Both the position numbers and the translations under genes were made by a program. The notes beneath the pieces were generated by a model, which worked only from the letters and a program-made list of their open reading frames with translations, did not search any database and had not been told where the DNA came from. Source: Scenedesmus sp. ARA3 (lineage: Eukaryota > Chlorophyta > Chlorophyceae > Sphaeropleales > Scenedesmaceae). Taken from it: a stretch of 64,000 bases of DNA. Positions 1-64,000 of this stretch are shown piece after piece (positions within the stretch are counted from its first letter, which is position 1; the number at the start of each line of letters is the position of its first letter). Where the stretch lies: positions 1 to 64,000 of the forward strand of contig RWJK01000609.1 in the NCBI GenBank assembly GCA_004335835.1, given 5' to 3'.

Positions 1-1098
1 ACCCCGCAAATTACCCCGCATGCTACCCCGCATGTCACCCCGCATGTTACCCCGCATGTTACCACGTATGTTACCCCGCCAGTTACCCCGCCGTTACCCC
101 GCATGTTACCCCGCAAATTACCCCGCATGTTACCCTGCAAATTACCCCCCATGTTACCCCTCCAGCTACCCCGCATGTTACCCCACACATTACCCCGCAT
201 GCTACCCCGCATGTTACCCCGCATTCTTACCCCGCAAATTACCCCGCATGCTACCCCGCATGTTACCCTGGAAATCACCCCGCATGTTACCCCGCATGAT
301 ACCCCACCAGTTACCCCAACAATTACCCCGCAAATCACCCCGCATGTTACCCCGCATTGTCCCCGCATGCTACCCCAAATGTTACCCCGCAAATTGCCCC
401 GCAAATTACCCCGCAGGTTACCCCGCAGATTACCCCGCATGTTACCCCGCAGATTACCCCGCATGTTACCCCGCAGAATACCCCGCATGTTACCCCGCAA
501 TTTACTCCGCATGTTACCCCGCAACTACCCCGCATGTTACCCTGCAAATTACCCCGCATGTTACCCCGCATGTTACGCCGCATGTTACCCCGCAAATTAC
601 CCCGCATGCTACCCCGCATGTCACCCCGCATGTTACCCCGCATGTTACCCCGTATGTTACCCCGTATGTTACCCCGCCAGTTACCCCTTCGTTACCCCGC
701 ATGTTACGCCGCAAATTACCCCGCATGTTACCCCGCATTTTCCCCGCATGCTACCCCGCATGTTACCCCGCAAACTACCCCGCAGGTAACCCCGCATGTT
801 ACTCCGCATTCTTACCCGGCAAATTACCCCGCATGTTACCCCGCATGTTACCCCGGAAGTTACCCCGCATGTTACCCCACCAGTTACCCCGCACATTACC
901 CCGCATGTTACCCCGCCACTTACCCCGCACATTACCCCGCATGTCACCCCGCATGTTACCCCGCCAGTTACCCTGCATGTTACCCTGCAAATTACCCCTC
1001 ATGCTACCCCGCAAATCATCCCGCAATATTACCCCGGAAATCATCCCGCATGTTATCCCGCAAAATTACCCCGCAAATCATCCCGCACACCACCCCAC
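1..1098. repeat. 12-bp tandem satellite (about 90 copies)
   Basis: Tandem array of a 12-bp unit, TTACCCCGCATG or TTACCCCGCAAA, with scattered substitutions and occasional 1-2 bp indels. It begins at or before the window edge and decays into unique sequence near 1098. Because the unit is a multiple of three and contains no stop, several frames stay open for hundreds of codons; these are artefacts, not genes. It lies downstream of the last visible exon of the minus-strand MATE gene, which is incomplete here, so the array probably lies inside an intron of that gene. It does not match the TTTAGGG/TTTTAGGG telomere types of green algae. Confidence 0.95.
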
Positions 1099-1153
1099 CC
1101 AAGGCCCTCCCCAGATCGACATTGTTGCCAAAAAAACAAAAATAAAATCAAAA

Positions 1154-1195
1154 CAGGCTGCCGCCGCACCTGCAACAGGATGTAGCATATGGTTC
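1154..1195 (-). repeat. Junction echo of the MATE exon at 1287-1410
   Basis: On the minus strand this copies the last bases of the upstream exon (ending CTGTTGCAG) followed by a GTGCGG donor and the start of the intron. It has no acceptor, so it cannot be an exon by itself. Confidence 0.7.
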
Positions 1196-1286
1196 ACCAA
1201 CAATGAAACTTTACCCGCCTGCTCCCTGCTGGTATGAGCTGGACATGTAACAAATCAAAACGCATAGAATCAGCCTGTTGCCGCAC

Positions 1287-4200
1287 CTGCAGCAGGATGT
1301 AGCAGAGGTTCTTGCACACGTAGGTCACGCTGAGTGGGCCCATGGTGGCAGCAAAGGCCTGCAGGTCGGGCAGCGACGGCAGCCGCAGCCCAGGGGTCAG
1401 CCCGCCAGACCTGCGGCAGCAGCAGCGGCAAATGTGATTAGTGCTTACAGCAGTACAGCCAGCAGCCAGCAGCCCTGCTGCATCCAGGCATGCACATTGC
1501 TTGTTGACCCCAGCTGCAAGCAAGCATGAAGGTCCGCAGGTCAGCAGCCAGGCGCGCATGTGCTGCCGTCTCCTCACCTGCGCGCCACCAGCACCAGCCA
1601 TGCCCAAACCAGAATGGTTATGAACACCACTGCACTTTACACTGCATGTGCTGCCTGCTCCCTCACCTGCGCGCCACCAGCACCAGCACCGCACATCCCA
1701 GCAGCTGCGTCGTCACAGTCGTAGCAGCCGCGCCCTGCAGCCCCAGCCCCAGCCAGGCCACCGCCACCAAATTACTGCACACATTCACAGCCACAGACAG
1801 CGCCACAGCCAGCGCAGGTGTGCGGCTGTCCTGCTGTGCTAGCTGCCCTCCCTGGCACACCATTGTGAGCAGCACTGCGGGCTGTGCCAGTGCGCGGATG
1901 CGCATGTAGGAGGCGGCTAGGGGCACCAGCACAGGGTCTGCGCCTGTGCAGCCGATCAGCTGGTCTGCTGCCACCTGCGCGCATGTGTAGGAGGGTGGCA
2001 GGGTGTTACAGCTGGTGTGAGGGTTCGAGGAGCAGTTGCATGCGCAGGTTGGATGCCGCGCTGCTGCAGCCGCTGCCGCTGCTGCTGCAATTGCAGGCAG
2101 GTGCAAGGACGGCCAAAGCCAGCAGCAGCTGCTAAGCAGACACTGCAACACATGCCGCTGCTGCCAATCCAGAAGCAGCAGGTGTTGCTCCCCAGCTGCC
2201 GCCAGTGAGCACGCACCTCCATCAGCATCACTGCCACGCGAGACATGCAGCTGTGCAAACACCAGTGGATAGAAGGGTGGCCAAGCATATGCAGCTACGT
2301 GCGCATCTATCGGCTCGTAGCGCCCCACCTCCATCAGCAGCATCACCGGCACGCCAAACATGCTGCTGTGCAAGCGCAAGTGGTTATAAGGGTGGCCAAC
2401 CATAGCAGGCACAGCTGCGCCTCAACTCCATCAGCAGCATCAACACGCACCTCCATGAGCAGCATCACCGCCACGCCAGACATGACGGCCAGCCCTATGG
2501 CCACGCTGAAGGTGTGCTCAGCCCGAGTGCTCTGGCCCCGCCGCAGGTCGTCACTGATCAGGCTGCCGCGAGCAGCAGCAGCGGCAGCAGCAGCAGGGCA
2601 GCAGCAGGAGATTCACAAAGCCTGTGCTGCAGAGGGCTTGCGTGGTGCTGACATGGCACCCCGAAAGGCAGGGCGATAGCACATGCATGTGGTCACCAGA
2701 GACACAGTCGCACGGCGCACACAGCGCTTGCTAGGGGCGACAGCTGCATGTGCAAGCACTGCAGCAGGCTGTGCTTCCCGACACAGCAGTGTCGTACTCT
2801 GTGCCGAGAACCTGCCATAGGTGCATGCGTTGTGTAGTATGCGGTAACCCCTGTACTGCAGCTGCTGCTACGTCGACTGCTGCTGCTGCTGGCCTGCTCA
2901 CTGCAGCCTGCAGTGCCTGCGCTGTACGGTGGCAGGAGTGCTGCTGTCTCTCCAGCAGCCTGGCATCTGGCACTACTGCTGCTGCTGCTGTACACAGTCA
3001 AGACCTGTATGCTGTCAGTATCTGCTAATATTCTGTGCTGCCTGGCATCTGGCACTGCTGCTGCCGCCGCTATACCTGATGGCTGCTATCTGCAGCGCCT
3101 GGAATATGTACTGGCAGAAGCTGAAGATGATGTTGGCGGGGCCCATGGCGGCCAGCTCCTTGGTGCCAGCACACTGCAGTGCACAGCAGTGCAGTACAGC
3201 ACACAGTGCTCAATTGCAGTGCAGGGTGTCAGAGTGCAGTGCAGATGTCGGTTGAACCTATGGCGGCCAGCACACTGCGCGGCACAGCAGCACAGTCCAG
3301 TACAGTTGAGAGTGCAGTGACGTACAGTCACAGTGCCGTACAATCAAGTGCATTGGAGATGTTGGCTGGGCCCATGGCTGCAAGCTCCTTGGTGCCAACA
3401 CAATGCGCGGCACAGCACAGTACAGCACACAGTAGTACCACATTACTGCATGGCAGCTTAGTGAAGTATACTACAGTACAGTGCGGTACAGCACAGAGCA
3501 GTACATTGCAGAGCAGTGCAGTAAAGCACAGCAGAAACGGCAGTACAGCACGCAGCAGCAGCCACCACGTTTGGGCTGCACAGTACACTGGTTCGGTGAA
3601 GCCAGCAAACCCGCCAGAACAATCCCAGCTGTGGCCTGGCAGCAGTGGCTGTCAGCAGGCGGCTGCACGTGCAACAGATGCAGAGGCCCCCAGGCAACAC
3701 ACCAGCAAATTAAACCATGAAAGGGTTCAGGCAACACACCAGCCGCACTGTGGACACCACCTAACTCATGCTGCAACACCTCCCCCCCTTCCAAAAACAT
3801 CATTTACAAACAAAGCCACAGCAGTGACTCACCTGCCCGATGAAGATTGTGTCAGTCAGCGTCATCATGGGGTCACCCAGAGGGATGATGACAGCAGGAC
3901 CCCTGCACCCCAGCAATGTGCCATGATGATGACAGCAAGCCCCGGCTCAGCCGGGTGACTCACAGCACAACGCGTCCACTCTGCGAACAATCCAGCTGCT
4001 ACAGCTGCATTGTGCAACTACAGGCGCATGTGTATGTATGCGCTGCATGATTGTGCTGCAATGGAACAGCACCAGGGAGTGCTGAATGTACCAGTATGCT
4101 TGCACGACATGGCGTCAGCCTGCTGGATTAGCCACGGGACAGAGCATCTACATGATCGCAGTCAACTGTAGCTCACATGAATGCTGCCATGCGGCGCAAG

Positions 4201-4490
4201 GTATTCCAGCGCCACTCAGCTTCCACAGCAGCACTGCCACTGCTGTCACTGTTGCTGCTGCTGCTACTGCTCCTGCAAGCAGTCCTGTTCCTGCTGCGTC
4301 TGTTGCTATTGTCTATAGCTGTCTGCCTGCTGCTGTTACTAACACTGTAACGTTTGTTTGTCTTTAGGCATTGCATCCTGACAAGCTGAGACTGCCAAGG
4401 TGCAGCAGGTGGCGTGTGATGAAGAGCCTGGGCGGGCATGTGGCCCCATAGCCCTACTTTCGAACCGATCACTTGCTGCATGGCCTGCAT
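1287..4490 (-). CDS. MATE-family efflux transporter, plastid-type N-terminus (partial, 3' end outside window)
   Basis: A multidrug and toxic compound extrusion (MATE) transporter, a membrane antiporter, most like the plant DTX44/45/FRD3 branch. The exons on the minus strand are 4490-4177, 3902-3833, 3173-3076, 2562-2451, 1974-1667 and 1410-1287. All junction phases agree and give 342 residues so far. Exon 1 encodes about 105 residues rich in Ser, Arg, Asn and Ala, resembling a plastid transit peptide. Next come the first MATE helices (IIPLGDPMMTLTDTIFIG, then GTKELAAMGPANI). The exon at 1974-1667 carries the helix region with LAQPAVLLTMVCQGG and the following membrane spans. The last visible exon (LPSLPDLQAF...GPLSVTY) opens the second half of the fold. 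The remaining exons should lie left of the window, beyond the satellite. Exon 1 is the least certain part, but its phase fits exactly. The transported substrate cannot be told. Confidence 0.85.
1567..1603 (-). repeat. Junction echo of the MATE exon at 1667-1974
   Basis: Near-identical copy of the exon end (encoding VARR) plus the GTGAGG donor, lying about 95 bp inside the following intron. Confidence 0.75.
2210..2364 (-). repeat. Two junction echoes of the MATE exon at 2451-2562
   Basis: Two copies (about 2210-2250 and 2324-2364) of the exon 3' end encoding a VAVMLLMEV-like stretch, each followed by a GT donor. They sit in the intron after the real exon. A shorter trace of the same sequence is at about 2425. 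Confidence 0.75.
3258..3412 (-). repeat. Two junction echoes of the MATE exon at 3076-3173 (acceptor side)
   Basis: The copy at 3358-3412 reads acceptor region plus GTKELAAMGPANI and then diverges. A shorter copy lies at about 3258-3290. Both are in the intron before the real exon. Confidence 0.7.
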
Positions 4491-5085
4491 AAAGGGATCG
4501 TCAATGTACTATTAAAAGTAAGCTGTGAACGTCCCCAAGCACAGTGAAGTGCAGTGAACTGAAAAGCACGTTGGAGCACAGGCTGAAAACGTGCGGATCT
4601 TCTGGTTCGGACAACCAACCACTGAATATCAAGCCTAAAGAAACCAATAAATCAACGCGAACGCTCAGCTGCCGCGAGTGCGCTCACATGGGCGTTACAC
4701 TGAAAACCCTTGTGAAGGGCTGTGGTACAATTCCCCAACATGCATGCCAAGCTGCTGGTTCGACAGCCTTCAGCCTGCAGGACCCACCAGCACAACACCT
4801 TTCTTACTTTCTTCCTCATTTGACTGCACAGATGACAACCACACGTAGATGCCATGCCTTCTTAGAGGCGTTGCTGGCAAGGTGACACAATGTCAACCAT
4901 GATGGGTGCAAACCTGCCTAACTTCAGCAGCTGTTGGTCTGCATATCGCTCTTAGACAAATGTTCATGATGAAAACATTTTAATCAATCAGTTGGTGCTG
5001 CCAACCAGAGGTGCAAGTCAAACATAACAACATACTGCTGTCATCCACAGTTTGAGTGCCATCCGATGTAACAGTGTGCTGCTGC
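4491..5085. other. Spacer between the MATE start and the EMAPII stop
   Basis: No convincing gene. It should hold the MATE promoter and the 3' untranslated region of the EMAPII-type gene, which is transcribed in the same direction. Confidence 0.5.
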
Positions 5086-5173
5086 TCAGTGGATCTCGCT
5101 GCCATCGGGGATCTCTGGCGGCAGTGTCACCAGGCCCTGAGAGGTCACCAGCGGCGTGCCCTCAAACGTAGCC

Positions 5174-5214
<41 letters not shown>

Positions 5215-8200
5215 GTGCAACCAAGTCAATGCACAGCAGCAGCAGCCTTCACGCCTAGCGGGCATGCGGCACAAGGAACCACCTTCCACCGTGTTTCTCA
5301 GCTTCCCCCTGGCACCAACTCCCTCTGCATGACACCAACCCACAGCAGCCTGCAGTGTCCAAGGATCATCCAGTGCAGCTGCTGCTGGCAAACAACAGGT
5401 GTGATTCCGCCACCACGTGCGCTGCCCCTACCTTGCATCCATACTGCCTACACCAGCTACCAGCGTAAAAGAATGTGTCAAAAAGTACATGCTAGCTACG
5501 CCTGCCACCATCATGCATGCCGCGCCCACCGGGCCACCTCCCCGCCCTAAGCCACACCACCAGCCCCGGCATCACATTGCACCACTCATCCAGCTTATAA
5601 ACAGTGTCTACTGCAGCTGCTAGCTGACACTGACTGTTTGGTAGCCTTTTTCAACAGCTGCCAGCCTCCTACCTTGCCCCCCTTGGCCACCACCAGGCCC
5701 GGCACCACCTTGCGCCACTCATCCAGCTTGAGCACCTTGGGGTAGGCGGCAGGCGCAGTGCTGCCGTCCAGGTGCACCAGGTCACCAGGCTGGCTGCCCT
5801 CTGCATGACAGCAGCAATTGCAGTCTTATCAGTGAGTTGGCATTACAAATGTTTACATGGTTCATTGCTGATGCATGTGCCGTCCAGGTGCACCAGGTCA
5901 CCCGGCTGGCTGCCCTCTGCAGGACAGCAGCAATTGCAGTCTTATCAGTGAGTTAGCATTACAAATGTTAACAGGGTTCATTGCTGATGCATGTGCCGTC
6001 CAGGTGCACCAGGTCACCCGGCTGGCTGCCCTCTGCAGGACAGCAGCAATTGCGGTTGATCATGTGGAGCAAACGTGCTTGAACTACTGCTGGTTCCCAT
6101 GTTGTGCATACTAGCACGTGCTGCCGCCCAGGTGCACCAGGTCACCGGGCTGGCTGCCCTCTGCAGGACAGCAGCAATTGCGGTTGTTCATGAAAAGCGC
6201 ATGTTCTACTGCTGGTCCACATGCTGTGTGTACTAGCATGTGCTGCCGTCCAGGTGCACCAGGTCACCGGGCTGGCTGCCCTCTGCAGGCGAGGGCGCAG
6301 GACAACAGCAGATGCAGTCTTATCAGTGGGTTAACGATACAAATGTTTACGTGTTCCCTCGCTGATGCATATGCCGTGCAGGTGCACCAGGCTGCCAGGC
6401 TGGCTGCCCTCTGCAGGCGCAGGCACTGCATGCCGTTGCCTCAGGCACGACATAGGCGCGGCGTTCCCATGAAACCTTATCACCCGAAGCTGAAACTTTC
6501 AGGAATGGAAGAAACATAACAAGCAACCATAAAATATATTGTAAAACAAATTGTAAATTTGGAACAGACAGCAAGCGGCAGTAGGACGGTGATGTAAAGT
6601 TTGAGGAGAAGGGCAGGCTGCACTGCACGCCGTTACCTCAGGCACATCAAAGGCGCGGTGTTCCCCGCTGCATCCGCCGCTGATGCACTTGCAGCTGCTG
6701 AGCGGGCACGCTAGACACAAGGCTAGCCACAACCACGCCACCCCAAACCTCACCTGGCGGCAGCAGTGTCCTTACAATGATCTGCCCCGCTGCATCTGCT
6801 GCCTCAGCTGCCAGCACCATTGCCTTACTGGCTCGGCCAGCCAGCTTGGCTCGACACTAATCAACGTCCTGACTCCTCACCTGGCAGCAGCAGCGTCAGA
6901 ACGATTGTCTGCTCTGCAGCATCTGCCGCCGCTGATTCCCTGGCAGCTGCTGAACAGGCACACCGAACACAAGGCTAGCCACAACCACGCCACCTCAAAC
7001 CTCACCTGGTGGCAGCAGTGTCCTTACAATGATGTTTCCTGCTGCATCTGCTGTCTCAGCCGCCAGCACCATCGCCTCACTGGGCTGGCCTGCCAGCTTG
7101 GCGGGCTTCAGGTTAGACGCCACACACACCAGGCTGCCGGCCAGCTGCTGCGGGCTGATGAACTGAGCCAGGCCTGCGGAGGGCAGGCAGGCAGGCAGGC
7201 AGGGGAGGTGCATCATATGTATGATACACAAGGTTACTGTGAGCAGCTTGATGTGATACAACAACGGGCTGCCCGCCAGCTGCTGAGGGGAGTTGAACTG
7301 CGCCAGGCCTGCAAAAGGGCAGGCAAGAGAACAGATAGGAACAACAAACAGTGATGAAGACAGGCTGCCGCTAGCCGAATGGCGTGATTTTGAGGCAGGT
7401 GAGCTGCCACCTGTGCTCTCCCAGCTCTGACAGACAAAAGAATCTTTTGCTGTGCAAGCCTGTCCCACTGCTCAACCAGCAGTAAGTAAGCTGTAGCAAT
7501 GGAAGCGCGCATGCGCCTCCAGCGCAGAAGCGCACCTGCCATGACTGCGGAGGGCGGCCAAGAGGTGGATATGCAAGAATGGCTGCTGCTGTGCGCAGCG
7601 TGACGACCACAACAACACCACTGAAGCTGTCACCCATGCCCTGCAGCTTTACTGCTAGCTGTTACAGCCAGCCTATTGCGGAGAGTGCCTGTCCCGCTGT
7701 TGACTTTAAATAGCAAATGTTGCCTACAACAGTAAATGCGCGTATGCTGCCCGAAGTGCAACCCACCTGCCATGACTTGGCGTGTGTCGCCACCGCCCAG
7801 GTCGGCCTGCAGCCGCAGCAGCTTGGCGCTGTTCTCCAACGGCTCAGCCGACACGATGCGCGCCACCTGCAGCACACACAACTTTTAACTGTGACGGTGT
7901 GCTGCGCGTGGCGGTGCACGCAGGCCGTGCTGCGCCAGCAGCCTGCTGCTGGCGACGGATGCGTTGGGTACGCAGGTCATTTATATGCGCGGCAGCTGCT
8001 GCATAATGCCCAGCATGTGGCTTGGCGATTGCGCCAACAGGTGCCAAGTCCATACAGGCCTTTGCTGATTGCTGATCAAGTGACTGCTGCCTACCCACTT
8101 CATCGCATGGCGTACAACTGCAAGTGTGGCGCTGTCGAACAAGCTGCAAAGTGTGCCAGCTGCAACAACCCACCTTTATCTGTGCCTTTGTAGTGAGCAC

Positions 8201-8538
8201 CTCACGCGCGCCCTCTGCTGCCTTGCCAGCTGCTGGCGCTGCCGCTGCTGGCAGGGAGCTGGTTGATGCGCTCCCTGCAGCAAGATAATATACAATTTAT
8301 GCGTTGAAAGCACCTGCTGGCGCGCTCAATTGGTGCTATAGGAGGTGGGGTTAGCTACTGGATTTGCTGTCTGGCAGTAGCACAGATTGCTACAGCTGCT
8401 AGGTGTGTCACCTGTGGAGTTGCTTGTTGGCAGCGACTTGGTAGGAGCAGAAGCAGCAGGAGCTGCTGGCGCAGTTCCAATTGCTGCCAGCAGAATCTGG
8501 TCCAGCTTGGCGATAGCCTTGTCAATACTGCTAGCCAT
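5086..8538 (-). CDS. EMAPII-like tRNA-binding-domain protein (aminoacyl-tRNA synthetase cofactor type)
   Basis: Stand-alone protein ending in a tRNA-binding OB-fold domain of the EMAPII/AIMP1/Arc1p family, which in known members helps deliver tRNA to synthetases. Minus-strand exons: 8538-8412, 8274-8174, 7866-7767, 7173-7006, 5800-5673 and 5172-5086. They join in phase to 236 residues plus stop. Residues 1-75 are Ala/Pro/Ser-rich. The domain starts around residue 77 (VARIVSAEPLENSAKL). Family hallmarks include SNLKPAKLAGQPSEAMVLAA and EGSQPGDLV, and the end reads VTLPPEIPDG. I chose the ATG at 8538. The frame is open upstream to an acceptor-like site near 8637, so an additional 5' exon (possibly within 8640-8888) cannot be excluded. 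The alternative, the C-terminal part of a methionyl-tRNA synthetase, is unlikely because no catalytic exons are seen upstream. Confidence 0.88.
5180..5213. repeat. (CAG)11 microsatellite next to an acceptor
   Basis: On the transcribed minus strand this is a CTG tract ending a few bases before the acceptor of the last EMAPII exon at 5172. Confidence 0.9.
5876..6420 (-). repeat. Five acceptor-side junction echoes of the EMAPII exon at 5673-5800
   Basis: Five copies, at about 5878-5928, 5998-6050, 6119-6170, 6241-6290 and 6371-6420. On the minus strand each reads CTGCAG acceptor, then about 40 nt of exon start encoding EGSQPGDLVHLDG (last copy diverged), then unrelated intron sequence without a donor at the exon position. 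The first copies also share flanking intron sequence (the ACAGCAGCAATTGC segment). The real exon is the copy nearest the 3' end of the gene. Confidence 0.9.
6746..6931 (-). repeat. Two donor-side junction echoes of the EMAPII exon at 7006-7173
   Basis: The copy at 6746-6850 repeats the last ~95 nt of the exon plus the GTGAGG donor and still encodes an uninterrupted, conservatively changed peptide (KAMVLAAEAADAAGQIIV). The copy at 6876-6931 is shorter. The surrounding intron sequence is duplicated as well (6670-6745 against 6937-7005). Confidence 0.85.
7264..7315 (-). repeat. Acceptor-side junction echo of the EMAPII exon at 7006-7173
   Basis: Copy of the acceptor and first ~45 nt of the exon (GLAQFNSPQQLAGS against GLAQFISPQQLAGS). 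A further tiny echo of the end of the exon at 7767-7866 lies near 7531-7546. Confidence 0.75.
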
Positions 8539-9166
8539 GGCTGCTGTGTGCTGCTGCTGTCCTGCTGTCGGATTACTTGCTGCTGATCGTTCAGGAAGCG
8601 TCGCAAGCACTTTCAGATCTTTCAAAAGTCCAGTTTTCTGCAAGAAACATCAGCAAGGCGGGTCAATGCGCTAATCAGGCTGGGATACACGCCACGTAAC
8701 TGACACAGCAACGTTTGTTCAACTTCTACGCTACGGTCCCTGAGCGTGCTAATCTTAAACGTTAATCTATAGCTCTGGAAGTAGAGGGTTTTAAGTTGGA
8801 CAATGTCTTGGCGCTGTTGAGTAGACACTTTGCTGACCTCTGCCACTTCCTGTTGTGCATGCCGAGTCTCTCGTGCATGCCGAGTCATTGTGGCACATAG
8901 ATCTCCTTCATAAAGTCTTCAAGTTTGCATCTGCATCACAGCAGATCACGTGAACAGAAAGAGGCGGTACTACAGCATCACCAGCAGCATCAAGTGCCAC
9001 ACCACAACACAGCAAGCCCTGCTGAGCTGTATGTTGCTGCATCCACTGATATTGCCGTGAAACCATGTTTCACTGGAGCTTCAAGGCTAACAATAGAACG
9101 CTGGATCAGCACGCTGCCTAGTACGTGCTAGCTGCCTGAGCAGCAGCACGAGCAGCAGCAAGCGGC
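8539..9166. promoter_or_regulatory. Divergent intergenic region between EMAPII and CCZ1 genes
   Basis: The two start codons are 628 bp apart and face away from each other, so the segment should contain both promoters and 5' leaders. I see no clear TATA box. A minus-strand reading frame at 8888-8622 may represent 5' leader or an extra EMAPII exon. Confidence 0.4.
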
Positions 9167-12100
9167 ATGCACAGCAACCATGCAACGCGGGCTTTCTTCA
9201 AGTCTGGCACTGGAGTGGTGCTGGCCGTGTATGACGCAAGGAAAGGGCAGGTGGGCTGCAGCTGCTTGTTTTTGCAGCAGCACATGCGTCACTCAGCTGC
9301 TGTGTTGTGGCACCTTTGTGCAGCTAGCTGGCAGCGGGAGGTTCCTGCAGCACCATGAGCGTGGGGCATACTTCGGCAGCTGGGATGAGCTGCAATGCAA
9401 GATATGCACCAGCATGTGGAACCACTTGCATGGCAGCTGTTGTGCAGCTGTGTTTGACTGCTTTGTAATGTAATAATCAATCCAACTAAATATGCGCTAC
9501 AACATGTTCATGCTGGCTTGCTGCCTCAACGCCTCACCCACATAACCTGCCCACCCTGCCACCGCACCCCTCCTTGCAGGCCGAGGGCGCTGAAGCCGAA
9601 AAGGTGCTGGCCTTCTGGCCGCCCTCAGCCAGCCCCGCCATGCAGAGCAGCATCGTGGGCCTGGCGCAGGCGCTGACCATGTTCGCCGGCACATTCAACA
9701 AGGTGGGCGGCACAGCATGTGTTATGGTTGGGATTCAGGGGAGAGGGTTGGGTGAGCAGTGCTGACCATGTTCTCGGGCACCTTTGACAAGTTGGGTTGG
9801 TGGGGCAGAGGCAGCGCAGCGTGGGGCCGGCTGGTGTCTGCGGCAGCTGCAGCAGGTCAGGTGCGAGGTGTGGGCGCTGACCATGTTCGCGGGCACCTTC
9901 AACAAGGTGGGTAGGATGGCGGAATTCACCCAGCAGCGCAGCGTGTCGCAGATGTTCGTGTCTGTGGTGTAGGCGCTGGCCATGTTCACGGGCACCTCAA
10001 ACAAGGCGCGTTGGTGGGCCAGCTGCAGCGTTATGTTTGGTGTTCAGGGGTGAAGGGAGAGGGTTGACGGAGCAGTGCTGACCATATTTGCGGGCACCTT
10101 CAACAAGGCGGGAGGCGCAGCATATCTTGGCAGCGCAGCGTGGGTGGGGCAGCGGCAGCGCAGCGTGGGGCCGGCTGGTGTCTGCGGCAGCTGCAGCAGG
10201 TGCGAGGTATGGCGCTGACCATGTTTGCGGGCATCTTCAACAAGGTGGGTGGGCCAGCATTGCTCTGCCCCTCACTGTGCAATGCTACAACGTTGCAGAG
10301 TAATGCAACACGCTTGCCGGAGGCCACAGCAGCAGTTGCACCTGTGAGTTAGCGGCTTCAAGGACTGGATACCTATCCATTTGTATGCGACAACGCCATG
10401 CACCGTGCATGCCCGCAGGAGCGCCCCTTCCACAGCATGCAGGCACGCCTCAAACTGCCATCGTCAGCTGTGTAGCAGCTGACACGCGCTAGCCGCATAA
10501 CCTCACTTCACCTGCCTCATTGCATGTCCGCCTGCCCGCAGGAGTGCCCCTTCCACAGCATGCAGGCGCACGTCAAGCTGTGTTTGTAAGCTGTTTGGCA
10601 GGTCATAACAATAAGCAAACGCACCGCAACTCGCCTGCCTGCAGGAGTGCCCCTTCCACAGCATGCAGGCGCACGGCCACAGCTGGGCCATGTACCACGC
10701 AGAGCCTGACCTGTGGCTGCTGCTGCTGGTGGGGCGGGGGCTGGTGGGCCCACACTGCCTGCCTGGCAGCCTGGCGGGATGCCTGAAAGGGCTGCACTCG
10801 CTGGTGGTGCTGCTGCACGGCCTGCTCAGCAGGCAGCAGGAGCAGGTGGGACGGTGCACAACCAGCCTGATGATGTTTACATCAGTCAAAAATACTTGAT
10901 GGTTTTGTGACAGTACCTGCTCAGCAAGCAAGTGTCTTGAACTGTGTTGCGAGCAGTGAAAGCCAGTTGGGTTACACCCTAGAATTTGAATAACGGTACT
11001 GCCTGCCAGGCAGCCTGGCGGGCTGCCTCAAAGGGCTGCATGCGCTGGTGGTGCTGCTGCACAGCCTGCTCAGCAGCCAGCAGGAACAGGTGCGGGGCGG
11101 CAGGGGGCAGAAGCAGGCTGAGGGCGGCTCACTTGGGGAAGAGGGGGGGGGGGCAAGTGAGCAGCCTGTCAGAGGAGTGCGGGGATCAGTTCCACACGCG
11201 CTGGTGGTGGTGCTGCAGCGGAAAAGACGGAGCATACACAGCAGCAGCAGCAGCAGCAGCAGCAGCACGCGTGACGAGGCGGCTGGCACCAAGTGACGCC
11301 GCAGCCCTACCACAGTCCCCTGGCAACTGATGCCTGCTGCACACTGCGCCGCACGGCTTCTTTCCGCCTGCCTTAAGCAAAAGATTAATCCAAAAAAAAA
11401 AAACCGGAACCCCACCCCACCCCACCTATCCTGCCCCTGCAGGACCCCTCAGGGCTGCGGCTACATGCCCGCTTGCAGCCGCTGCTGGCCCAGGCTGCTG
11501 CCAGCCCGCCAGCTGGACATACCTGTTCCCGCGTGCCGTTCTTCAAACCCCACTCTTTAAATCCCTGCAGGACCCCTCGGGCCTGCGGCTGCGTGCCCGC
11601 TTGCAGCCGCTGCTGGCCCAGGCAGCATCCAGCCTGCTCACACCGGACGCATGCGGCCTGTGGCCCATCGCGTGCCCCTTGGGGCTGACTGGGGGTGTGC
11701 CGCTGCTGCCAATCTCACCGGCAGCCTTCACACGTGAGTGCAGGCCTGCAGGCTGCAGTTGGGCATGCTGCGTGGCTGCTGGTGTGGTGTGGTGTGAGCA
11801 GCAGTGGTGTGGTGTGGTGTGGTGTGAGCAGCAGTGGTGTGCTGCTGCTGCTGCTGCTGCTGCTGGTGTGGTGTGGTGTGGTGTGGTGTGAGCAGCAGTG
11901 GTGTGCTGCTGCTGCCAGTCTCGCCTGCAGCCTTCATACATGAGTGGGGCCCTGCCGTGATGTCGTTGGAGCTGCATTGCAGTGCTGTGGCGGGCATTGG
12001 GCTTGGAGCTGCAGGTGGACTGCTGCTGCTGCTGCTGCCAGGCTGACCGGTTGCCTTCACGCATGTTGCAGGCAGGCACGAGCACCTTGACTGTGGCCGG

Positions 12101-15100
12101 CATATGCAGCAGTTGCTGTAACTGTGCAGGCCATGGCGGGTGCTTGCATGTTGATCGTGTCCCGCCGCATCCTTGCTGCTGCTGCTGCTACTGTTGCCCC
12201 CACAGGTCTGCAGAGCCTGGCCAACAGCCTGCTAGTGGCGCGCCTGTTTGGCAGCCGCCCCGTGCTGGGGCTGCTGGCGGCCTGGCAGGGCTGCCTGCTG
12301 TGGAGCAGCATGGGCAGCGGGGACACTGCAGCACTCGCCAGCCTGGCGGTGAGAGCACTGGAGCCGGCAGCACGCGAGGGCCCGCGGCACAAGACGGTGA
12401 GTGAGGCGTGGGCTGTGACTGACAGGGAGGGGTAGGCAGCTGGGGAAGGTGCCTGCAGCAGCAGAGCAGCCCCTAATGCTGTGAGCCAGCACAAGACGTG
12501 CTGGCCTGCTGGCGGCCTGGCAGGGCTGCCTGCTGTGGAGCAGTTTAGGAAGTGGGGACACTGCAGCACTGGCCAGCCTGGCGGCAAGAGCACTGGAGCC
12601 GGCAGCACGCGAGGGCCCAAGACACAAGACGGTGAGTGAGGGTGAGGTGGGCTGTTATGAAAGGGTGCGATAGGCAGCTGGGGAAGGTGCCTGAGGCAGC
12701 AGAGCAGCCCCTAATGCTGTGAGCTAGCACAAGACGTGCTGGGCCTGCTGGCGGCCTGGCAGAGCTGTGGAGCAGCATGGGCAGCAGTGACACTGCAGCA
12801 CTGGCCAGCCTGGCGGTGAGAGCACTGGAGCCGGCAGCACGCGAGGGGCCGCGGCACAAGACGGTGAGGCGCGCGCGGGTGGGCTGTTACAAAAGGGTGT
12901 GACAGGCAGCTGGGGAAGGTGGCTGAAGCAGCAGAGCAGCCAATGATACTGCGAGCCAGCACAAGACGTGCTGGCCTGCTGGCTGCGTGGCAGGGCTGTG
13001 TAGCAGCATGGGCAGCGGGGACACCGCGGCTCTGGCCAGCTTGGCGGCAAGAGCAGTGGAGCCGGCTGCACGCGAGGGCTCGAAACACAAGACGGTGAGG
13101 CACGCGCGGGGTGGGCTGTTACAACAGGGTGGGGTAGGCAGCTGGGGAAGGTGCCTAAAGCAGCAGCAGCAGCCAATAATGCTGTGAGCCAGCTCAAGAC
13201 GTGCCTGCATGTGGCCTGGCAGGGCTGCCTGCTGTGGAGCAGCATGGGCAGCGGGGACACCGCAGCACTGGCCAACTTGGCGGTGAGGGCACTGGAGCCG
13301 GCAGCACGCGAGGGTCCGAGACACAAGACGGTGAGGCGCGTGTGGGTGGGGGCGGGTAGTACTGGTGTGACCAAAAAATGGATTGCCAGCTGGAGCCGGC
13401 GGCACGCGAGGGCCCGAGACGCAAGACGGTGAGGCGCTCGCGTGGGCTGTGACTAGAAGGGAGGGGTAGGCAGCTGGGGAAGTTGCCTGAAGCAGCACAG
13501 CAGCCCCTAATGCTGTGAGCCAGCACAAGACGTGCTGGCCTGCTGGCTGCCTGGCAGAGCTGTGGAGCAGCATGGGCAGCGGGGACACCGCAGCACTGGC
13601 CAGCCTGGCGGTGAGAGCACTGGGAGCCGGCAGCGCGGGAGGGCTCAAGACACAAGACGGTGAGTGAGGCGTGGGTTGGTGGGGGTGGGTTGGGTAGTGC
13701 TGGTGCGACCAAACTCGAATGGCCAGCTGGAGCCGGCAGCACGCGAGGGGCCGAGACACAAGACGGTGAGTGGCGCACAGCGTGGGCTGTTACAAGAGGG
13801 TGGGGTAGGCAGCTGAGGAAATTGCCTGAAGCAGCAGAGCAGCCGACAAAGGTGTGAGCCAGCACAAGACGTGCTGGGCCTGCTGCGCGCGAGGGGCCGC
13901 GGCACAAGACGGTGAGTGACGTGCGGGCTGGCGTGGGTTGGGTAGTGCTGTTGTGACCAAACTGGAATGGCCAGCTGGAGCCGGCGGCACGCGAGGGGCT
14001 GCGGCACAAGATGGTGAGGCGCGGGGCGGTTGGACCTTGACCTGACTGCTATGATAGATAGGCAGCTGGGCAAGGTATCAGAGTGTATGAGAAGCAGCAG
14101 GCCAGCCACTGGTGCAGGGTGAGCTAGAAGGAGGCACGCTTATCGCCCTGGCTGAGCAATGGGCTTGTGCTTGCTGCTGTTTGTTCTTATTGCTGCAGGT
14201 GCGGCGGCCTCTGGGGGGCACTGCGCAGCACCCACAGCAGCAGCAGCAGGCAGCAGATGGCTCAGACCCTCACGGCAGCAGCAGCAGCAGCATTTGCCTG
14301 GCCAACCCTGCTTGCTGGTACAGCAGGCAGGATGGGCTGCTGCTGCCGGTTGCTGCTGCAGAGGGCAGCGCTGCTGGCGCGGCTGCGGGCAGTTTGGAGT
14401 TTCCAGAGGTGTGGCTGCAGGTGAGGGTGACAGCGCAGCCCAGCTGGCGTGGCTTTGCAGGATGCATACAAGCATACATGCAGCAGCAGCAGCATTGTTT
14501 GCTATGGAAACAGACACTGCCAGTTGAATCTGCTGCATACTGCATCAACACTGCCGCTTGTTGCCGCCTTGCGTGTCGTTGACATCAAATTGCATCAGTT
14601 GCATGCAAGCAGGCTATTGAAGCATCCGTGCGTTGTTTACGTGTACCGGCTGTGTTGTGCAGTCGGGCTGCGAGCGTGCGCAGCTGATGGCATGGCACAG
14701 TGGGCCGCTGCTACTGCTGCTGCTGCTGGAGTGCCGCAGCCCTGCCGGCACATCAACAGCAGCAGCAGCAGGCCCACCATCCCTACCAGTCAGCACTCCA
14801 GCATCATCAGCTGCTGATGTTAATACCAGCAGCAGCAGCAGCACTACCAGCCAAGCAGCAGCAGCAGCAGCAGCCACTGCTGCCAGCCTGCTGGAGCTGC
14901 TGGCTGGGCCTGGTCATGCCCTGGCGGGGCAGTTGGCTGGTGAGCTGCCTGCCAAGCACCTGTGGCACGTGCAGGGCCTGCGCTACCTGTACCAGGACCA
15001 CCTGGCGGCGGCTGTGAGGTGCGGGGTGTGGAGTCGGGCTGCTGCTGCTGCGGGTTGTGGTTGTAGTGAGAAGGCTGCTTGTTGTGTTTGCACTGGTGTG

Positions 15101-15823
15101 GTGCCTCAAAGGTGCAATACTCATGGTGCTTGTGAATGCTGGACTGGCTGGTGGAACAGCAGCACAGCAGCAGCACAAGTGCACGCATGCTTTTGCAGAT
15201 GACCTTAGAACGCATGTCGATGGGTGCACTTTCAGCTCCGCACACCTCAGTTGTTGCATGTGCCTGCTGCCACTTGCTGTGTGCACAGCCTCAGCCCATG
15301 TCTTGCACAGCTCACCACCGGCAATTGCTGATGTTCATGCTTCTGTACTGGCTCCTGCACCTGCTGCTGCAGGGCGTCGCCGCTGCGCAAAGTCGCCACG
15401 CTGTCTCAGCCCTCGCTGCACCTCACCGCAGACACACGCCGCTGGGCAGCGCTAGAAGCCGCAGCAGCAGTAGACCCCACGGCCCCCGCACTAGGCGAGC
15501 AGGCAGCAGCTGCAGCAGCCACAGCCGCTGCTGCTGCAGCAGCAGCAGCGAACAGTCAGCGCAGCAGCGGCGGTGGCGGGGGCGCTGACAGCACTGTTGC
15601 GGAGCAGTGGGAGTCGTTTGCAGCTGGGGGCTCGGATGCGGATGTGGAAGTTGTGGTGCGAGGGGCGAATGACTGCTGGGTTGTGGGGCGGCACACGGCA
15701 GCAGGGCGGCAGCTGACGGCTGCTGCGGAGGGTGATAAGGACCGCGGCATGCTAGGGTTCATGCGCAGGGTGCAGACGTTCTGCGACAATGAGGTGCCGG
15801 GCGTGTTTGAGGGGCTGTTCTGA
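9167..15823 (+). CDS. CCZ1: Vacuolar fusion protein CCZ1 homologue
   Basis: Homologue of CCZ1, which with MON1 forms the exchange factor that activates Rab7 on late endosomes and the vacuole. Exons: 9167-9250, 9580-9702, 10645-10845, 11571-11733, 12206-12396, 14199-14420, 14663-15018 and 15373-15823. They join in phase to 596 residues plus stop. The N-terminal longin-like region starts VVLAVYDARKGQ, continues with EKVLAFWPPSASP and GLAQALTMFAGTF, then the conserved YHAEPDLWLLLLVG motif of CCZ1. The middle holds low-complexity Gln/Ala/Ser insertions (residues about 260-390). The C-terminal domain (DTRRWAALE, then NDCWVVGRH to FCDNEVPG) matches the last CCZ1 longin domain. The first exon is short and its ATG follows an in-frame stop. 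The introns carry exceptionally many copied junction fragments, listed separately. Confidence 0.88.
9758..10245 (+). repeat. Five donor-side junction echoes of CCZ1 exon 2
   Basis: Copies of the exon end encoding ALTMFAGTFNK at about 9758, 9878, 9972, 10075 and 10211. Two (9908, 10243) keep a GTGGGT donor; three have lost the GT. Adjacent intron sequence is copied too (9803-9860 against 10146-10205). Confidence 0.9.
10412..10572 (+). repeat. Two acceptor-side junction echoes of CCZ1 exon 3
   Basis: Copies at about 10412-10450 and 10532-10572 read CCCGCAG acceptor plus exon start encoding ERPFHSMQA and ECPFHSMQAH, before the real acceptor at 10644. Confidence 0.85.
10999..11095 (+). repeat. 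Donor-side junction echo of CCZ1 exon 3
   Basis: About 88 nt of exon end copied with donor GTGCGG. The frame is intact with conservative changes (CLKGLHALVVLLHSLL against CLKGLHSLVVLLHGLL). It has no acceptor of its own. Confidence 0.85.
11436..11510 (+). repeat. Acceptor-side junction echo of CCZ1 exon 4
   Basis: CCTGCAG acceptor plus the first ~65 nt of exon 4, lying about 130 bp before the real acceptor at 11570. Confidence 0.85.
11780..11905 (+). repeat. GTGGT simple repeat with CTG tract in a CCZ1 intron
   Basis: Runs of GTGGT units alternate with GAGCAGCA and a CTG tract, three times over. This is simple-sequence expansion within the intron after exon 4. Confidence 0.85.
11896..12070 (+). 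repeat. Two degraded donor-side echoes of CCZ1 exon 4
   Basis: Sequence like the exon 4 end (CTGCTGCCA...GCCTTCACAC) recurs at about 11905-11950 and 12030-12070. The donor GT is replaced by AT in the first copy and the match is weaker in the second. Confidence 0.65.
12503..14014 (+). repeat. Nine-copy donor-side echo array of CCZ1 exon 5
   Basis: Real exon 5 ends at 12396. Its end recurs with a donor at 12631, 12863, 13094, 13331, 13429, 13660, 13765, 13911 and 14013, every one GTGAG. Spacing is about 232 bp for full copies (around 120 nt of exon plus 110 nt of intron) and about 100-145 bp for the short ones. Full copies still encode WSSMGSGDTAALASLA-type peptide, some with small deletions. 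None has an acceptor. Confidence 0.93.
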
Positions 15824-16520
15824 TGCGGTGATGTTGGTGGGGTGCTTGTGCTGTGGTGGCTATGCTGTTGGGGCTGTGGTCACTTCCAGCAGCAGCTTGC
15901 TGGCGTTTGCTGTGTGCTGACCAGGATAGAACACACACATGTGAGGCACATGGTAACAGGGTTGTAGTTCAGGCGCGAGCTGTGCAGCAGGCAGCGTGTT
16001 TGGGTAGAAAGGAACTCTGAAATCTCCATGACATGCTGTGAGAGAGTTCGTCGCTGCAGACATCAAGGGTCAGCCGAGTTCCTGGCCTGACGGAGATCAG
16101 CAGCAGCAGCAGTGGCACCAGGCAGCTGGTGAGTGCTACGCAACGATGTTGCAAATTACAAACCTTCTTTTGGTGAATGAGCGACCGTCATGTCGAAACG
16201 TGGCCTGTCACCAGCTGCTGAAGCCGAGATTTTCTTGGTCCGTTTGCTGTGCCGAGATAAGTGAGGTAAATTGGTATAGTGACTTCTTACAAACGTACTT
16301 GTGCGATCGCAGACGTCCCCTTGCAGCAGGCACCATGTTGCAATCCAGGCTACACCAGGTGGGAACGGAACCTGCAAAGATGCATACGCATGCAGCGTGT
16401 GTGTAAAATGACGGATATTAGGTGGTCTACGTGGTCGTTCCCGCTACCGCACACTGCTGCTAGTGCTGCTAGTACTACACTGCTGCTGCTGCTGCTGCTG
16501 CTCTCAGCTTTGGAAGCCAT
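15824..16520 (+). other. Spacer between CCZ1 and the cysteine synthase gene
   Basis: No gene seen. A TGTAA motif, the usual green-algal polyadenylation signal, lies at 16402-16406, far from the CCZ1 stop, so its role is uncertain. A short CTG tract precedes the next start codon. Confidence 0.4.
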
Positions 16521-17258
16521 ATGACGCATGCACCTCCTTCACCTTGTGTACGCCTGCAACAACCGTCTTGTGTGCAGGCAGCAGCACCTGCTGCTCCGCA
16601 GCAGCGCAGCATCGCCCGCTTGGCTTCCGCAGCACTCGGCAGCAGCAGCACCTGCAGCAGCAGGCGCGGCAGCCTGGCAGCCTGCAGAGTAGCGCAGGTG
16701 GACAAGCCAGCAGCAGCAGCAGCAGCAGCAGCAGTGGCAGCACCAGCCAAGCAGGAGGGCGTGGCAGCAGATGTGACAGCACTGGTGGGCAACACGCCTA
16801 TGGTGTACCTGAACAGGGTCACTGCTGGCTGTGCTGCCAAGGTTGCTGCCAAGCTGGAAATCATGGAGCCCTGCTGCTCAGTCAAGGTGAGGCGCAGAAC
16901 TGGCCAAACCTAAAACAGGCATGCACGCAAGTTGTATGCCAGATGTTGTATCCGAGTAGGGCTTGACCAGTGGCCGAAAACTTCTGCAGCAGCTGCTGGC
17001 AGGTTGAGGTGAACATGCAAGTCACGAGGCAGGCCTAGCAGCTGCAGCAGCAGCTGGTGCTCATGGTGATGCTGCATCAGGCAACAATGTGCTGCTGCTG
17101 CTGCTGAGCAGCAGGCCAGTTATGTGGCTGGGCCGTGCAGCAGACCCTGCGCTGCCAAGCTGTCGTTTGCATCAGCAACTGCAGCAAGCATACTGGTACG
17201 CCGAACATAGCAGGACACCACAAGTGTGTGGTCAGAGACTGCCACACACAGTCCACAA

Positions 17259-17291
<33 letters not shown>

Positions 17292-18079
17292 GTGTAGGAC
17301 CGCATTGGGCGCAACATGATTGACGACGCAGAGGCCAAGGGCCTCATCAAGCCAGGTGGGGGCCGCATCACCACCCCGCAGCCAGTCACCTGCTTGCTGC
17401 TGCAGTGGATGAATAGGGCGAGCTCTGGCAGCCAGCCACACGCTGCTGAGGTGCAGAGCCACAGCAGCAGCTGCCTCCAGAGCACAGCAGCAGGAGCTCA
17501 GCAGCAAGCGCGATTAGCTGAGCGTGTAATGAGCGCTTGCTTCGCCTGTCAGCACAACAGCAGCAGCAGCAGCAGCGCTGGTCAAGCTGATTCAAGGCTG
17601 CTCAGGCCATCCAGCACATTGAGCCCACTAGCGGCAACACCAATTCACTGCACCCACCACTCATCTGACTTGCACCTTTCTTTACCACGCTGCCGCAAGC
17701 GTGACCACGCTGGTTGAGCCCACCAGCGGCACCGCCGCCCGTCTCACTGCCTTTCTGGTCTCAGACCATGTGTTCAACCTGTTGTGGCTCATGCCATCCA
17801 AGATGGTGCCAGGACCCACATGTAACTATCCTCTCTCACTGCGCCCGCCACCAACGCACCTCACTGCTCGCACTTTTGCTGCCACTGCAGGCGTGACGAC
17901 GCTTGTTGAGCCCACCAGCGGCAACACAGGCATCGGGCTGGCCTTTGTTGCTGCTGCGCGCGGCTACAGCTTGGTGCTGACCATGCCTGCCAGCATGAGC
18001 CTGGAGCGGCGCATCCTGCTGCAGGCCTTCGGGGCCAAGCTGGTGCTGACAGGTGCGCTTGAGTGAGGGCTGTTGCGGC

Positions 18080-18132
<53 letters not shown>

Positions 18133-18365
18133 GTGCTATAAGGAACCAGTCTCTTGTAATCGCCAATGGTAAAGCATGCTGCAGGCCTTCAGGGCTAAGC
18201 TGGTGCTGACAGGTGCGCTTGAGTAAGGGCTGTTGCGGCAAGCAGCAGCAGCAGCAGCGGTGCTATCAGGAACCAGTCTTTTGTAACCGCCAATGGTAAA
18301 GCATGCTGCAGGCCTTCGGGGCCAAGCTGGGGCTCACGGGTGCGGCGCAGGGGGCTGCATGGGTG

Positions 18366-18404
<39 letters not shown>

Positions 18405-18979
18405 GGTACTACTGTGTCAGCAGCTGAAGGCTTCTGCTATGCTCCATGCAACAGCAGATGCCGCAAGAGCAGGGAACCGGAGTGCTTGCTATTATAACAA
18501 CAGCAGCAGCAGCCAGGGGACTAAGTGCATGCTGCTACCAGCACAGCACACATCTCAAAAGCCTGCACCTCATTGCTCTTGGTGCTGCTGTGCTGCTGTA
18601 TGTGCTTTCATGCAAATACAACAGACCCCGCCAAGGGCATGAAGGGCGCAGTGGAGAAGGCCAAGGAGATTGCTGCAGGCACATCTAATGCCTACATCCT
18701 GCAGCAGTTTGAGAACCCCGCCAACCCAGAGATCCACTTCAAGACCACGGGGCCGGAGATCTGGCGGGACACAGCCGGCACGGTGAGGCAGCTGCATAAC
18801 GAACATTGTAACAAAGTAACACAGTTACATGTGTTCTGGTTGGTTGAGTGCCGGTTTTTGTTGTGTTTTGGCATGGCAAGCTCCTGGTGCAGGTCCTGTA
18901 CTGTTTTGCAAGGATGGACTGGACATCCCTGCTAGTGTACACCCCCCTGTCCTGGCAAGGCATTTACCAATGTTGGTCG

Positions 18980-19037
<58 letters not shown>

Positions 19038-20264
19038 CCCGCAGGTTGACGTGCTGGTTGCTGGTGTGGGCACTGGCGGCACCATCACGGGTGCGGGGCA
19101 GTTCCTCAAGGCGCAGAAGCCGGGGGTGCGGCTGGTGGCAGTGGAGCCTGCTGAGAGCCCCGTGCTGTCAGGTGAGGGCGAGGATGTGTGTGTCTTGCTT
19201 GCTAGGTGTTGGGTGAGTCGTTTGGTGCGCAGATGCGAGATATGTGTGTGAGCAGCGCTAGTGGTCTGGAGTGGTGATGAGGTATCAGCTGCAGCTGCTG
19301 ATAGAGTGATTGCATCAAGCAATTTGTTTGTGCGTCACTTGGTCACCCGGTGCTAGGTGGCTTGGAAGGCAGCAAGCAGATGCCAGCGGCAGACTGGAAG
19401 GTGTTTCTTTGGTCGCCACGGGCAACAACTCATCTGCTCCTGCCTGCTGCTGCTGCTGGGTCCAGGTGGCAAGCCCGGCCCGCACAAGATCCAGGGCATC
19501 GGCGCGGGCTTTGTGCCTGGCGTGATGGACACGCAGCTGGTGGACGAGGTGCTGCAGGTGCGGCGCTGCTGCTGCTGCTGCTCGCCATACTTGTGACCTT
19601 AGTGCTGGTGGAGACTGCAGGTTATGCCGTGGCAGATCACATCCTGCAGCACAGCTTGTCAATGTATGCGGGCACCTTGAACGGTGGTGGTCCTGAGTGT
19701 TATGAACTCGCTTGCAGCAGCGTTGTATTGCGCACGCATTTATGTCCTATGCTGCTCTGAGACATGGCCAACGAAAGTGCTGAGCGCTGCATCGCTGCTG
19801 CTGCTGCTGCTGCTGCTGCTACTGCTGCAGGTGTCCAGCGATGATGCCATCGCCATGGCAGCGCGCCTGGCAACAGAGGAGGGCCTCTTCTGTGGCATCA
19901 GCAGCGGCGCAGCAGTCTGCGCAGCAATCCAGGTGAGAAGTGCTGCGAATGGCTGCGCAGCTGCGCCAGCCAGGCACCCAGGCAGGCGCCCTGCTCATCA
20001 GCTCTTGGCGATTGTGCCTGTCCCGCCCCGACAGGCTGACTAAATCCTACCAGTCCATGGCATGACCATATTTCATCAAGCGGCGCACATGCCGCAAACA
20101 CTTGGCGCATGGCATCAGTGCAAGTTCCAGCTGACCAGGTGCCAGCACACATTCTGCTGCTGCTGCTGCTGCTGCTGCTGCGCCAGGGGGCATAACGTCC
20201 CGACATGGCCGGCAAGCTGGTCACCGTGGTGCTGCCCAGCTTCGGCCTGCCCCTCCATGCGCTG

Positions 20265-20302
<38 letters not shown>

Positions 20303-20415
20303 GCCAGGTTGCTAAGCGCCCTGAGATGGCTGGCGAGCTTGTAACTGTGTGGTGCTGCCCAGCATCGGCACACGAGCCATGCATGGCCTGCACTTCCATG
20401 TGCTGACAACTGCTG

Positions 20416-20503
<88 letters not shown>

Positions 20504-20703
20504 GCCAGGTGGCCAAGCGTCCCGACATGGCAGGCAAGCTGGTCACCGTGGTGCTGCCCAGCTTTGGTGAGCGCTACCTCAGCAGCGTGCTGTTTGCCAA
20601 AGTGCGCGCCGAGTGCGAGGGCATGGCGGCTGATGGCCGCATCAAGATGCGGGACGCGGCGGGGCGCGAGTTCTTCGTGCCGGCGCTACCTGAGGACCTG
20701 TGA
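16521..20703 (+). CDS. Cysteine synthase / O-acetylserine(thiol)lyase, plastid-targeted
   Basis: PLP-dependent enzyme joining O-acetylserine and sulfide to make cysteine. Exons: 16521-16886, 17298-17355, 17891-18052, 18625-18782, 19045-19171, 19466-19557, 19831-19932 and 20509-20703; phases agree and give 419 residues. Residues 1 to about 65 are rich in Ala, Ser and Arg, like a plastid transit peptide. The catalytic core begins [11 protein letters not shown]. The PLP lysine is the last codon of exon 1 (CSVK, then DRIG from exon 2). Other signatures present: [24 protein letters not shown] and ISSGAA, and the usual family end ERYLSSVLF is followed by about 28 extra residues ending in LPEDL. All active-site motifs are intact, so the product should be functional. 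Introns contain long CTG/CAG tracts and copied junction fragments. Confidence 0.96.
17611..17735 (+). repeat. Two acceptor-side junction echoes of cysteine synthase exon 3
   Basis: Partial copies of the exon start encoding the TLVEPTSG stretch lie at about 17611-17640 and 17697-17735, before the real acceptor at 17890. Confidence 0.8.
18081..18131 (+). repeat. (AGC)17 microsatellite
   Basis: Uninterrupted AGC tract in the intron just after the exon 3 donor. Shorter AGC tracts follow each echo of that donor (18240-18258 and 18370-18402). Confidence 0.95.
18175..18345 (+). repeat. Two donor-side junction echoes of cysteine synthase exon 3
   Basis: The copy at 18175-18245 repeats the exon end ([11 protein letters not shown]), donor GTGCGC, the following ~25 nt of intron and an AGC tract. 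The copy at 18297-18345 reads [11 protein letters not shown] with a changed donor context. Confidence 0.9.
18982..19035 (+). repeat. (CTG)18 tract immediately before an acceptor
   Basis: Ends 9 bp before the exon 5 acceptor (TTCCCGCAG) of the cysteine synthase gene and forms part of its pyrimidine-containing tract. Confidence 0.95.
20153..20375 (+). repeat. Two acceptor-side echoes of cysteine synthase exon 8, each with its own CTG tract
   Basis: Each unit is a CTG tract, the acceptor CGCCAG, then about 60 nt of exon start ([14 protein letters not shown] and [15 protein letters not shown]). Acceptors are at about 20182 and 20306; the real one is at 20508. The first copy has a small change after the acceptor and the second an extra base that breaks the frame. 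Confidence 0.92.
20419..20502 (+). repeat. (CTG)28 microsatellite before the exon 8 acceptor
   Basis: Longest uninterrupted triplet tract in the window, ending six bases before the real acceptor of cysteine synthase exon 8. Confidence 0.95.
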
Positions 20704-22671
20704 GGAGCTGTGGAGTTGTTTGCTGGGCACTGCAGCATGTTGCACAATGCGCATGCAGCGTGCCGGCCCTGCCTGCCGACCTGTGACGTCGTGAGGAGGC
20801 TTTGGGGAGCTGTGAGGTTTTTCGAGCCGACGGTAGCTGGTGCAGGGCTTGCCAACACTTTCCAGACAGACTGCACTGCATCCACGGAGGCTGGCCTGCT
20901 GCTTTGGTGCGGGAGCAGGCATGAGCAGCTGCTGGGATGAGGCTGTTGGGTGCTGCAGCATGCTGCGCGATTTGCATGCAGCGCCATGCGGCTGACGAGC
21001 TGTGAGCTGTGTGGTTGGCCCTGGGCTTGCTAAACCTGCGGCACTTCACTGCTGAGCGGATGTTTTTCTGCTGTGGATGTGCATGCTGCATGATGCATGG
21101 CTCGTGAGGAAGGCTGGCTTGAATCCTTTGGCGGTGCAGGAGGAGCTGTACACTGCGAGCAGCGGCTGGCTTGGGATTGTTGACGCAGCAGCTTATATGC
21201 AGCACTATGTGTGTACGTGATGTGCATGCAGCACCGCGCTGGCAATCGGCGGCTTAGATGCAAGCACATGTTGACATGTGATTGTTCAACAATCACCAAG
21301 TTGGTGTGTCCAACTGGGGCAATTGGGGCACTTTTAAAGCATGGTACGTGCAGCTGTTCGGTGTGAAGGAGCGCAACCTGCACACAGCATGTCAGCCTGA
21401 GTTGGCAGCTGCCTGGCTTGCTGCAGCTGGCCGCCTGGCTGGCTGCAGCTGGCATGATGGCCCATCACTGCGGCAGTGCACCACATAGTGCAATGCAGCT
21501 AAGCACTGTTGAATAGTAGGATCAAGAACTTGAGCTCCTGACAGCTGGCTCCTGGTGCTTCTGCTGTCCCATGTGTTGCCATATGAGTTCCACACTATGG
21601 CTTGGAGTCCGGCAGCTGCACGTTTGGCGAACGTTTGTTGTGGTGCAATGGCGCAGCCCTGCTGCTCGCTGCCTCTGTGGCTAGACAGGATCATGTTTGT
21701 TTATCGTTTGGTAAGGGTGCAGGTGCATCATTCTGTTTCGTGCTGATCATTGAAACTCTTGATATGATCATACGCACTGCATATGCAGTGGCTGCTAGCA
21801 GCACACCAGAACATTTGCAGTTGAAGCAGCCAGGACGGCTCAGGGGGCCCTTGTAGCAAGGTGAGCGAGCATCATGTAGCATGCACTTATCGCAGAATGT
21901 ACTGTCTTTTCTGCAACTTGTAGACTGGTACATTGTAGCGTTTGTGGGCCACATGGGTGCCATGCGACAATGCATATGGCCTGAGGCCGGCAGGTGGGAC
22001 ACACAAGCAGGTGCAACTCCCCGATCGGAAATGTTTCAGATCATCAAAAGAAGACGCGTTCAGTGCTTCTTTATACAATGATGTTTGTTCGAGCATCCTT
22101 TGGTGTCGGCGCGCTTGACATCAGCGTTTGCCGCCAAAGCAAAGGCGCTTACCCTGCTGACGTTGATTCCAACGTTGAAGTTGTACAAAGCAAGCTTAAA
22201 CAATATCTGATGCAACTACGTCTGCGTTTGTATCAACAGTAACTGTTGTCATAGCAGTCCAACTGACTTCTGGTTGGCGAAGATGGCGGGCTTCATCTTT
22301 GCGCAGGCGCACGCATTTTATTTACCTCTTAGCACATCGCTGTATTACGGACCACAAACAGGTGTGTTTGTGCGCAGCGTTGTCAATTGCGACGAGCCAG
22401 CATTGCGCATGCCCTTGTTGCCAAAGCACCAGCGGACAATCGGGATGCTGCAGAACTAGTGAAATTGCACGATCCATTTTTATGGCTCTCTCTGTTAGGG
22501 CGTTGATTGTGCTAGGGCAGGAGATGTAGCAGAGGGGAGCCGAGCTACCGACTGCAGGCTGCAAGCTTGCTATTGCGTGACCGGCCTTCACCGCATTGTG
22601 TCTATACTATACAGGTACCAAAATAAAGAACGAACCCGGCAAGATCGCAGCAGCCCACCAGCGGTGGCATC
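20704..22671. other. Intergenic, about 2 kb
   Basis: I see no supportable gene. It should contain the cysteine synthase 3' region and the promoter of the next gene. A TATA-like TATACTATA lies near 22601, about 70 bp before the next start codon. Confidence 0.45.
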
Positions 22672-24218
22672 ATGGCGCGCAGGCAACTTGTGGCGCTCTG
22701 CGCTGTCCTTCTAGGTAAGGCCCCACCGCACGTCGCGATTGCTTAAGTAGTAATAATGCAGCGTTACAAACACGCGTGCAGCAGCCTGCGCGCATCCTAG
22801 AGCATGTCATCTATAGTGGCTGCAGCCAACAATTACACCAGCAAGCACAGGTCACACCCTTCACTGCATCACTGACCCTAACATCCCTCCCTGCTTGTCC
22901 CCTGCAGTCGCCCAGGGTGCACTGGCTGCAGCACCCAAGCCAGCAGACAGCAAGCCACCCCAAAAGCCATCAGAGCACCTCAAGCCTGAGGCAGCTCCGC
23001 AGCAGCAGCTAGGCCTACTGCTGCCAACCGGCGGCCAACCAGGCATGGCCATGATGGCCCTGCCAGCAGCAGCAGCAACAGACCCCCGGTCAGTAAAGCC
23101 TGTAGCAGGCCTGCCAGCTGGCCTGCCAGCACTGGCGCCTGCACAGCCGGCAGCAGTACCCGGTGCATTCCCTGGAGCACTTCCCGGCATGGCTGCCCCA
23201 GGAGGCTTCCCCGCAGCAGCACCAGGATACCCAGCAGCAGCAGCAGTAGCAGGCGGCTATCCAGCAGCAGCAGTAGGTGGCTTCCCTGCAGCAGCAAACC
23301 CTGCTGGCTACCCGGCCATTGCCCCTGGCTTCCCTGCTGCTGCCACCACAGGGCCACTGATGCCAGCCCCCCTGCAGGCTATGCCTGCCCCCATGCTGCC
23401 TACCAGCCTGCCTGGCGATGGTGTAATGGGACTGGGTGAGTGACATGAGCTGCGGCAGACACAGCTGCATGTGCTGCCGGGCATTGCAAGATGCCTTGCT
23501 GCATGTGGAGGGTGTGCAGTGGTAGACAGCAGCCAGCATGCCGTCCAGTGGCCATTTGCTTAGCGCAGCGCACACGCAGGCTCACCTGCATATTGGCTGC
23601 TGCTGCCAGCTCCAATGGCACACTCAACTTGGGTAATGCAGGCATGCTGAAGCTACCTGCTACAGCTCCCTCAGTGCTCTGAACAATGCCAGATTCACCG
23701 GCACAGTGCAGTCTGACCACATCAACAGTTGCTGCGTCACACAGCAGCAGCCCAGCCACATCTGCTGCTGCCTCACCTCCCTACACGCTCACCCAAAGTC
23801 CCGCCACTGGCCCCACCCCAAACTGCACCACTCAAACCATTTCTTCTTTCTTCTTGTCTTTCTTCTTTCAGGCGGCCCTCCAGTGATCCCCGGCGTCACC
23901 CCCACTGCCGGCTCCTCCAGCAAGGACATGATCGGCAGCAGCAGCTACGACAGCGTGTTTGGCAGCAGCGTGGGCAGCATGAGCAGCGGCAGCATGGCGG
24001 GCCTCTCATCTTCATCTGACCCCTTCAGTGCAACAGCAGCCATGGGCGGCAGCGGCACGCTGGGTGGGTCAGGGGCTGGGGCACTTGGCATGGGTGCGAA
24101 TGGTGATGCAAGCCAGGCGCTGAGGAACCGCAGGGCAGCAATGAATGCGGCTGGCAGCAGCCAGCTTGCAAAGGGCGTGGCGGGGTTGGCGCTGCTGGCT
24201 GCTGCGCTCCTGCTGTAA
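22672..24218 (+). CDS. Secreted Ala/Pro/Gly-rich protein with GPI-like tail (cluster member 1)
   Basis: Unrecognised low-complexity cell-surface protein of 305 residues. Exons: 22672-22714, 22908-23435 and 23872-24218, in phase. Residues 1 to about 23 form a signal peptide (basic MARRQ, then a hydrophobic core ending ALAA). Residues about 90-160 repeat GFPAA and GYPAA units. After residue 190 the protein is Ser/Gly-rich with GGSGTLGGSG. The end resembles a GPI-attachment signal: small residues (AAGSSQ), a short spacer, then a hydrophobic tail of Ala and Leu to the stop. The same plan, including a first exon of 43-49 nt that breaks the signal peptide in phase 1, is shared by the next three genes. 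Inference: a cell-wall or plasma-membrane-anchored structural glycoprotein. No enzyme motif is seen. Confidence 0.8.
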
Positions 24219-26085
24219 GGTGGCAGGCGTGCTGAAGTTTGCCGTTGCGGCATGGTGCCTGTGTACATACATCAGGCGTGCCAATCCGGCAGAGTTTAGT
24301 TTGCATTTATCTGTGTACATGTATGGATTGATATGCATGCCAGGCTAGGCTAGCTAGCTGGTTGTTGCTGCGGGCAATGCGCATATGCCGGTGATGGTGC
24401 TGCAGTGGGCTGTTGCATCATGCCATGATTGATTGCAGCACCTGGAGAGCACAGCGGCTGCCAGGTTGGGCTGGCATGATTCATGCAACAGCCTGGCTGC
24501 CTTGCAGCCCCCCACTGCATGCATATGGTGCGGCATGCAGCAATCCCGGTACGCTGGAAGGCGTCACCGCATCGGTGTGTTTGATTTGCTGGCATTGTTT
24601 TGTGTGTTGCCCACTTGGGTTGGTTGTTGTCGGAACATCACAGCGCACACCCTTACTGCCGGATATGGCTGGTCAATTGTAGTCTAGTGCTGCATGCGTG
24701 CATATAGGAGCTGCCACTGCTGCTTGGCAGATGCCAATGCCTTTGCAGCCACTTAGGTGCATAGAGTGGTCTACTTTGCACCTATTAACTTGCATTGATT
24801 CTCTGCATTAGTTATGTGGCCAGAAATCAATCATTGGTTGCAGTACTGAAGCACTGGGCAGCATGCTGAGAAGGCAGATGGAGGCCCAGGGGCCCATGCA
24901 AGCAGCTCAGCTGTCACCACGCATCTTGCCACGGCAGATGCCAAGGCATTTGAGCGGAGCACAATTCAAGGTGCCGACACATTGGAACGCGATAGCATTG
25001 TTGATTCCCAGTAATGTCGGGTGCCAGGTATGTAAGTACTGGCAGGCTGTCCAAGTGTTGATGGTCACCATTCTTGTGACAATTCCCTTGTGGCTTGCAG
25101 ATGTAATGCTTGGCGACCTCCGCCTGGTGTATGCCCCGTCACATATGGGTAAGATCACCTGATACAGTGTGTAGAACACAGTGTGTAGAACACAGTGTGT
25201 AGAACACAGTGTGTAGAACACAGTGTGTAGAACAAAGTGTGTAGAACACAGTGTGTAGAACACAGTGTGTAGAACAGTGGAGCATTCTTCATTGGGTGCT
25301 CAGAGCCCGGGTTTTGCGGCTGCTCAAGGCCATAATGGTTGCAAGAACAAGAGGCCAAACAGCTGGCCAGGCTGCAGGTGGTCAGGGCAGTTCTCAGGCC
25401 TGGCCTGAGCATGCAGCCATACAGCCCATCAGCCCTCACACTCAACACCTGCAACGTCATCCAGAACGAAACAGAAGAAGCCAACAGCCTTTGCACCTCC
25501 TCTGTCTTTGCGCGAGCAGGCGCGTAAGCGCTGCGGGCAGTTATCTGCTGGTGTCACCAGGCAAGGGAAGGCCTGGACCCAGCGTTCACGGCATGTGTGG
25601 GACGTTGCGCTTTCAATCATCGAATTCTCGTGTCTGTGGACATACGGCTGTGCTGGATGAGTCAGGCATGAGCGCGCTGGCTTGCAGGACCCTGTTATAC
25701 GGGACGCAAGGTCGCTGCACGGCGAAATCCTGTGAAAGTAGCTCAGCAACTGCAATAAGACATCAGAGGAGGTTCAAAGAATATCACTGTTGCTTTGTTT
25801 ACCGCTATACTCGACTGCTGCGAACGTCACCAAACCAGCTAGCACCCAGAGGCCGGTGCAGGGGCTCCACCAGGTAATTCAATACTCTTGTAAAAGCCTT
25901 ATGCATCATTGCCGTTCAGTCTTGAAACCCATGCAGCCGCTGCACGCCTAACGTGCAAAACAGTTGGCTGGTGTCTGGTGAGATAGCAATTATGCCGTCC
26001 TTGCCACAAACTCGCCGGTGAAAGTGTCGTTTGCTGTATTTCCTCTTTTACAGAAGAACCCCGAACCAAGCCAGAAGACACGAGC
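24219..26085. other. Intergenic, about 1.9 kb
   Basis: No convincing gene. Holds the 14-bp repeat at 25166-25277 and the promoter of the next cluster member. Confidence 0.45.
25166..25277. repeat. 14-bp tandem repeat, eight copies
   Basis: Eight exact-length copies of AGTGTGTAGAACAC; only the fifth and the last copy differ, by one base at their ends. The homogeneity suggests recent expansion. There are no spacers, so it is not a CRISPR array. Confidence 0.95.
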
Positions 26086-26975
26086 ATGAGGGCGGGCGCT
26101 TTCATCAGCGCGCTTGCGCTGTGCCTATTGAGTAAGTTGGTAAACTATAGTCTTTAACAGCGTATTAAACCACTTCTATGTTGAGCGCTTGCGCTGTGTA
26201 TAGTAACCAGAAGCGTATAGCCATGTGTCAGCGTCTGCGCACCAGCACCACCGCATGGCGGGTGATTGCGGCGTGCTGACCGCGTACAAACCAAAGAAAC
26301 AATAATGCAATGTTAGTACGGGCAGACCGCGCTCCGTGCTACGCTGAGCACGGGGCTATTCAGCAGTAGCAGAGGTTGGCAACAGCCAGTCCAGGCTGTG
26401 CCATTCAGCTCACAGGTGCATCTGCAACACCAGCCATCAGTATGATGGCAGCCAATAACGACTTAAGCGCACGTGCTTTGTGCAGGCGCATGCGTGACAG
26501 CACAGATCCCCATCCCCAGGGCTCCAGCTGGCGAGACAGCTCTGCTCCTGCCATCAGCAGGTGCACCAGCAGCAGCAGCTGCTGCAGCACCAGCAGCCCC
26601 TGCCGCTGCCGCAGCAGCTGCACCAGCAGCGGCAGCCAAGCCTGCCCCAGCAGCAGCGGCAAAGCCTGCAGCTGGCGAGGCAACGCTGCTGCCAACTGGT
26701 GGTGCTGGCGCTGGCGCTGCAGCTGCCCCTGCAGCAGCGGCCACTGCCCCAGGCATGGTCCCCCTGCCAGGTAGGGCCACAAGCAACGTTTTTGGTTCAA
26801 CTATAGCATGAGCAGAGATGCGTTGCACAGGTAACTGCATAACAATGCCAGCACAATACAACAGAGCAGCCACACCAGACACCAACTGCCCTTGACAGCT
26901 GATGTGCAATGTTCAACTGCCAGCAGGAGGGCAGCATTGCTGCTCTTGTAACTCAATCCGCTGCTGTAACTTATC

Positions 26976-27012
<37 letters not shown>

Positions 27013-28134
27013 AGCCGCTGGTGCTGGCCCAGCTGCCTTGCCAGCTGCTGGCCCTGCCGGTTTCCCTGCTGCTGGCCCTGCCGGCTTCCCTGCTGCTGAC
27101 CCAACTGCTACCAGCCTGGCCGCACCAGGTGGGTAGACCACTGGCTCGCCTGCCCATACTGAAGCGAATCATAAGATATTTCAGCGGTCTTGCATGATAC
27201 ATAAGCTGCTGCCAGATTCTGTCGACAGCTCAAACACCTGGCTGCATGCCATGCATCTGTTTCACTTCAGGCCCAGCCATCTCAGCTAGCTGCAACGCAT
27301 CGCATGGCCTGCTTGCATGCACCGCCACCTGCCTTTCCAACCACTACCCGACGAACCATCACCTCAAAATGCACTGCTTTTAACAACTGCATGCTTCCTG
27401 CATCAGCAGGTGCGCTCACTGCCACTGCCCCAGGCTCCGGCACCACCCTCGGCATGCCAGCCGCCGGCCCCGCTGCTACAGCCCCCGGCGCATTCCCCAC
27501 AGCGGGCCCAGGCGCAGCAACCATGCCAGGCATGATGCCAGCAGGCCCCGGCGCCGCTGCCATGCCAGGCGCAGCAGCAATGCCAGGGGCCCTGCCAGGC
27601 CCTGCTGCTCCTGGAGCTATCCCAGGTCTGCCAGGCACAATGCCAGGTATGATGCCAGCTGGCGTGCCAGGCCTGGCCGGCCCTGCCCCTGCAGGCCCGC
27701 TCGACGGCTCAATCTCAGGCGGCGCAACCCCTGATCAGCTGCCGGCCGGTTACACCGGCCCCAGCATGTCATCTGACCCGAATGCAGCAGCGGGTGACAG
27801 CCTGGCACCTGGTGGTGGAGCAGGATCTGGCCTCGGCAGCTTGGCTGCTGGCCCGATGGACCCTATGGGAGCAGGAGGATCTAGCATGGGTGGAGCAGGT
27901 GGTATGGGTGGCGGTATGGGTGGTATGGGTGGGTCAGGTACCCTGGGTATGGGTGGATCTGGCACGCTGGGTGCTGGCCCTGCAGGCGGCATGGGTGGTG
28001 CTGGTGCTGGTGGTGCTGGAGGCAGCATTCTGGCAAGGAGACAGGCGGCCGCATCCGGTGCAAGCGCTGTTGCGGGTGCTGCTGGTGCGCTGCTGATGCC
28101 GCTGCTGCTTGCAGCCGGCGCACTGTTGCTGTAA
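26086..28134 (+). CDS. Secreted Ala/Pro/Gly/Met-rich protein with GPI-like tail (cluster member 2)
   Basis: Unrecognised surface protein of 389 residues. Exons: 26086-26131, 26486-26770, 27015-27128 and 27410-28134, with matching phases. The signal peptide spans about residues 1-21 (ISALALCLLSACVTA). Residues 25-150 are poly-Ala/Pro with AAGPAGFPAAG repeats. Residues 150-250 repeat short units with Met-Pro-Gly (GMMPAGPG, AAMPGA). Residues 270-350 are Gly/Met-rich (GGMGGGMGGMGG and SGTLGMGGSGTLG). The C-terminus has small residues followed by a hydrophobic Ala/Leu tail, as in a GPI signal. It shares the GSGTLG motif and gene plan with member 1. The third exon follows a CTG tract and a TAG acceptor and is short, so it might be optional: it is flanked by phase-1 introns on both sides and could be skipped without a frameshift. 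Confidence 0.78.
26976..27012 (+). repeat. CTG tract before an acceptor
   Basis: About 12 CTG units run straight into the TAG acceptor of exon 3 of the preceding gene model. Confidence 0.9.
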
Positions 28135-29836
28135 ACAGGACCAGAACAGGTGGTGCTTCGAAGAGTGATGCCAGTGTGATAGGTGGAAAAAGAATCCTGC
28201 GGGTTCCTGCAGCGGGATGGAAAGGGCGGTGAGAGCAGCATTACGGCCAGCGTGCATGCGGAGTGTAGAGCCCGCATGTGCTGCTGTGCCCTCAGCTGTT
28301 GCCTGTTGCCATCAGCTTTGAGACGCGGCGACAATATGTGTGTTGTTGGTTATGGAATTGGAGGTGTGTTGCCTAACGGTCATAGCTGTGTCAGACAGCA
28401 ACTGAAGCTCACAGCGGCTCAGTTGCGGCTGCAACAGGCAAAGCAAGCGTTCTACAGTGCAGGCTGATGGAACATCGTGCAAGCCATCCGCAGCTTTGAT
28501 TTGGCGGCTCACTGGTCGCCTGCATACTGCTGCATTGCACGCATAGTCCGCACGCAGATAGTGCAACGCCACTGCACCTGTCTTAGTTGTCAGGCATGAA
28601 ACTAGAGATGGCTGGGTGCCTGCAGCAGCAACGCGCGTGGCAGTGCTGCTGTGGTGCGACGTGGTTTGGTTCAACAAATGCACTTTTCATTGTGTAGAGG
28701 TGCTGCTGCAACAATGCATGTACAGTTCATGGGTGGTGAGATGCATTCTCGCATCTTCACCCTCATGGGGCTTTGTTTAGATGGGTACGCTGTCAGACTA
28801 GCAGCTAGGCCTGGCTGTGCCATCATGCATGTGCACCTACACACAACCAGCAGCGGAGGCGGCATGTCAGCTTCTGGCTGCCAGCCACATTGTACAGGTG
28901 TGCAGCGCGTGGTTTATTTGAGTCTGTGAATAGGTGGATCATTAGTGGTGTGCAATGTTATGGTGTGCAGTTTCATCACAGGTCATCACACCTGGTCAGG
29001 TGTGCGGCAGCTTGTTTGAACCAGGACGGCAGGGCGCAGCCAGTCGGCATTATGGGCGAGCATACACGTGCATACATTACTGTCATGCCGCCCCTGCACA
29101 AAGTAATGCTGGCTGCTGCAGCTCTGCTGTGCCGCACGAACCTGAGGTGCACATGCTCATACACAGCTGTGTGGTGGTCATTGCTATAAATGCAGTGCTG
29201 CTTCGAAGCTGCTGCTGCAGTGCAGCTGGTGGTTCTCTGCAAACTTGTGCTGAGCAGACGGAAGCACATTGATTTGGGCAGTGTTGCGAGTGAGAGTGTA
29301 ACATCCATGCTGTGACTTGTGTATGCTGTGTTTTTAGTCATAGCCGGCCCACGGCTTGCCTGGGCTCGGCAGCAGCGCTGCTGACACAGACAGTTCCCAG
29401 AGCTGTGTCGATACCATGCCGTACAACATCTGTACCTGCAACAATGTATCCTGCAAGCATTTCACGTGATACATCAACTGGCTGATGGCACGTCCTGGAC
29501 CAGCCTAGTCGTGCCATGCCTGACCTGATGGCCAGCCAGCCTTGCTGATGGACCTGCCAGGTGGATCGCCCGGTGATGGCCGGTTGCGTCCAAGTTACAC
29601 CGGCCTTTGGGGCTCCAAAGGTGATACAAGACACGACACACGCCAACTGTATATTTTCGGACGACGCCACAACTTGCGGGCAACCACTGACACCGGGTAA
29701 CCAGCAACCGCTCTCATGTCGCCAACTGTCTAGTGCTGGCCGTGCTGCAGCAACTGACCAATCGCAGCTCCCTAAGTTTCCTGGTTTACACCAAAATCTT
29801 CCTGGCGAAGGGTTCCTCCGTAATTGAGAAGCCAAC
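28135..29836. other. Intergenic, about 1.7 kb
   Basis: I see nothing supportable beyond presumed 3' and promoter sequence. Confidence 0.45.
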
Positions 29837-32584
29837 ATGAGGAAGGCGCTGTCGGTAATTCTGCTGGTTGCCTGCCTGTGCATCGGTAAGCGTGGTTAAG
29901 TTTAATACGTTTTGTACGCAAAATCTGTACAATATTGCTCAACGTTTAGTGCTAGGCAACCTGCTTGTCTGCAACGGACTTTCTCGTTGCCCCATGTCCG
30001 CACGGGCGTAGCCAAGAATGCTGTGAAACTGCACAGAGTATGCTGGCAAGATACTGACAATTCTCTTGTACACGCAGGCACCGTGCAAAGTCGGAGTCTC
30101 AACCAGCTAGGAGCAGCAGCAGCACAGCCAGCAGCTGCTGCACTGCCAGCACCAGCAGCAGCAGCACTGCCAGCTCCAGCAGCAGCAACAGCAGCAGCAG
30201 AGCCAGCAGCAGCAGGACCCGTTGCAGCTGCTGCAGCACTGCCTGCAGCTGCAGCTGCAGCTCCTGCCAAGCCTGCCAACTCTTGGGTTCAACGCGACGG
30301 TGAGTTGCTCGTGCACTGCGCTGCATCAGGGTCACCAACCAATCAGCTGTCAAGTGTCAGCGGCATTGAGTTATCTGAGCAAGAAATTATCCAGTCGTTA
30401 TCGGACGTTTGATACTCCACATGTCATTGGACGGCACAGCAAGCTGCAGCTGCTGAATGCAACATGCCCAGACAGCCTGTATTCAGTGCGCAACCATGGA
30501 CAAGCGCATGCGTCACAGCAAACTGCAGCAAAGTCAGAGCATAACTACCTAGGTGTGGCAAAGCCTGATGCTGGCAGGGGCTGGCTGGCCACCAAAGCTT
30601 GGCGCATGCACTGCCACATCCAGTCTGACCTCTCAATAAGCTTGACGTTCATGCAACTGCCCTGCCCTTTTATACAGGGTATGTGCCCCTGCCCAAGGTC
30701 ATGGAGGAGCCAGCAGCAGCGCCAGCACCAGCCAGCACAGCGTTGCCCCCAGCCAACAACTTTGGCGCATTCACCGCAGAGCCTGCACCAGCAGACCCAA
30801 CAGGCACTAATGTGTTTGCAGACCCCAAGTGAGTGCTGCTGCTGATTCGACTGCTGCTGCTGCTGCTGCCAGCAAGCACATACAACAAATCATGTTGCAA
30901 GTGCTGCGTGCCTGAAGCAAGGCAGGTCATCTGGCGTCAAATGGTGAAACTGCTACACTCTCCAGTCAAGCACCAGCTGCTCACGTTCAGTGGCACCTTC
31001 AATTGCGGCACACACCACCACACTCATCACAACCGCAATGCTATGCTGTCCTGTATGCAGGTATGCTCCCGCTGCAGTACGTGCTGCTTATGAGGCCCAG
31101 AACCCCACCCCAGAAGCCAACCTGCCATCAGCGGGTGGGGTGGCAGCACCAGCACCAGCAGGTGTCATGCCAGGAGGCATGACTCCTCCAGGAGCCCAAG
31201 CTGGTGGCAGCAGCAGTGTATTTGATGGTCCTGCAGGTGGCATGGGCGGTGGCATGGGTGGTGCACCTGGTGCTGCTGGTGGTGCTGGAGATGGTGTGTT
31301 TGCCAGCAATGGCGCTGCGTGGGGCAACCGCTATGTGCCGTCTGTGGGCAATGCAATTGGCAGCAGCGACATCTTGGTCAAGATGGGTATTGATGCACCC
31401 GAGCAGCAGGTGAGCCTGACACACGGCGCTTTAGCTTGATTTGGGTTGCTTGTATTTGGTTGACATGGACGAGTCGAGCTGTGGATGCTGAATCCAATGA
31501 AACAAGCGCAGTGCAGGCTGCATGCTGGCTGCCTGTGCTGTCAAATACAGCACCAATGCATCAATGTATGGAGCTGTTACCTGACCATGTTGTGTGTGCC
31601 TGTGCTGCTGCAACTCCCTGCGCAGGCTGCAACCTCTGGTGACTTGCTGCGGGCATCGTTCGCCAACGCCACTCAGACCCCCATTGACCGCATCTATGTG
31701 TACCAGACGCGCACCGTCAACTCGGCTGCAGGCCAACCTTCCACTGAGGTGAGCGGGCGCGGCAACATGCGCAGCAGCGGCGACGGCGACGGTGGCCAAA
31801 ACCATGCTGCCTGCTAACCAGCGATGGGCAGCTAGCAGCGCGCCTCATGATGACAAAATGACCATTTCTGGCGCCTGCTTTGGCCATGCAGCTAAACAGT
31901 CACAGCGCAGGCTGGCAAGGCAACACTGCCTGCAGCCATCTTGCTTCTTCAAGTTGCAAGCAGTGTTGCAGAGCAATGAAGCAAACATGCGTCATGTACG
32001 GCCAGCATGCTGTGTTATCAGACCAGGCCAGCAAGCCCCTCTGCCAACAGTGCGGGCCAAAGCTCACGCCTGCGGTGCTGCTGCCCTTCTGCCCTGCCTG
32101 CCTGCCTCTGCACCTGCAGCTCACCCTGCTGTGCAAAACAACATGTGGCTGAATCCACTGCATCGAAATATCCTCTAAGCACCGACTTCTGCACACTGCT
32201 TGCTGCGCGCAGCTCACCCTGCTGTTCAAGAACCCCAGCGACGTGGACCGCGCCCGCCAGCAGAACGTGCTGCTGAGCACCGACGTCATGCGCGGCTTCA
32301 TTGCCAATGCAGCGCAGCGCACGGGCCTAAAGATCCAGCAGGGCTCAATCCGAGTAAGCCCTGCCGTTAATGACGGCGGCGCCATGACAGCAAATGGTGC
32401 CGGCCCAATGATGCCGGGGCAGCTGCCAGGGCTTATGCCGGGTATGGGTCCAGGGTTTGGCGCAAATCCCGGCGCCCCGGCAGCAGCGGAGGCGCCGGCG
32501 GCTCCAAAGAACGGTGCTGCAGCGGCGGCTGCGCAGTTGACGCTGCCGCTGCTGGCAGCGCTGGCGGCCCTGGTAGCGCTTTGA
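29837..32584 (+). CDS. Secreted Ala/Pro-rich protein with a compact domain and GPI-like tail (cluster member 3)
   Basis: Unrecognised surface protein of 421 residues. Exons: 29837-29885, 30078-30299, 30678-30828, 31061-31409, 31626-31748 and 32213-32584; phases agree. The signal peptide is about residues 1-20 (LSVILLVACLCIGTVQ). Residues 30-85 are Ala/Pro repeats, 90-215 Pro/Ala/Gly-rich. Residues about 230-350 form a non-repetitive domain: GSSDILVKMGI, a helix-like LLRASFANATQ, then DRIYVYQTRTV, LTLLFKNPSDVDRA and a helix-like VMRGFIANAAQRTG. It aligns by eye with a domain in cluster member 4. The alternation suggests a small alpha/beta fold similar in pattern to the ferredoxin-like/SEA-type modules of algal surface proteins; that is inference. 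After a Pro/Gly/Met stretch the protein ends in a hydrophobic Ala/Leu tail of GPI type. Confidence 0.8.
32110..32142 (+). repeat. Acceptor-side junction echo of cluster member 3, exon 6
   Basis: Reads CCTGCAG acceptor plus CTCACCCTGCTGT, the first bases of exon 6, then diverges. The real acceptor ends at 32212. Confidence 0.7.
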
Positions 32585-35055
32585 AGCGTTGGGTCATGAG
32601 GATATAGGGAAGCATGGTAAAGTGAGGTCAACACTAGTGTTTGACCAGTCTGCAGGTTGCCATGTAGATGGCTGTTGCGTGCTGTGTGTTGGTCACGTGA
32701 CAACGCATGTGGTATGCTGGGCACTGTTGGTGTGGGGGAGGCAAGGTTTTGAGAGCACTGCTGGCAGCAGGTTGGGGGTGAAGTGCATGTACAACAAGCA
32801 GTTTTGCAACAGCACGACGATGGCGTCGTGTACTAGATTGAGCAGTTGGTGCTGGAAGACCTTTTCCATTTCATTGGCTCCCTGGTTGCATCACACACTG
32901 CATGCAGCCACACACGTCTACAGTGACAATGCACTCAGCCCAACAACAGCAGCAACCGTCCTACAGCCTAGCAGGTTGCCGACTTTGAGCTTTGTTTGGG
33001 ATGGCAGTAGGTGAAGGCATATTGCGCTGGCATACACATCATGATGTCACAGCATGTTTTTTGGCTGAAAATGCGCTTTAGTGAGGCACGCATCAGCATC
33101 TGCCGCTTACCCAAACTTTGGCAGCTGATGCCAAGAGTGCGAAGGACAAAGCATCTACAGCACAATGCATCAAATGCACAGTTCAGGCTTGCAGCACATG
33201 TTCTGAATGGCCAGCATGACATAACTTGATGCGCGGTTGTGTTGGCATCAAACATACGTGAACAGCAGACTGAAGCAGCACTGGCATCCACCAAATTTAG
33301 CCAAGACGCGAGTGTTGGACGTGGGATGAGCGGCAGCAAGCTGGGTTGATAAGTGTGATGCTTGGCACAGCACTGCTGCGGCAGCATGCAGTACTGCGCA
33401 GTACTTGGTACCAGTATTCCACCTTAGAGTCTGCCTTGCCACATGTCCCGGCAGGCTCCCTGCCGCTCTGCATTGGCGAGAGAAGGCCACACAAGCCCTG
33501 CAGCACGCTGTGGGCCTTGGCATCATGCTCAGTCAGCACATTGTCTTCCAGCTGGACAGACGGAGACGTTTGTAGATTTGCTGATATGGCGTCACTGCTG
33601 CCGCTCGATTGGTAACAAGATGGTTCTACTCAAGTTGAGCGTTTGTGGTTTGTAAAGCAGCTAGTATGTCATGTGGCTGAGGTCATTGGCTTATGTGCAT
33701 GCCATCGGCTGCAGTTGGGTGTCTAAACTCGTTCTCAAACAAGCTCTGATGGTGACACCTGCTTTGATGCGAGGTTGGGCAAACTGGCACAACAATCAGG
33801 AGCAAGAGGTCTGCAGCAAGCCGCATTGTCCTAGGATGACTTTGCCACAAGCATTGTCATCATCAACATCAGTGTTACCTGCCAAACCCTTTCAATGTTG
33901 TGGCTCGCTCCAACAGAACAAGGTGCAGCACAACTTCGTCACAGCTGGAGACAGCGCTGCAGCATGTAACACCTTGCACACGCATGATACACAAGCCAAG
34001 GTTGCATGCCACAGCATGTCCATGACATCTGCGATCTGCAGGCACATCTGAAAAGAATACATCCACCCACAAAGCGCCAGCAGTACTACTACTGACTGCT
34101 ACCGGCAAGCCGTCTATCCCTAGCCTTGATCAGAAAACACAAACATCAGAGCCAGTGTGCGCCAAGGCACGATCCCTGGATATACAGATTGCACACCAGA
34201 GTCACTGCTGCTGCATGTGCAAGCCTAGTCTGACACACTCTTGTGCAGCCTGCGCCGCACTGAAAGTAGTATGCACATGCACCCTGACACAACATGCTGA
34301 TCACACGCCATTGCAAAGCACGCCATGGTTTTGTTGGTGATCAGCAGGTTTGCTTCACCCTGCACACAGAGGATCCTTGCTGAGCCTCATGCTTGTTATG
34401 CATTAACACTTGCAGCCCGTCCTGCTCTCTGCCATCTGTGCGCAGTGTAGGCAAACAGTCTGCAGCATGCACGCTGATGTGCAAGCTGAGTCCCCCAAAG
34501 CGTTTGTGGCAGGCTGCATGCAGCGCACATGGCATGAGATGCACGCAATGTGCACTGTTCTGTGGCATGAGGCTGCCTGAGTATGCCCCATGCTTGCACA
34601 TTGCGTACATGCTATGCATATGTGACATTGCAGTATGCGCAGACACACACTCATTGATCGGTCCCTGCATAGATATCCTGCACCAGCTTCACTCATGCAA
34701 ACTGTTTCGACTGCACAAACAACAGGCGGCACGCAACCGTGCACACCACCCCTGCACCTGCAAGCTGTATGTACTACTGACACAACTCCAAACAAACATC
34801 TACAACCTGTACACACCTCCCGCAAGGGACAATCATCACACATTCTGCTGTCATCCACATGACACATTCCAGTAGAGCAGGCCACGCCAGCATCCGGCTG
34901 CCTTTTTGCCTCCCGCGCTGCTGCACGCCATTCTCAGGTGCCGCAGCTCCCACCTCCATCCTGCATGCTCGTGCATGCTGTGTCGTGCTGCACTGCTGTC
35001 TGTCACAGCCACTCGCACAGCACACCCCGCTGCAATCAACAAGCTGCCGCATTGC
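32585..35055. other. Intergenic, about 2.5 kb, between convergent genes
   Basis: No supportable gene. The two flanking cluster members are transcribed toward each other, so this holds both 3' regions. Confidence 0.45.
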
Positions 35056-37726
35056 TTACAGCAGCAGCGCGCCAGCGGCGAACAGCAGCGGCAGCAGCGC
35101 GCCAACAGCCACACTGCCAGCTCCAGAGCTCTGCCTGCGACGCTCAGCCAGCGTGCCTGCCATGCCGCCACCGGCACCGGGCGCACCTGGCAGGCCTGCA
35201 GTGGATGTTGCATTACCGCCGGATGCTGCTGTGCCAGGCAGCGGCGTGGCTGCACCAGGCAGGCCTGCGCCAGCAGCTGCCACTCCATTCAGGCCGCCTG
35301 TTGTATCCATCATTGTGGCAGATGGCAGCGGCCCGTTGGTGCCGCGCGCTGCTGCCTTGTAGTCTGTTGGTGTCTGCGCCTTCATGGAGTCCCCGATCAT
35401 GTCCAGGCGCAGCTCTTCGATGCGGTTCTTGAGGTTGTTTTGGGTCTTCTCCTCGTTGAGGGAGCCCAGCAGGTTGGTGGCCAGCTCAGGGTTGCGGTTG
35501 GAGACGACGAAGCGTACCGTGGTGAATGCGCGGCCGTACTCGTCAGCGGAGGGCAGCACCTGCAGCGGCGGCAGCAGCAGGCGTGCATGCATTTGCTGGA
35601 GGAGAGGATGCTATGTGCTGATGAACGTCAAGGTGCGTCTGCCAGCGTTTCAAGAAGTGCAGGCAGCGTTGATTTCACTGCAGAGGAGCTCGTCAGCGTA
35701 ACAGTGCCTTGTGTTTCTGCCAAATCCAGCTGCATGTGCTGCTGCCGGCTGACCGGGGCACGTGCCTCTGCACCTACCAGCCCACTGTTATAAGAACGCA
35801 CATGTGCAACTGCGGTGAGGATCAAGCTGAGTCCCCTCCTGCTGCTGAATCACAAGCTGCTGTTGCTGTGCAAAGAACATTTATCCGAAGAAACTGTTCC
35901 ACAGTTCTATGTGCTGCTGCTGCTGCTGCTGCAGCCTGCCTCGCCTCACCTAATAGTAGCTGATGAAGGTGTGCAAGCAGCAGTTGTGCATTAAACATTG
36001 ATGCGCACAAGCTCATGCTGCTGCTGCTGCTGCTGCTGCAGCCATAGCCTGCCCTCACCTGGTAGTAGCTGATGGAGTTGGGCAGGATGCCTCCCGCCTT
36101 GGCCATGGCCTCGCGCACCTTCTTCTGGTTCCAGTAGATCTGCTCCGGCGTGTTGGCCACGTTGAAGCTCACCTGGGGGCAGCAAGAAAGAAGCAGCAGC
36201 AGTGTTGAGGCGCAGGCGCAGTGACTGTTGAAGAAGGTGCGCTGTCAGGGCCAACTGCAGCAGCTGCTGCGTTGACTTGTTGCAAGCATAGGCTGCAACG
36301 GTGTGCCAGTGCTGACGCACAGCAACACCCAGAGGCAACAGGTGCTGACATTCCTCGGCAAGCTGGACTATGCCTATCCCTTCAGACGCAAGGCCTGCTG
36401 CTGCCAGTGCACTGTCAAGCCCTCAACGCAAATCCTGCAGCTGGCATGAAACTTGCTGTGTGGCCCTAGCAGGACAGCAGCAGCAGCAGCAGCAGCAGCA
36501 GCGCGGCAAATCACGACACATCCACGAGCTTGTACTGGTGTTGTAAAAGTTTAGCCCACTCACAATGACATCGCTCTCAGTGAAGTCCTTCAAGTCATCC
36601 CACTGAGGCTTGAACCCTGAACCGCGGGGAATAGGAGGCGCAGGAGGCGCAGCAGCCCTCGCACGGGGAGGCGGCGCAGGCATCACACTGTTGATGTTGC
36701 CTGGCAGCAGACCAGGCGGCAGCATGGGGCCGGCAAAAGCACCGGCCAGCGCACCAGGTGCGGCACCGATAGGTGCAGCACCGGCGGCAGGAGGCACTGA
36801 AATAACAGACTCGCCGGTAGCAAGCGGCATAGCTGGCAGGGCACCAGTGGGGCCCACCATACCGGGCATTGCCGCGCCAGCTGGCATGGCGAAACCTGGC
36901 TGGGGTGCGAGTGGCTGGGGTGCTACTGGCATTGCTGCTGCTGCTGCACTGCCGTAGCCGGCAGCAGCCAGCGGGTCGTATCCTGCAAAGCCGAGGGGCA
37001 CGCCTGCTGGTGCCGGCACTGGTGCTGCTGCTGCTGGCATGGCTGCCGGCATGGCGGCTGGGAAGCCTGCTGCAGCCGGGAACGCAGCTGGCGCTGCAGC
37101 CGGGAATGCAGCGGGCGCTGCTGCAGGGAAGCCAGTTGCTGCAGGGAAGCCAGTTGCTGCAGGGAAGGCTGCTGCTGGCGCTGCAGCTGGGAAGCCGGCG
37201 GTTGCTGCAGCTGGGAAGGCTGCTGGTGCAGCGATAGCTGGCGCGGGCGCAGCTGTCAGTGCTGCGGGTGCCACTGGTGCTGCTGGGTCAGGGATTGGGA
37301 TGATGCCAGGCGGCAGCTGAGCCTGGCATGTTGCAAGGCCTGCAGGGCATTTATACAAAGTTTGTAGTCACACACAATGTGAAAGCGTTGGAAAGAAATT
37401 GCAGCAGCTGCTTGGCAAACTGAGGCCTGAGGGTGAGTAGGTTGCAGCAGGTACTGCGCACGCTGCAGCAACGGCCATTGGCAGGCAGCAAGGAGGCGAA
37501 CGCACCATGCAGCGGAAATCAATTCAAAGCAGAACGATAATTCAACATCTGCGTTAGGCAGTTCGTGCATGCAGCCATCACACCAGCGGCTCTTGCGCTG
37601 GGTGACACCAAACAGTGCAGCCACGCAGCTTGTATAGTTGATGATCAATTATCAAAGACCGCATACGCCGGCTGTTTACTCACACAGCACCAAGAGCACG
37701 AAGGTGCTGGCTTTGGAGGGCTGCAT
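35056..37726 (-). CDS. Secreted Ala/Pro-rich protein with a compact domain and GPI-like tail (cluster member 4)
   Basis: Unrecognised surface protein of 478 residues. Minus-strand exons: 37726-37684, 37339-36564, 36172-36059 and 35559-35056; phases agree. The signal peptide is about residues 1-20 (STFVLLVLCLATCQA). Residues 40-110 repeat GFPAA/AAFPAA units as in member 1. Residues 110-250 are Pro/Ala/Met-rich. Residues about 262-375 form the non-repetitive domain shared with member 3: TESDVIVSFNVANTPEQ, helix-like KVREAMAKAGG, SISYYQ, TTVRFVVSNRNPELA and an acidic/basic helix (LKNRIEELRLDMI). The C-terminus has a short basic ERRRQ, then Ser/Gly/Ala and a hydrophobic tail ending in LLL, typical of GPI addition. 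Opposite orientation to the other three, so the cluster arose by duplication with inversion. Confidence 0.82.
35935..35972 (-). repeat. Donor-side junction echo of cluster member 4, exon 3
   Basis: Copy of the exon end (ISYY then a changed codon) plus GTGAGG donor, lying downstream of the real exon and next to a CTG tract like the one beside the real junction. Confidence 0.7.
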
Positions 37727-39763
37727 GGCGCTCCCTCTGTAAGCCAACTTCGGTGCTAATCCTCTCAAGCTCCAAGTTTCTAATTATTAGAGCGGTATTA
37801 CGTAACTTGCACGTTCAGAGTTTGGCCCTAGAGTCAGTTGGAAGCGGCTCAAATAGTTGGTCCTGAACTTGCCACAATCAGCTTCCTGAGCTCTGAAGCT
37901 GCAAGTCAATATACCTTTCTGCTAGCGTCAAGAAATGTGATCGCAGGTAGCTCAGCGTGATTGGTATGTGGGGCAGGTGTTTACAGCGCAGCGAGTGACT
38001 CTGCCAAGCAATTCCAGTTACCATACGCAGCTACTCCAACACGCACCAACTCAACATGTATGAGCCTTGCAACATGATCGAAGGTGTGGGCGAGGCCGGT
38101 AGGTGCGCGGGCAAATGCCACAACGAACCTGTTCCAACGACATCAACCATACAGGAGAACCGCAACGCGACACGATGGCACCAGGAATGAGCTGTAAGGC
38201 GCAGTGATGTGGTGCGAAAAGGCTTTCTGACGGCTGCAGCCTCCGGTCACCGCAACTAGAAACTGTCAGGCCCACCAGCCAGGCTGGAAGTTCTCGCTGT
38301 ATTGATCAAAACGACCAGCCTTCCATGGTAATCTGAGGTAAAAGACGAACACACACACTGTCTTTTTGGTATAAGGCATATAGCGGAGGATGGCAGGGGC
38401 TGGCAGCCCACGTGCTGGCACACATCCTAGTCAGCCTCAGCCAGTGTGCATGCATGTGGCCTGTGAAACTGCGAGTCTGAGGACGATGTACGTCTGCGAG
38501 TCTGAGGACGAGTTTCATTAAAGGGACGCAGCAGCCATCAGTGTCACATTGAGCACCCACGCCGAAGCCAGAATTGCTTGCACACGCAACTAGGCCACGT
38601 GGAACAGGCGCAGCAGCAAAGACAGCAGACAAAGACTCTGCAGTTTTCAAGGTTTTTTCCTGCCTGGGCTTGGTGGTGCCTCATAACCCACAACATGCGA
38701 TGAATATAGCGTCACTGCTGATTCTTTATCTTCCAGCACAGGCGATTGCAGCACGCATCAAGCCGATTGACATGGCATGATGCCTTTTTTCAGCACGGTG
38801 CTGTCATGTGCAGTGCAGCAGTCGCCCTTCAACTTGAAGTCCGCTGAAGTCACTGAAGTCACTGGCCATGGTTCAGAGCAGGTTGATGTTCGGTGCCAAA
38901 CTACTGGGCAGGGAACTCCCTGCATACTCTGGTGTTGTCAAAGTGCAGTATAGCCATGTCAGAACTGAAACGACATGCCCTGCAGCAAGCAGCCCTCAGG
39001 GCGATGCACTGTGTGGCAGAGGCGGGCTCGGTTGCAGATCCAGCACAATTCAACGTGACTCATCGAGCCGGTTGTGGTGTGAGCTGCTGACAACGCTGAG
39101 CGTGCTCTTGCAAGCTGTGTTGCGTGGCAAGCTCCTGCAAGCCCCGTCGCTTGCAAGCTGCTCAGCACCATCTGGTGCATGGCACCATGTAAAAGGTCGA
39201 CACCATACGGCTCCACGATCCCGAAACACCGTTGTAAATGCACGGCTGCGCACCTGCAAGCAATGCCATGTCCAGCGGTGGACAGACTGCCTGCATGGCA
39301 GGACACTGCAAGCTGCTCTGGACAACATGCCTGCCAGCAGACGCAGGTGTCCTCTCCCAGCCCAGCATCGGGTGCAGCATTGCATCAAAGGGGTGCAGCT
39401 GCAACTCGCCTGATCAGCTGATGTCCACTTGGCAGGAGCCGCCCGCAATGCTTGCAAACTGCTCAGCTCCATGTGGCCCACCGGGTGCATGGCGGACAGC
39501 TGCAAGGACGCCACTGCAACTTGAAGTCTGCAAGCTGCCCAGCATGACGTGCGTTGGCCTCTGCTGGCGCTGCAGGCCGGGTCCAGCAGAGCATTGAAGG
39601 CGTGCAGCTTCATCTCACCTGGCACCCACAAAACAGGAGCCGCCTGCAATGTGCACGCCTGCTTTTGCTGCAGTGGCTGCAGGGCTGATGGCATACATGT
39701 AAAATGACGAATTCCAGACAAAGCCAGGATGCCAAAGCACGCTGGTCATGCACAGCTGCGCAC
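37727..39763. other. Poorly resolved region, about 2 kb
   Basis: Presumed promoter of cluster member 4, followed by sequence with several internally repeated fragments (around 39130-39190, 39280-39330, 39370-39400, 39430-39500, 39584-39620). These resemble junction echoes of a minus-strand gene whose exons I cannot assign. A 25-bp direct duplication lies at about 38469-38511. Confidence 0.4.
39233..39262 (-). repeat. Donor-side echo of the orphan exon at 39764-39959
   Basis: Copies the exon end (GCATTGCTTG-AG) with its GTGCGCAG donor about 500 bp downstream on the minus strand. Confidence 0.65.
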
Positions 39764-39959
39764 CTTCAAGCAATGCTGAGCCAGAAGACCCCCGCCAAAG
39801 TCTCCTGGCACTCCGAGTGGTGGGCTGCTCATGTAGGCACGGCTGGACATGTTCCGGCTGGATGCGTAGCACCATGAGGGGCCGGCCTAAGAATCTCTGG
39901 TTCTGCTTGAGGTACTGGTCAACTGCTGCGGCGCTGTACAGGCGCAGCCAGCTGGTCAA
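39764..39959 (-). CDS. Orphan internal exon, possibly RRM-like of Nup35/Nup53 type
   Basis: A 196-nt open segment with a good acceptor (TTTTTTGGCAG) and donor (GTGCGC) on the minus strand. It reads SWLRLYSAAAVDQYLKQNQR, then FLGRPLMVLRIQPEHV. The pattern of hydrophobic and basic positions resembles the second half of the RRM-like domain of nucleoporin Nup35/Nup53 (an Arg-aromatic strand, a helix with Ala, then Met-Val before a conserved Pro). A segment upstream on the same strand at about 40351-40290 reads FGTVINVMVQSAGG, which would suit the preceding part of that domain. I could not join the two in phase or find the rest of the gene, so it may be a broken copy. Family assignment is by eye and weak. 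Confidence 0.35.
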
Positions 39960-40351
39960 CTGCCAAAAAACCCCAGTCACAGCTGTGTTGTGGGCCCATT
40001 CAAACGGACTATCATGTTTTAGAGCTCAATGCATGAGCGCAGCATTCAAGTCAAGCAGCACGATGGCAGCCGTCTGCAATGGACTGAGCAGTATAAACTC
40101 CAACTGCCTGGTTTGACTGATAAAAACTGTGTTACTGCCAACATCCAAAACTACACTTCACTTGCTCTGCGCACACCAGCAGGAGTGCCGCCTGACGCCA
40201 GCACATGGTGAATGCAACATCAGTACGTGCGGTGGTTCGCTAATCTGCATGCTGTCTGTCTGCTGCTCCTGTGTCAGCTGACGGGCCTTTTTGTGTTGGG
40301 AGTGCCTTTGCCACCAGCCGACTGCACCATAACGTTGATGACGGTGCCGAA

Positions 40352-41695
40352 CTGGCACCAGTTTTGCCTCCCACTCCACTGATGACCTGTTGAAGGGAAG
40401 TGTCGGTCCCAGGCTGTCATTGCAGCTGTGACATGTACGTACTTGTTACTGTTTGCCATGGACAACTGCTGAGCAGGTTGCAGTGACACTCTGTGAAAAA
40501 AAGCATTGCAGATGATCTCCATCCTAGAAGTCTGGCATCCAATAATAGTCTTGTACTTATTGTAAATACAGCACTTACATACCACCGGCGGCAACCTAAG
40601 CACCATGCTGGGCAGGTCAAGGGGTAAGCTTGGTCTGGTTTACTTGCTGTGGATCACCCCCTGAATGTACCCTTCTTGTACTTATCACACACCAACTGCT
40701 GGTTATTGCAGTGACGTGGAATATTGCTGGTCACATGCAGAGAAGTGTCTGGTGACTCTGCTTGTACTGGTTTGCATTCCATGCTGGGGTACAGTGCTGC
40801 TGCTTTTCCACTGGCACAGTAGAACATGAGAAACAACACGGCGCGGCTTATGCCACGACGCATGCCATGTATGGCCATGCCAAAACATGCAGAGCTCTGC
40901 TGTTTGTGAAGCACGATGAAAAGGCCTGAATCGACTGCTGTGCGTCTTGCCTTTGAGCCTATTCTGCGACTGTCGCTGTTGCTGTGTCATTGCATCGCAT
41001 ATCTCCTTCGCAAACCTGCCTATTGCTGCACCACTCAACTTTGCACTGCTGACAGAGTTAGTGAATGGTTAATCTTCACTTTGGCCTACCTGTGTGTATG
41101 CTGCAGCGGTTTGTGAACTGAATCACTGAGTAGGCTGATGATGCCCACCCTCCTGCTGCTCTGCCTGCAGCCCATCAGCTGGACTCCCCTCACAGCTTGA
41201 GCGTAAAGATAGTAAGGATAACCGTACATTAAGGCATGTTCTGCCTGGTATGTTATGTCAACATCGTGCTTTTCAAGGAGAAAGAAGTTGCCCATCAAAC
41301 CAGAGTGTTGGCAGATGCGACCGGGTCAAGCTGTGTGCCAGCAAGAACGACCACAACCAAGCAGATTAGAGAAGGAACTGATAATTGATGGAAAAACGCA
41401 GCATGATAGCACAACAGACAACGGAAACGGGGAAAAGGCGGGAGAAACGGTGAAAGCATGGCCAGTGGTATTGCTGAGGTGGCTGAAGCGCTCGAAACAA
41501 CTAGCGATCGTAGCTCTGATTGGTTTTGCTAAGTGACGGACGGCTGATGAGCCATGTTATCGGGTGCCGGGCCCTGCCCAGCTTAACACTCGCCTCGCGC
41601 TGCTTTATTACAAGCCTTGGGGGTCCACACGAAGGCAGCAAGAGTCCATATAGCTTAGTTGTTTACAGTTTACACGCTTTGAAGCAGCAAACAAC
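40352..41695. other. No gene assigned, about 1.3 kb
   Basis: Might hold 5' exons of the orphan minus-strand gene and the promoter of the zinc-finger gene. I see no supportable exon. Confidence 0.4.
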
Positions 41696-42415
41696 ATGCG
41701 GGTGCCGACAGACCTCATCCATGAAGCAAAGTGTTCAGTCTGCTGTGCACCTTCAATAATGGAGTGTGTGGAGTGCATTAAGGAGGACACCAAGTGCAGC
41801 GAGGCGCCCAGCTTCTGCAGCAGCAAGTGCTATTCAAAGCACTTCAGCGCTCACAGGCAGCGCTCCTTCGGCAGCAAAAGGTGCGCGGAACGCTAGAAGC
41901 TGATACTTGAGCAGCACAGCAGACGCACGGGTGGCAAGGCAGCGACTCAAGAGTTGCTTGTAGCACGGGGTCCTTCCCGGGGTCTTCCGGCGTTCCCTGC
42001 AGGCATGCTAAGCTCACCAAAGACATGAACAATTTGCATAAAGCTCCGAGCAGCAGCACTGCGCCCTTCGTGGCCTTGGTCGTCGGTTGTCACTGATTCA
42101 GCTTTGCTCCCGCGCCCGTCCTTCCCCCGCTGCAGGTCTAGCAGTAGCAGCGGATCGTCGAGCATCAGCAGCGGCTCGAGCTCACCAAGTTTGGGGAGCA
42201 GCAGCGAGCCCAGCTCACCAAGCAGCCCCTTGATGGGGTTCCAGCAGCAGCAGCAGCAGCAGCACAGCCCTGCACAGGGCCACTATGTGCAGCAGTTCAT
42301 ACACATGCAGCCACCTCCGCCACGGGGCTATCACGCACCAGTGATGATGCACAGACACCCCATTGAAGTGGGGGGTCCGGCACCGTACTGGCAGCAGCAC
42401 CACATGCGCCGATAG
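41696..42415 (+). CDS. Small zinc-finger protein (C6H2/MYND-like finger)
   Basis: A 154-residue protein from exons 41696-41880 and 42136-42415, joined in phase. Residues 12-50 hold a compact finger with Cys and His spaced as CSVC, CVEC, FCSSKC and HFSAH, closest by eye to the C6H2 finger found at the N-terminus of methionine aminopeptidase 1 and to MYND fingers. In those families the finger docks on ribosomes or on peptide partners. No peptidase domain follows. Instead there is a Ser-rich segment (residues 62-95), a seven-Gln run, and a tail rich in Pro, His and Met ending HHMRR. Function unknown; an adaptor role is inference. The start is the first ATG of the exon. Confidence 0.72.
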
Positions 42416-44416
42416 ACTGCTGGGCCATCAGGATGCATGCTGCTCAGTGGTCGGGCATGCATGGGGCTGTGCTGCAGCTGCAGTGTGCTCTGTTGCATAG
42501 GTTATGTTGCTGCAGCTTGGTGCATGTGTGCTGGCAACAGCGCGGAACAATTTTGCAAGTGGACTGGGGGGCTGTTGGCATTGTGAAGCTGCAAGGAAGT
42601 GTGTGAGTCACGTGCGAGTCATGTGCGAGTCATGGCCTTCTGTGGTGCCATCCGCATCTTCAAGCAGTAGCCAAGCATCAGCAACCATTGTGTGCTTGTT
42701 GGACAGCATGGCAGTTCAGCCAAGCATGCATATGACAAGGCGTGACTACCGTTGAGGGTGCAGCAGGGTGGTGTTGCTGCAACCTGCAGTCCGCCAGACA
42801 CTGCATGTGAGGGAGGTACAGCTACTATACTTACTACTGCAGTTGATATGTTGCCTGTCTGTGCCTACATACAAAGCACTTTGCTCAAACCAGCTGTGGT
42901 TATGTGGTTAGGCTCCGACTGCCATCACCAACCCACAACTCGGGTTCCTCTTTTTGCATGGCATGCACGAGATGGAGCACGCACTGCCTGTTTTGTTCTG
43001 TCGACCGGACATTACTGGTGGTGGTTGGTGCTGTGTACACTGTTGCAGCAGCAGCAGTCGTGCCCATTGAAGCTGTAATGGCTGTTGGCAGTTGCTTTTG
43101 GCCGACTGATGCTATGCTTGTTGCAGCTGCAGAGTGTGATGCTGGCTGTGGACGTTCAAGCCCTTTTTAGTCTGAAGCTGTGTGTTGCATCACTCTGTTT
43201 CACTGTCAGAACTTGCGGGGAGGCGGCGTGTGTCTACTTGGTGTTTGGGCTAGGCGCTGCGCCGCGGGTTGTGTTGCAGTTGGCAGGCCAGATGGAGTTG
43301 GCGGGGATGTGTACAGCGGCAGGCTGCTGCCGCCTGACTGGTTGCAGCAGCTGCCCTGGCAAGTAGTTAGCGCCCTCACTGCTCCTGCACACAGTGAAGA
43401 AAGGGATATTTGCAGCAGGCCTTGGCGGCAAAGTCTGTGCCCGTGTGTAAATTACTTGTCTGTACCAGTTTGTACTAGTTTGTCAGGGGTGCAGTTGGTG
43501 CATGCACAAGCTGCGCGGCTTGTCACACAGCTTTGTCCATCATGACGCAACCACCAGGTGTATTACGTACTATATTTTGTTAGGCTATGCCGTTTACTTG
43601 GGCCATGTGTGTGTAGTATTTGTGACACACCACTTCGGACGCAACATCTGCTTGGCAGCTTGGCAGCACTGCACAACAGCACTGCTTGACTGTGTGGGTG
43701 GTGGCAAGTTTTGCTGTGCATGCGTTGCCGAGGTGTTGTGCATGCGTTGCCGCGGTGTTGTAGGTGTGTGATGTGAGCACCGTGATGACATGTCACGGCT
43801 TGTGCTGCTTGTCGCTCTGACAGCCTTCGCTACAAACGCATGCATGGGGTTGCAAGCACACTGTGCTGTACAGTGCATTGCAGTGGATGCATCATCTGCT
43901 TGGCTGCTGCCACCGGTTGGCGGCTGTTGGTTGCCTTGCTTAGTACATGCTTCTGTCTGTGACGGTGCCCGCATGTGCTCGCTGTGCATTGCACTGCATC
44001 TTTTCACATTGTGTAAGCCAGTGCTGATCATCACGTAAATGCCTGCTCTTCTGCAAGGGTTCACGTTTGTTGATGGCGGGAGGCGTCCTAGAAGCTGCTG
44101 ACGAGCTGCCAGCGGTGCTCAAGAGTTTGGTGCAACTCAAAATGCAAACAAAACTAAGCGTTCAACCAAAAGCTGCCACCGAGGCAGTTTGCAAACAGTA
44201 CCAATCCCTTCACTTGACAGCTAATGTCGGTGCCTGGTTCAAAAGTCCCCAGTTGAACATTTGGCGCCAAATGCTCTACAGCCGATTCAGCCTTTGTAAG
44301 CGGTTACCAATCAGTTCACAACATGAACGATGCAGGTTGTGTGCAACTTATGCTATTACAGCACACAAGCACAGCCATATGCAAACTCTCTGTCAATAGC
44401 TGTCACATCAGCGAAT
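42416..44416. other. Intergenic, about 2 kb, between convergent genes
   Basis: No supportable gene. Contains short tandem duplications (near 42605-42635 and 43720-43765). Confidence 0.45.
44356..44360 (-). terminator. Possible TGTAA polyadenylation signal
   Basis: TGTAA on the minus strand about 60 nt after the stop of the BET gene. This pentamer is the usual poly(A) signal in chlorophycean algae. A chance match is possible. Confidence 0.3.
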
Positions 44417-44565
44417 TCAAGCTTGCTGGTGGTCATCTGCATCCAGCATCTCAACATCTGCGGCAGCTGGCACGCTTGCAGCGGCTGCATTTGCCTGTGC
44501 GGCATCTGCCTTGCCCGTGTCGGTAGCAGCAGCATCCGCTGCAGCTGCAGCTGCTGCATCACCAG

Positions 44566-44597
<32 letters not shown>

Positions 44598-44723
44598 CCA
44601 TCAGCATCATCATCACTGTCGCTGCTTGAGGCACACCTGCGGCGCTGCTGCTGCTGGTGCTGCCGCTGCTCCTGCTGCTGGTCTTCATCACTCCTGCCAG
44701 CACTCGCACTCCTGCTTCGCTGG

Positions 44724-44756
<33 letters not shown>

Positions 44757-45859
44757 GCGCCGCCAGCTGCTGCTCCACTGTCGGCAGCACCACTTGCAGC
44801 AGGACTCTCAGAGCGCTGCCGGCCCTGCGCGGCAGAGCCACTGGGACAGTCCCCTTCACCCTCACCAGGCTGCTCCTGCTCCGCCTGCTGCTGCTGCTGC
44901 TGCTGCTCCTCGTCCTCCTCCTGCTGCTGCTGTTGCTGCAGCTGCAGTGCCTGCTGCTGCAGGTCAGTGCTGCTGCTGGCCACAGCAAGGTTGCCGCTGC
45001 GCCGCCGCTCATGAGCTACCGGCGGCGTGCTGTCACCAGCAGCTGGCGCCACCATGGTGGCTGCAGGGCCAGCAAACGGTGAGGTGGGCATGCCAGCAGC
45101 AGCAGCAACGGCGGCGGCTGCAGCAGCAGCAGAGGCGGCAGCAGCGGAGGAGGGCGGCTGGCCTGCTGCTGCAGCGCCGAGAGCGAGCCTGCTGGGCCGG
45201 GCTGCAGGCGGCAGCGGCGGCCTGGCAGTGCCTGTGTCTGCAGATGCACAATGAGAAACACAGCAACAGAGGGAATGCAGGCAGCAGATGCAGCAGATAG
45301 GTGAGCGGCAGCAGGCTCATCAGCAGATGGCGTGGCCTGGAGATGCATGCAAGGTTTGGTGATGTGCAGGCCACGCCATGCTGACAGCTTGTTTGGACTT
45401 GCCACACAAAATCGCAGCAGCAAGAGACCTGCCTCAAAGCATGACGGCCAGAACCGCAACAACCTGATGCCCAAAGCTACGGCAATGAACAGCTGCACAC
45501 TGCAGGCAGGGTTGGCGATGCGCGGCCACTCTGTTCTGCACTCAGCAACACAACAAGCATGGCAGGCGCGATGCTGCAGCTGCCAGCACCACCACCAGCA
45601 CCATCACTGAACACAAGTTCATGCTGCAGCTGCCAGCACCAGCACCAGCACCATCACTGAACACAAGCTCATGCTGCAGCTGCCAGCACCAGCACCAGCA
45701 CCATCACTGAACACAAGCTCATGCTGCAGCTGCCAGCACCAGCACCAGCACCAGCACCATCACTGAACACAAGCTCATACCTGAGGAGCGCCGCTTAGCC
45801 AGCATGTAACTGCTCTGCTTGCCAGGTGGCCCCAGCATGCCAGCTGTCATCCCTGCACA

Positions 45860-45892
<33 letters not shown>

Positions 45893-48800
45893 GCCTGGGG
45901 AGCCGCCATGCATGCAGCCTGCTGCTGGCGGCGCCAGCGGCGGCAGCGCAGCAGCAGGCGGCTGATCTGCCTGCCCAGCCAGCAGCAGCCTTGAGCGTGC
46001 TTTTAAGCCGGCTCCTACTAGCTCCCCTGGCCAAACGATGCCTGCCCGCTCGCTCAGTGATGCCTCATGCACACATACCATGGGGAATCCACTCATGCTG
46101 CGCGCAAGAGACTCATAGCCGGCTGCTGCAGCAGCTGCAGCGTCCTGCTGCTCAGCTGCAGCAGCAAAGGCGGTAGCAGCAGGCGTGGCAGGAGCAGCGC
46201 CAGTTGCGGCTGCTGCAGCATTGTCTTGCTGCTGCGGTTGGCTGTCTGCTGCTGGCTGCTGCTTGTCTGCAGCTGCTGCAGGTGCCTGGTCAGCGCCACC
46301 TGCTGTTGCTGGCTGCACTTCCAATGGCTTGGCACCAGCGTTACCTGCTGCTGTCGCAGCAGTCTGCTGCTGCTGCTGCTGCTGCTCGCTGTTGGCCTGC
46401 TGGCACGCCGCCACAAACTGCTGCAGCTGTCGCAGCTCCAGGGCGCTGCAGCGGGCCAGGTCCACCTCCACCTCCAGCCTACTGCTGCTGCCCTGCAGAC
46501 GGCAGGGGGTTCAGGAGCAGCAGCAACATTGATCAAGAGAAGTAACAACAGCAAGAACATCACATGAGTCAATGCCAGCCCGCAGCGGGCCAGGTCCACC
46601 TCCACCTCCAGCTTGTTGCTGCTGCCCTGCAGACGCCAATGCAGCCACGAGCAGCAGCATAAATGATCAAGATTAAGAGAAGTAGCAACAGCCAGAACAT
46701 TACGTGAGTCAATGCCAGCCCGCAACGGGCCAGGTCCACAATCACCTCCAGCCTGCTGCTGCTGCCCTGCAAGGGATGAGGAGTAGCAGCAACGATGAGC
46801 AGCAACTGCCAGAACAGCAGGTGAGTGCAGGCAAGTCGTGAGAAGTGATGTCCACCTCCACCTCCAGCCTGCTGCTGCTGCCCTGCAGACGCCAATGCAG
46901 CCACGAGCAGCAGCAACGATGATCAAGAGAAGTAACAACAGCAAGAACATCGCGTTAGTCAATGCCCAGCCCGCAGCGGGCCAGGTCCACCTCCACCTCC
47001 AACCTGCTGCTGCTGCCCTGCAAGAGATGAGGAGCAGCAGCAACGATGAGCAGAAGCCACAGCCAGAACAGCAGGTCAGTGCAGGCAAGGCGTGAGTATG
47101 TTTCCACCATCACCTCCAGCCTGCTGCTGCTGCTGCTGCCCTGCTGGCAGCAGGGGGGTCAGGAGCAGCAGCAACGATGATAAGCAGAAGCAACAGGAGA
47201 ATGAACGGTTGCTGGCGACTGCTTTACCCAAGGTTTAGCTCAATTGTCTAGACACAGCAGCAGCAGGTGCAAACTCGCTGCCATGCATGTGGACATCTGT
47301 CAGCACAGCCCACGTCCATGCCGCACCAGGATGACCTCTTCCACATGCATGGCAGCTTGCAGTACGCACAAATTTGCAGCGACGACAGCAACCCAGCAAC
47401 CTAGCGCCACCTCACCCCTGCCGCCTTGCTGTGCTGCTGCAGGTGGCTGTCACCAGCCGCCATCAGCCGCGGCAGCACCAGGCCCAGCGCAGCCTCCAGC
47501 TGCCGCTGTGGCAGACCAGCCAGCCCGGCGGCCAGCTCCTCGCGCGCTGCTGCAGCCAGCGGCTCGCAGCACAGCGCAGCCTGCAGGGCATTGGATGCAT
47601 TCGCAGTGAACAGTGCAGGGCAAGGGGCGGCGGGGCGGTCAGATGCAGGCATGTACACGTAAAGTTTACACGCACACACAGCTGAGCACTTGCCCGTATA
47701 TCCCAGGCATATAGCGACGACATCGAGCCATTGGGCTGACCCACAGCCCGCGGTATGCTGCTTTGCACATCAGCAAAGCAACCAAGCTTATACGCAAAAC
47801 ATCTTGGGCGCAATCCAAGGTTGATTATTCAACGCCATACGCACCTGCACCCTGAGCTGTGCCAGCTGCTCATGCAGCTCATCCAAGCAGCTGGCCAGCC
47901 TGCAGGCCGCCTCCTGCGCCGCCACGTCTGCTGCTGCGCGTGCTGCCGCCGCCTTGCGCTGCCTCAGCGCGTCCTCCTCGCCCTTGGCCTGCTTGGCCTC
48001 CTCCTGCAGCTTGGGGGTCACCAGCTTGCTCCAGCGCTCCTGGAAGTATTCCTGCAGGCAGCAATGCATGATGCAAGGCAGCAGAAAGGTTTGTGAGTAT
48101 AAGGCATGAAGGGTTTTACCAGGACATGCATGCTCCAGCGCTCCTGGAAGTGCTCCTGCAGGCCGGTAAATGAAATCACGGCATCACCAGGGTTCGAGAA
48201 TAAGGCATGAAGAGTTGCGTAGGACATGCATGCGCGAGAACGACGAACGTATATGGAGCGTCACATTGTCAGTGCCATGTCACCAGTTCGGCCACAGCAA
48301 GCCACAGACAGTGCCATGCACCCGTGCTGATTGTAAAGAGACGTATCCGCTGTACGCCAGCCTGCCAAGAAAGAGTCCACGAATCAAACAAACAAACAAT
48401 TACGCACAGTAGCCAGCCCGACACAGCACAAACCAAACAGATACGCACCTGCAGCACGGTGGCCATGTAGTACACGTCCTCTGTGGGCTGGTTGTAGGTG
48501 CGCGCATTGTTGAACACCAGCAGCGCATCGCTGTACACCTGCGCCGGATCAGAAAAGAAGATGGTGGCTTGTCAACTGTCAGGTCGTCGTTGATGGTGTG
48601 CACAGCAGCAGTGCAAGCTGCAACTGCACATCATCGATCACAGAACGCAATCAATCAACACAGCAGCACCCCAGCAGCCGTGTCTGCCGCACCTGTGCAG
48701 GCTCCCCGTAGCCTCCTTCCTCAGCCTTGACCTTCATGCTGCCAAAGTCCATGGGCGTTTTGACATAGGAGCAGTAGTCGCGGTACTTGGTCACGTCAAC

Positions 48801-51035
48801 AGGTGAGTTGAAGGGGAAGGCAAACTGCAGCAGCAGCAGCAGCAGCCCAGCAGCAGCAGCAGTGAAGGTGACAGCGCACAACAGCCTGCAGGTGCCGGTG
48901 GCACCAGTTGTCTACAGCTCAAGTTCCTTCCACAGCGCGCCAACTACGACAATAGCGCCAGCAGCAGCATTTCGCTGCCGCTGATGGCCCAGAAACTAAT
49001 GCTGTACAGCAACCAGTTCATCCGTGTGCAAATGATGGTCTTCTGGCCACAAAGATTGTGCGCCATCAGCGCCTTGATCACCGCCAGGCACTGCTTGGCA
49101 GCCAACCACCGCAACAGCAGCAACACCTTGCTCCTGCTGCTGACGCGCCACCTACTGCTGCGGTCACAATACGTTACGTTGCGTTGCATACTCACCTTGT
49201 GCGCCATCAGCGCCTTGATCACCGCCACTGCTCGACTTCCAACCGCTACAACAGCAGCAGCATCTTGCTACAGCTGCTGATACACCATGCATCATCTGCT
49301 GCTGCGCTCACCTTGTGAGCCATGAGCGCCTTGATCACCGCCAGGCACTGCTTGGCAGCCACCTCAGCCAGCCTCCGCGAGCGGGCGCCCGCCAGCATGC
49401 GGCGCTCACTGGCGTCCAGCCGCGGCGCCTTGGCTGCTGCTGCTGCTGCTGCTGCGCTGCGCGGCGAGAGCTTCCAGGCAGACACAGCACGCGTCTGCAG
49501 CAGCGGCGCCACGCGCGAGGGCACGACAAACTCGGTTAGGCTTGAGGAGCACCACAGTGGTATGACAGGAGCCATGGCTGGGAGCATGTGCTAGGTGCAA
49601 CGCTTGGTTGTGCATAAAGAAGCAAGCGTTGTTGCTGTGCGCACAGCACGATCGCCCTGCACCTCCCAAACACGCACACACAGCACCCACCCGTGCGTTC
49701 ACTGCATGTAAACAGCAACATTCACAACCTAAACCGCCCACCCACCTCGCACAGTGCGCCCTCCACCTGTGCGGTGAGCTCCGCAAACTTGCGCTTCAGA
49801 TTAAACACTTTGCGCTGCTTCAGCCGCAGATCACGCTCGCTGGGCTGCCGCGCGCCAACAGCAGCAGCGCCATCCGCGGCGCCGCCTGCTGCTGCTGCTG
49901 CTGCCTCCTCCTGCTCATCTGCACCATCCATATCTGAATCCAGCAGCAGCAGCTGATCATGCATGTCTCTGCTGCTGCTGTGCTGCTGCAGAGCTTGCTG
50001 CGGGGCGTCCTGCTGCAGCTGGTGGGAGGCCTGCTGCTGCTGCTGCTGCTGCTGCTCTGCCTGAGGAGCTGCAGCAGCAGGTGCTGCAGCAACAGCTGCG
50101 CCGGGAGTGTTAGCTGCAGCAGCTGCTGCAGCGGCCTCGGCTGCTGCTATGGCTGCCTCTGCAGCAGCAGGGATGCGTGACGCTGCTGCTACTGCTGCTG
50201 CCTCCAGCGCTGCGGAAGCAGGCGCCACTGCGCCTGTGCTCTCTGGTGAAGCAGCAGTGGAAAGGTCCAAGCCTACCACCTGCTGCTGCTTCTGCTTCTG
50301 TTGCTGCTTGTGCATGCGCATCGTCGCAGCGTTGTGGCTGGCGGCAGCTGCTGCAGCTGCAGCTGTTGCTGCTGCTTGTTCCTGCAGCGCTACAGCGCCC
50401 TGCACCTGGAACGCTGCTGCCAGTAGTGATGCGCTGTCAACTGCCACTGGCGCAGCAGCTCCTGGCCGCGCAGCAGCTGCTGCTGCAAGTGCAGCTCTGC
50501 TGTCTATGGCTGCGCCAGCAGGTGCTGCATCGCCATGCTGCAGCTTCTGCTGCTGCGCGTCTGCTCCTGCTGCTGCTGTTGTGGCTTTTGCTGCTGCAGC
50601 AGCTGCTGCCGGGCCTGCCAGCGCAGCTCGCATGGCAGGGTCGAGGCCTAACAGCATGCCTTGCTGTTGCACTCTGCTTGCGGCAGCATCCTGCTGATGT
50701 TGCTGCTGCTGCTGGTGCTGCTGTTGCTGCTGCTGTGCTGCCATCAGCACTGCTCCCTGACGCGTGGGGTCCTGGTAGAGAGCCGCTTGAACCTGCTGTC
50801 CTTGCACTAGCTGCGCCAACGCCTGCATCTGCAGGCCTCCAAGGCCCTGAGCAGCGCCCAGGAGCGGGACTATGTGGAAGGGCACTGCCACAGGCTGACG
50901 AACAGTTTGGCCCTCGGGAGCGCCAGCACCCGCAGGCATCTGTATATATGCAATCTGGTACGGCATCGATGCGGCCAGCTGCTGCACCTGCTGGCCCGCA
51001 CCCTGCCCTTGCTTGGCTTCGCCTTGCTGCGACAT
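44417..51035 (-). CDS. BET-family bromodomain protein (bromodomain plus NET domain)
   Basis: Chromatin reader that binds acetylated histones, like plant GTE and animal BRD proteins. Minus-strand exons: 51035-49746, about 49590-49312, 48824-48693, 48538-48449, 48051-47845, 47580-47416, 46492-45781 and 45237-44417; phases agree, about 1231 residues. Exon 1 (430 residues) is Ala/Gln-rich and ends in a basic segment (LKQRKVFNLKRKFAEL). The bromodomain spans exons 2-5: CLAVIKALMAHK, FAFPFNSPVD, YVKTPMDFGSM, and FNNARTYNQPTEDV with the acetyl-lysine-binding Asn (TYN), then YFQERW. The usual WPF/WVF shelf reads FPF. A charged coiled-coil follows, then NET (LPQRQLEAALGLVLPRL and LEVEVDLARCSALELRQLQQ). 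The tail is polyGln and acidic. The exon 2 acceptor is ambiguous: 49590 or 49530 both keep phase. The start is the first ATG in frame. Confidence 0.93.
45571..45776. repeat. 50-bp minisatellite, four copies, abutting a BET donor
   Basis: Four copies of a 50-bp unit (the last lengthened to 56 bp) built from AGCACC repeats and the segment CACTGAACACAAGCTC. The array ends four bases before the donor at 45780-45781 of the second-last BET exon, so the intron start itself is the repeated unit. Confidence 0.92.
46585..47141 (-). repeat. Five acceptor-side junction echoes of the BET NET-domain exon
   Basis: On the minus strand each copy reads an AG acceptor (CTGCAG, TTGCAG or CAGCAG), then GGCAGCAGC and the exon start encoding RLEVEVDLAR. 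They lie at about 46585-46636, 46721-46770, 46850-46887, 46968-47020 and 47100-47141, before the real acceptor at 46493. Flanking intron sequence (GAGCAGCAGCAACGATGA) is shared between copies. Confidence 0.92.
48118..48165 (-). repeat. Acceptor-side junction echo of the BET exon at 47845-48051
   Basis: CCTGCAG acceptor plus exon start reading EHFQERWS against EYFQERWS in the real exon, then divergence. Confidence 0.8.
49060..49235 (-). repeat. Two donor-side junction echoes of the BET exon at 49312
   Basis: Copies of the exon end encoding AVIKALMAHK at about 49195-49230 (donor GTGAGT intact) and 49063-49118 (donor lost, CTTTGT). Both are in the following intron. Confidence 0.85.
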
Positions 51036-52480
51036 CACATCATGTGATCAAAGCAATCGATCAGACAAACGCAACTGTTTGGTTCTTTGATATCGCCTTG
51101 TACTACTGTGGGTGTGACAGGGTGTTGACACCACCTGCCAAGACCTGCACCACTGTCGTTGTCTGACCAGCATGCTCTGATACGACCAGTCTATCCCTGA
51201 CACGAATGCCCAGTACGTTTTAACACATGCTCAAATCAATGTCTTGTGATGGGTGTGCGGTGAAACTATCTTGCTATGCGTTGCACAAACATATGTGCAG
51301 GACATTGCCAACGTTCAGGCTGATGGGACAGGCAAGGTTTGGCTGACTTCAAGGTGAATGCAGCAGGCCCTCCACATCCGGCATTACCCACAATCTCAGT
51401 CGAGTGCGTTGTCAAGTCTAGCTTGATTTAAGCATTGAAGTGAACCAGCTGCTGGAGCCACCGTCTGGCTGGTATAAGGCTATGGCCTTGGCCCGGCCAA
51501 CCACCAGCTGGTGGATCGCGATCGGCGTTGCAGCATGCTGTTCGACACAGTGCTTTTGTGCTGGCAGCAGAGCATTTGTTAGAACATGTTGGCTGATTTC
51601 ACTGGCTGTAGATACTCTGCCAGCTGCCTTCTGTTGTGTCCAGGGCAGTCTCACCACCCAACATCCAATGCATGCAAAACGTCAAATTTTGAACTTTGGG
51701 GTTGACTGCCGAGTCAGCAGTGCTCAGCATGAAAGCAGGGGAGGGCAAACCACGACAGCTACTGAAATTCATTGAAGAAAAGCAGGGGCATGCACCCGAG
51801 CACAAACTGTGCCCGGAGACAGCCTGTCTCCGGCCCCGGAGTTCCTGAGGAATCCTCGATTTGTCAGGTGATGGTGTGCAGGGGGGGAGCACACTACCTG
51901 CTTGTTGACAATTGTTTCGTGCTGTATTAGCAGCTCCTCAGAACCTCGTATGTGGGCGCACAGGAGGCATGGGGTGGCTCACTTGCCAGGGCATGCTTGC
52001 CAGCTGCAGCTTGATCTTGACCGTGCAGGACACTTCCCAGCGACTCGCTTGAAGGATGCTGCTTGTGCAGCGCAAGCAAAATTACTGCTGTTCAAGTTGA
52101 TAATACGCAAAGAAACGTGGGTTGACCGCGCGCTTGCTGTGCGTCATCCAACACAGCGCTCATGATAAGCGAGTGTGTCACTAGGAAGTGACTGAGATGG
52201 CGCACGCAATAAGCATCCGACTGTTAATAGGTCTTCTCGTATGAGTTGAAATACTAGATACGTCTACTGATAGTACTACGCTGAAGACACCGCGTGCAAA
52301 TTTTGGGCCCTCTTCCCACAGTGCTCACTCCTCGATCTGCCAATCACGCTCCATATATAGGGCCGCAAAAAGACCCATTACGTTGTGTAGATGCTTTAAT
52401 ACACCCAAACAGTCCTTTCATACAGTGTCACCAGCTGCGAACAAGCCCTGCAGGAGAAGAGAGGCAGTGGAACACACATC
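51036..52480. promoter_or_regulatory. Divergent intergenic region between the BET and Cys-rich genes
   Basis: About 1.4 kb between two outward-facing start codons; presumed promoters and leaders. No gene is supportable. Contains the palindrome at 51813-51833. An oddly TATA-like ATATATAG lies near 52354, about 125 bp before the Cys-rich start. Confidence 0.4.
51813..51833. other. Perfect 10-bp inverted repeat
   Basis: CCGGAGACAG, one base, then CTGTCTCCGG. It could be a dimeric binding site or a hairpin; there is no matching structure nearby to suggest a transposon end. Confidence 0.6.
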
Positions 52481-52943
52481 ATGACTGCGCGCAAGGGCGT
52501 CAAGGGTGTATTAGCGTGCTGTGTAATTTTAGCGACAATTATTGCAGCTACACCGGCAGAGGCGCAGGCGCCGAGCGACTGCGGTCAGCAAGGCAAGGCC
52601 TGCTGCTGCAAAGGTAGGTGTGGAGCAGCTGTTGCTGCTGCTGGCCCACAGGATGAATTGGCAGGTACCAGTCGCTAGCACCTGTTGACCTGCTGCGCTG
52701 TGCTGCTGCATTGTAGCTTGATGCAAACTGGCCACTGTTGCCCCACTCACCCTTGCACTGCGTGCTGCTGCTGTCACCGGTCCTGCTGCGACTGGCATGG
52801 CACATCACCACCACCTCAAAACCAAACACATCTGCAGCCTTGGACTGGCAGAACCCCAGGTGCTGCTCAAGCGGCCTGCAGTGCACCATGTTCAGCGGCC
52901 AAGGCTTTGGCTTCCCACCAGTGGTGCAGTCAGCGTGCCTGCC

Positions 52944-52974
<31 letters not shown>

Positions 52975-55227
52975 AGCAGCTCGCCCAAGGTAACAACTGA
53001 GGCAGCTGCAATATTGATTAGCATTTTGAGACGGTTTGTAGCAGAGAAAGTCCCAGATGGCAGAGGCTGCTCTGGTCGCTGCCCAGCCTGTGTCCCACAG
53101 TGCCAGTCATCAAACGCACCTTTCACATGTCAATGTTTGCGCATGTGGACCTGCTCGCACCTCTAGTCACTCCAGATCATTTAAAACATCATGTTACACC
53201 GCGACTCAACTCACAAGTTGTATTTCATTGCAGGGCTGCGGCGCAGAGGGCGGCCCCTGCTGCATCTCCACCAGCAGCAATGGCGGCCCGCAAGCCTCCT
53301 GCAGCAGCAGCCTGTCATGCATGCCGCCCAGCAGCGGTTGGGGCAGCAAGGCGCAGCTAGAGGCGCTGTCGGGCGGCTTTGCAGCAGCAGTGGGTGACCC
53401 CGCGGTGATGGGCACTTGCAGGAAGTTCACTGTGAATGACTGCGGCAAGGCCTTCATGCCCTGCGGCAAGGACATAGGTGAGCTGGGGGTACAGCAGTGG
53501 CTGTGAGGTGTCTGGCGCTGCACTTCAGCCGCACTGTTAGCTGTCACTGGTGAACTTGGGTTCCAATAATCAACATGCGGCAGAGGCGTTGCAGCTGCCA
53601 CCTGGCATACGGCAGAATTTTGCTTTCATGTTGTTTTTGCGGAAGCCTTCGTCAGTAGCACCCATTGTACGGTGTTTCCTTACAAAGACACTCCTTGGCT
53701 GCATCAGTACAGCAACATGATGTACTGCAGCATGCAGCCATTGACCCGCACCGCACTGTTGCTTTGGTCGTTTTTATGCAGCTGCCGCTGGCGTGACGTG
53801 CCCAGGCAGCCCTGCTGCATGCCCCTCAGGCTTCTACTGCGCAGCCAAGTTTGATGCTGGCGTCGGCGAGCGATGCATACCACTGCCCAAGAACGCAGGC
53901 TCAGAAGGTGCACCCTGCCTGCCCAACAACCTGCCGGTAAGATGCGCTGCTGCAAGGCATCACGTGGTCAGATACAGCACCATGCAACTCTTTTCAGCGA
54001 CCTGCACATCGTGTGCTTTCCCAAACGGCTGCATGGGACGAAGCTTTCACCCCTGTTGTTCTGCTGGAAGCCATTTCCTCGCCATGATAACCTTCATGAT
54101 GGCTCTCCCACACTCTGATGACCTGTTGTGTGTTGCATTGCAGGCTGCGCCGGTTGTGAAGTTCAGCGGCAAGGAGCTGGCCCCGGCCTTCTGCAGCGGC
54201 ACTGCTGTCTGCTTCAGCGCCACTGCTGGTGACACCACCGGCTTCACCCATGGCCAGCCAGCACAGGCCAAGAGCCTGGCCAGCCGCATCAGTGGCACAC
54301 GGTGAGGACCAGGCAGCAACCAAGGCATTCTCTGTTTTCACAGAATATCTTTATAGTAAAACTTTGTCGTTGTAAGATGTACACAAGATTCCTCTTCCGC
54401 GGCTGGCAGCTGGCAGCAGCAGCTTGGCCAGCCAGCAGCAGCTAGCACTGCAGGTCGCACGGGCAATGCAACGCGGTGTTGACATGTACTGGTGCATTCA
54501 GCTACAGCAGCAACAGCACGGCGCAGGGCAACATGCCAGGCAGCAGCCAGCAGATGCATACCGTGTAGGGCACGGCCAGTGTTCAATCTCATGCGCTGCT
54601 GCTGCTGCCGCTGCCTGGCTTCAGGTGCATCAATGTGCCGAGTGACTGCGGCTCCGCGCCTGGCAAGCCCTGCTGCCCCTCCGGCTTTGGCGTGGTCACA
54701 GACAAGCCACTGCCTAGCACTGGCACAGCCTGGGCCAACTCGCCATGCAGCGGCGGCGCCAGCAAGTACGGCATGTGGTGTGAAGGTGCGTGGCTTGTTG
54801 CTTGGTCGGCTTTGGTTGGGCAAGCAGCAAGCTGATATCATCACAGAAGTTGCAGCAGCAGCATCCTGCATTGCTTGCGCAACTCCAAAAGGAAATTGCA
54901 CCACTTTGCAGTGCAGAGGTGCTGCACTGGTTTGCCAGGCCTTAGCTGCAGGTGCATGGCCCTCAGCCGCTGCTGCTGCTGCTGCTGCTGCTGCTGTATG
55001 CAGGGAGCTATGTCGCCTTTGGCGGGCAGCCCATGGGCACCTGCAGGGCCAACCCGGAGTGTGGCGGGGACAAGCAGCCCTGCTGCAAGTACAGCAAACC
55101 AGAGATGGCCGGCGTGGCCTGCCCCAACCTGGGCGGCCCAGGCGCTGGCTACTGCTCACTGAGTTACAAGTGCAAGTTGTGCCCCAAGACGCTGGACCTT
55201 GTGGAGGACTTGCTGCGCTGCTACTGA
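52481..55227 (+). CDS. Secreted cysteine-rich modular protein
   Basis: Unrecognised secreted protein of 408 residues. Exons: 52481-52613, 52838-52989, 53234-53477, 53782-53936, 54144-54301, 54625-54785 and 55004-55227; phases agree. The signal peptide is about residues 1-29 (basic start, hydrophobic VLACCVILATIIAA, cleavage near AEA-Q). The mature part has many cysteines, often paired: PSDCGQQGKACC, PRCCSSGLQC, GGPCCIST, CPSGFYC, PSDCGSAPGKPCC and KQPCCKYS. Most exons carry one such module, which suggests growth by exon duplication. The spacing resembles small disulfide-rich (knottin or dickkopf-like) extracellular modules, by analogy only. Exon 2 has a nine-Ala run from a CAG-type tract. There is no membrane segment or GPI tail at the C-terminus (KTLDLVEDLLRCY). 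A role in the wall or outside the cell is inference. Confidence 0.82.
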
Positions 55228-56628
55228 GGCTGCTGCGAGAGAGCGTGCAGCTGAACTTTGGTTTTATTGCGTGTGTGGGCGTTTGTGTTGGTGGACGGTG
55301 TTTGGCGTCATGCGATTCATTTCAGCCGAATGTGCTGCGGGCTGCAGTCAGCAATGAGCCAACCAATGACTTAATTTACCTTGAGGGGGGCATCGGTGGT
55401 AGCTGTATTGCATGCAAGCACCTGCCACAGGCTGAAGTGTGTACAGTGTTGGCGGGCACGGCAGCTGGATGCGAGTCTGTTCAGTGGCAGGCTGGCTCGC
55501 AAACAGAAGTATGCCCCTGCACACCTGCTCAGCAGGGTAGGAAGCATTGCGTGCTTTGCAGCAGCATGTACCAACCACCAAGTTGATGGTGCATGAGGCA
55601 CCCAGTTTAATGAAAACCCATGTCTTCACCCATGGCTGTTTATTTGGCAGTGTAGCACTTGCAGCGCATGCTGAGCGGCAGCCGCTGCTGCACTTGTGTG
55701 CAGTCAGGTTGATCATTCATACCGTATAAATGCAGTGCAGGAATTGGGCCCACGATGATAGGGTCTGTTGGGCTGCAGGAGACAAGTAGCGGTGCCTGGT
55801 GGTGTTTGACAGCATCACATTTGTGACGGATTGGAAGCTGCAGATGCTGGCATGACATGTGAATAGATAGACAGCATCATGCAGCTTCTGCAGGGACTAT
55901 GTGTCCGGATGTCATGCACATCCGCCCCTGCTGTGGACAGCAGATGATGACATTGTCATCACTCGCAATGGCTATTGCTTCAGCAGGTCCGACCTGGTGA
56001 CCATGTGAGCAATGCTTCAAGAGCATCACCAGCTCTCCCTTTTATTGTGGTCCTGGGGATAGCTATTTTATTGACATCGGATTTACATGGTTTTGTGCCT
56101 ATGAGGGAACAACTGTTGTCAGGTTGAGGGCCAGTGCGGCCACGCCAGTGTGTAAACATTGAGGCTTCTGTTGTTATATGATTGACCTGCTTGCACGTTG
56201 TACCAATTTTATATTTCTGTTGTTAGGAGTTCGGGCACAGGCCACAGCACCGCCCTTGCAACACTGATGCGAAATAAGTGTGCAAATTGCACCCGCTGGA
56301 TCCATCTTGTGTGGGGATCGGTCTTTCTTTATATTTCCCTGTCATCATCTTGCCACTGCAGTGCTGTGCACTAGGCTGAGTGACAAGCACTGCTGAGCAG
56401 AGAACTTAAAATTACAGCCTGGTGGTCTGTGAAGTCACAACCCTGCGATGACAAACACAAATATAACTACGTCCTTGATATGTTTAAAGAAAATTAATGC
56501 CGCAGCTACGAGCAGAAGAGGGGAATCGGACTACGTACGGACTCTGTCAAACTTGTGTGCGTTGTCCCTAGAAACGATGAACCTTGTTACGATAGGAGGC
56601 TTTGCTTAAATATAGCTTTACTCACAGC
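55228..56628. other. Intergenic, about 1.4 kb
   Basis: No supportable gene; presumed 3' end of the Cys-rich gene and promoter of the LRR gene. Confidence 0.45.
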
Positions 56629-59600
56629 ATGCCCTTACATGAGTCCCGGCTTGGCCCTGGTACTTGCCAAAGCAGCAGTACAGCAGCACAGCCAGCAGCT
56701 GCTGTTGAGGAGCATGGAGAGGGGCTCAAGCGCGGAAACAGCTCTAGTCCAGACGGAGCAGTGAGGAGAGGCAGAACTGGACCTAGTAATGGTGGGCATG
56801 CTGCCCTGGTTTACCAGGATATAGCACAACCAGCAGCAGGACGCAGCCTGGAGCAGTGCTGCGCTGCTGATCCTACGAAACGGACAGCTAGAACATACCA
56901 CACCAGTCCTAGTGTGACATGCTTACGACAAGTGACAGCACATTGCTCAACAATGATAAGCAGACATGCAAACCATGTAGCGGTAGCCTCAGGCCAAGGC
57001 AGCTGTGCAACTGGAATCACTTGGTCTGCCAAATCCACATGTGCAGACTCCATCAGCCTACCAGGCATCAAGGCGCAGCAGCAGCAGCCTGCAGGCGCAG
57101 CTGCACAGCCATCAAACACAAGCAGCAGGCAGCAGCCTGCAGCAGCACCTTCTCTGAACAGCTATGGCACCCAACAGCAGCAAAAGCAGCAGCAGACGCA
57201 GCCAGGCCTCCAACTGCCAGGCCCCGCTGGCAAGGGCCTGGGCCAGCTCAGCAACCTTGCTGCCACTGCCGCCATGCAGCAACACCGCCAGCAGCAGCAG
57301 CCGTTCCTGCAAGCCGCAAACCAGCCCCCACAGCAGCAGGCGCAGCAAACACAGCAGCAGCAACTCCTAACCTCATCCAGCAGCATCCAGCAAGCCTCCC
57401 GCAGGATCCGCAGCAACAGGACGACAGGCAGCAGCTTTGCGGCACGTGGCCGCAGCCAGCAGCAGCAGCAGTGGCAAGAAGAGGTGCCAGATGAGGACCC
57501 TTTTCTGGCGCAGCGGCGGCTGCACCAGCTGCCGGGCCTTGAGGGCGTGTGCAGCGGGGCGCTGGAGGCGCAGGCAGGGCGGCGCATCATGGCGCTGCCG
57601 CACATCATCTGCAGGGCGGCAGACGGCAACCTGTACAGGATGAAGACGGGGTGAGGCTGGTGCCCTGCAAACGTACAGCGCAGCGAATATGCATCGGCAG
57701 CACTTGTTTTGATGATGCCTGTCGCAGCAGGGGAGCATCATGCAATGTTAGCTCAAAGTATTCAGCTCTGTGTGGTGATGCAGTAGCAATAGCAGCGTAG
57801 TTCTGCAATCACAGCAGCTGCCGGTGCGCCTGGAGCACGAGTGCAAATCAGCTTGATGTTCATGCTCGTGGCAGCAACACAGACAGCGTTGATCATCGCA
57901 GCTCCATCTGTCTGCTGCCTCGCCTGAGCACAGTCGCATCTTCTGCTGCAGCCACGTGCAGGCCATGATGCTGCGCCGCCACCTGGAGCAGCTGGGCGTG
58001 ACTGAGCTCACTGAGCAGGAGGAGCGGCTGCTCACTGCAGGGGTGCGCAGCAGCAGCAGCGGCAGCAGCCGATTGCCGTACAGCTGTGCGAGCTGCTGCT
58101 GCAACCAATCACACGTTCAGCAGTCCTAGATGTGCAGCTTGATCCAACCAGCGTGACCTGCCCCTTGATGCTACAACAACCCTGTGTCTGCTTGTATCCA
58201 ACTTCTAACTCCTCGCCATAATACGTGCGTTGGCTATACTGTACTGCCGCATGCTGCTTCTCACCGCAGGCCACTTTTGAGCAGGCGTCCCGCAGCAGCG
58301 GCAGCAGCGGCATGCAGGGCAGCAGCATCAGCAGCAACCTGCTGCGCGGAGCCTACGGCAGCTCCTCCGGCTCCCTCAACACCACAGCAGAGCGCTGCAG
58401 CAGCATCGGCGCACTCAGCGCATCAGCAATCGGCAGCTCCTGCGGGGATGCAGGCTCTGGTGGGGGCGGCAGCGGTGGCACATCTCCCACCAGGGGCGCT
58501 GGCAGGTCTGTGCGCATGAGCGTGCTAGGCATGCAGCGGCGCAGTGCGGTGGGTGCTGCGCTGGAGGCGCACGTGGCAGCAGACGCGGCGCAGGCGGAGC
58601 AGCAGCAGGTGGGCTGGGCTGCGGCAGCAGCAGCAGCAGCAGCTGGCGGTGTTTTGAGGTGCCAGCCGGCAGGACTGTGCTAGTGCAGTTTGTAGGTTTG
58701 CTGGACAACCAGCCAGCAAGCTGTTCTGCATGACTTCTGCTGCATGTGCCACGACAGATGCTGTTGGAGGCTGCCATGCTACTGCATATGACAGCCGCGG
58801 CATTTGTGACAGCAACAGTGCATATGAGTGCAAGCTGATTCCACCTGCATGTGCATGTGCTGCTGCTGCCTCTTCGCCTGCAGTTCATCCTGGACGATGC
58901 CGTGCTGCAGCGCGTAAACCAGCTGGACCTGTTTGTGGACAACTGGCGCGCACAGCTGGCACAGCAGGCGGCAGCAGCCAAAGAGGCCAAGGCAGCGGCT
59001 GAGGCAGCAGCAGCAGAGGCAGCAGCAACGGCAGCCAGCGGCGGGCGCGAGCACCACCGGCACGGCTACCATTCATCAGAGAGCAGGGCACAGCGTGCGC
59101 GGCAGCGGCACGTGACGCATGCGGCAGCTGGCCATGGCCAGGTGCGCGCGCTTCAGCTGAGGTTAATTTAGTGCAGACTCTGCACCGCACAGCCGTGTGC
59201 CGTTGTGGTGCTGCGCAGACGCTGGTGCTGGTGCAGGTACTTTTATCACGCTGCAAACTCATGTGATGGTCTACTTTTGGCTTTGAGGGACCTAGGAGCT
59301 GCATGCAAGCCGCTTGTCACGCAATTTAGGGACGCCAAGCACGTAAACTTCTCCCGCTCCTATGCTGCCACTGCTGCCGCTGCTGCCGCAGGCGCTGAGC
59401 CCGGGCTGGGCTGCTGTGCGCGGCCTGGTACAGGTCAACATTGCCAACTGGAGGGCGCAGGAAGCTGTGTCGCGGCGCTGGAAGCAGCCCAGCAAGCCAC
59501 CAACCTGGGAGGACGTCATCATGATGGTGCGGTGATGCTGTGTGCAGTGCAGCGATGGGTGCATGTTGCGATTGAGGCGGGGTTGCCCTTGACCACGCAA

Positions 59601-60766
59601 GCAGGTTGCTGCTCAGTTTCGTGCTGCTATGTTTGGTTGAAAGTGCAATTTACATGTCACACAGGGGAAGTGAGTACTGTTCTGCTGTGAGGTGCAACTG
59701 CATGTGCTGTACTCAATCGTGTTGCTTCAAGGTTTTGGTATGCAATGCGCGCTTAAAAACTCATCAATTTGCTTAGTCCTGTGCACTGCGCTGCTGCAGG
59801 GTGACGTGTATGTGAAGCGGCGCAGTGGCCAGGGCGTGGCCGTGTATGAGACTCGCTGCGCTGAGCTGGGCCTCACGCCATGCAGCCAGGTGCGAGGCTG
59901 CATGAGCTGCCTGGGCCAGCTGCAGGGTCTGCAGCCTGGCAGCTGCAGCTGCAATCCATGCGTATGCATAGCTGCATGAGCAGCTGCCAAGCTGTATCAC
60001 CAGTGGCTGCAGCTGCTGGTCATGGTATGACGTTGTGTGCCGTGTTGGGGCACTGTGTGGCCCAGCTGATGATGATTGTTGTGGCACCCGCTGCTGCTTG
60101 ACCGCGCGCATGCAGGTGGTGCAGCAGCTGGAGAACCAGCTGGCCAACCTGGCGCACTGCAAGCTGGGCGCTGCTGGCGCGGTGCCGCTGGCTGCTGCGC
60201 TGTCTGCGCAGAACAGCATCGTGGCGCTGGACCTGCGCGACAACGGCCTGGACGGCAAGGTGGGCACCGGCGAGGGGTGGGGTCGGGAGGGGGCAAGCAA
60301 TGCGGTATGGACGCCGTTTTTGTTGCGTCCCTGGTCTGGCAGCTGCGTATGGAGGCGCTTGCTGCAGTTGCAGGCAGCTGCCAGCCCATATGTGCTGCGC
60401 ATATTGTTTTTCTTGGGCTGAGCCGGACATTCGCATGCTGGTGACATACAATCGCACTGCGGCGCGATATGGGATAATTGACGCAGGATATGCTGTCTGG
60501 TCAAAAGGATGTATGTTGACAGGGGCTTTCGTGTGTGCTGCTGCGTGTGCTGCTGGTCAGGCCGTGGGGCTCATCATCTCAGCCATCATCACCGCCACGG
60601 CAGCACACATGACGGAAAAGGCACGCCAGCGCAACATCAGCTTTGCAGGGCAGTCCATGGCCGCTATTGGTGCAGCAATGAGCGCAGCGGCCATCCAGCA
60701 GCCGCCACACCAGTTTGCAAGCGACGCTTGCTGTGCAGCCGGCAGCGTCGGCTGCAGCGAAGCAGG

Positions 60767-60802
<36 letters not shown>

Positions 60803-62600
60803 AAGTGGCAGCTTCAAGAAGAGTAGCCATGCCCGCGGCATGAGTGTGTCATGGGATGCTGCAGCCTTAAGCGCAATGAGTTCTGCATCAGGGCGCCCCG
60901 ACAGCTTGCATGTGCGTATTGATGAGGCAGATGGAGACCAGCAATTTGTTGCAGCGGCAGCGTTAGCACCTGGTGCTGACGCTGCAGCGCAGTTGCAGTA
61001 TAGCTGCACCAGCCCTGGAGCGCTGCAGACAGACAGCAGCAGCGGCTGGACGCTGCAACAGGCTGGAGTAGAGCCAAACAGCAGCTGCAGCAGCCCAACA
61101 GCTGCAGCAAGGTGCGGCAGCACCGGCTGGTCATCTGGCGGCGGCAACACTATTTCTTCTGGCAGCCCTGACTGCCCGGATAACTCGCTCAGCGGCGCCA
61201 GAGCTGCTGCTGCTGCTGCTGCTCGTCGCAGTAGTGCTGCAGATGGTGAGGTGCGCTGGCTCATGGATAGCTCTCAGGACGGCGGTACTAATATTAGTAG
61301 CACTGCTGCCAGCAGTGCTGGGGGCTACAGGGCTGTAGCTGGGCTGGGGCCTGCAGGGCTGGCTCAGGAGCAGGATGTAGCTGCTGAGGCGCAGCTGGCG
61401 CTGGCTGAGCTGCACAGCGAGGCCTCAATGCTGAGTCCAAGTGCTGGCAGGGCGAGCTTTGGGTGGCAGGGGCTGGGGCGGCAAGGCAGCGCAGTCAGTG
61501 TGGCGGCAGGGGAAGGTGCTGGTGATGCTGATGGGCTCGAGTTGGATGATGCTGACGATGATGATGGTGGTGGGCCTGGCGGCAGCAGCAGCAATGAGGT
61601 ATCCTGGGCGGCGGCCGGCGCATGCCAGTCACAGCCGGGCAGCATGCCTAGCTCACCCAAACGCTCCGCTGCAGGTGCAGCAGCAGGGTTTGGCTTGCAG
61701 GGTTCTGGCAGCAACAGCAGCAGCAGCGGCCAGCAGCAGCAGCAGCAGCCGGGGTCGCCGAGTGGCAGGGCTTCCCTGGCAGTCAGCAGGAGCAGCAGCA
61801 GGCGCGGCAGTGCTGCTGCGGATGGCGGCGGCGGCGTGTATTCTGTGCTGAGTGAGCTGGACCTGTCGCAGAACCCGCTGGGGGCCACAGGCGCCAAGGT
61901 GGTGGCAGAGGTGCGCGCAATAATGCTGCAGGCGGCGGTGTGGCTGTGCCTGCGATTTAAATGCAGAGGCGCCAAGAACAGTTCGAATGTTGAATGTTGT
62001 CATAGTAAACATTACTACGTCCCTTGGTTCCTCGCCCTTCATCTCCCTGCGCCCAGCTGATGGACCCGGGCCGCAACCCCAGCCAGTTCCTGCTGTCCGC
62101 CAACCTCTGCTCCACTCCCCAATGAGAAAAATTAAACACACTCACTCCTCGTCTCCCTGTCTGCGCAGCTGCTGGACCCGGGCCGCAACCCCAGCCAGTT
62201 CCTGGTGTCCCTCAACCTGGCCAAGTGCGGCATCCCAGAGGCGGGCGGCCTGGCCCTGGCTGCCGCGCTGGCTGCGGGCAACCTGCGGCTGCGTGTGCTG
62301 GGCCTGTCGCATAATGCGCTGGGCAACAAGGCTGCTGCTGCCTTTGGGGAGCTGCTGGAGGGCAGCCACACGCTCAAGGAGCTGGACCTGGGCTGGAACC
62401 AGATCAAGGTGGGGGGCTGGGAGGCTACACACTAGAATGGCTGATGTTCACAGCACCACACATGATGCATGATGCATCGGGAGCAGGCGGGCACACAGTG
62501 GTGGCTGGTGATGTGCATGTGCAACCAGCAACACCGTTGCCGCACAGCGGGAGGGATTCCTCTCACAGACGCAACCACCTGCAGACACACATAACACTGG

Positions 62601-62640
<40 letters not shown>

Positions 62641-64000
62641 ACTGCTGGTGGTGTGTGATGGTAAATGATTCCCGCAGGCAGAGGGAGCGCGCGGCCTGGC
62701 GCGGGGCCTGTCTGCCAACGCCACGCTGGCCAAGCTGGTGCTGTGCTGGAACGGTCTAGAAGCTGGCGGGGGTGCTGCCATGGGCGAGATGCTGGCGCTG
62801 AACATGGGGCTGAAGAGCCTGGACCTGAGCCACTGCAGGCTGGGGCCTGAGGCCTGCCTGCTGCTGGGGGAGGGGCTCAAGGTGCGGCGTTGTGTTTATT
62901 GTTCCTATGTGTTGCCTGGAAGGGACCCAGCCATGCAGCTTGCTAATGTGTGTCGTGTGCCTGCTGCTGCTTCTGCTGCTGCTGCTTGCCTGCAGGCCAA
63001 CGTGGTGCTGGAGTTACTGCTGCTGGCCGGCACTGCCCTGGGATGTCTGATGCAGATCAATGCGTGATGTGCGCCTGCTGCTGCTGCTGCTGCTGGCTGC
63101 TGCTGTCGTGCAGGCCAACGTGGTGCTGGAGGTGCTGCTGCTAGCAGGCAACGACATCGGCGAGGACGGTGCGCGCCACCTCATGACGGCGCTGGCCGCC
63201 AACAGCAGCCTGCGCTTCCTGGGGCTCAACGGATCCAACCTGTCAGGTGAGCCGTTTGTGTTGTGAGGGGAAAAGGCTGTGAGCGTGTTTGTGTTGTGAG
63301 GCAGAAAGGCTGTGAGCTTGTAATGTGCGAGGGCTGGNGGGGGGGGGCGCAGGAGGCCGTTTGCCAGGCTGGCAGCCCCCTTATGCGGTAGAAGCAGCGC
63401 GGCACAGCTATCAAGAGCAGCACCAGTAGTGCTGCTGCCAAGCTTGTTCCATAGAATCCGTTGCCTTGCAAGCTGTTAGCGCCCCAACTGCCGCACAGCT
63501 GCAGGCAGCAGTGCCACCTGCTTATGCGTGTCTGCCCTGCAACTGCATGTCGCTGCGCTGACAATGTGCCCCTGCTGCCCCTGCATGTAGCTGCCGTGCA
63601 CGATGCTGCCGGCAGCCCTGCTGACTTCAACCCCGCCAGCCCTGATGGCGACTACACGCTAGACCTGAGTGTTGCTGCTGAGCGTGCTGTGGCTGTGCAG
63701 CTGGCGGAGCTGGACAGGGCCAACACCAGCGGCAGCGGGCCAGACCTGATGCGCAACATAAAGCTGGACGGCAAGGTGGGGTGCAGCCGGCCGCGTGTTG
63801 GTACCCTCTGCTGTGCAGCATGGACTCAATGGTTTGGGGATGACACCGCCGCTGCTGCTCACTTTATTGACGCCGTCTATGTCACACGTGTAGCACTGAA
63901 ATTGCCTACTTATCCGCGCTGGCTGCATACATTCGACACATTGCAGGCCATCCCCTCGGCCAAGAAGGCCAACTGGCCTGCCATGCTGCCCAGCCGCGGC
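56629..64000 (+). CDS. Leucine-rich-repeat (RNI/LRRC74-like) protein, partial, 3' end outside window
   Basis: Large protein with ribonuclease-inhibitor-type LRRs. Exons: 56629-57650, 57952-58042, 58270-58608, 58884-59141, 59392-59526, 59800-59889, 60116-60259, 60561-61910, 62169-62408, 62678-62881, 63114-63246, 63591-63775 and 63947 onward; all phases agree, 1415 residues so far. Residues 1-270 are Gln/Ser-rich. Residues 280-690 hold helical segments (RRHLEQLGVTELTEQEERL, FILDDAVLQRVNQ, EAVSRRWKQP). YETRCAELGLTPCSQ followed by LRRs resembles the lead-in of LRRC74-type proteins. The LRR pattern begins VALDLRDNGLDG, is broken by about 420 Ser/Ala/Gly-rich residues in exon 8, then resumes (LSELDLSQNPLGATGA, LVSLNLAKCGIPEAGG, VLGLSHNALGNKA, LKELDLGWNQI, KSLDLSHCRLGPEA, EVLLLAGNDIGEDGA). 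Function unknown; scaffold or ciliary role would be speculation. The first ATG in the exon was taken. Confidence 0.85.
60773..60800 (+). repeat. CTG/GCT tract within LRR exon 8
   Basis: Encodes a run of about ten Ala inside the low-complexity insert. Confidence 0.85.
62050..62112 (+). repeat. Acceptor-side junction echo of LRR exon 9
   Basis: GCCCAG acceptor plus the first ~50 nt of exon 9 (LMDPGRNPSQFLLS against LLDPGRNPSQFLVS), about 110 bp before the real acceptor. Confidence 0.9.
62603..62641 (+). repeat. CTG tract in the intron before LRR exon 10
   Basis: About 13 CTG units some 35 bp before the acceptor at 62677. Confidence 0.9.
62990..63055 (+). repeat. Acceptor-side junction echo of LRR exon 11
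   Basis: CCTGCAG acceptor plus exon start (ANVVLELLLLAGT against ANVVLEVLLLAGN), about 117 bp before the real acceptor; a CTG tract precedes both. Confidence 0.9.
63338..63338. other. Ambiguous base N beside a poly-G run
   Basis: Single unresolved base at the start of a G homopolymer in the intron after LRR exon 11. It marks a sequencing or assembly weak point and does not touch any exon. Confidence 0.95.

What the first reader, a model, noticed from the sequence alone, without database searches (positions are those of the whole stretch)
1154..63055. Splice-junction echo arrays: tandem copies of exon-intron boundaries throughout the introns
Seen directly: about 50 partial exon copies. In all cases I could place, copies of an exon's 3' end plus donor lie in the following intron, and copies of acceptor plus exon 5' start lie in the preceding intron. 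This is the arrangement expected if segments spanning splice junctions are duplicated in tandem, so that introns grow while scattering complete-looking decoy splice sites. The true site is always the copy attached to the whole exon: the first donor or the last acceptor. It occurs in MATE, EMAPII, CCZ1, cysteine synthase, two cluster genes, BET, LRR and the orphan exon. I know of no named element class that matches. The cell must choose the right site among near-identical decoys, which implies either strong exon-definition signals or widespread alternative splicing.
Basis: partly seen in the sequence, partly recalled or inferred. Interest (0 to 1): 0.9.

Follow-up and report, generated by a model that had tools for sequence, protein, structure and literature searches.

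The report
Splice-junction mirages in algal introns
In this green alga, short stretches of DNA of about 100-140 bases are copied in tandem so often that many introns hold near-perfect copies of the neighbouring exon edge with a working-looking splice site; such copies are known in lancelets as 'mirages', and here they occur in many genes and mislead gene annotation.

Summary
In three genes whose exons I fixed with Tetradesmus obliquus proteins, 11 of 34 junctions carry 31 echoes in their own intron; none is inverted, none lies in the wrong-side intron (28 tests), and 544 controls gave 1 hit. It recurs at 10 of 85 scored junctions of other loci of the genome. Echoes are local direct duplications; 44 of 106 offset clusters lie at 100-140 bp, 2 at 40-70. 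Exon-free DNA has the same duplications (median offset 116 against 121.5 bp). Random duplications that spare exons give the observed share of junction-spanning cases if ancestral introns were 200-300 bp, but not with present introns. So the 'same side, outermost true site' rule needs no junction-targeting element; it is what selection would leave. A named class exists: amphioxus 'mirages'. An EMAPII protein from a 1,280-base contig, too short for the 3.4-kb gene, joins the outermost sites past at least six decoys, so splicing is accurate there; two other database models take in echoes and a third runs into the intron. Open: why 100-140 bp, and why echo and exon differ too often at synonymous sites.

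The parts
5089..8538 (-). EMAPII-type (tRNA_bind) gene; exons 8538-8412, 8274-8174, 7866-7767, 7173-7006, 5800-5673, 5172-5089
   Evidence: Pfam PF01588; exons mapped with P0128, P0129 and P0130; splice signals read
5876..6415 (-). five acceptor echoes (acceptor plus about 45 bp of exon start) before the exon that starts at 5800, unit about 116-128 bp
6755..6850 (-). donor echo of the exon ending at 7006
5555..5596 (-). donor echo of the exon ending at 5673
7261..7325 (-). acceptor echo of the exon starting at 7173
   Evidence: missed because of CAG masking
9167..15823 (+). CCZ1-like gene; exons 9167-9250, 9580-9702, 10645-10845, 11571-11733, 12206-12396, 14199-14420, last exon about 15373-15823; exons between 14420 and 15373 not fixed
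   Evidence: homologue P0121 mapped; Pfam Intu_longin_1 below cut-off
9761..10249 (+). five donor echoes of the exon ending at 9702 (ALTMFAGTFNK)
10407..10572 (+). two acceptor echoes of the exon starting at 10645
10998..11092 (+). donor echo of the exon ending at 10845; carries residues (A, S) found in other entries' exons
11435..11509 (+). acceptor echo of the exon starting at 11571
11900..11955 (+). degenerate donor echo of the exon ending at 11733 (AT at the junction column)
12497..14022 (+). nine donor echoes of the exon ending at 12396, spaced about 232 and 98-147 bp, within a 1,802-bp intron
16600..20703 (+). cysteine synthase gene; exons 16600-16886 (start approximate), 17298-17355 (gene finder only), 17891-18052, 18625-18782, 19045-19171, 19466-19557, 19831-19932, 20509-20703
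   Evidence: Pfam PALP; homologue P0001 mapped; exon 17298-17355
17689..17731 (+). acceptor echo of the exon starting at 17891 (AA at the junction column)
18177..18344 (+). two donor echoes of the exon ending at 18052
20154..20369 (+). two acceptor echoes of the exon starting at 20509, each led by a CTG run
1556..1598 (-). donor echo in the MATE gene
2210..2404 (-). two donor echoes in the MATE gene (exon 2451-2562)
3358..3433 (-). acceptor echo in the MATE gene
49056..49227 (-). two donor echoes in the bromodomain gene (exon 49312-49433)
48128..48233 (-). acceptor echo in the bromodomain gene
62031..62106 (+). acceptor echo in the LRR gene (exon 62169-62408)

Best explanation
The echoes are mirages: by-products of a local tandem-duplication process, most often 100-140 bp per unit, that acts on exon edges, introns and exon-free DNA alike. 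A duplication that lies inside an exon or copies a whole exon changes the protein and is lost; one that lies in an intron or crosses one junction leaves an intact exon with its own site, as long as the site attached to the whole exon is used. So copies of a donor end up downstream and copies of an acceptor upstream, and introns lengthen. Shown: local, direct, same-side copies; unit size; longer introns where echoes are; presence of the first CCZ1 echoes in another T. obliquus entry; protein-level use of the outermost sites in three genes. Inferred: that purifying selection is the filter, that units arise by break repair or replication error (paired-nick / fill-in type), and that exon definition picks the outermost sites.
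For: Direct only: window tiles 105 of 953 with a local direct copy and 0 inverted; other loci 145 of 2011 and 7. Same side only: 13 of 102 against 0 of 102 opposite; 31 echoes against 0 in 28 wrong-side tests. Depth profile: deep exon 4 of 167, last 40 bp of exon 26 of 218, junction 12 of 81, intron 47 of 550. Random placement with introns capped at 200-300 bp gives a junction share of 0.54-0.73, observed 13 of 18 in other loci. Echo-bearing introns are all longer than echo-free ones. Window 5500-10300, with two arrays, matches only itself among scored candidates; the search of 12000-16000 gave no outside match to the CCZ1 array. P0128, a 236-aa protein from a 1,280-base contig, joins 7006 to 5800 past at least six decoys. 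Three other Sphaeropleales have mean introns of 230-302 bp, T. obliquus 462 bp (PMC5966456 table).
Against: With present-day intron lengths random placement gives only 0.32-0.41 and with a 500-bp cap 0.42-0.50, so 13 of 18 would be an excess (P 0.0006-0.007 and 0.009-0.048); the fit needs shorter ancestral introns. 37 of 78 clusters have an aligned length below 0.8 of the offset, which looks spaced rather than tandem; I read it as decay of the intron part. Exon/echo differences hold fewer nonsynonymous changes (66.5) than a neutral-echo simulation (97-100, sd 6), which plain decay does not fully explain. No cause for the 100-140 bp mode is shown. Five of 15 other loci show no such repeat.
Confidence: 0.8

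Rival explanations
1. A junction-targeted duplication process, for example tied to the spliceosome, R-loops or a copy-paste of exon edges.
For: Junction and exon-edge tiles have copies more often than intron tiles (28 of 191 at -20 and 0 against 47 of 550); 13 of 18 duplications in genes of other loci touch an exon edge, more than random placement gives with present introns.
Against: Exon-free duplications have a similar unit size; in the window's verified genes 9 of 20 clusters touch no exon, although most of these 9 are copies between echoes; introns capped at 200-300 bp reproduce the share; exon-derived copies stay recognisable longer.
Confidence: 0.1
2. Echo exons are, or recently were, used as alternative coding exons and are kept by selection.
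For: Codon-position differences 40/26/94 between exon and echo and fewer nonsynonymous changes than simulated; echo-only variable columns 23/16/53, driven by 4 of 11 families; no stop in the eight CCZ1 echoes compared; one T. obliquus model includes echoes (P0122).
Against: Indels in exon-derived echo parts: 8 frameshifts, 0 multiples of three; the L003 acceptor echo has no donor although its 11 differences are all synonymous; 7 of 11 families show 13/10/11; P0121 and P0128 omit the echoes.
Confidence: 0.07
3. Assembly artefact: alleles or reads joined in tandem.
For: The unit size is near short-read length; the assembly is fragmented (1567 contigs).
Against: Most extended copies differ by 7-35 per cent; CCZ1 has nine echoes; the separate model P0122 encodes echo 1 (36 of 36), echo 2 (34 of 34), echo 3 (31 of 32) and the intron after it (41 of 41) as in the window, and echo 4 with one residue different in place.
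Confidence: 0.02
4. A dispersed intronic element (introner-like) that carries exon edges.
For: Many introns are affected.
Against: The echo DNA searched matches only its own locus (no outside match to the CCZ1 array); each echo is a copy of its own exon.
Confidence: 0.01

Closest known systems
Mirages (minisatellite-like tandem duplications of exon-intron boundaries) in amphioxus Adh3, globin, troponin C and PGBD5 genes (PMC3087553 and PMC3902484, passages seen)
   Same: Tandem copies of exon edge plus splice site, both 5' and 3' boundaries, units of 10-160 bp, many copies keep AG/GT, normal splicing reported undisturbed.
   Different: Green alga; in all three curated genes and in other loci of the genome; the unit size has a sharp mode at 100-140 bp with secondary units near 230 bp; the first CCZ1 units agree between two T. 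obliquus entries, whereas length instability is reported in amphioxus.
Intron gain by tandem duplication (Rogers model; potato RdRp case PMC4974935, passages seen; Gao and Lynch 2009 known only as cited there and)
   Same: Tandem duplication across an exon-intron boundary supplies splice signals.
   Different: Here copies lengthen an intron and are skipped; no new intron was shown.
Small tandem duplications from break repair with CST / Pol alpha-primase fill-in (PMC8355091, passages seen)
   Same: Direct tandem duplications that need no repeat.
   Different: Mechanism known from mouse and human cells at induced breaks; nothing tested in this alga.

Membership tests
Mirage minisatellites | tandem duplication of segments that span an exon-intron boundary | tested here: met
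   31 echoes at 11 of 34 verified junctions
Mirage minisatellites | both donor and acceptor boundaries affected | tested here: met
   6 of 17 donors, 5 of 17 acceptors
Mirage minisatellites | copies keep splice signals | tested here: met
   25 of 31 keep GT or AG; mean donor score 9.28 (17 echoes) against 9.10 (17 real), acceptors 7.48 (10 echoes) against 6.71 (17 real) (matrices trained by the same gene finder, echoes picked by having GT or AG)
Mirage minisatellites | regular splicing not disturbed | tested here: inconclusive
   Met for EMAPII by the transcript-like P0128 and for CCZ1 and CysK by gene models P0121 and P0001; no RNA reads examined
Mirage minisatellites | length instability between haplotypes or somatic cells | tested here: inconclusive
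   The first CCZ1 units agree with P0122; copy number of whole arrays not comparable
Introners | similar copies dispersed over many genes | tested here: not met
   Own-genome searches of echo DNA find only the locus itself
Rogers-type intron gain | a new intron created by the duplication | not tested
   Intron positions in relatives were not compared

The most novel reading that the evidence does not exclude
This alga has a genome-wide duplication process with a built-in length of 100-140 bp that has lengthened its introns by half or more and seeded them with decoys as strong as the true sites, and its spliceosome regularly picks the outermost pair, which proximity rules or intron definition would not predict; the genome is a natural experiment for exon definition in a short-intron alga.
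Probability: 0.35. Interest if true: 0.75.

Novelty: new member of a known kind. Interest (0 to 1): 0.5.

Why it matters
It extends a little-known phenomenon of lancelets to green algae (my searches of openly licensed papers, listed no such report; listings and passages only). It offers a reason why T. obliquus has the longest mean intron of the four Sphaeropleales in the table seen, gives many ready-made tests of how a spliceosome chooses among equal sites, and warns that gene models of this alga can be wrong at such introns.

Tried and rejected
Junction targeting: simulated; not needed if ancestral introns were 200-300 bp, an excess otherwise. Dispersed element or paralogous template: own-genome searches of two stretches found no outside source. 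The search of 12000-16000 gave 60 further matches, all to short parts from about 14225 on and none to the echo array; some overlap CAG runs, one (about 14574-14628) is a dispersed 54-base sequence, not followed. Haematococcus genome paper: passages seen, nothing matching. Plasmodiophora paper: passages seen, unrelated. Rfam scan of the window at gathering scores: no family. Functional echo exons: weighed and set aside because of frameshifts, though the codon signal stays unexplained; GC-to-AT biased mutation would bring the expectation closer (my estimate, not run). The 113 exon-echo pairs were redundant and were replaced by one echo per junction.

Weak points of my own work: the gene finder is home-made and self-trained; searches list BLAST pairs in one order only and so undercount (seen, where the same search also failed on planted units of 25-45 bp; the size spectrum therefore rests); one search looked at offsets of 13-699 only and left out window 1-1120, while one search has families at 441 and 886 bp; one search scored 102 of 145 junctions after masking; one search dropped by hand 12 predicted exons (echoes called as exons, or chance matches) and one LRR donor; one search found one pair with exon on both sides, left out of 13 of 18, and counted as intron one pair (L024 6194) that has 6 exon bases; one search's list of echo-bearing introns is the nine plus EMAPII intron 3 added by hand.
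Full report
What was checked. The window is the first 64 kb of contig C422 of an 87.3-Mb genome in 1567 contigs. A self-trained gene finder gave gene models; Pfam confirmed tRNA_bind (EMAPII), MatE, PALP (cysteine synthase), bromodomain and LRR proteins, and gave a weak, below-cut-off CCZ1/INTU longin match. Homologue searches placed the organism close to Tetradesmus obliquus: the cysteine synthase exons are near-identical to OEZ86_005940, the CCZ1 gene to OEZ86_005939 and the EMAPII gene to OEZ86_005938, so three neighbouring genes are collinear. The name of the strain is not known.

The echoes are real and one-sided. With exons of EMAPII, CCZ1 and CysK fixed by these proteins (one CysK exon from the gene finder), I probed each of 34 junctions of 17 introns. 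Eleven junctions (6 of 17 donors, 5 of 17 acceptors) have 31 echoes in their own intron, 0 in inverted orientation, 0 in 28 wrong-side introns; 544 probe-by-other-intron controls gave 1 hit. Masking of CAG runs hides at least two more. In 25 of 31 the GT or AG is intact. With gene-finder junctions over the window and 15 other loci of the genome, 13 of 102 had a same-side echo, 0 an opposite-side one, 0 an inverted one, and 0 of 408 non-local draws matched; 10 of the 85 junctions outside the window had one. So it is a feature of the genome, not of the window alone, although five of the 15 other loci had no repeat of this kind.

They are local duplications with a preferred size. In the offset spectrum of 16 sources (offsets 13-699), 106 clusters fall as 26 at 13-40 bp, 2 at 40-70, 13 at 70-100, 44 at 100-140, 8 at 140-200, 13 at 200-400 and none above; 7 inverted diagonals had a hit. 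A different search lists two families at 441 and 886 bp. The mode is similar for clusters that touch an exon (42, median 121.5) and those that do not (36, median 116), so it looks like a property of the mutation process rather than of splice sites. One fresh case, L007 6798-7019, is an identical copy 108 bp away with an aligned length of 114, that is, head to tail with 6 further matching bases. Other pairs align over less than their offset (37 of 78 below 0.8), with the exon part kept best; I take this as decay of the intron part, but spaced copying is not excluded. The stretch 5500-10300, which holds two arrays, matches nothing else among scored candidates of the genome.

Why the same side. 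A duplication inside an exon, or of a whole exon, changes the protein; one across a single junction does not, provided the site joined to the whole exon is used. That alone gives donors downstream, acceptors upstream and the outermost site as the true one. Copies are rare deep in exons (4 of 167 tiles centred 60-100 bp inside), common in the last 40 bp (26 of 218) and at the junction (12 of 81), and present along introns (47 of 550). In simulations of random duplications (offsets drawn from the observed 70-160 bp) with decay, the share of detected ones that touch an exon edge is 0.32-0.41 with present introns, 0.42-0.50 with introns capped at 500 bp, 0.54-0.59 at 300 bp and 0.68-0.73 at 200 bp; observed 13 of 18 in other loci. 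In the window's verified genes 11 clusters touch an exon and 9 do not, most of the 9 being copies between echoes. The ten echo-bearing introns of the verified genes are 472-1802 bp, the seven others 137-411 bp (Mann-Whitney P 5e-5), and three related algae listed in PMC5966456 have mean introns of 230-302 bp against 462 bp in T. obliquus (passage). So shorter ancestral introns are plausible and no junction-seeking process is required, though a modest one is not excluded.

Splicing. EMAPII intron 4 (1205 bp) has, besides the true pair, one donor echo and five acceptor echoes, and two donor echoes by the looser rule; all five acceptor echoes score higher (5.7-10.4) than the true acceptor (2.7). 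The database protein P0128 comes from a 1,280-base contig that is too short for the 3,450-bp gene and must, I infer, be a transcript; it joins 7006 directly to 5800. Echo donors score 9.28 on average against 9.10 for true ones, echo acceptors 7.48 against 6.71 (the matrices come from the same gene finder, so this is only indicative). The use of the outermost pair suggests recognition across the exon.

Annotation. Three T. obliquus models of CCZ1 disagree exactly at the array: P0121 skips it, P0123 runs past the true donor into the intron and stops, P0122 reads through echoes as exons. P0122 differs from the window at three residues in the compared exons, so I take it for another strain; yet its echo 1 (36 of 36), echo 2 (34 of 34), echo 3 (31 of 32) and the intron after it (41 of 41) agree with the window, and echo 4 differs at one residue. 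So at least this part of the array is older than the split and is no assembly error. P0130 ends in the residues encoded by an EMAPII echo.

An unexplained side result. One echo per junction (34 gene-finder junctions in window and other loci, a different set from the 34 above) gives 93.5 synonymous and 66.5 nonsynonymous differences and 1 stop, with codon-position counts 40/26/94; a neutral echo beside a constrained exon should give about 97-100 nonsynonymous (sd 6). Echo-only variable columns are 23/16/53 (P 3e-6), due to four of eleven families. Against coding use stand 8 frameshifting indels and none of three and echoes that lack a donor. GC3 is 0.861 in exons and 0.820 in echoes, so decay is under way. 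Some echoes carry residues that other entries have in the true exon (CCZ1 A for S and S for R; EMAPII A for P and A for T), so part of the signal may be change in the true exon, or alleles mixed by recombination, since the copy was made.

Known kind. [quoted passage not shown] PMC3902484, passage). My literature searches cover openly licensed papers only; their listings show no report in green algae.

Noticed in passing
window 1-1099: Array of about 90 copies of a 12-base unit (consensus ACCCCGCATGTT) at the contig end.
   Followed up: no
window 22000-37400: Cluster of reading frames on both strands with similar Ala/Gly-rich C-terminal ends (GALLL), suggestive of a tandem gene family with membrane-anchor tails; two predicted proteins from there had no Pfam match at E 0.01.
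   Followed up: no
window 14574-14628: A 54-base sequence in the CCZ1 gene with many near-identical copies (about 89-100 per cent) on other contigs: a dispersed repeat, unlike the echoes.
   Followed up: no
window 20154-20567: Each acceptor echo of the last CysK exon is led by its own long CTG run; one echo has many T-ending codons and a 2-base frameshift.
   Followed up: partly
L003:4899-4993: Acceptor echo of 30 codons with 11 synonymous and no nonsynonymous differences from its exon, but without a donor; the own-genome search found only it and its exon.
   Followed up: partly
L024:5289-5408 and 5757-5866: Two similar segments both called as exons; may be a true exon duplication.
   Followed up: no
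window 20676-20798: The end of the CysK coding region with its stop codon is echoed in the 3' flank, 83 bp on.
   Followed up: no
window 25164-25276: Clean 14-base tandem array, 8 copies, 97 per cent matches.
   Followed up: no
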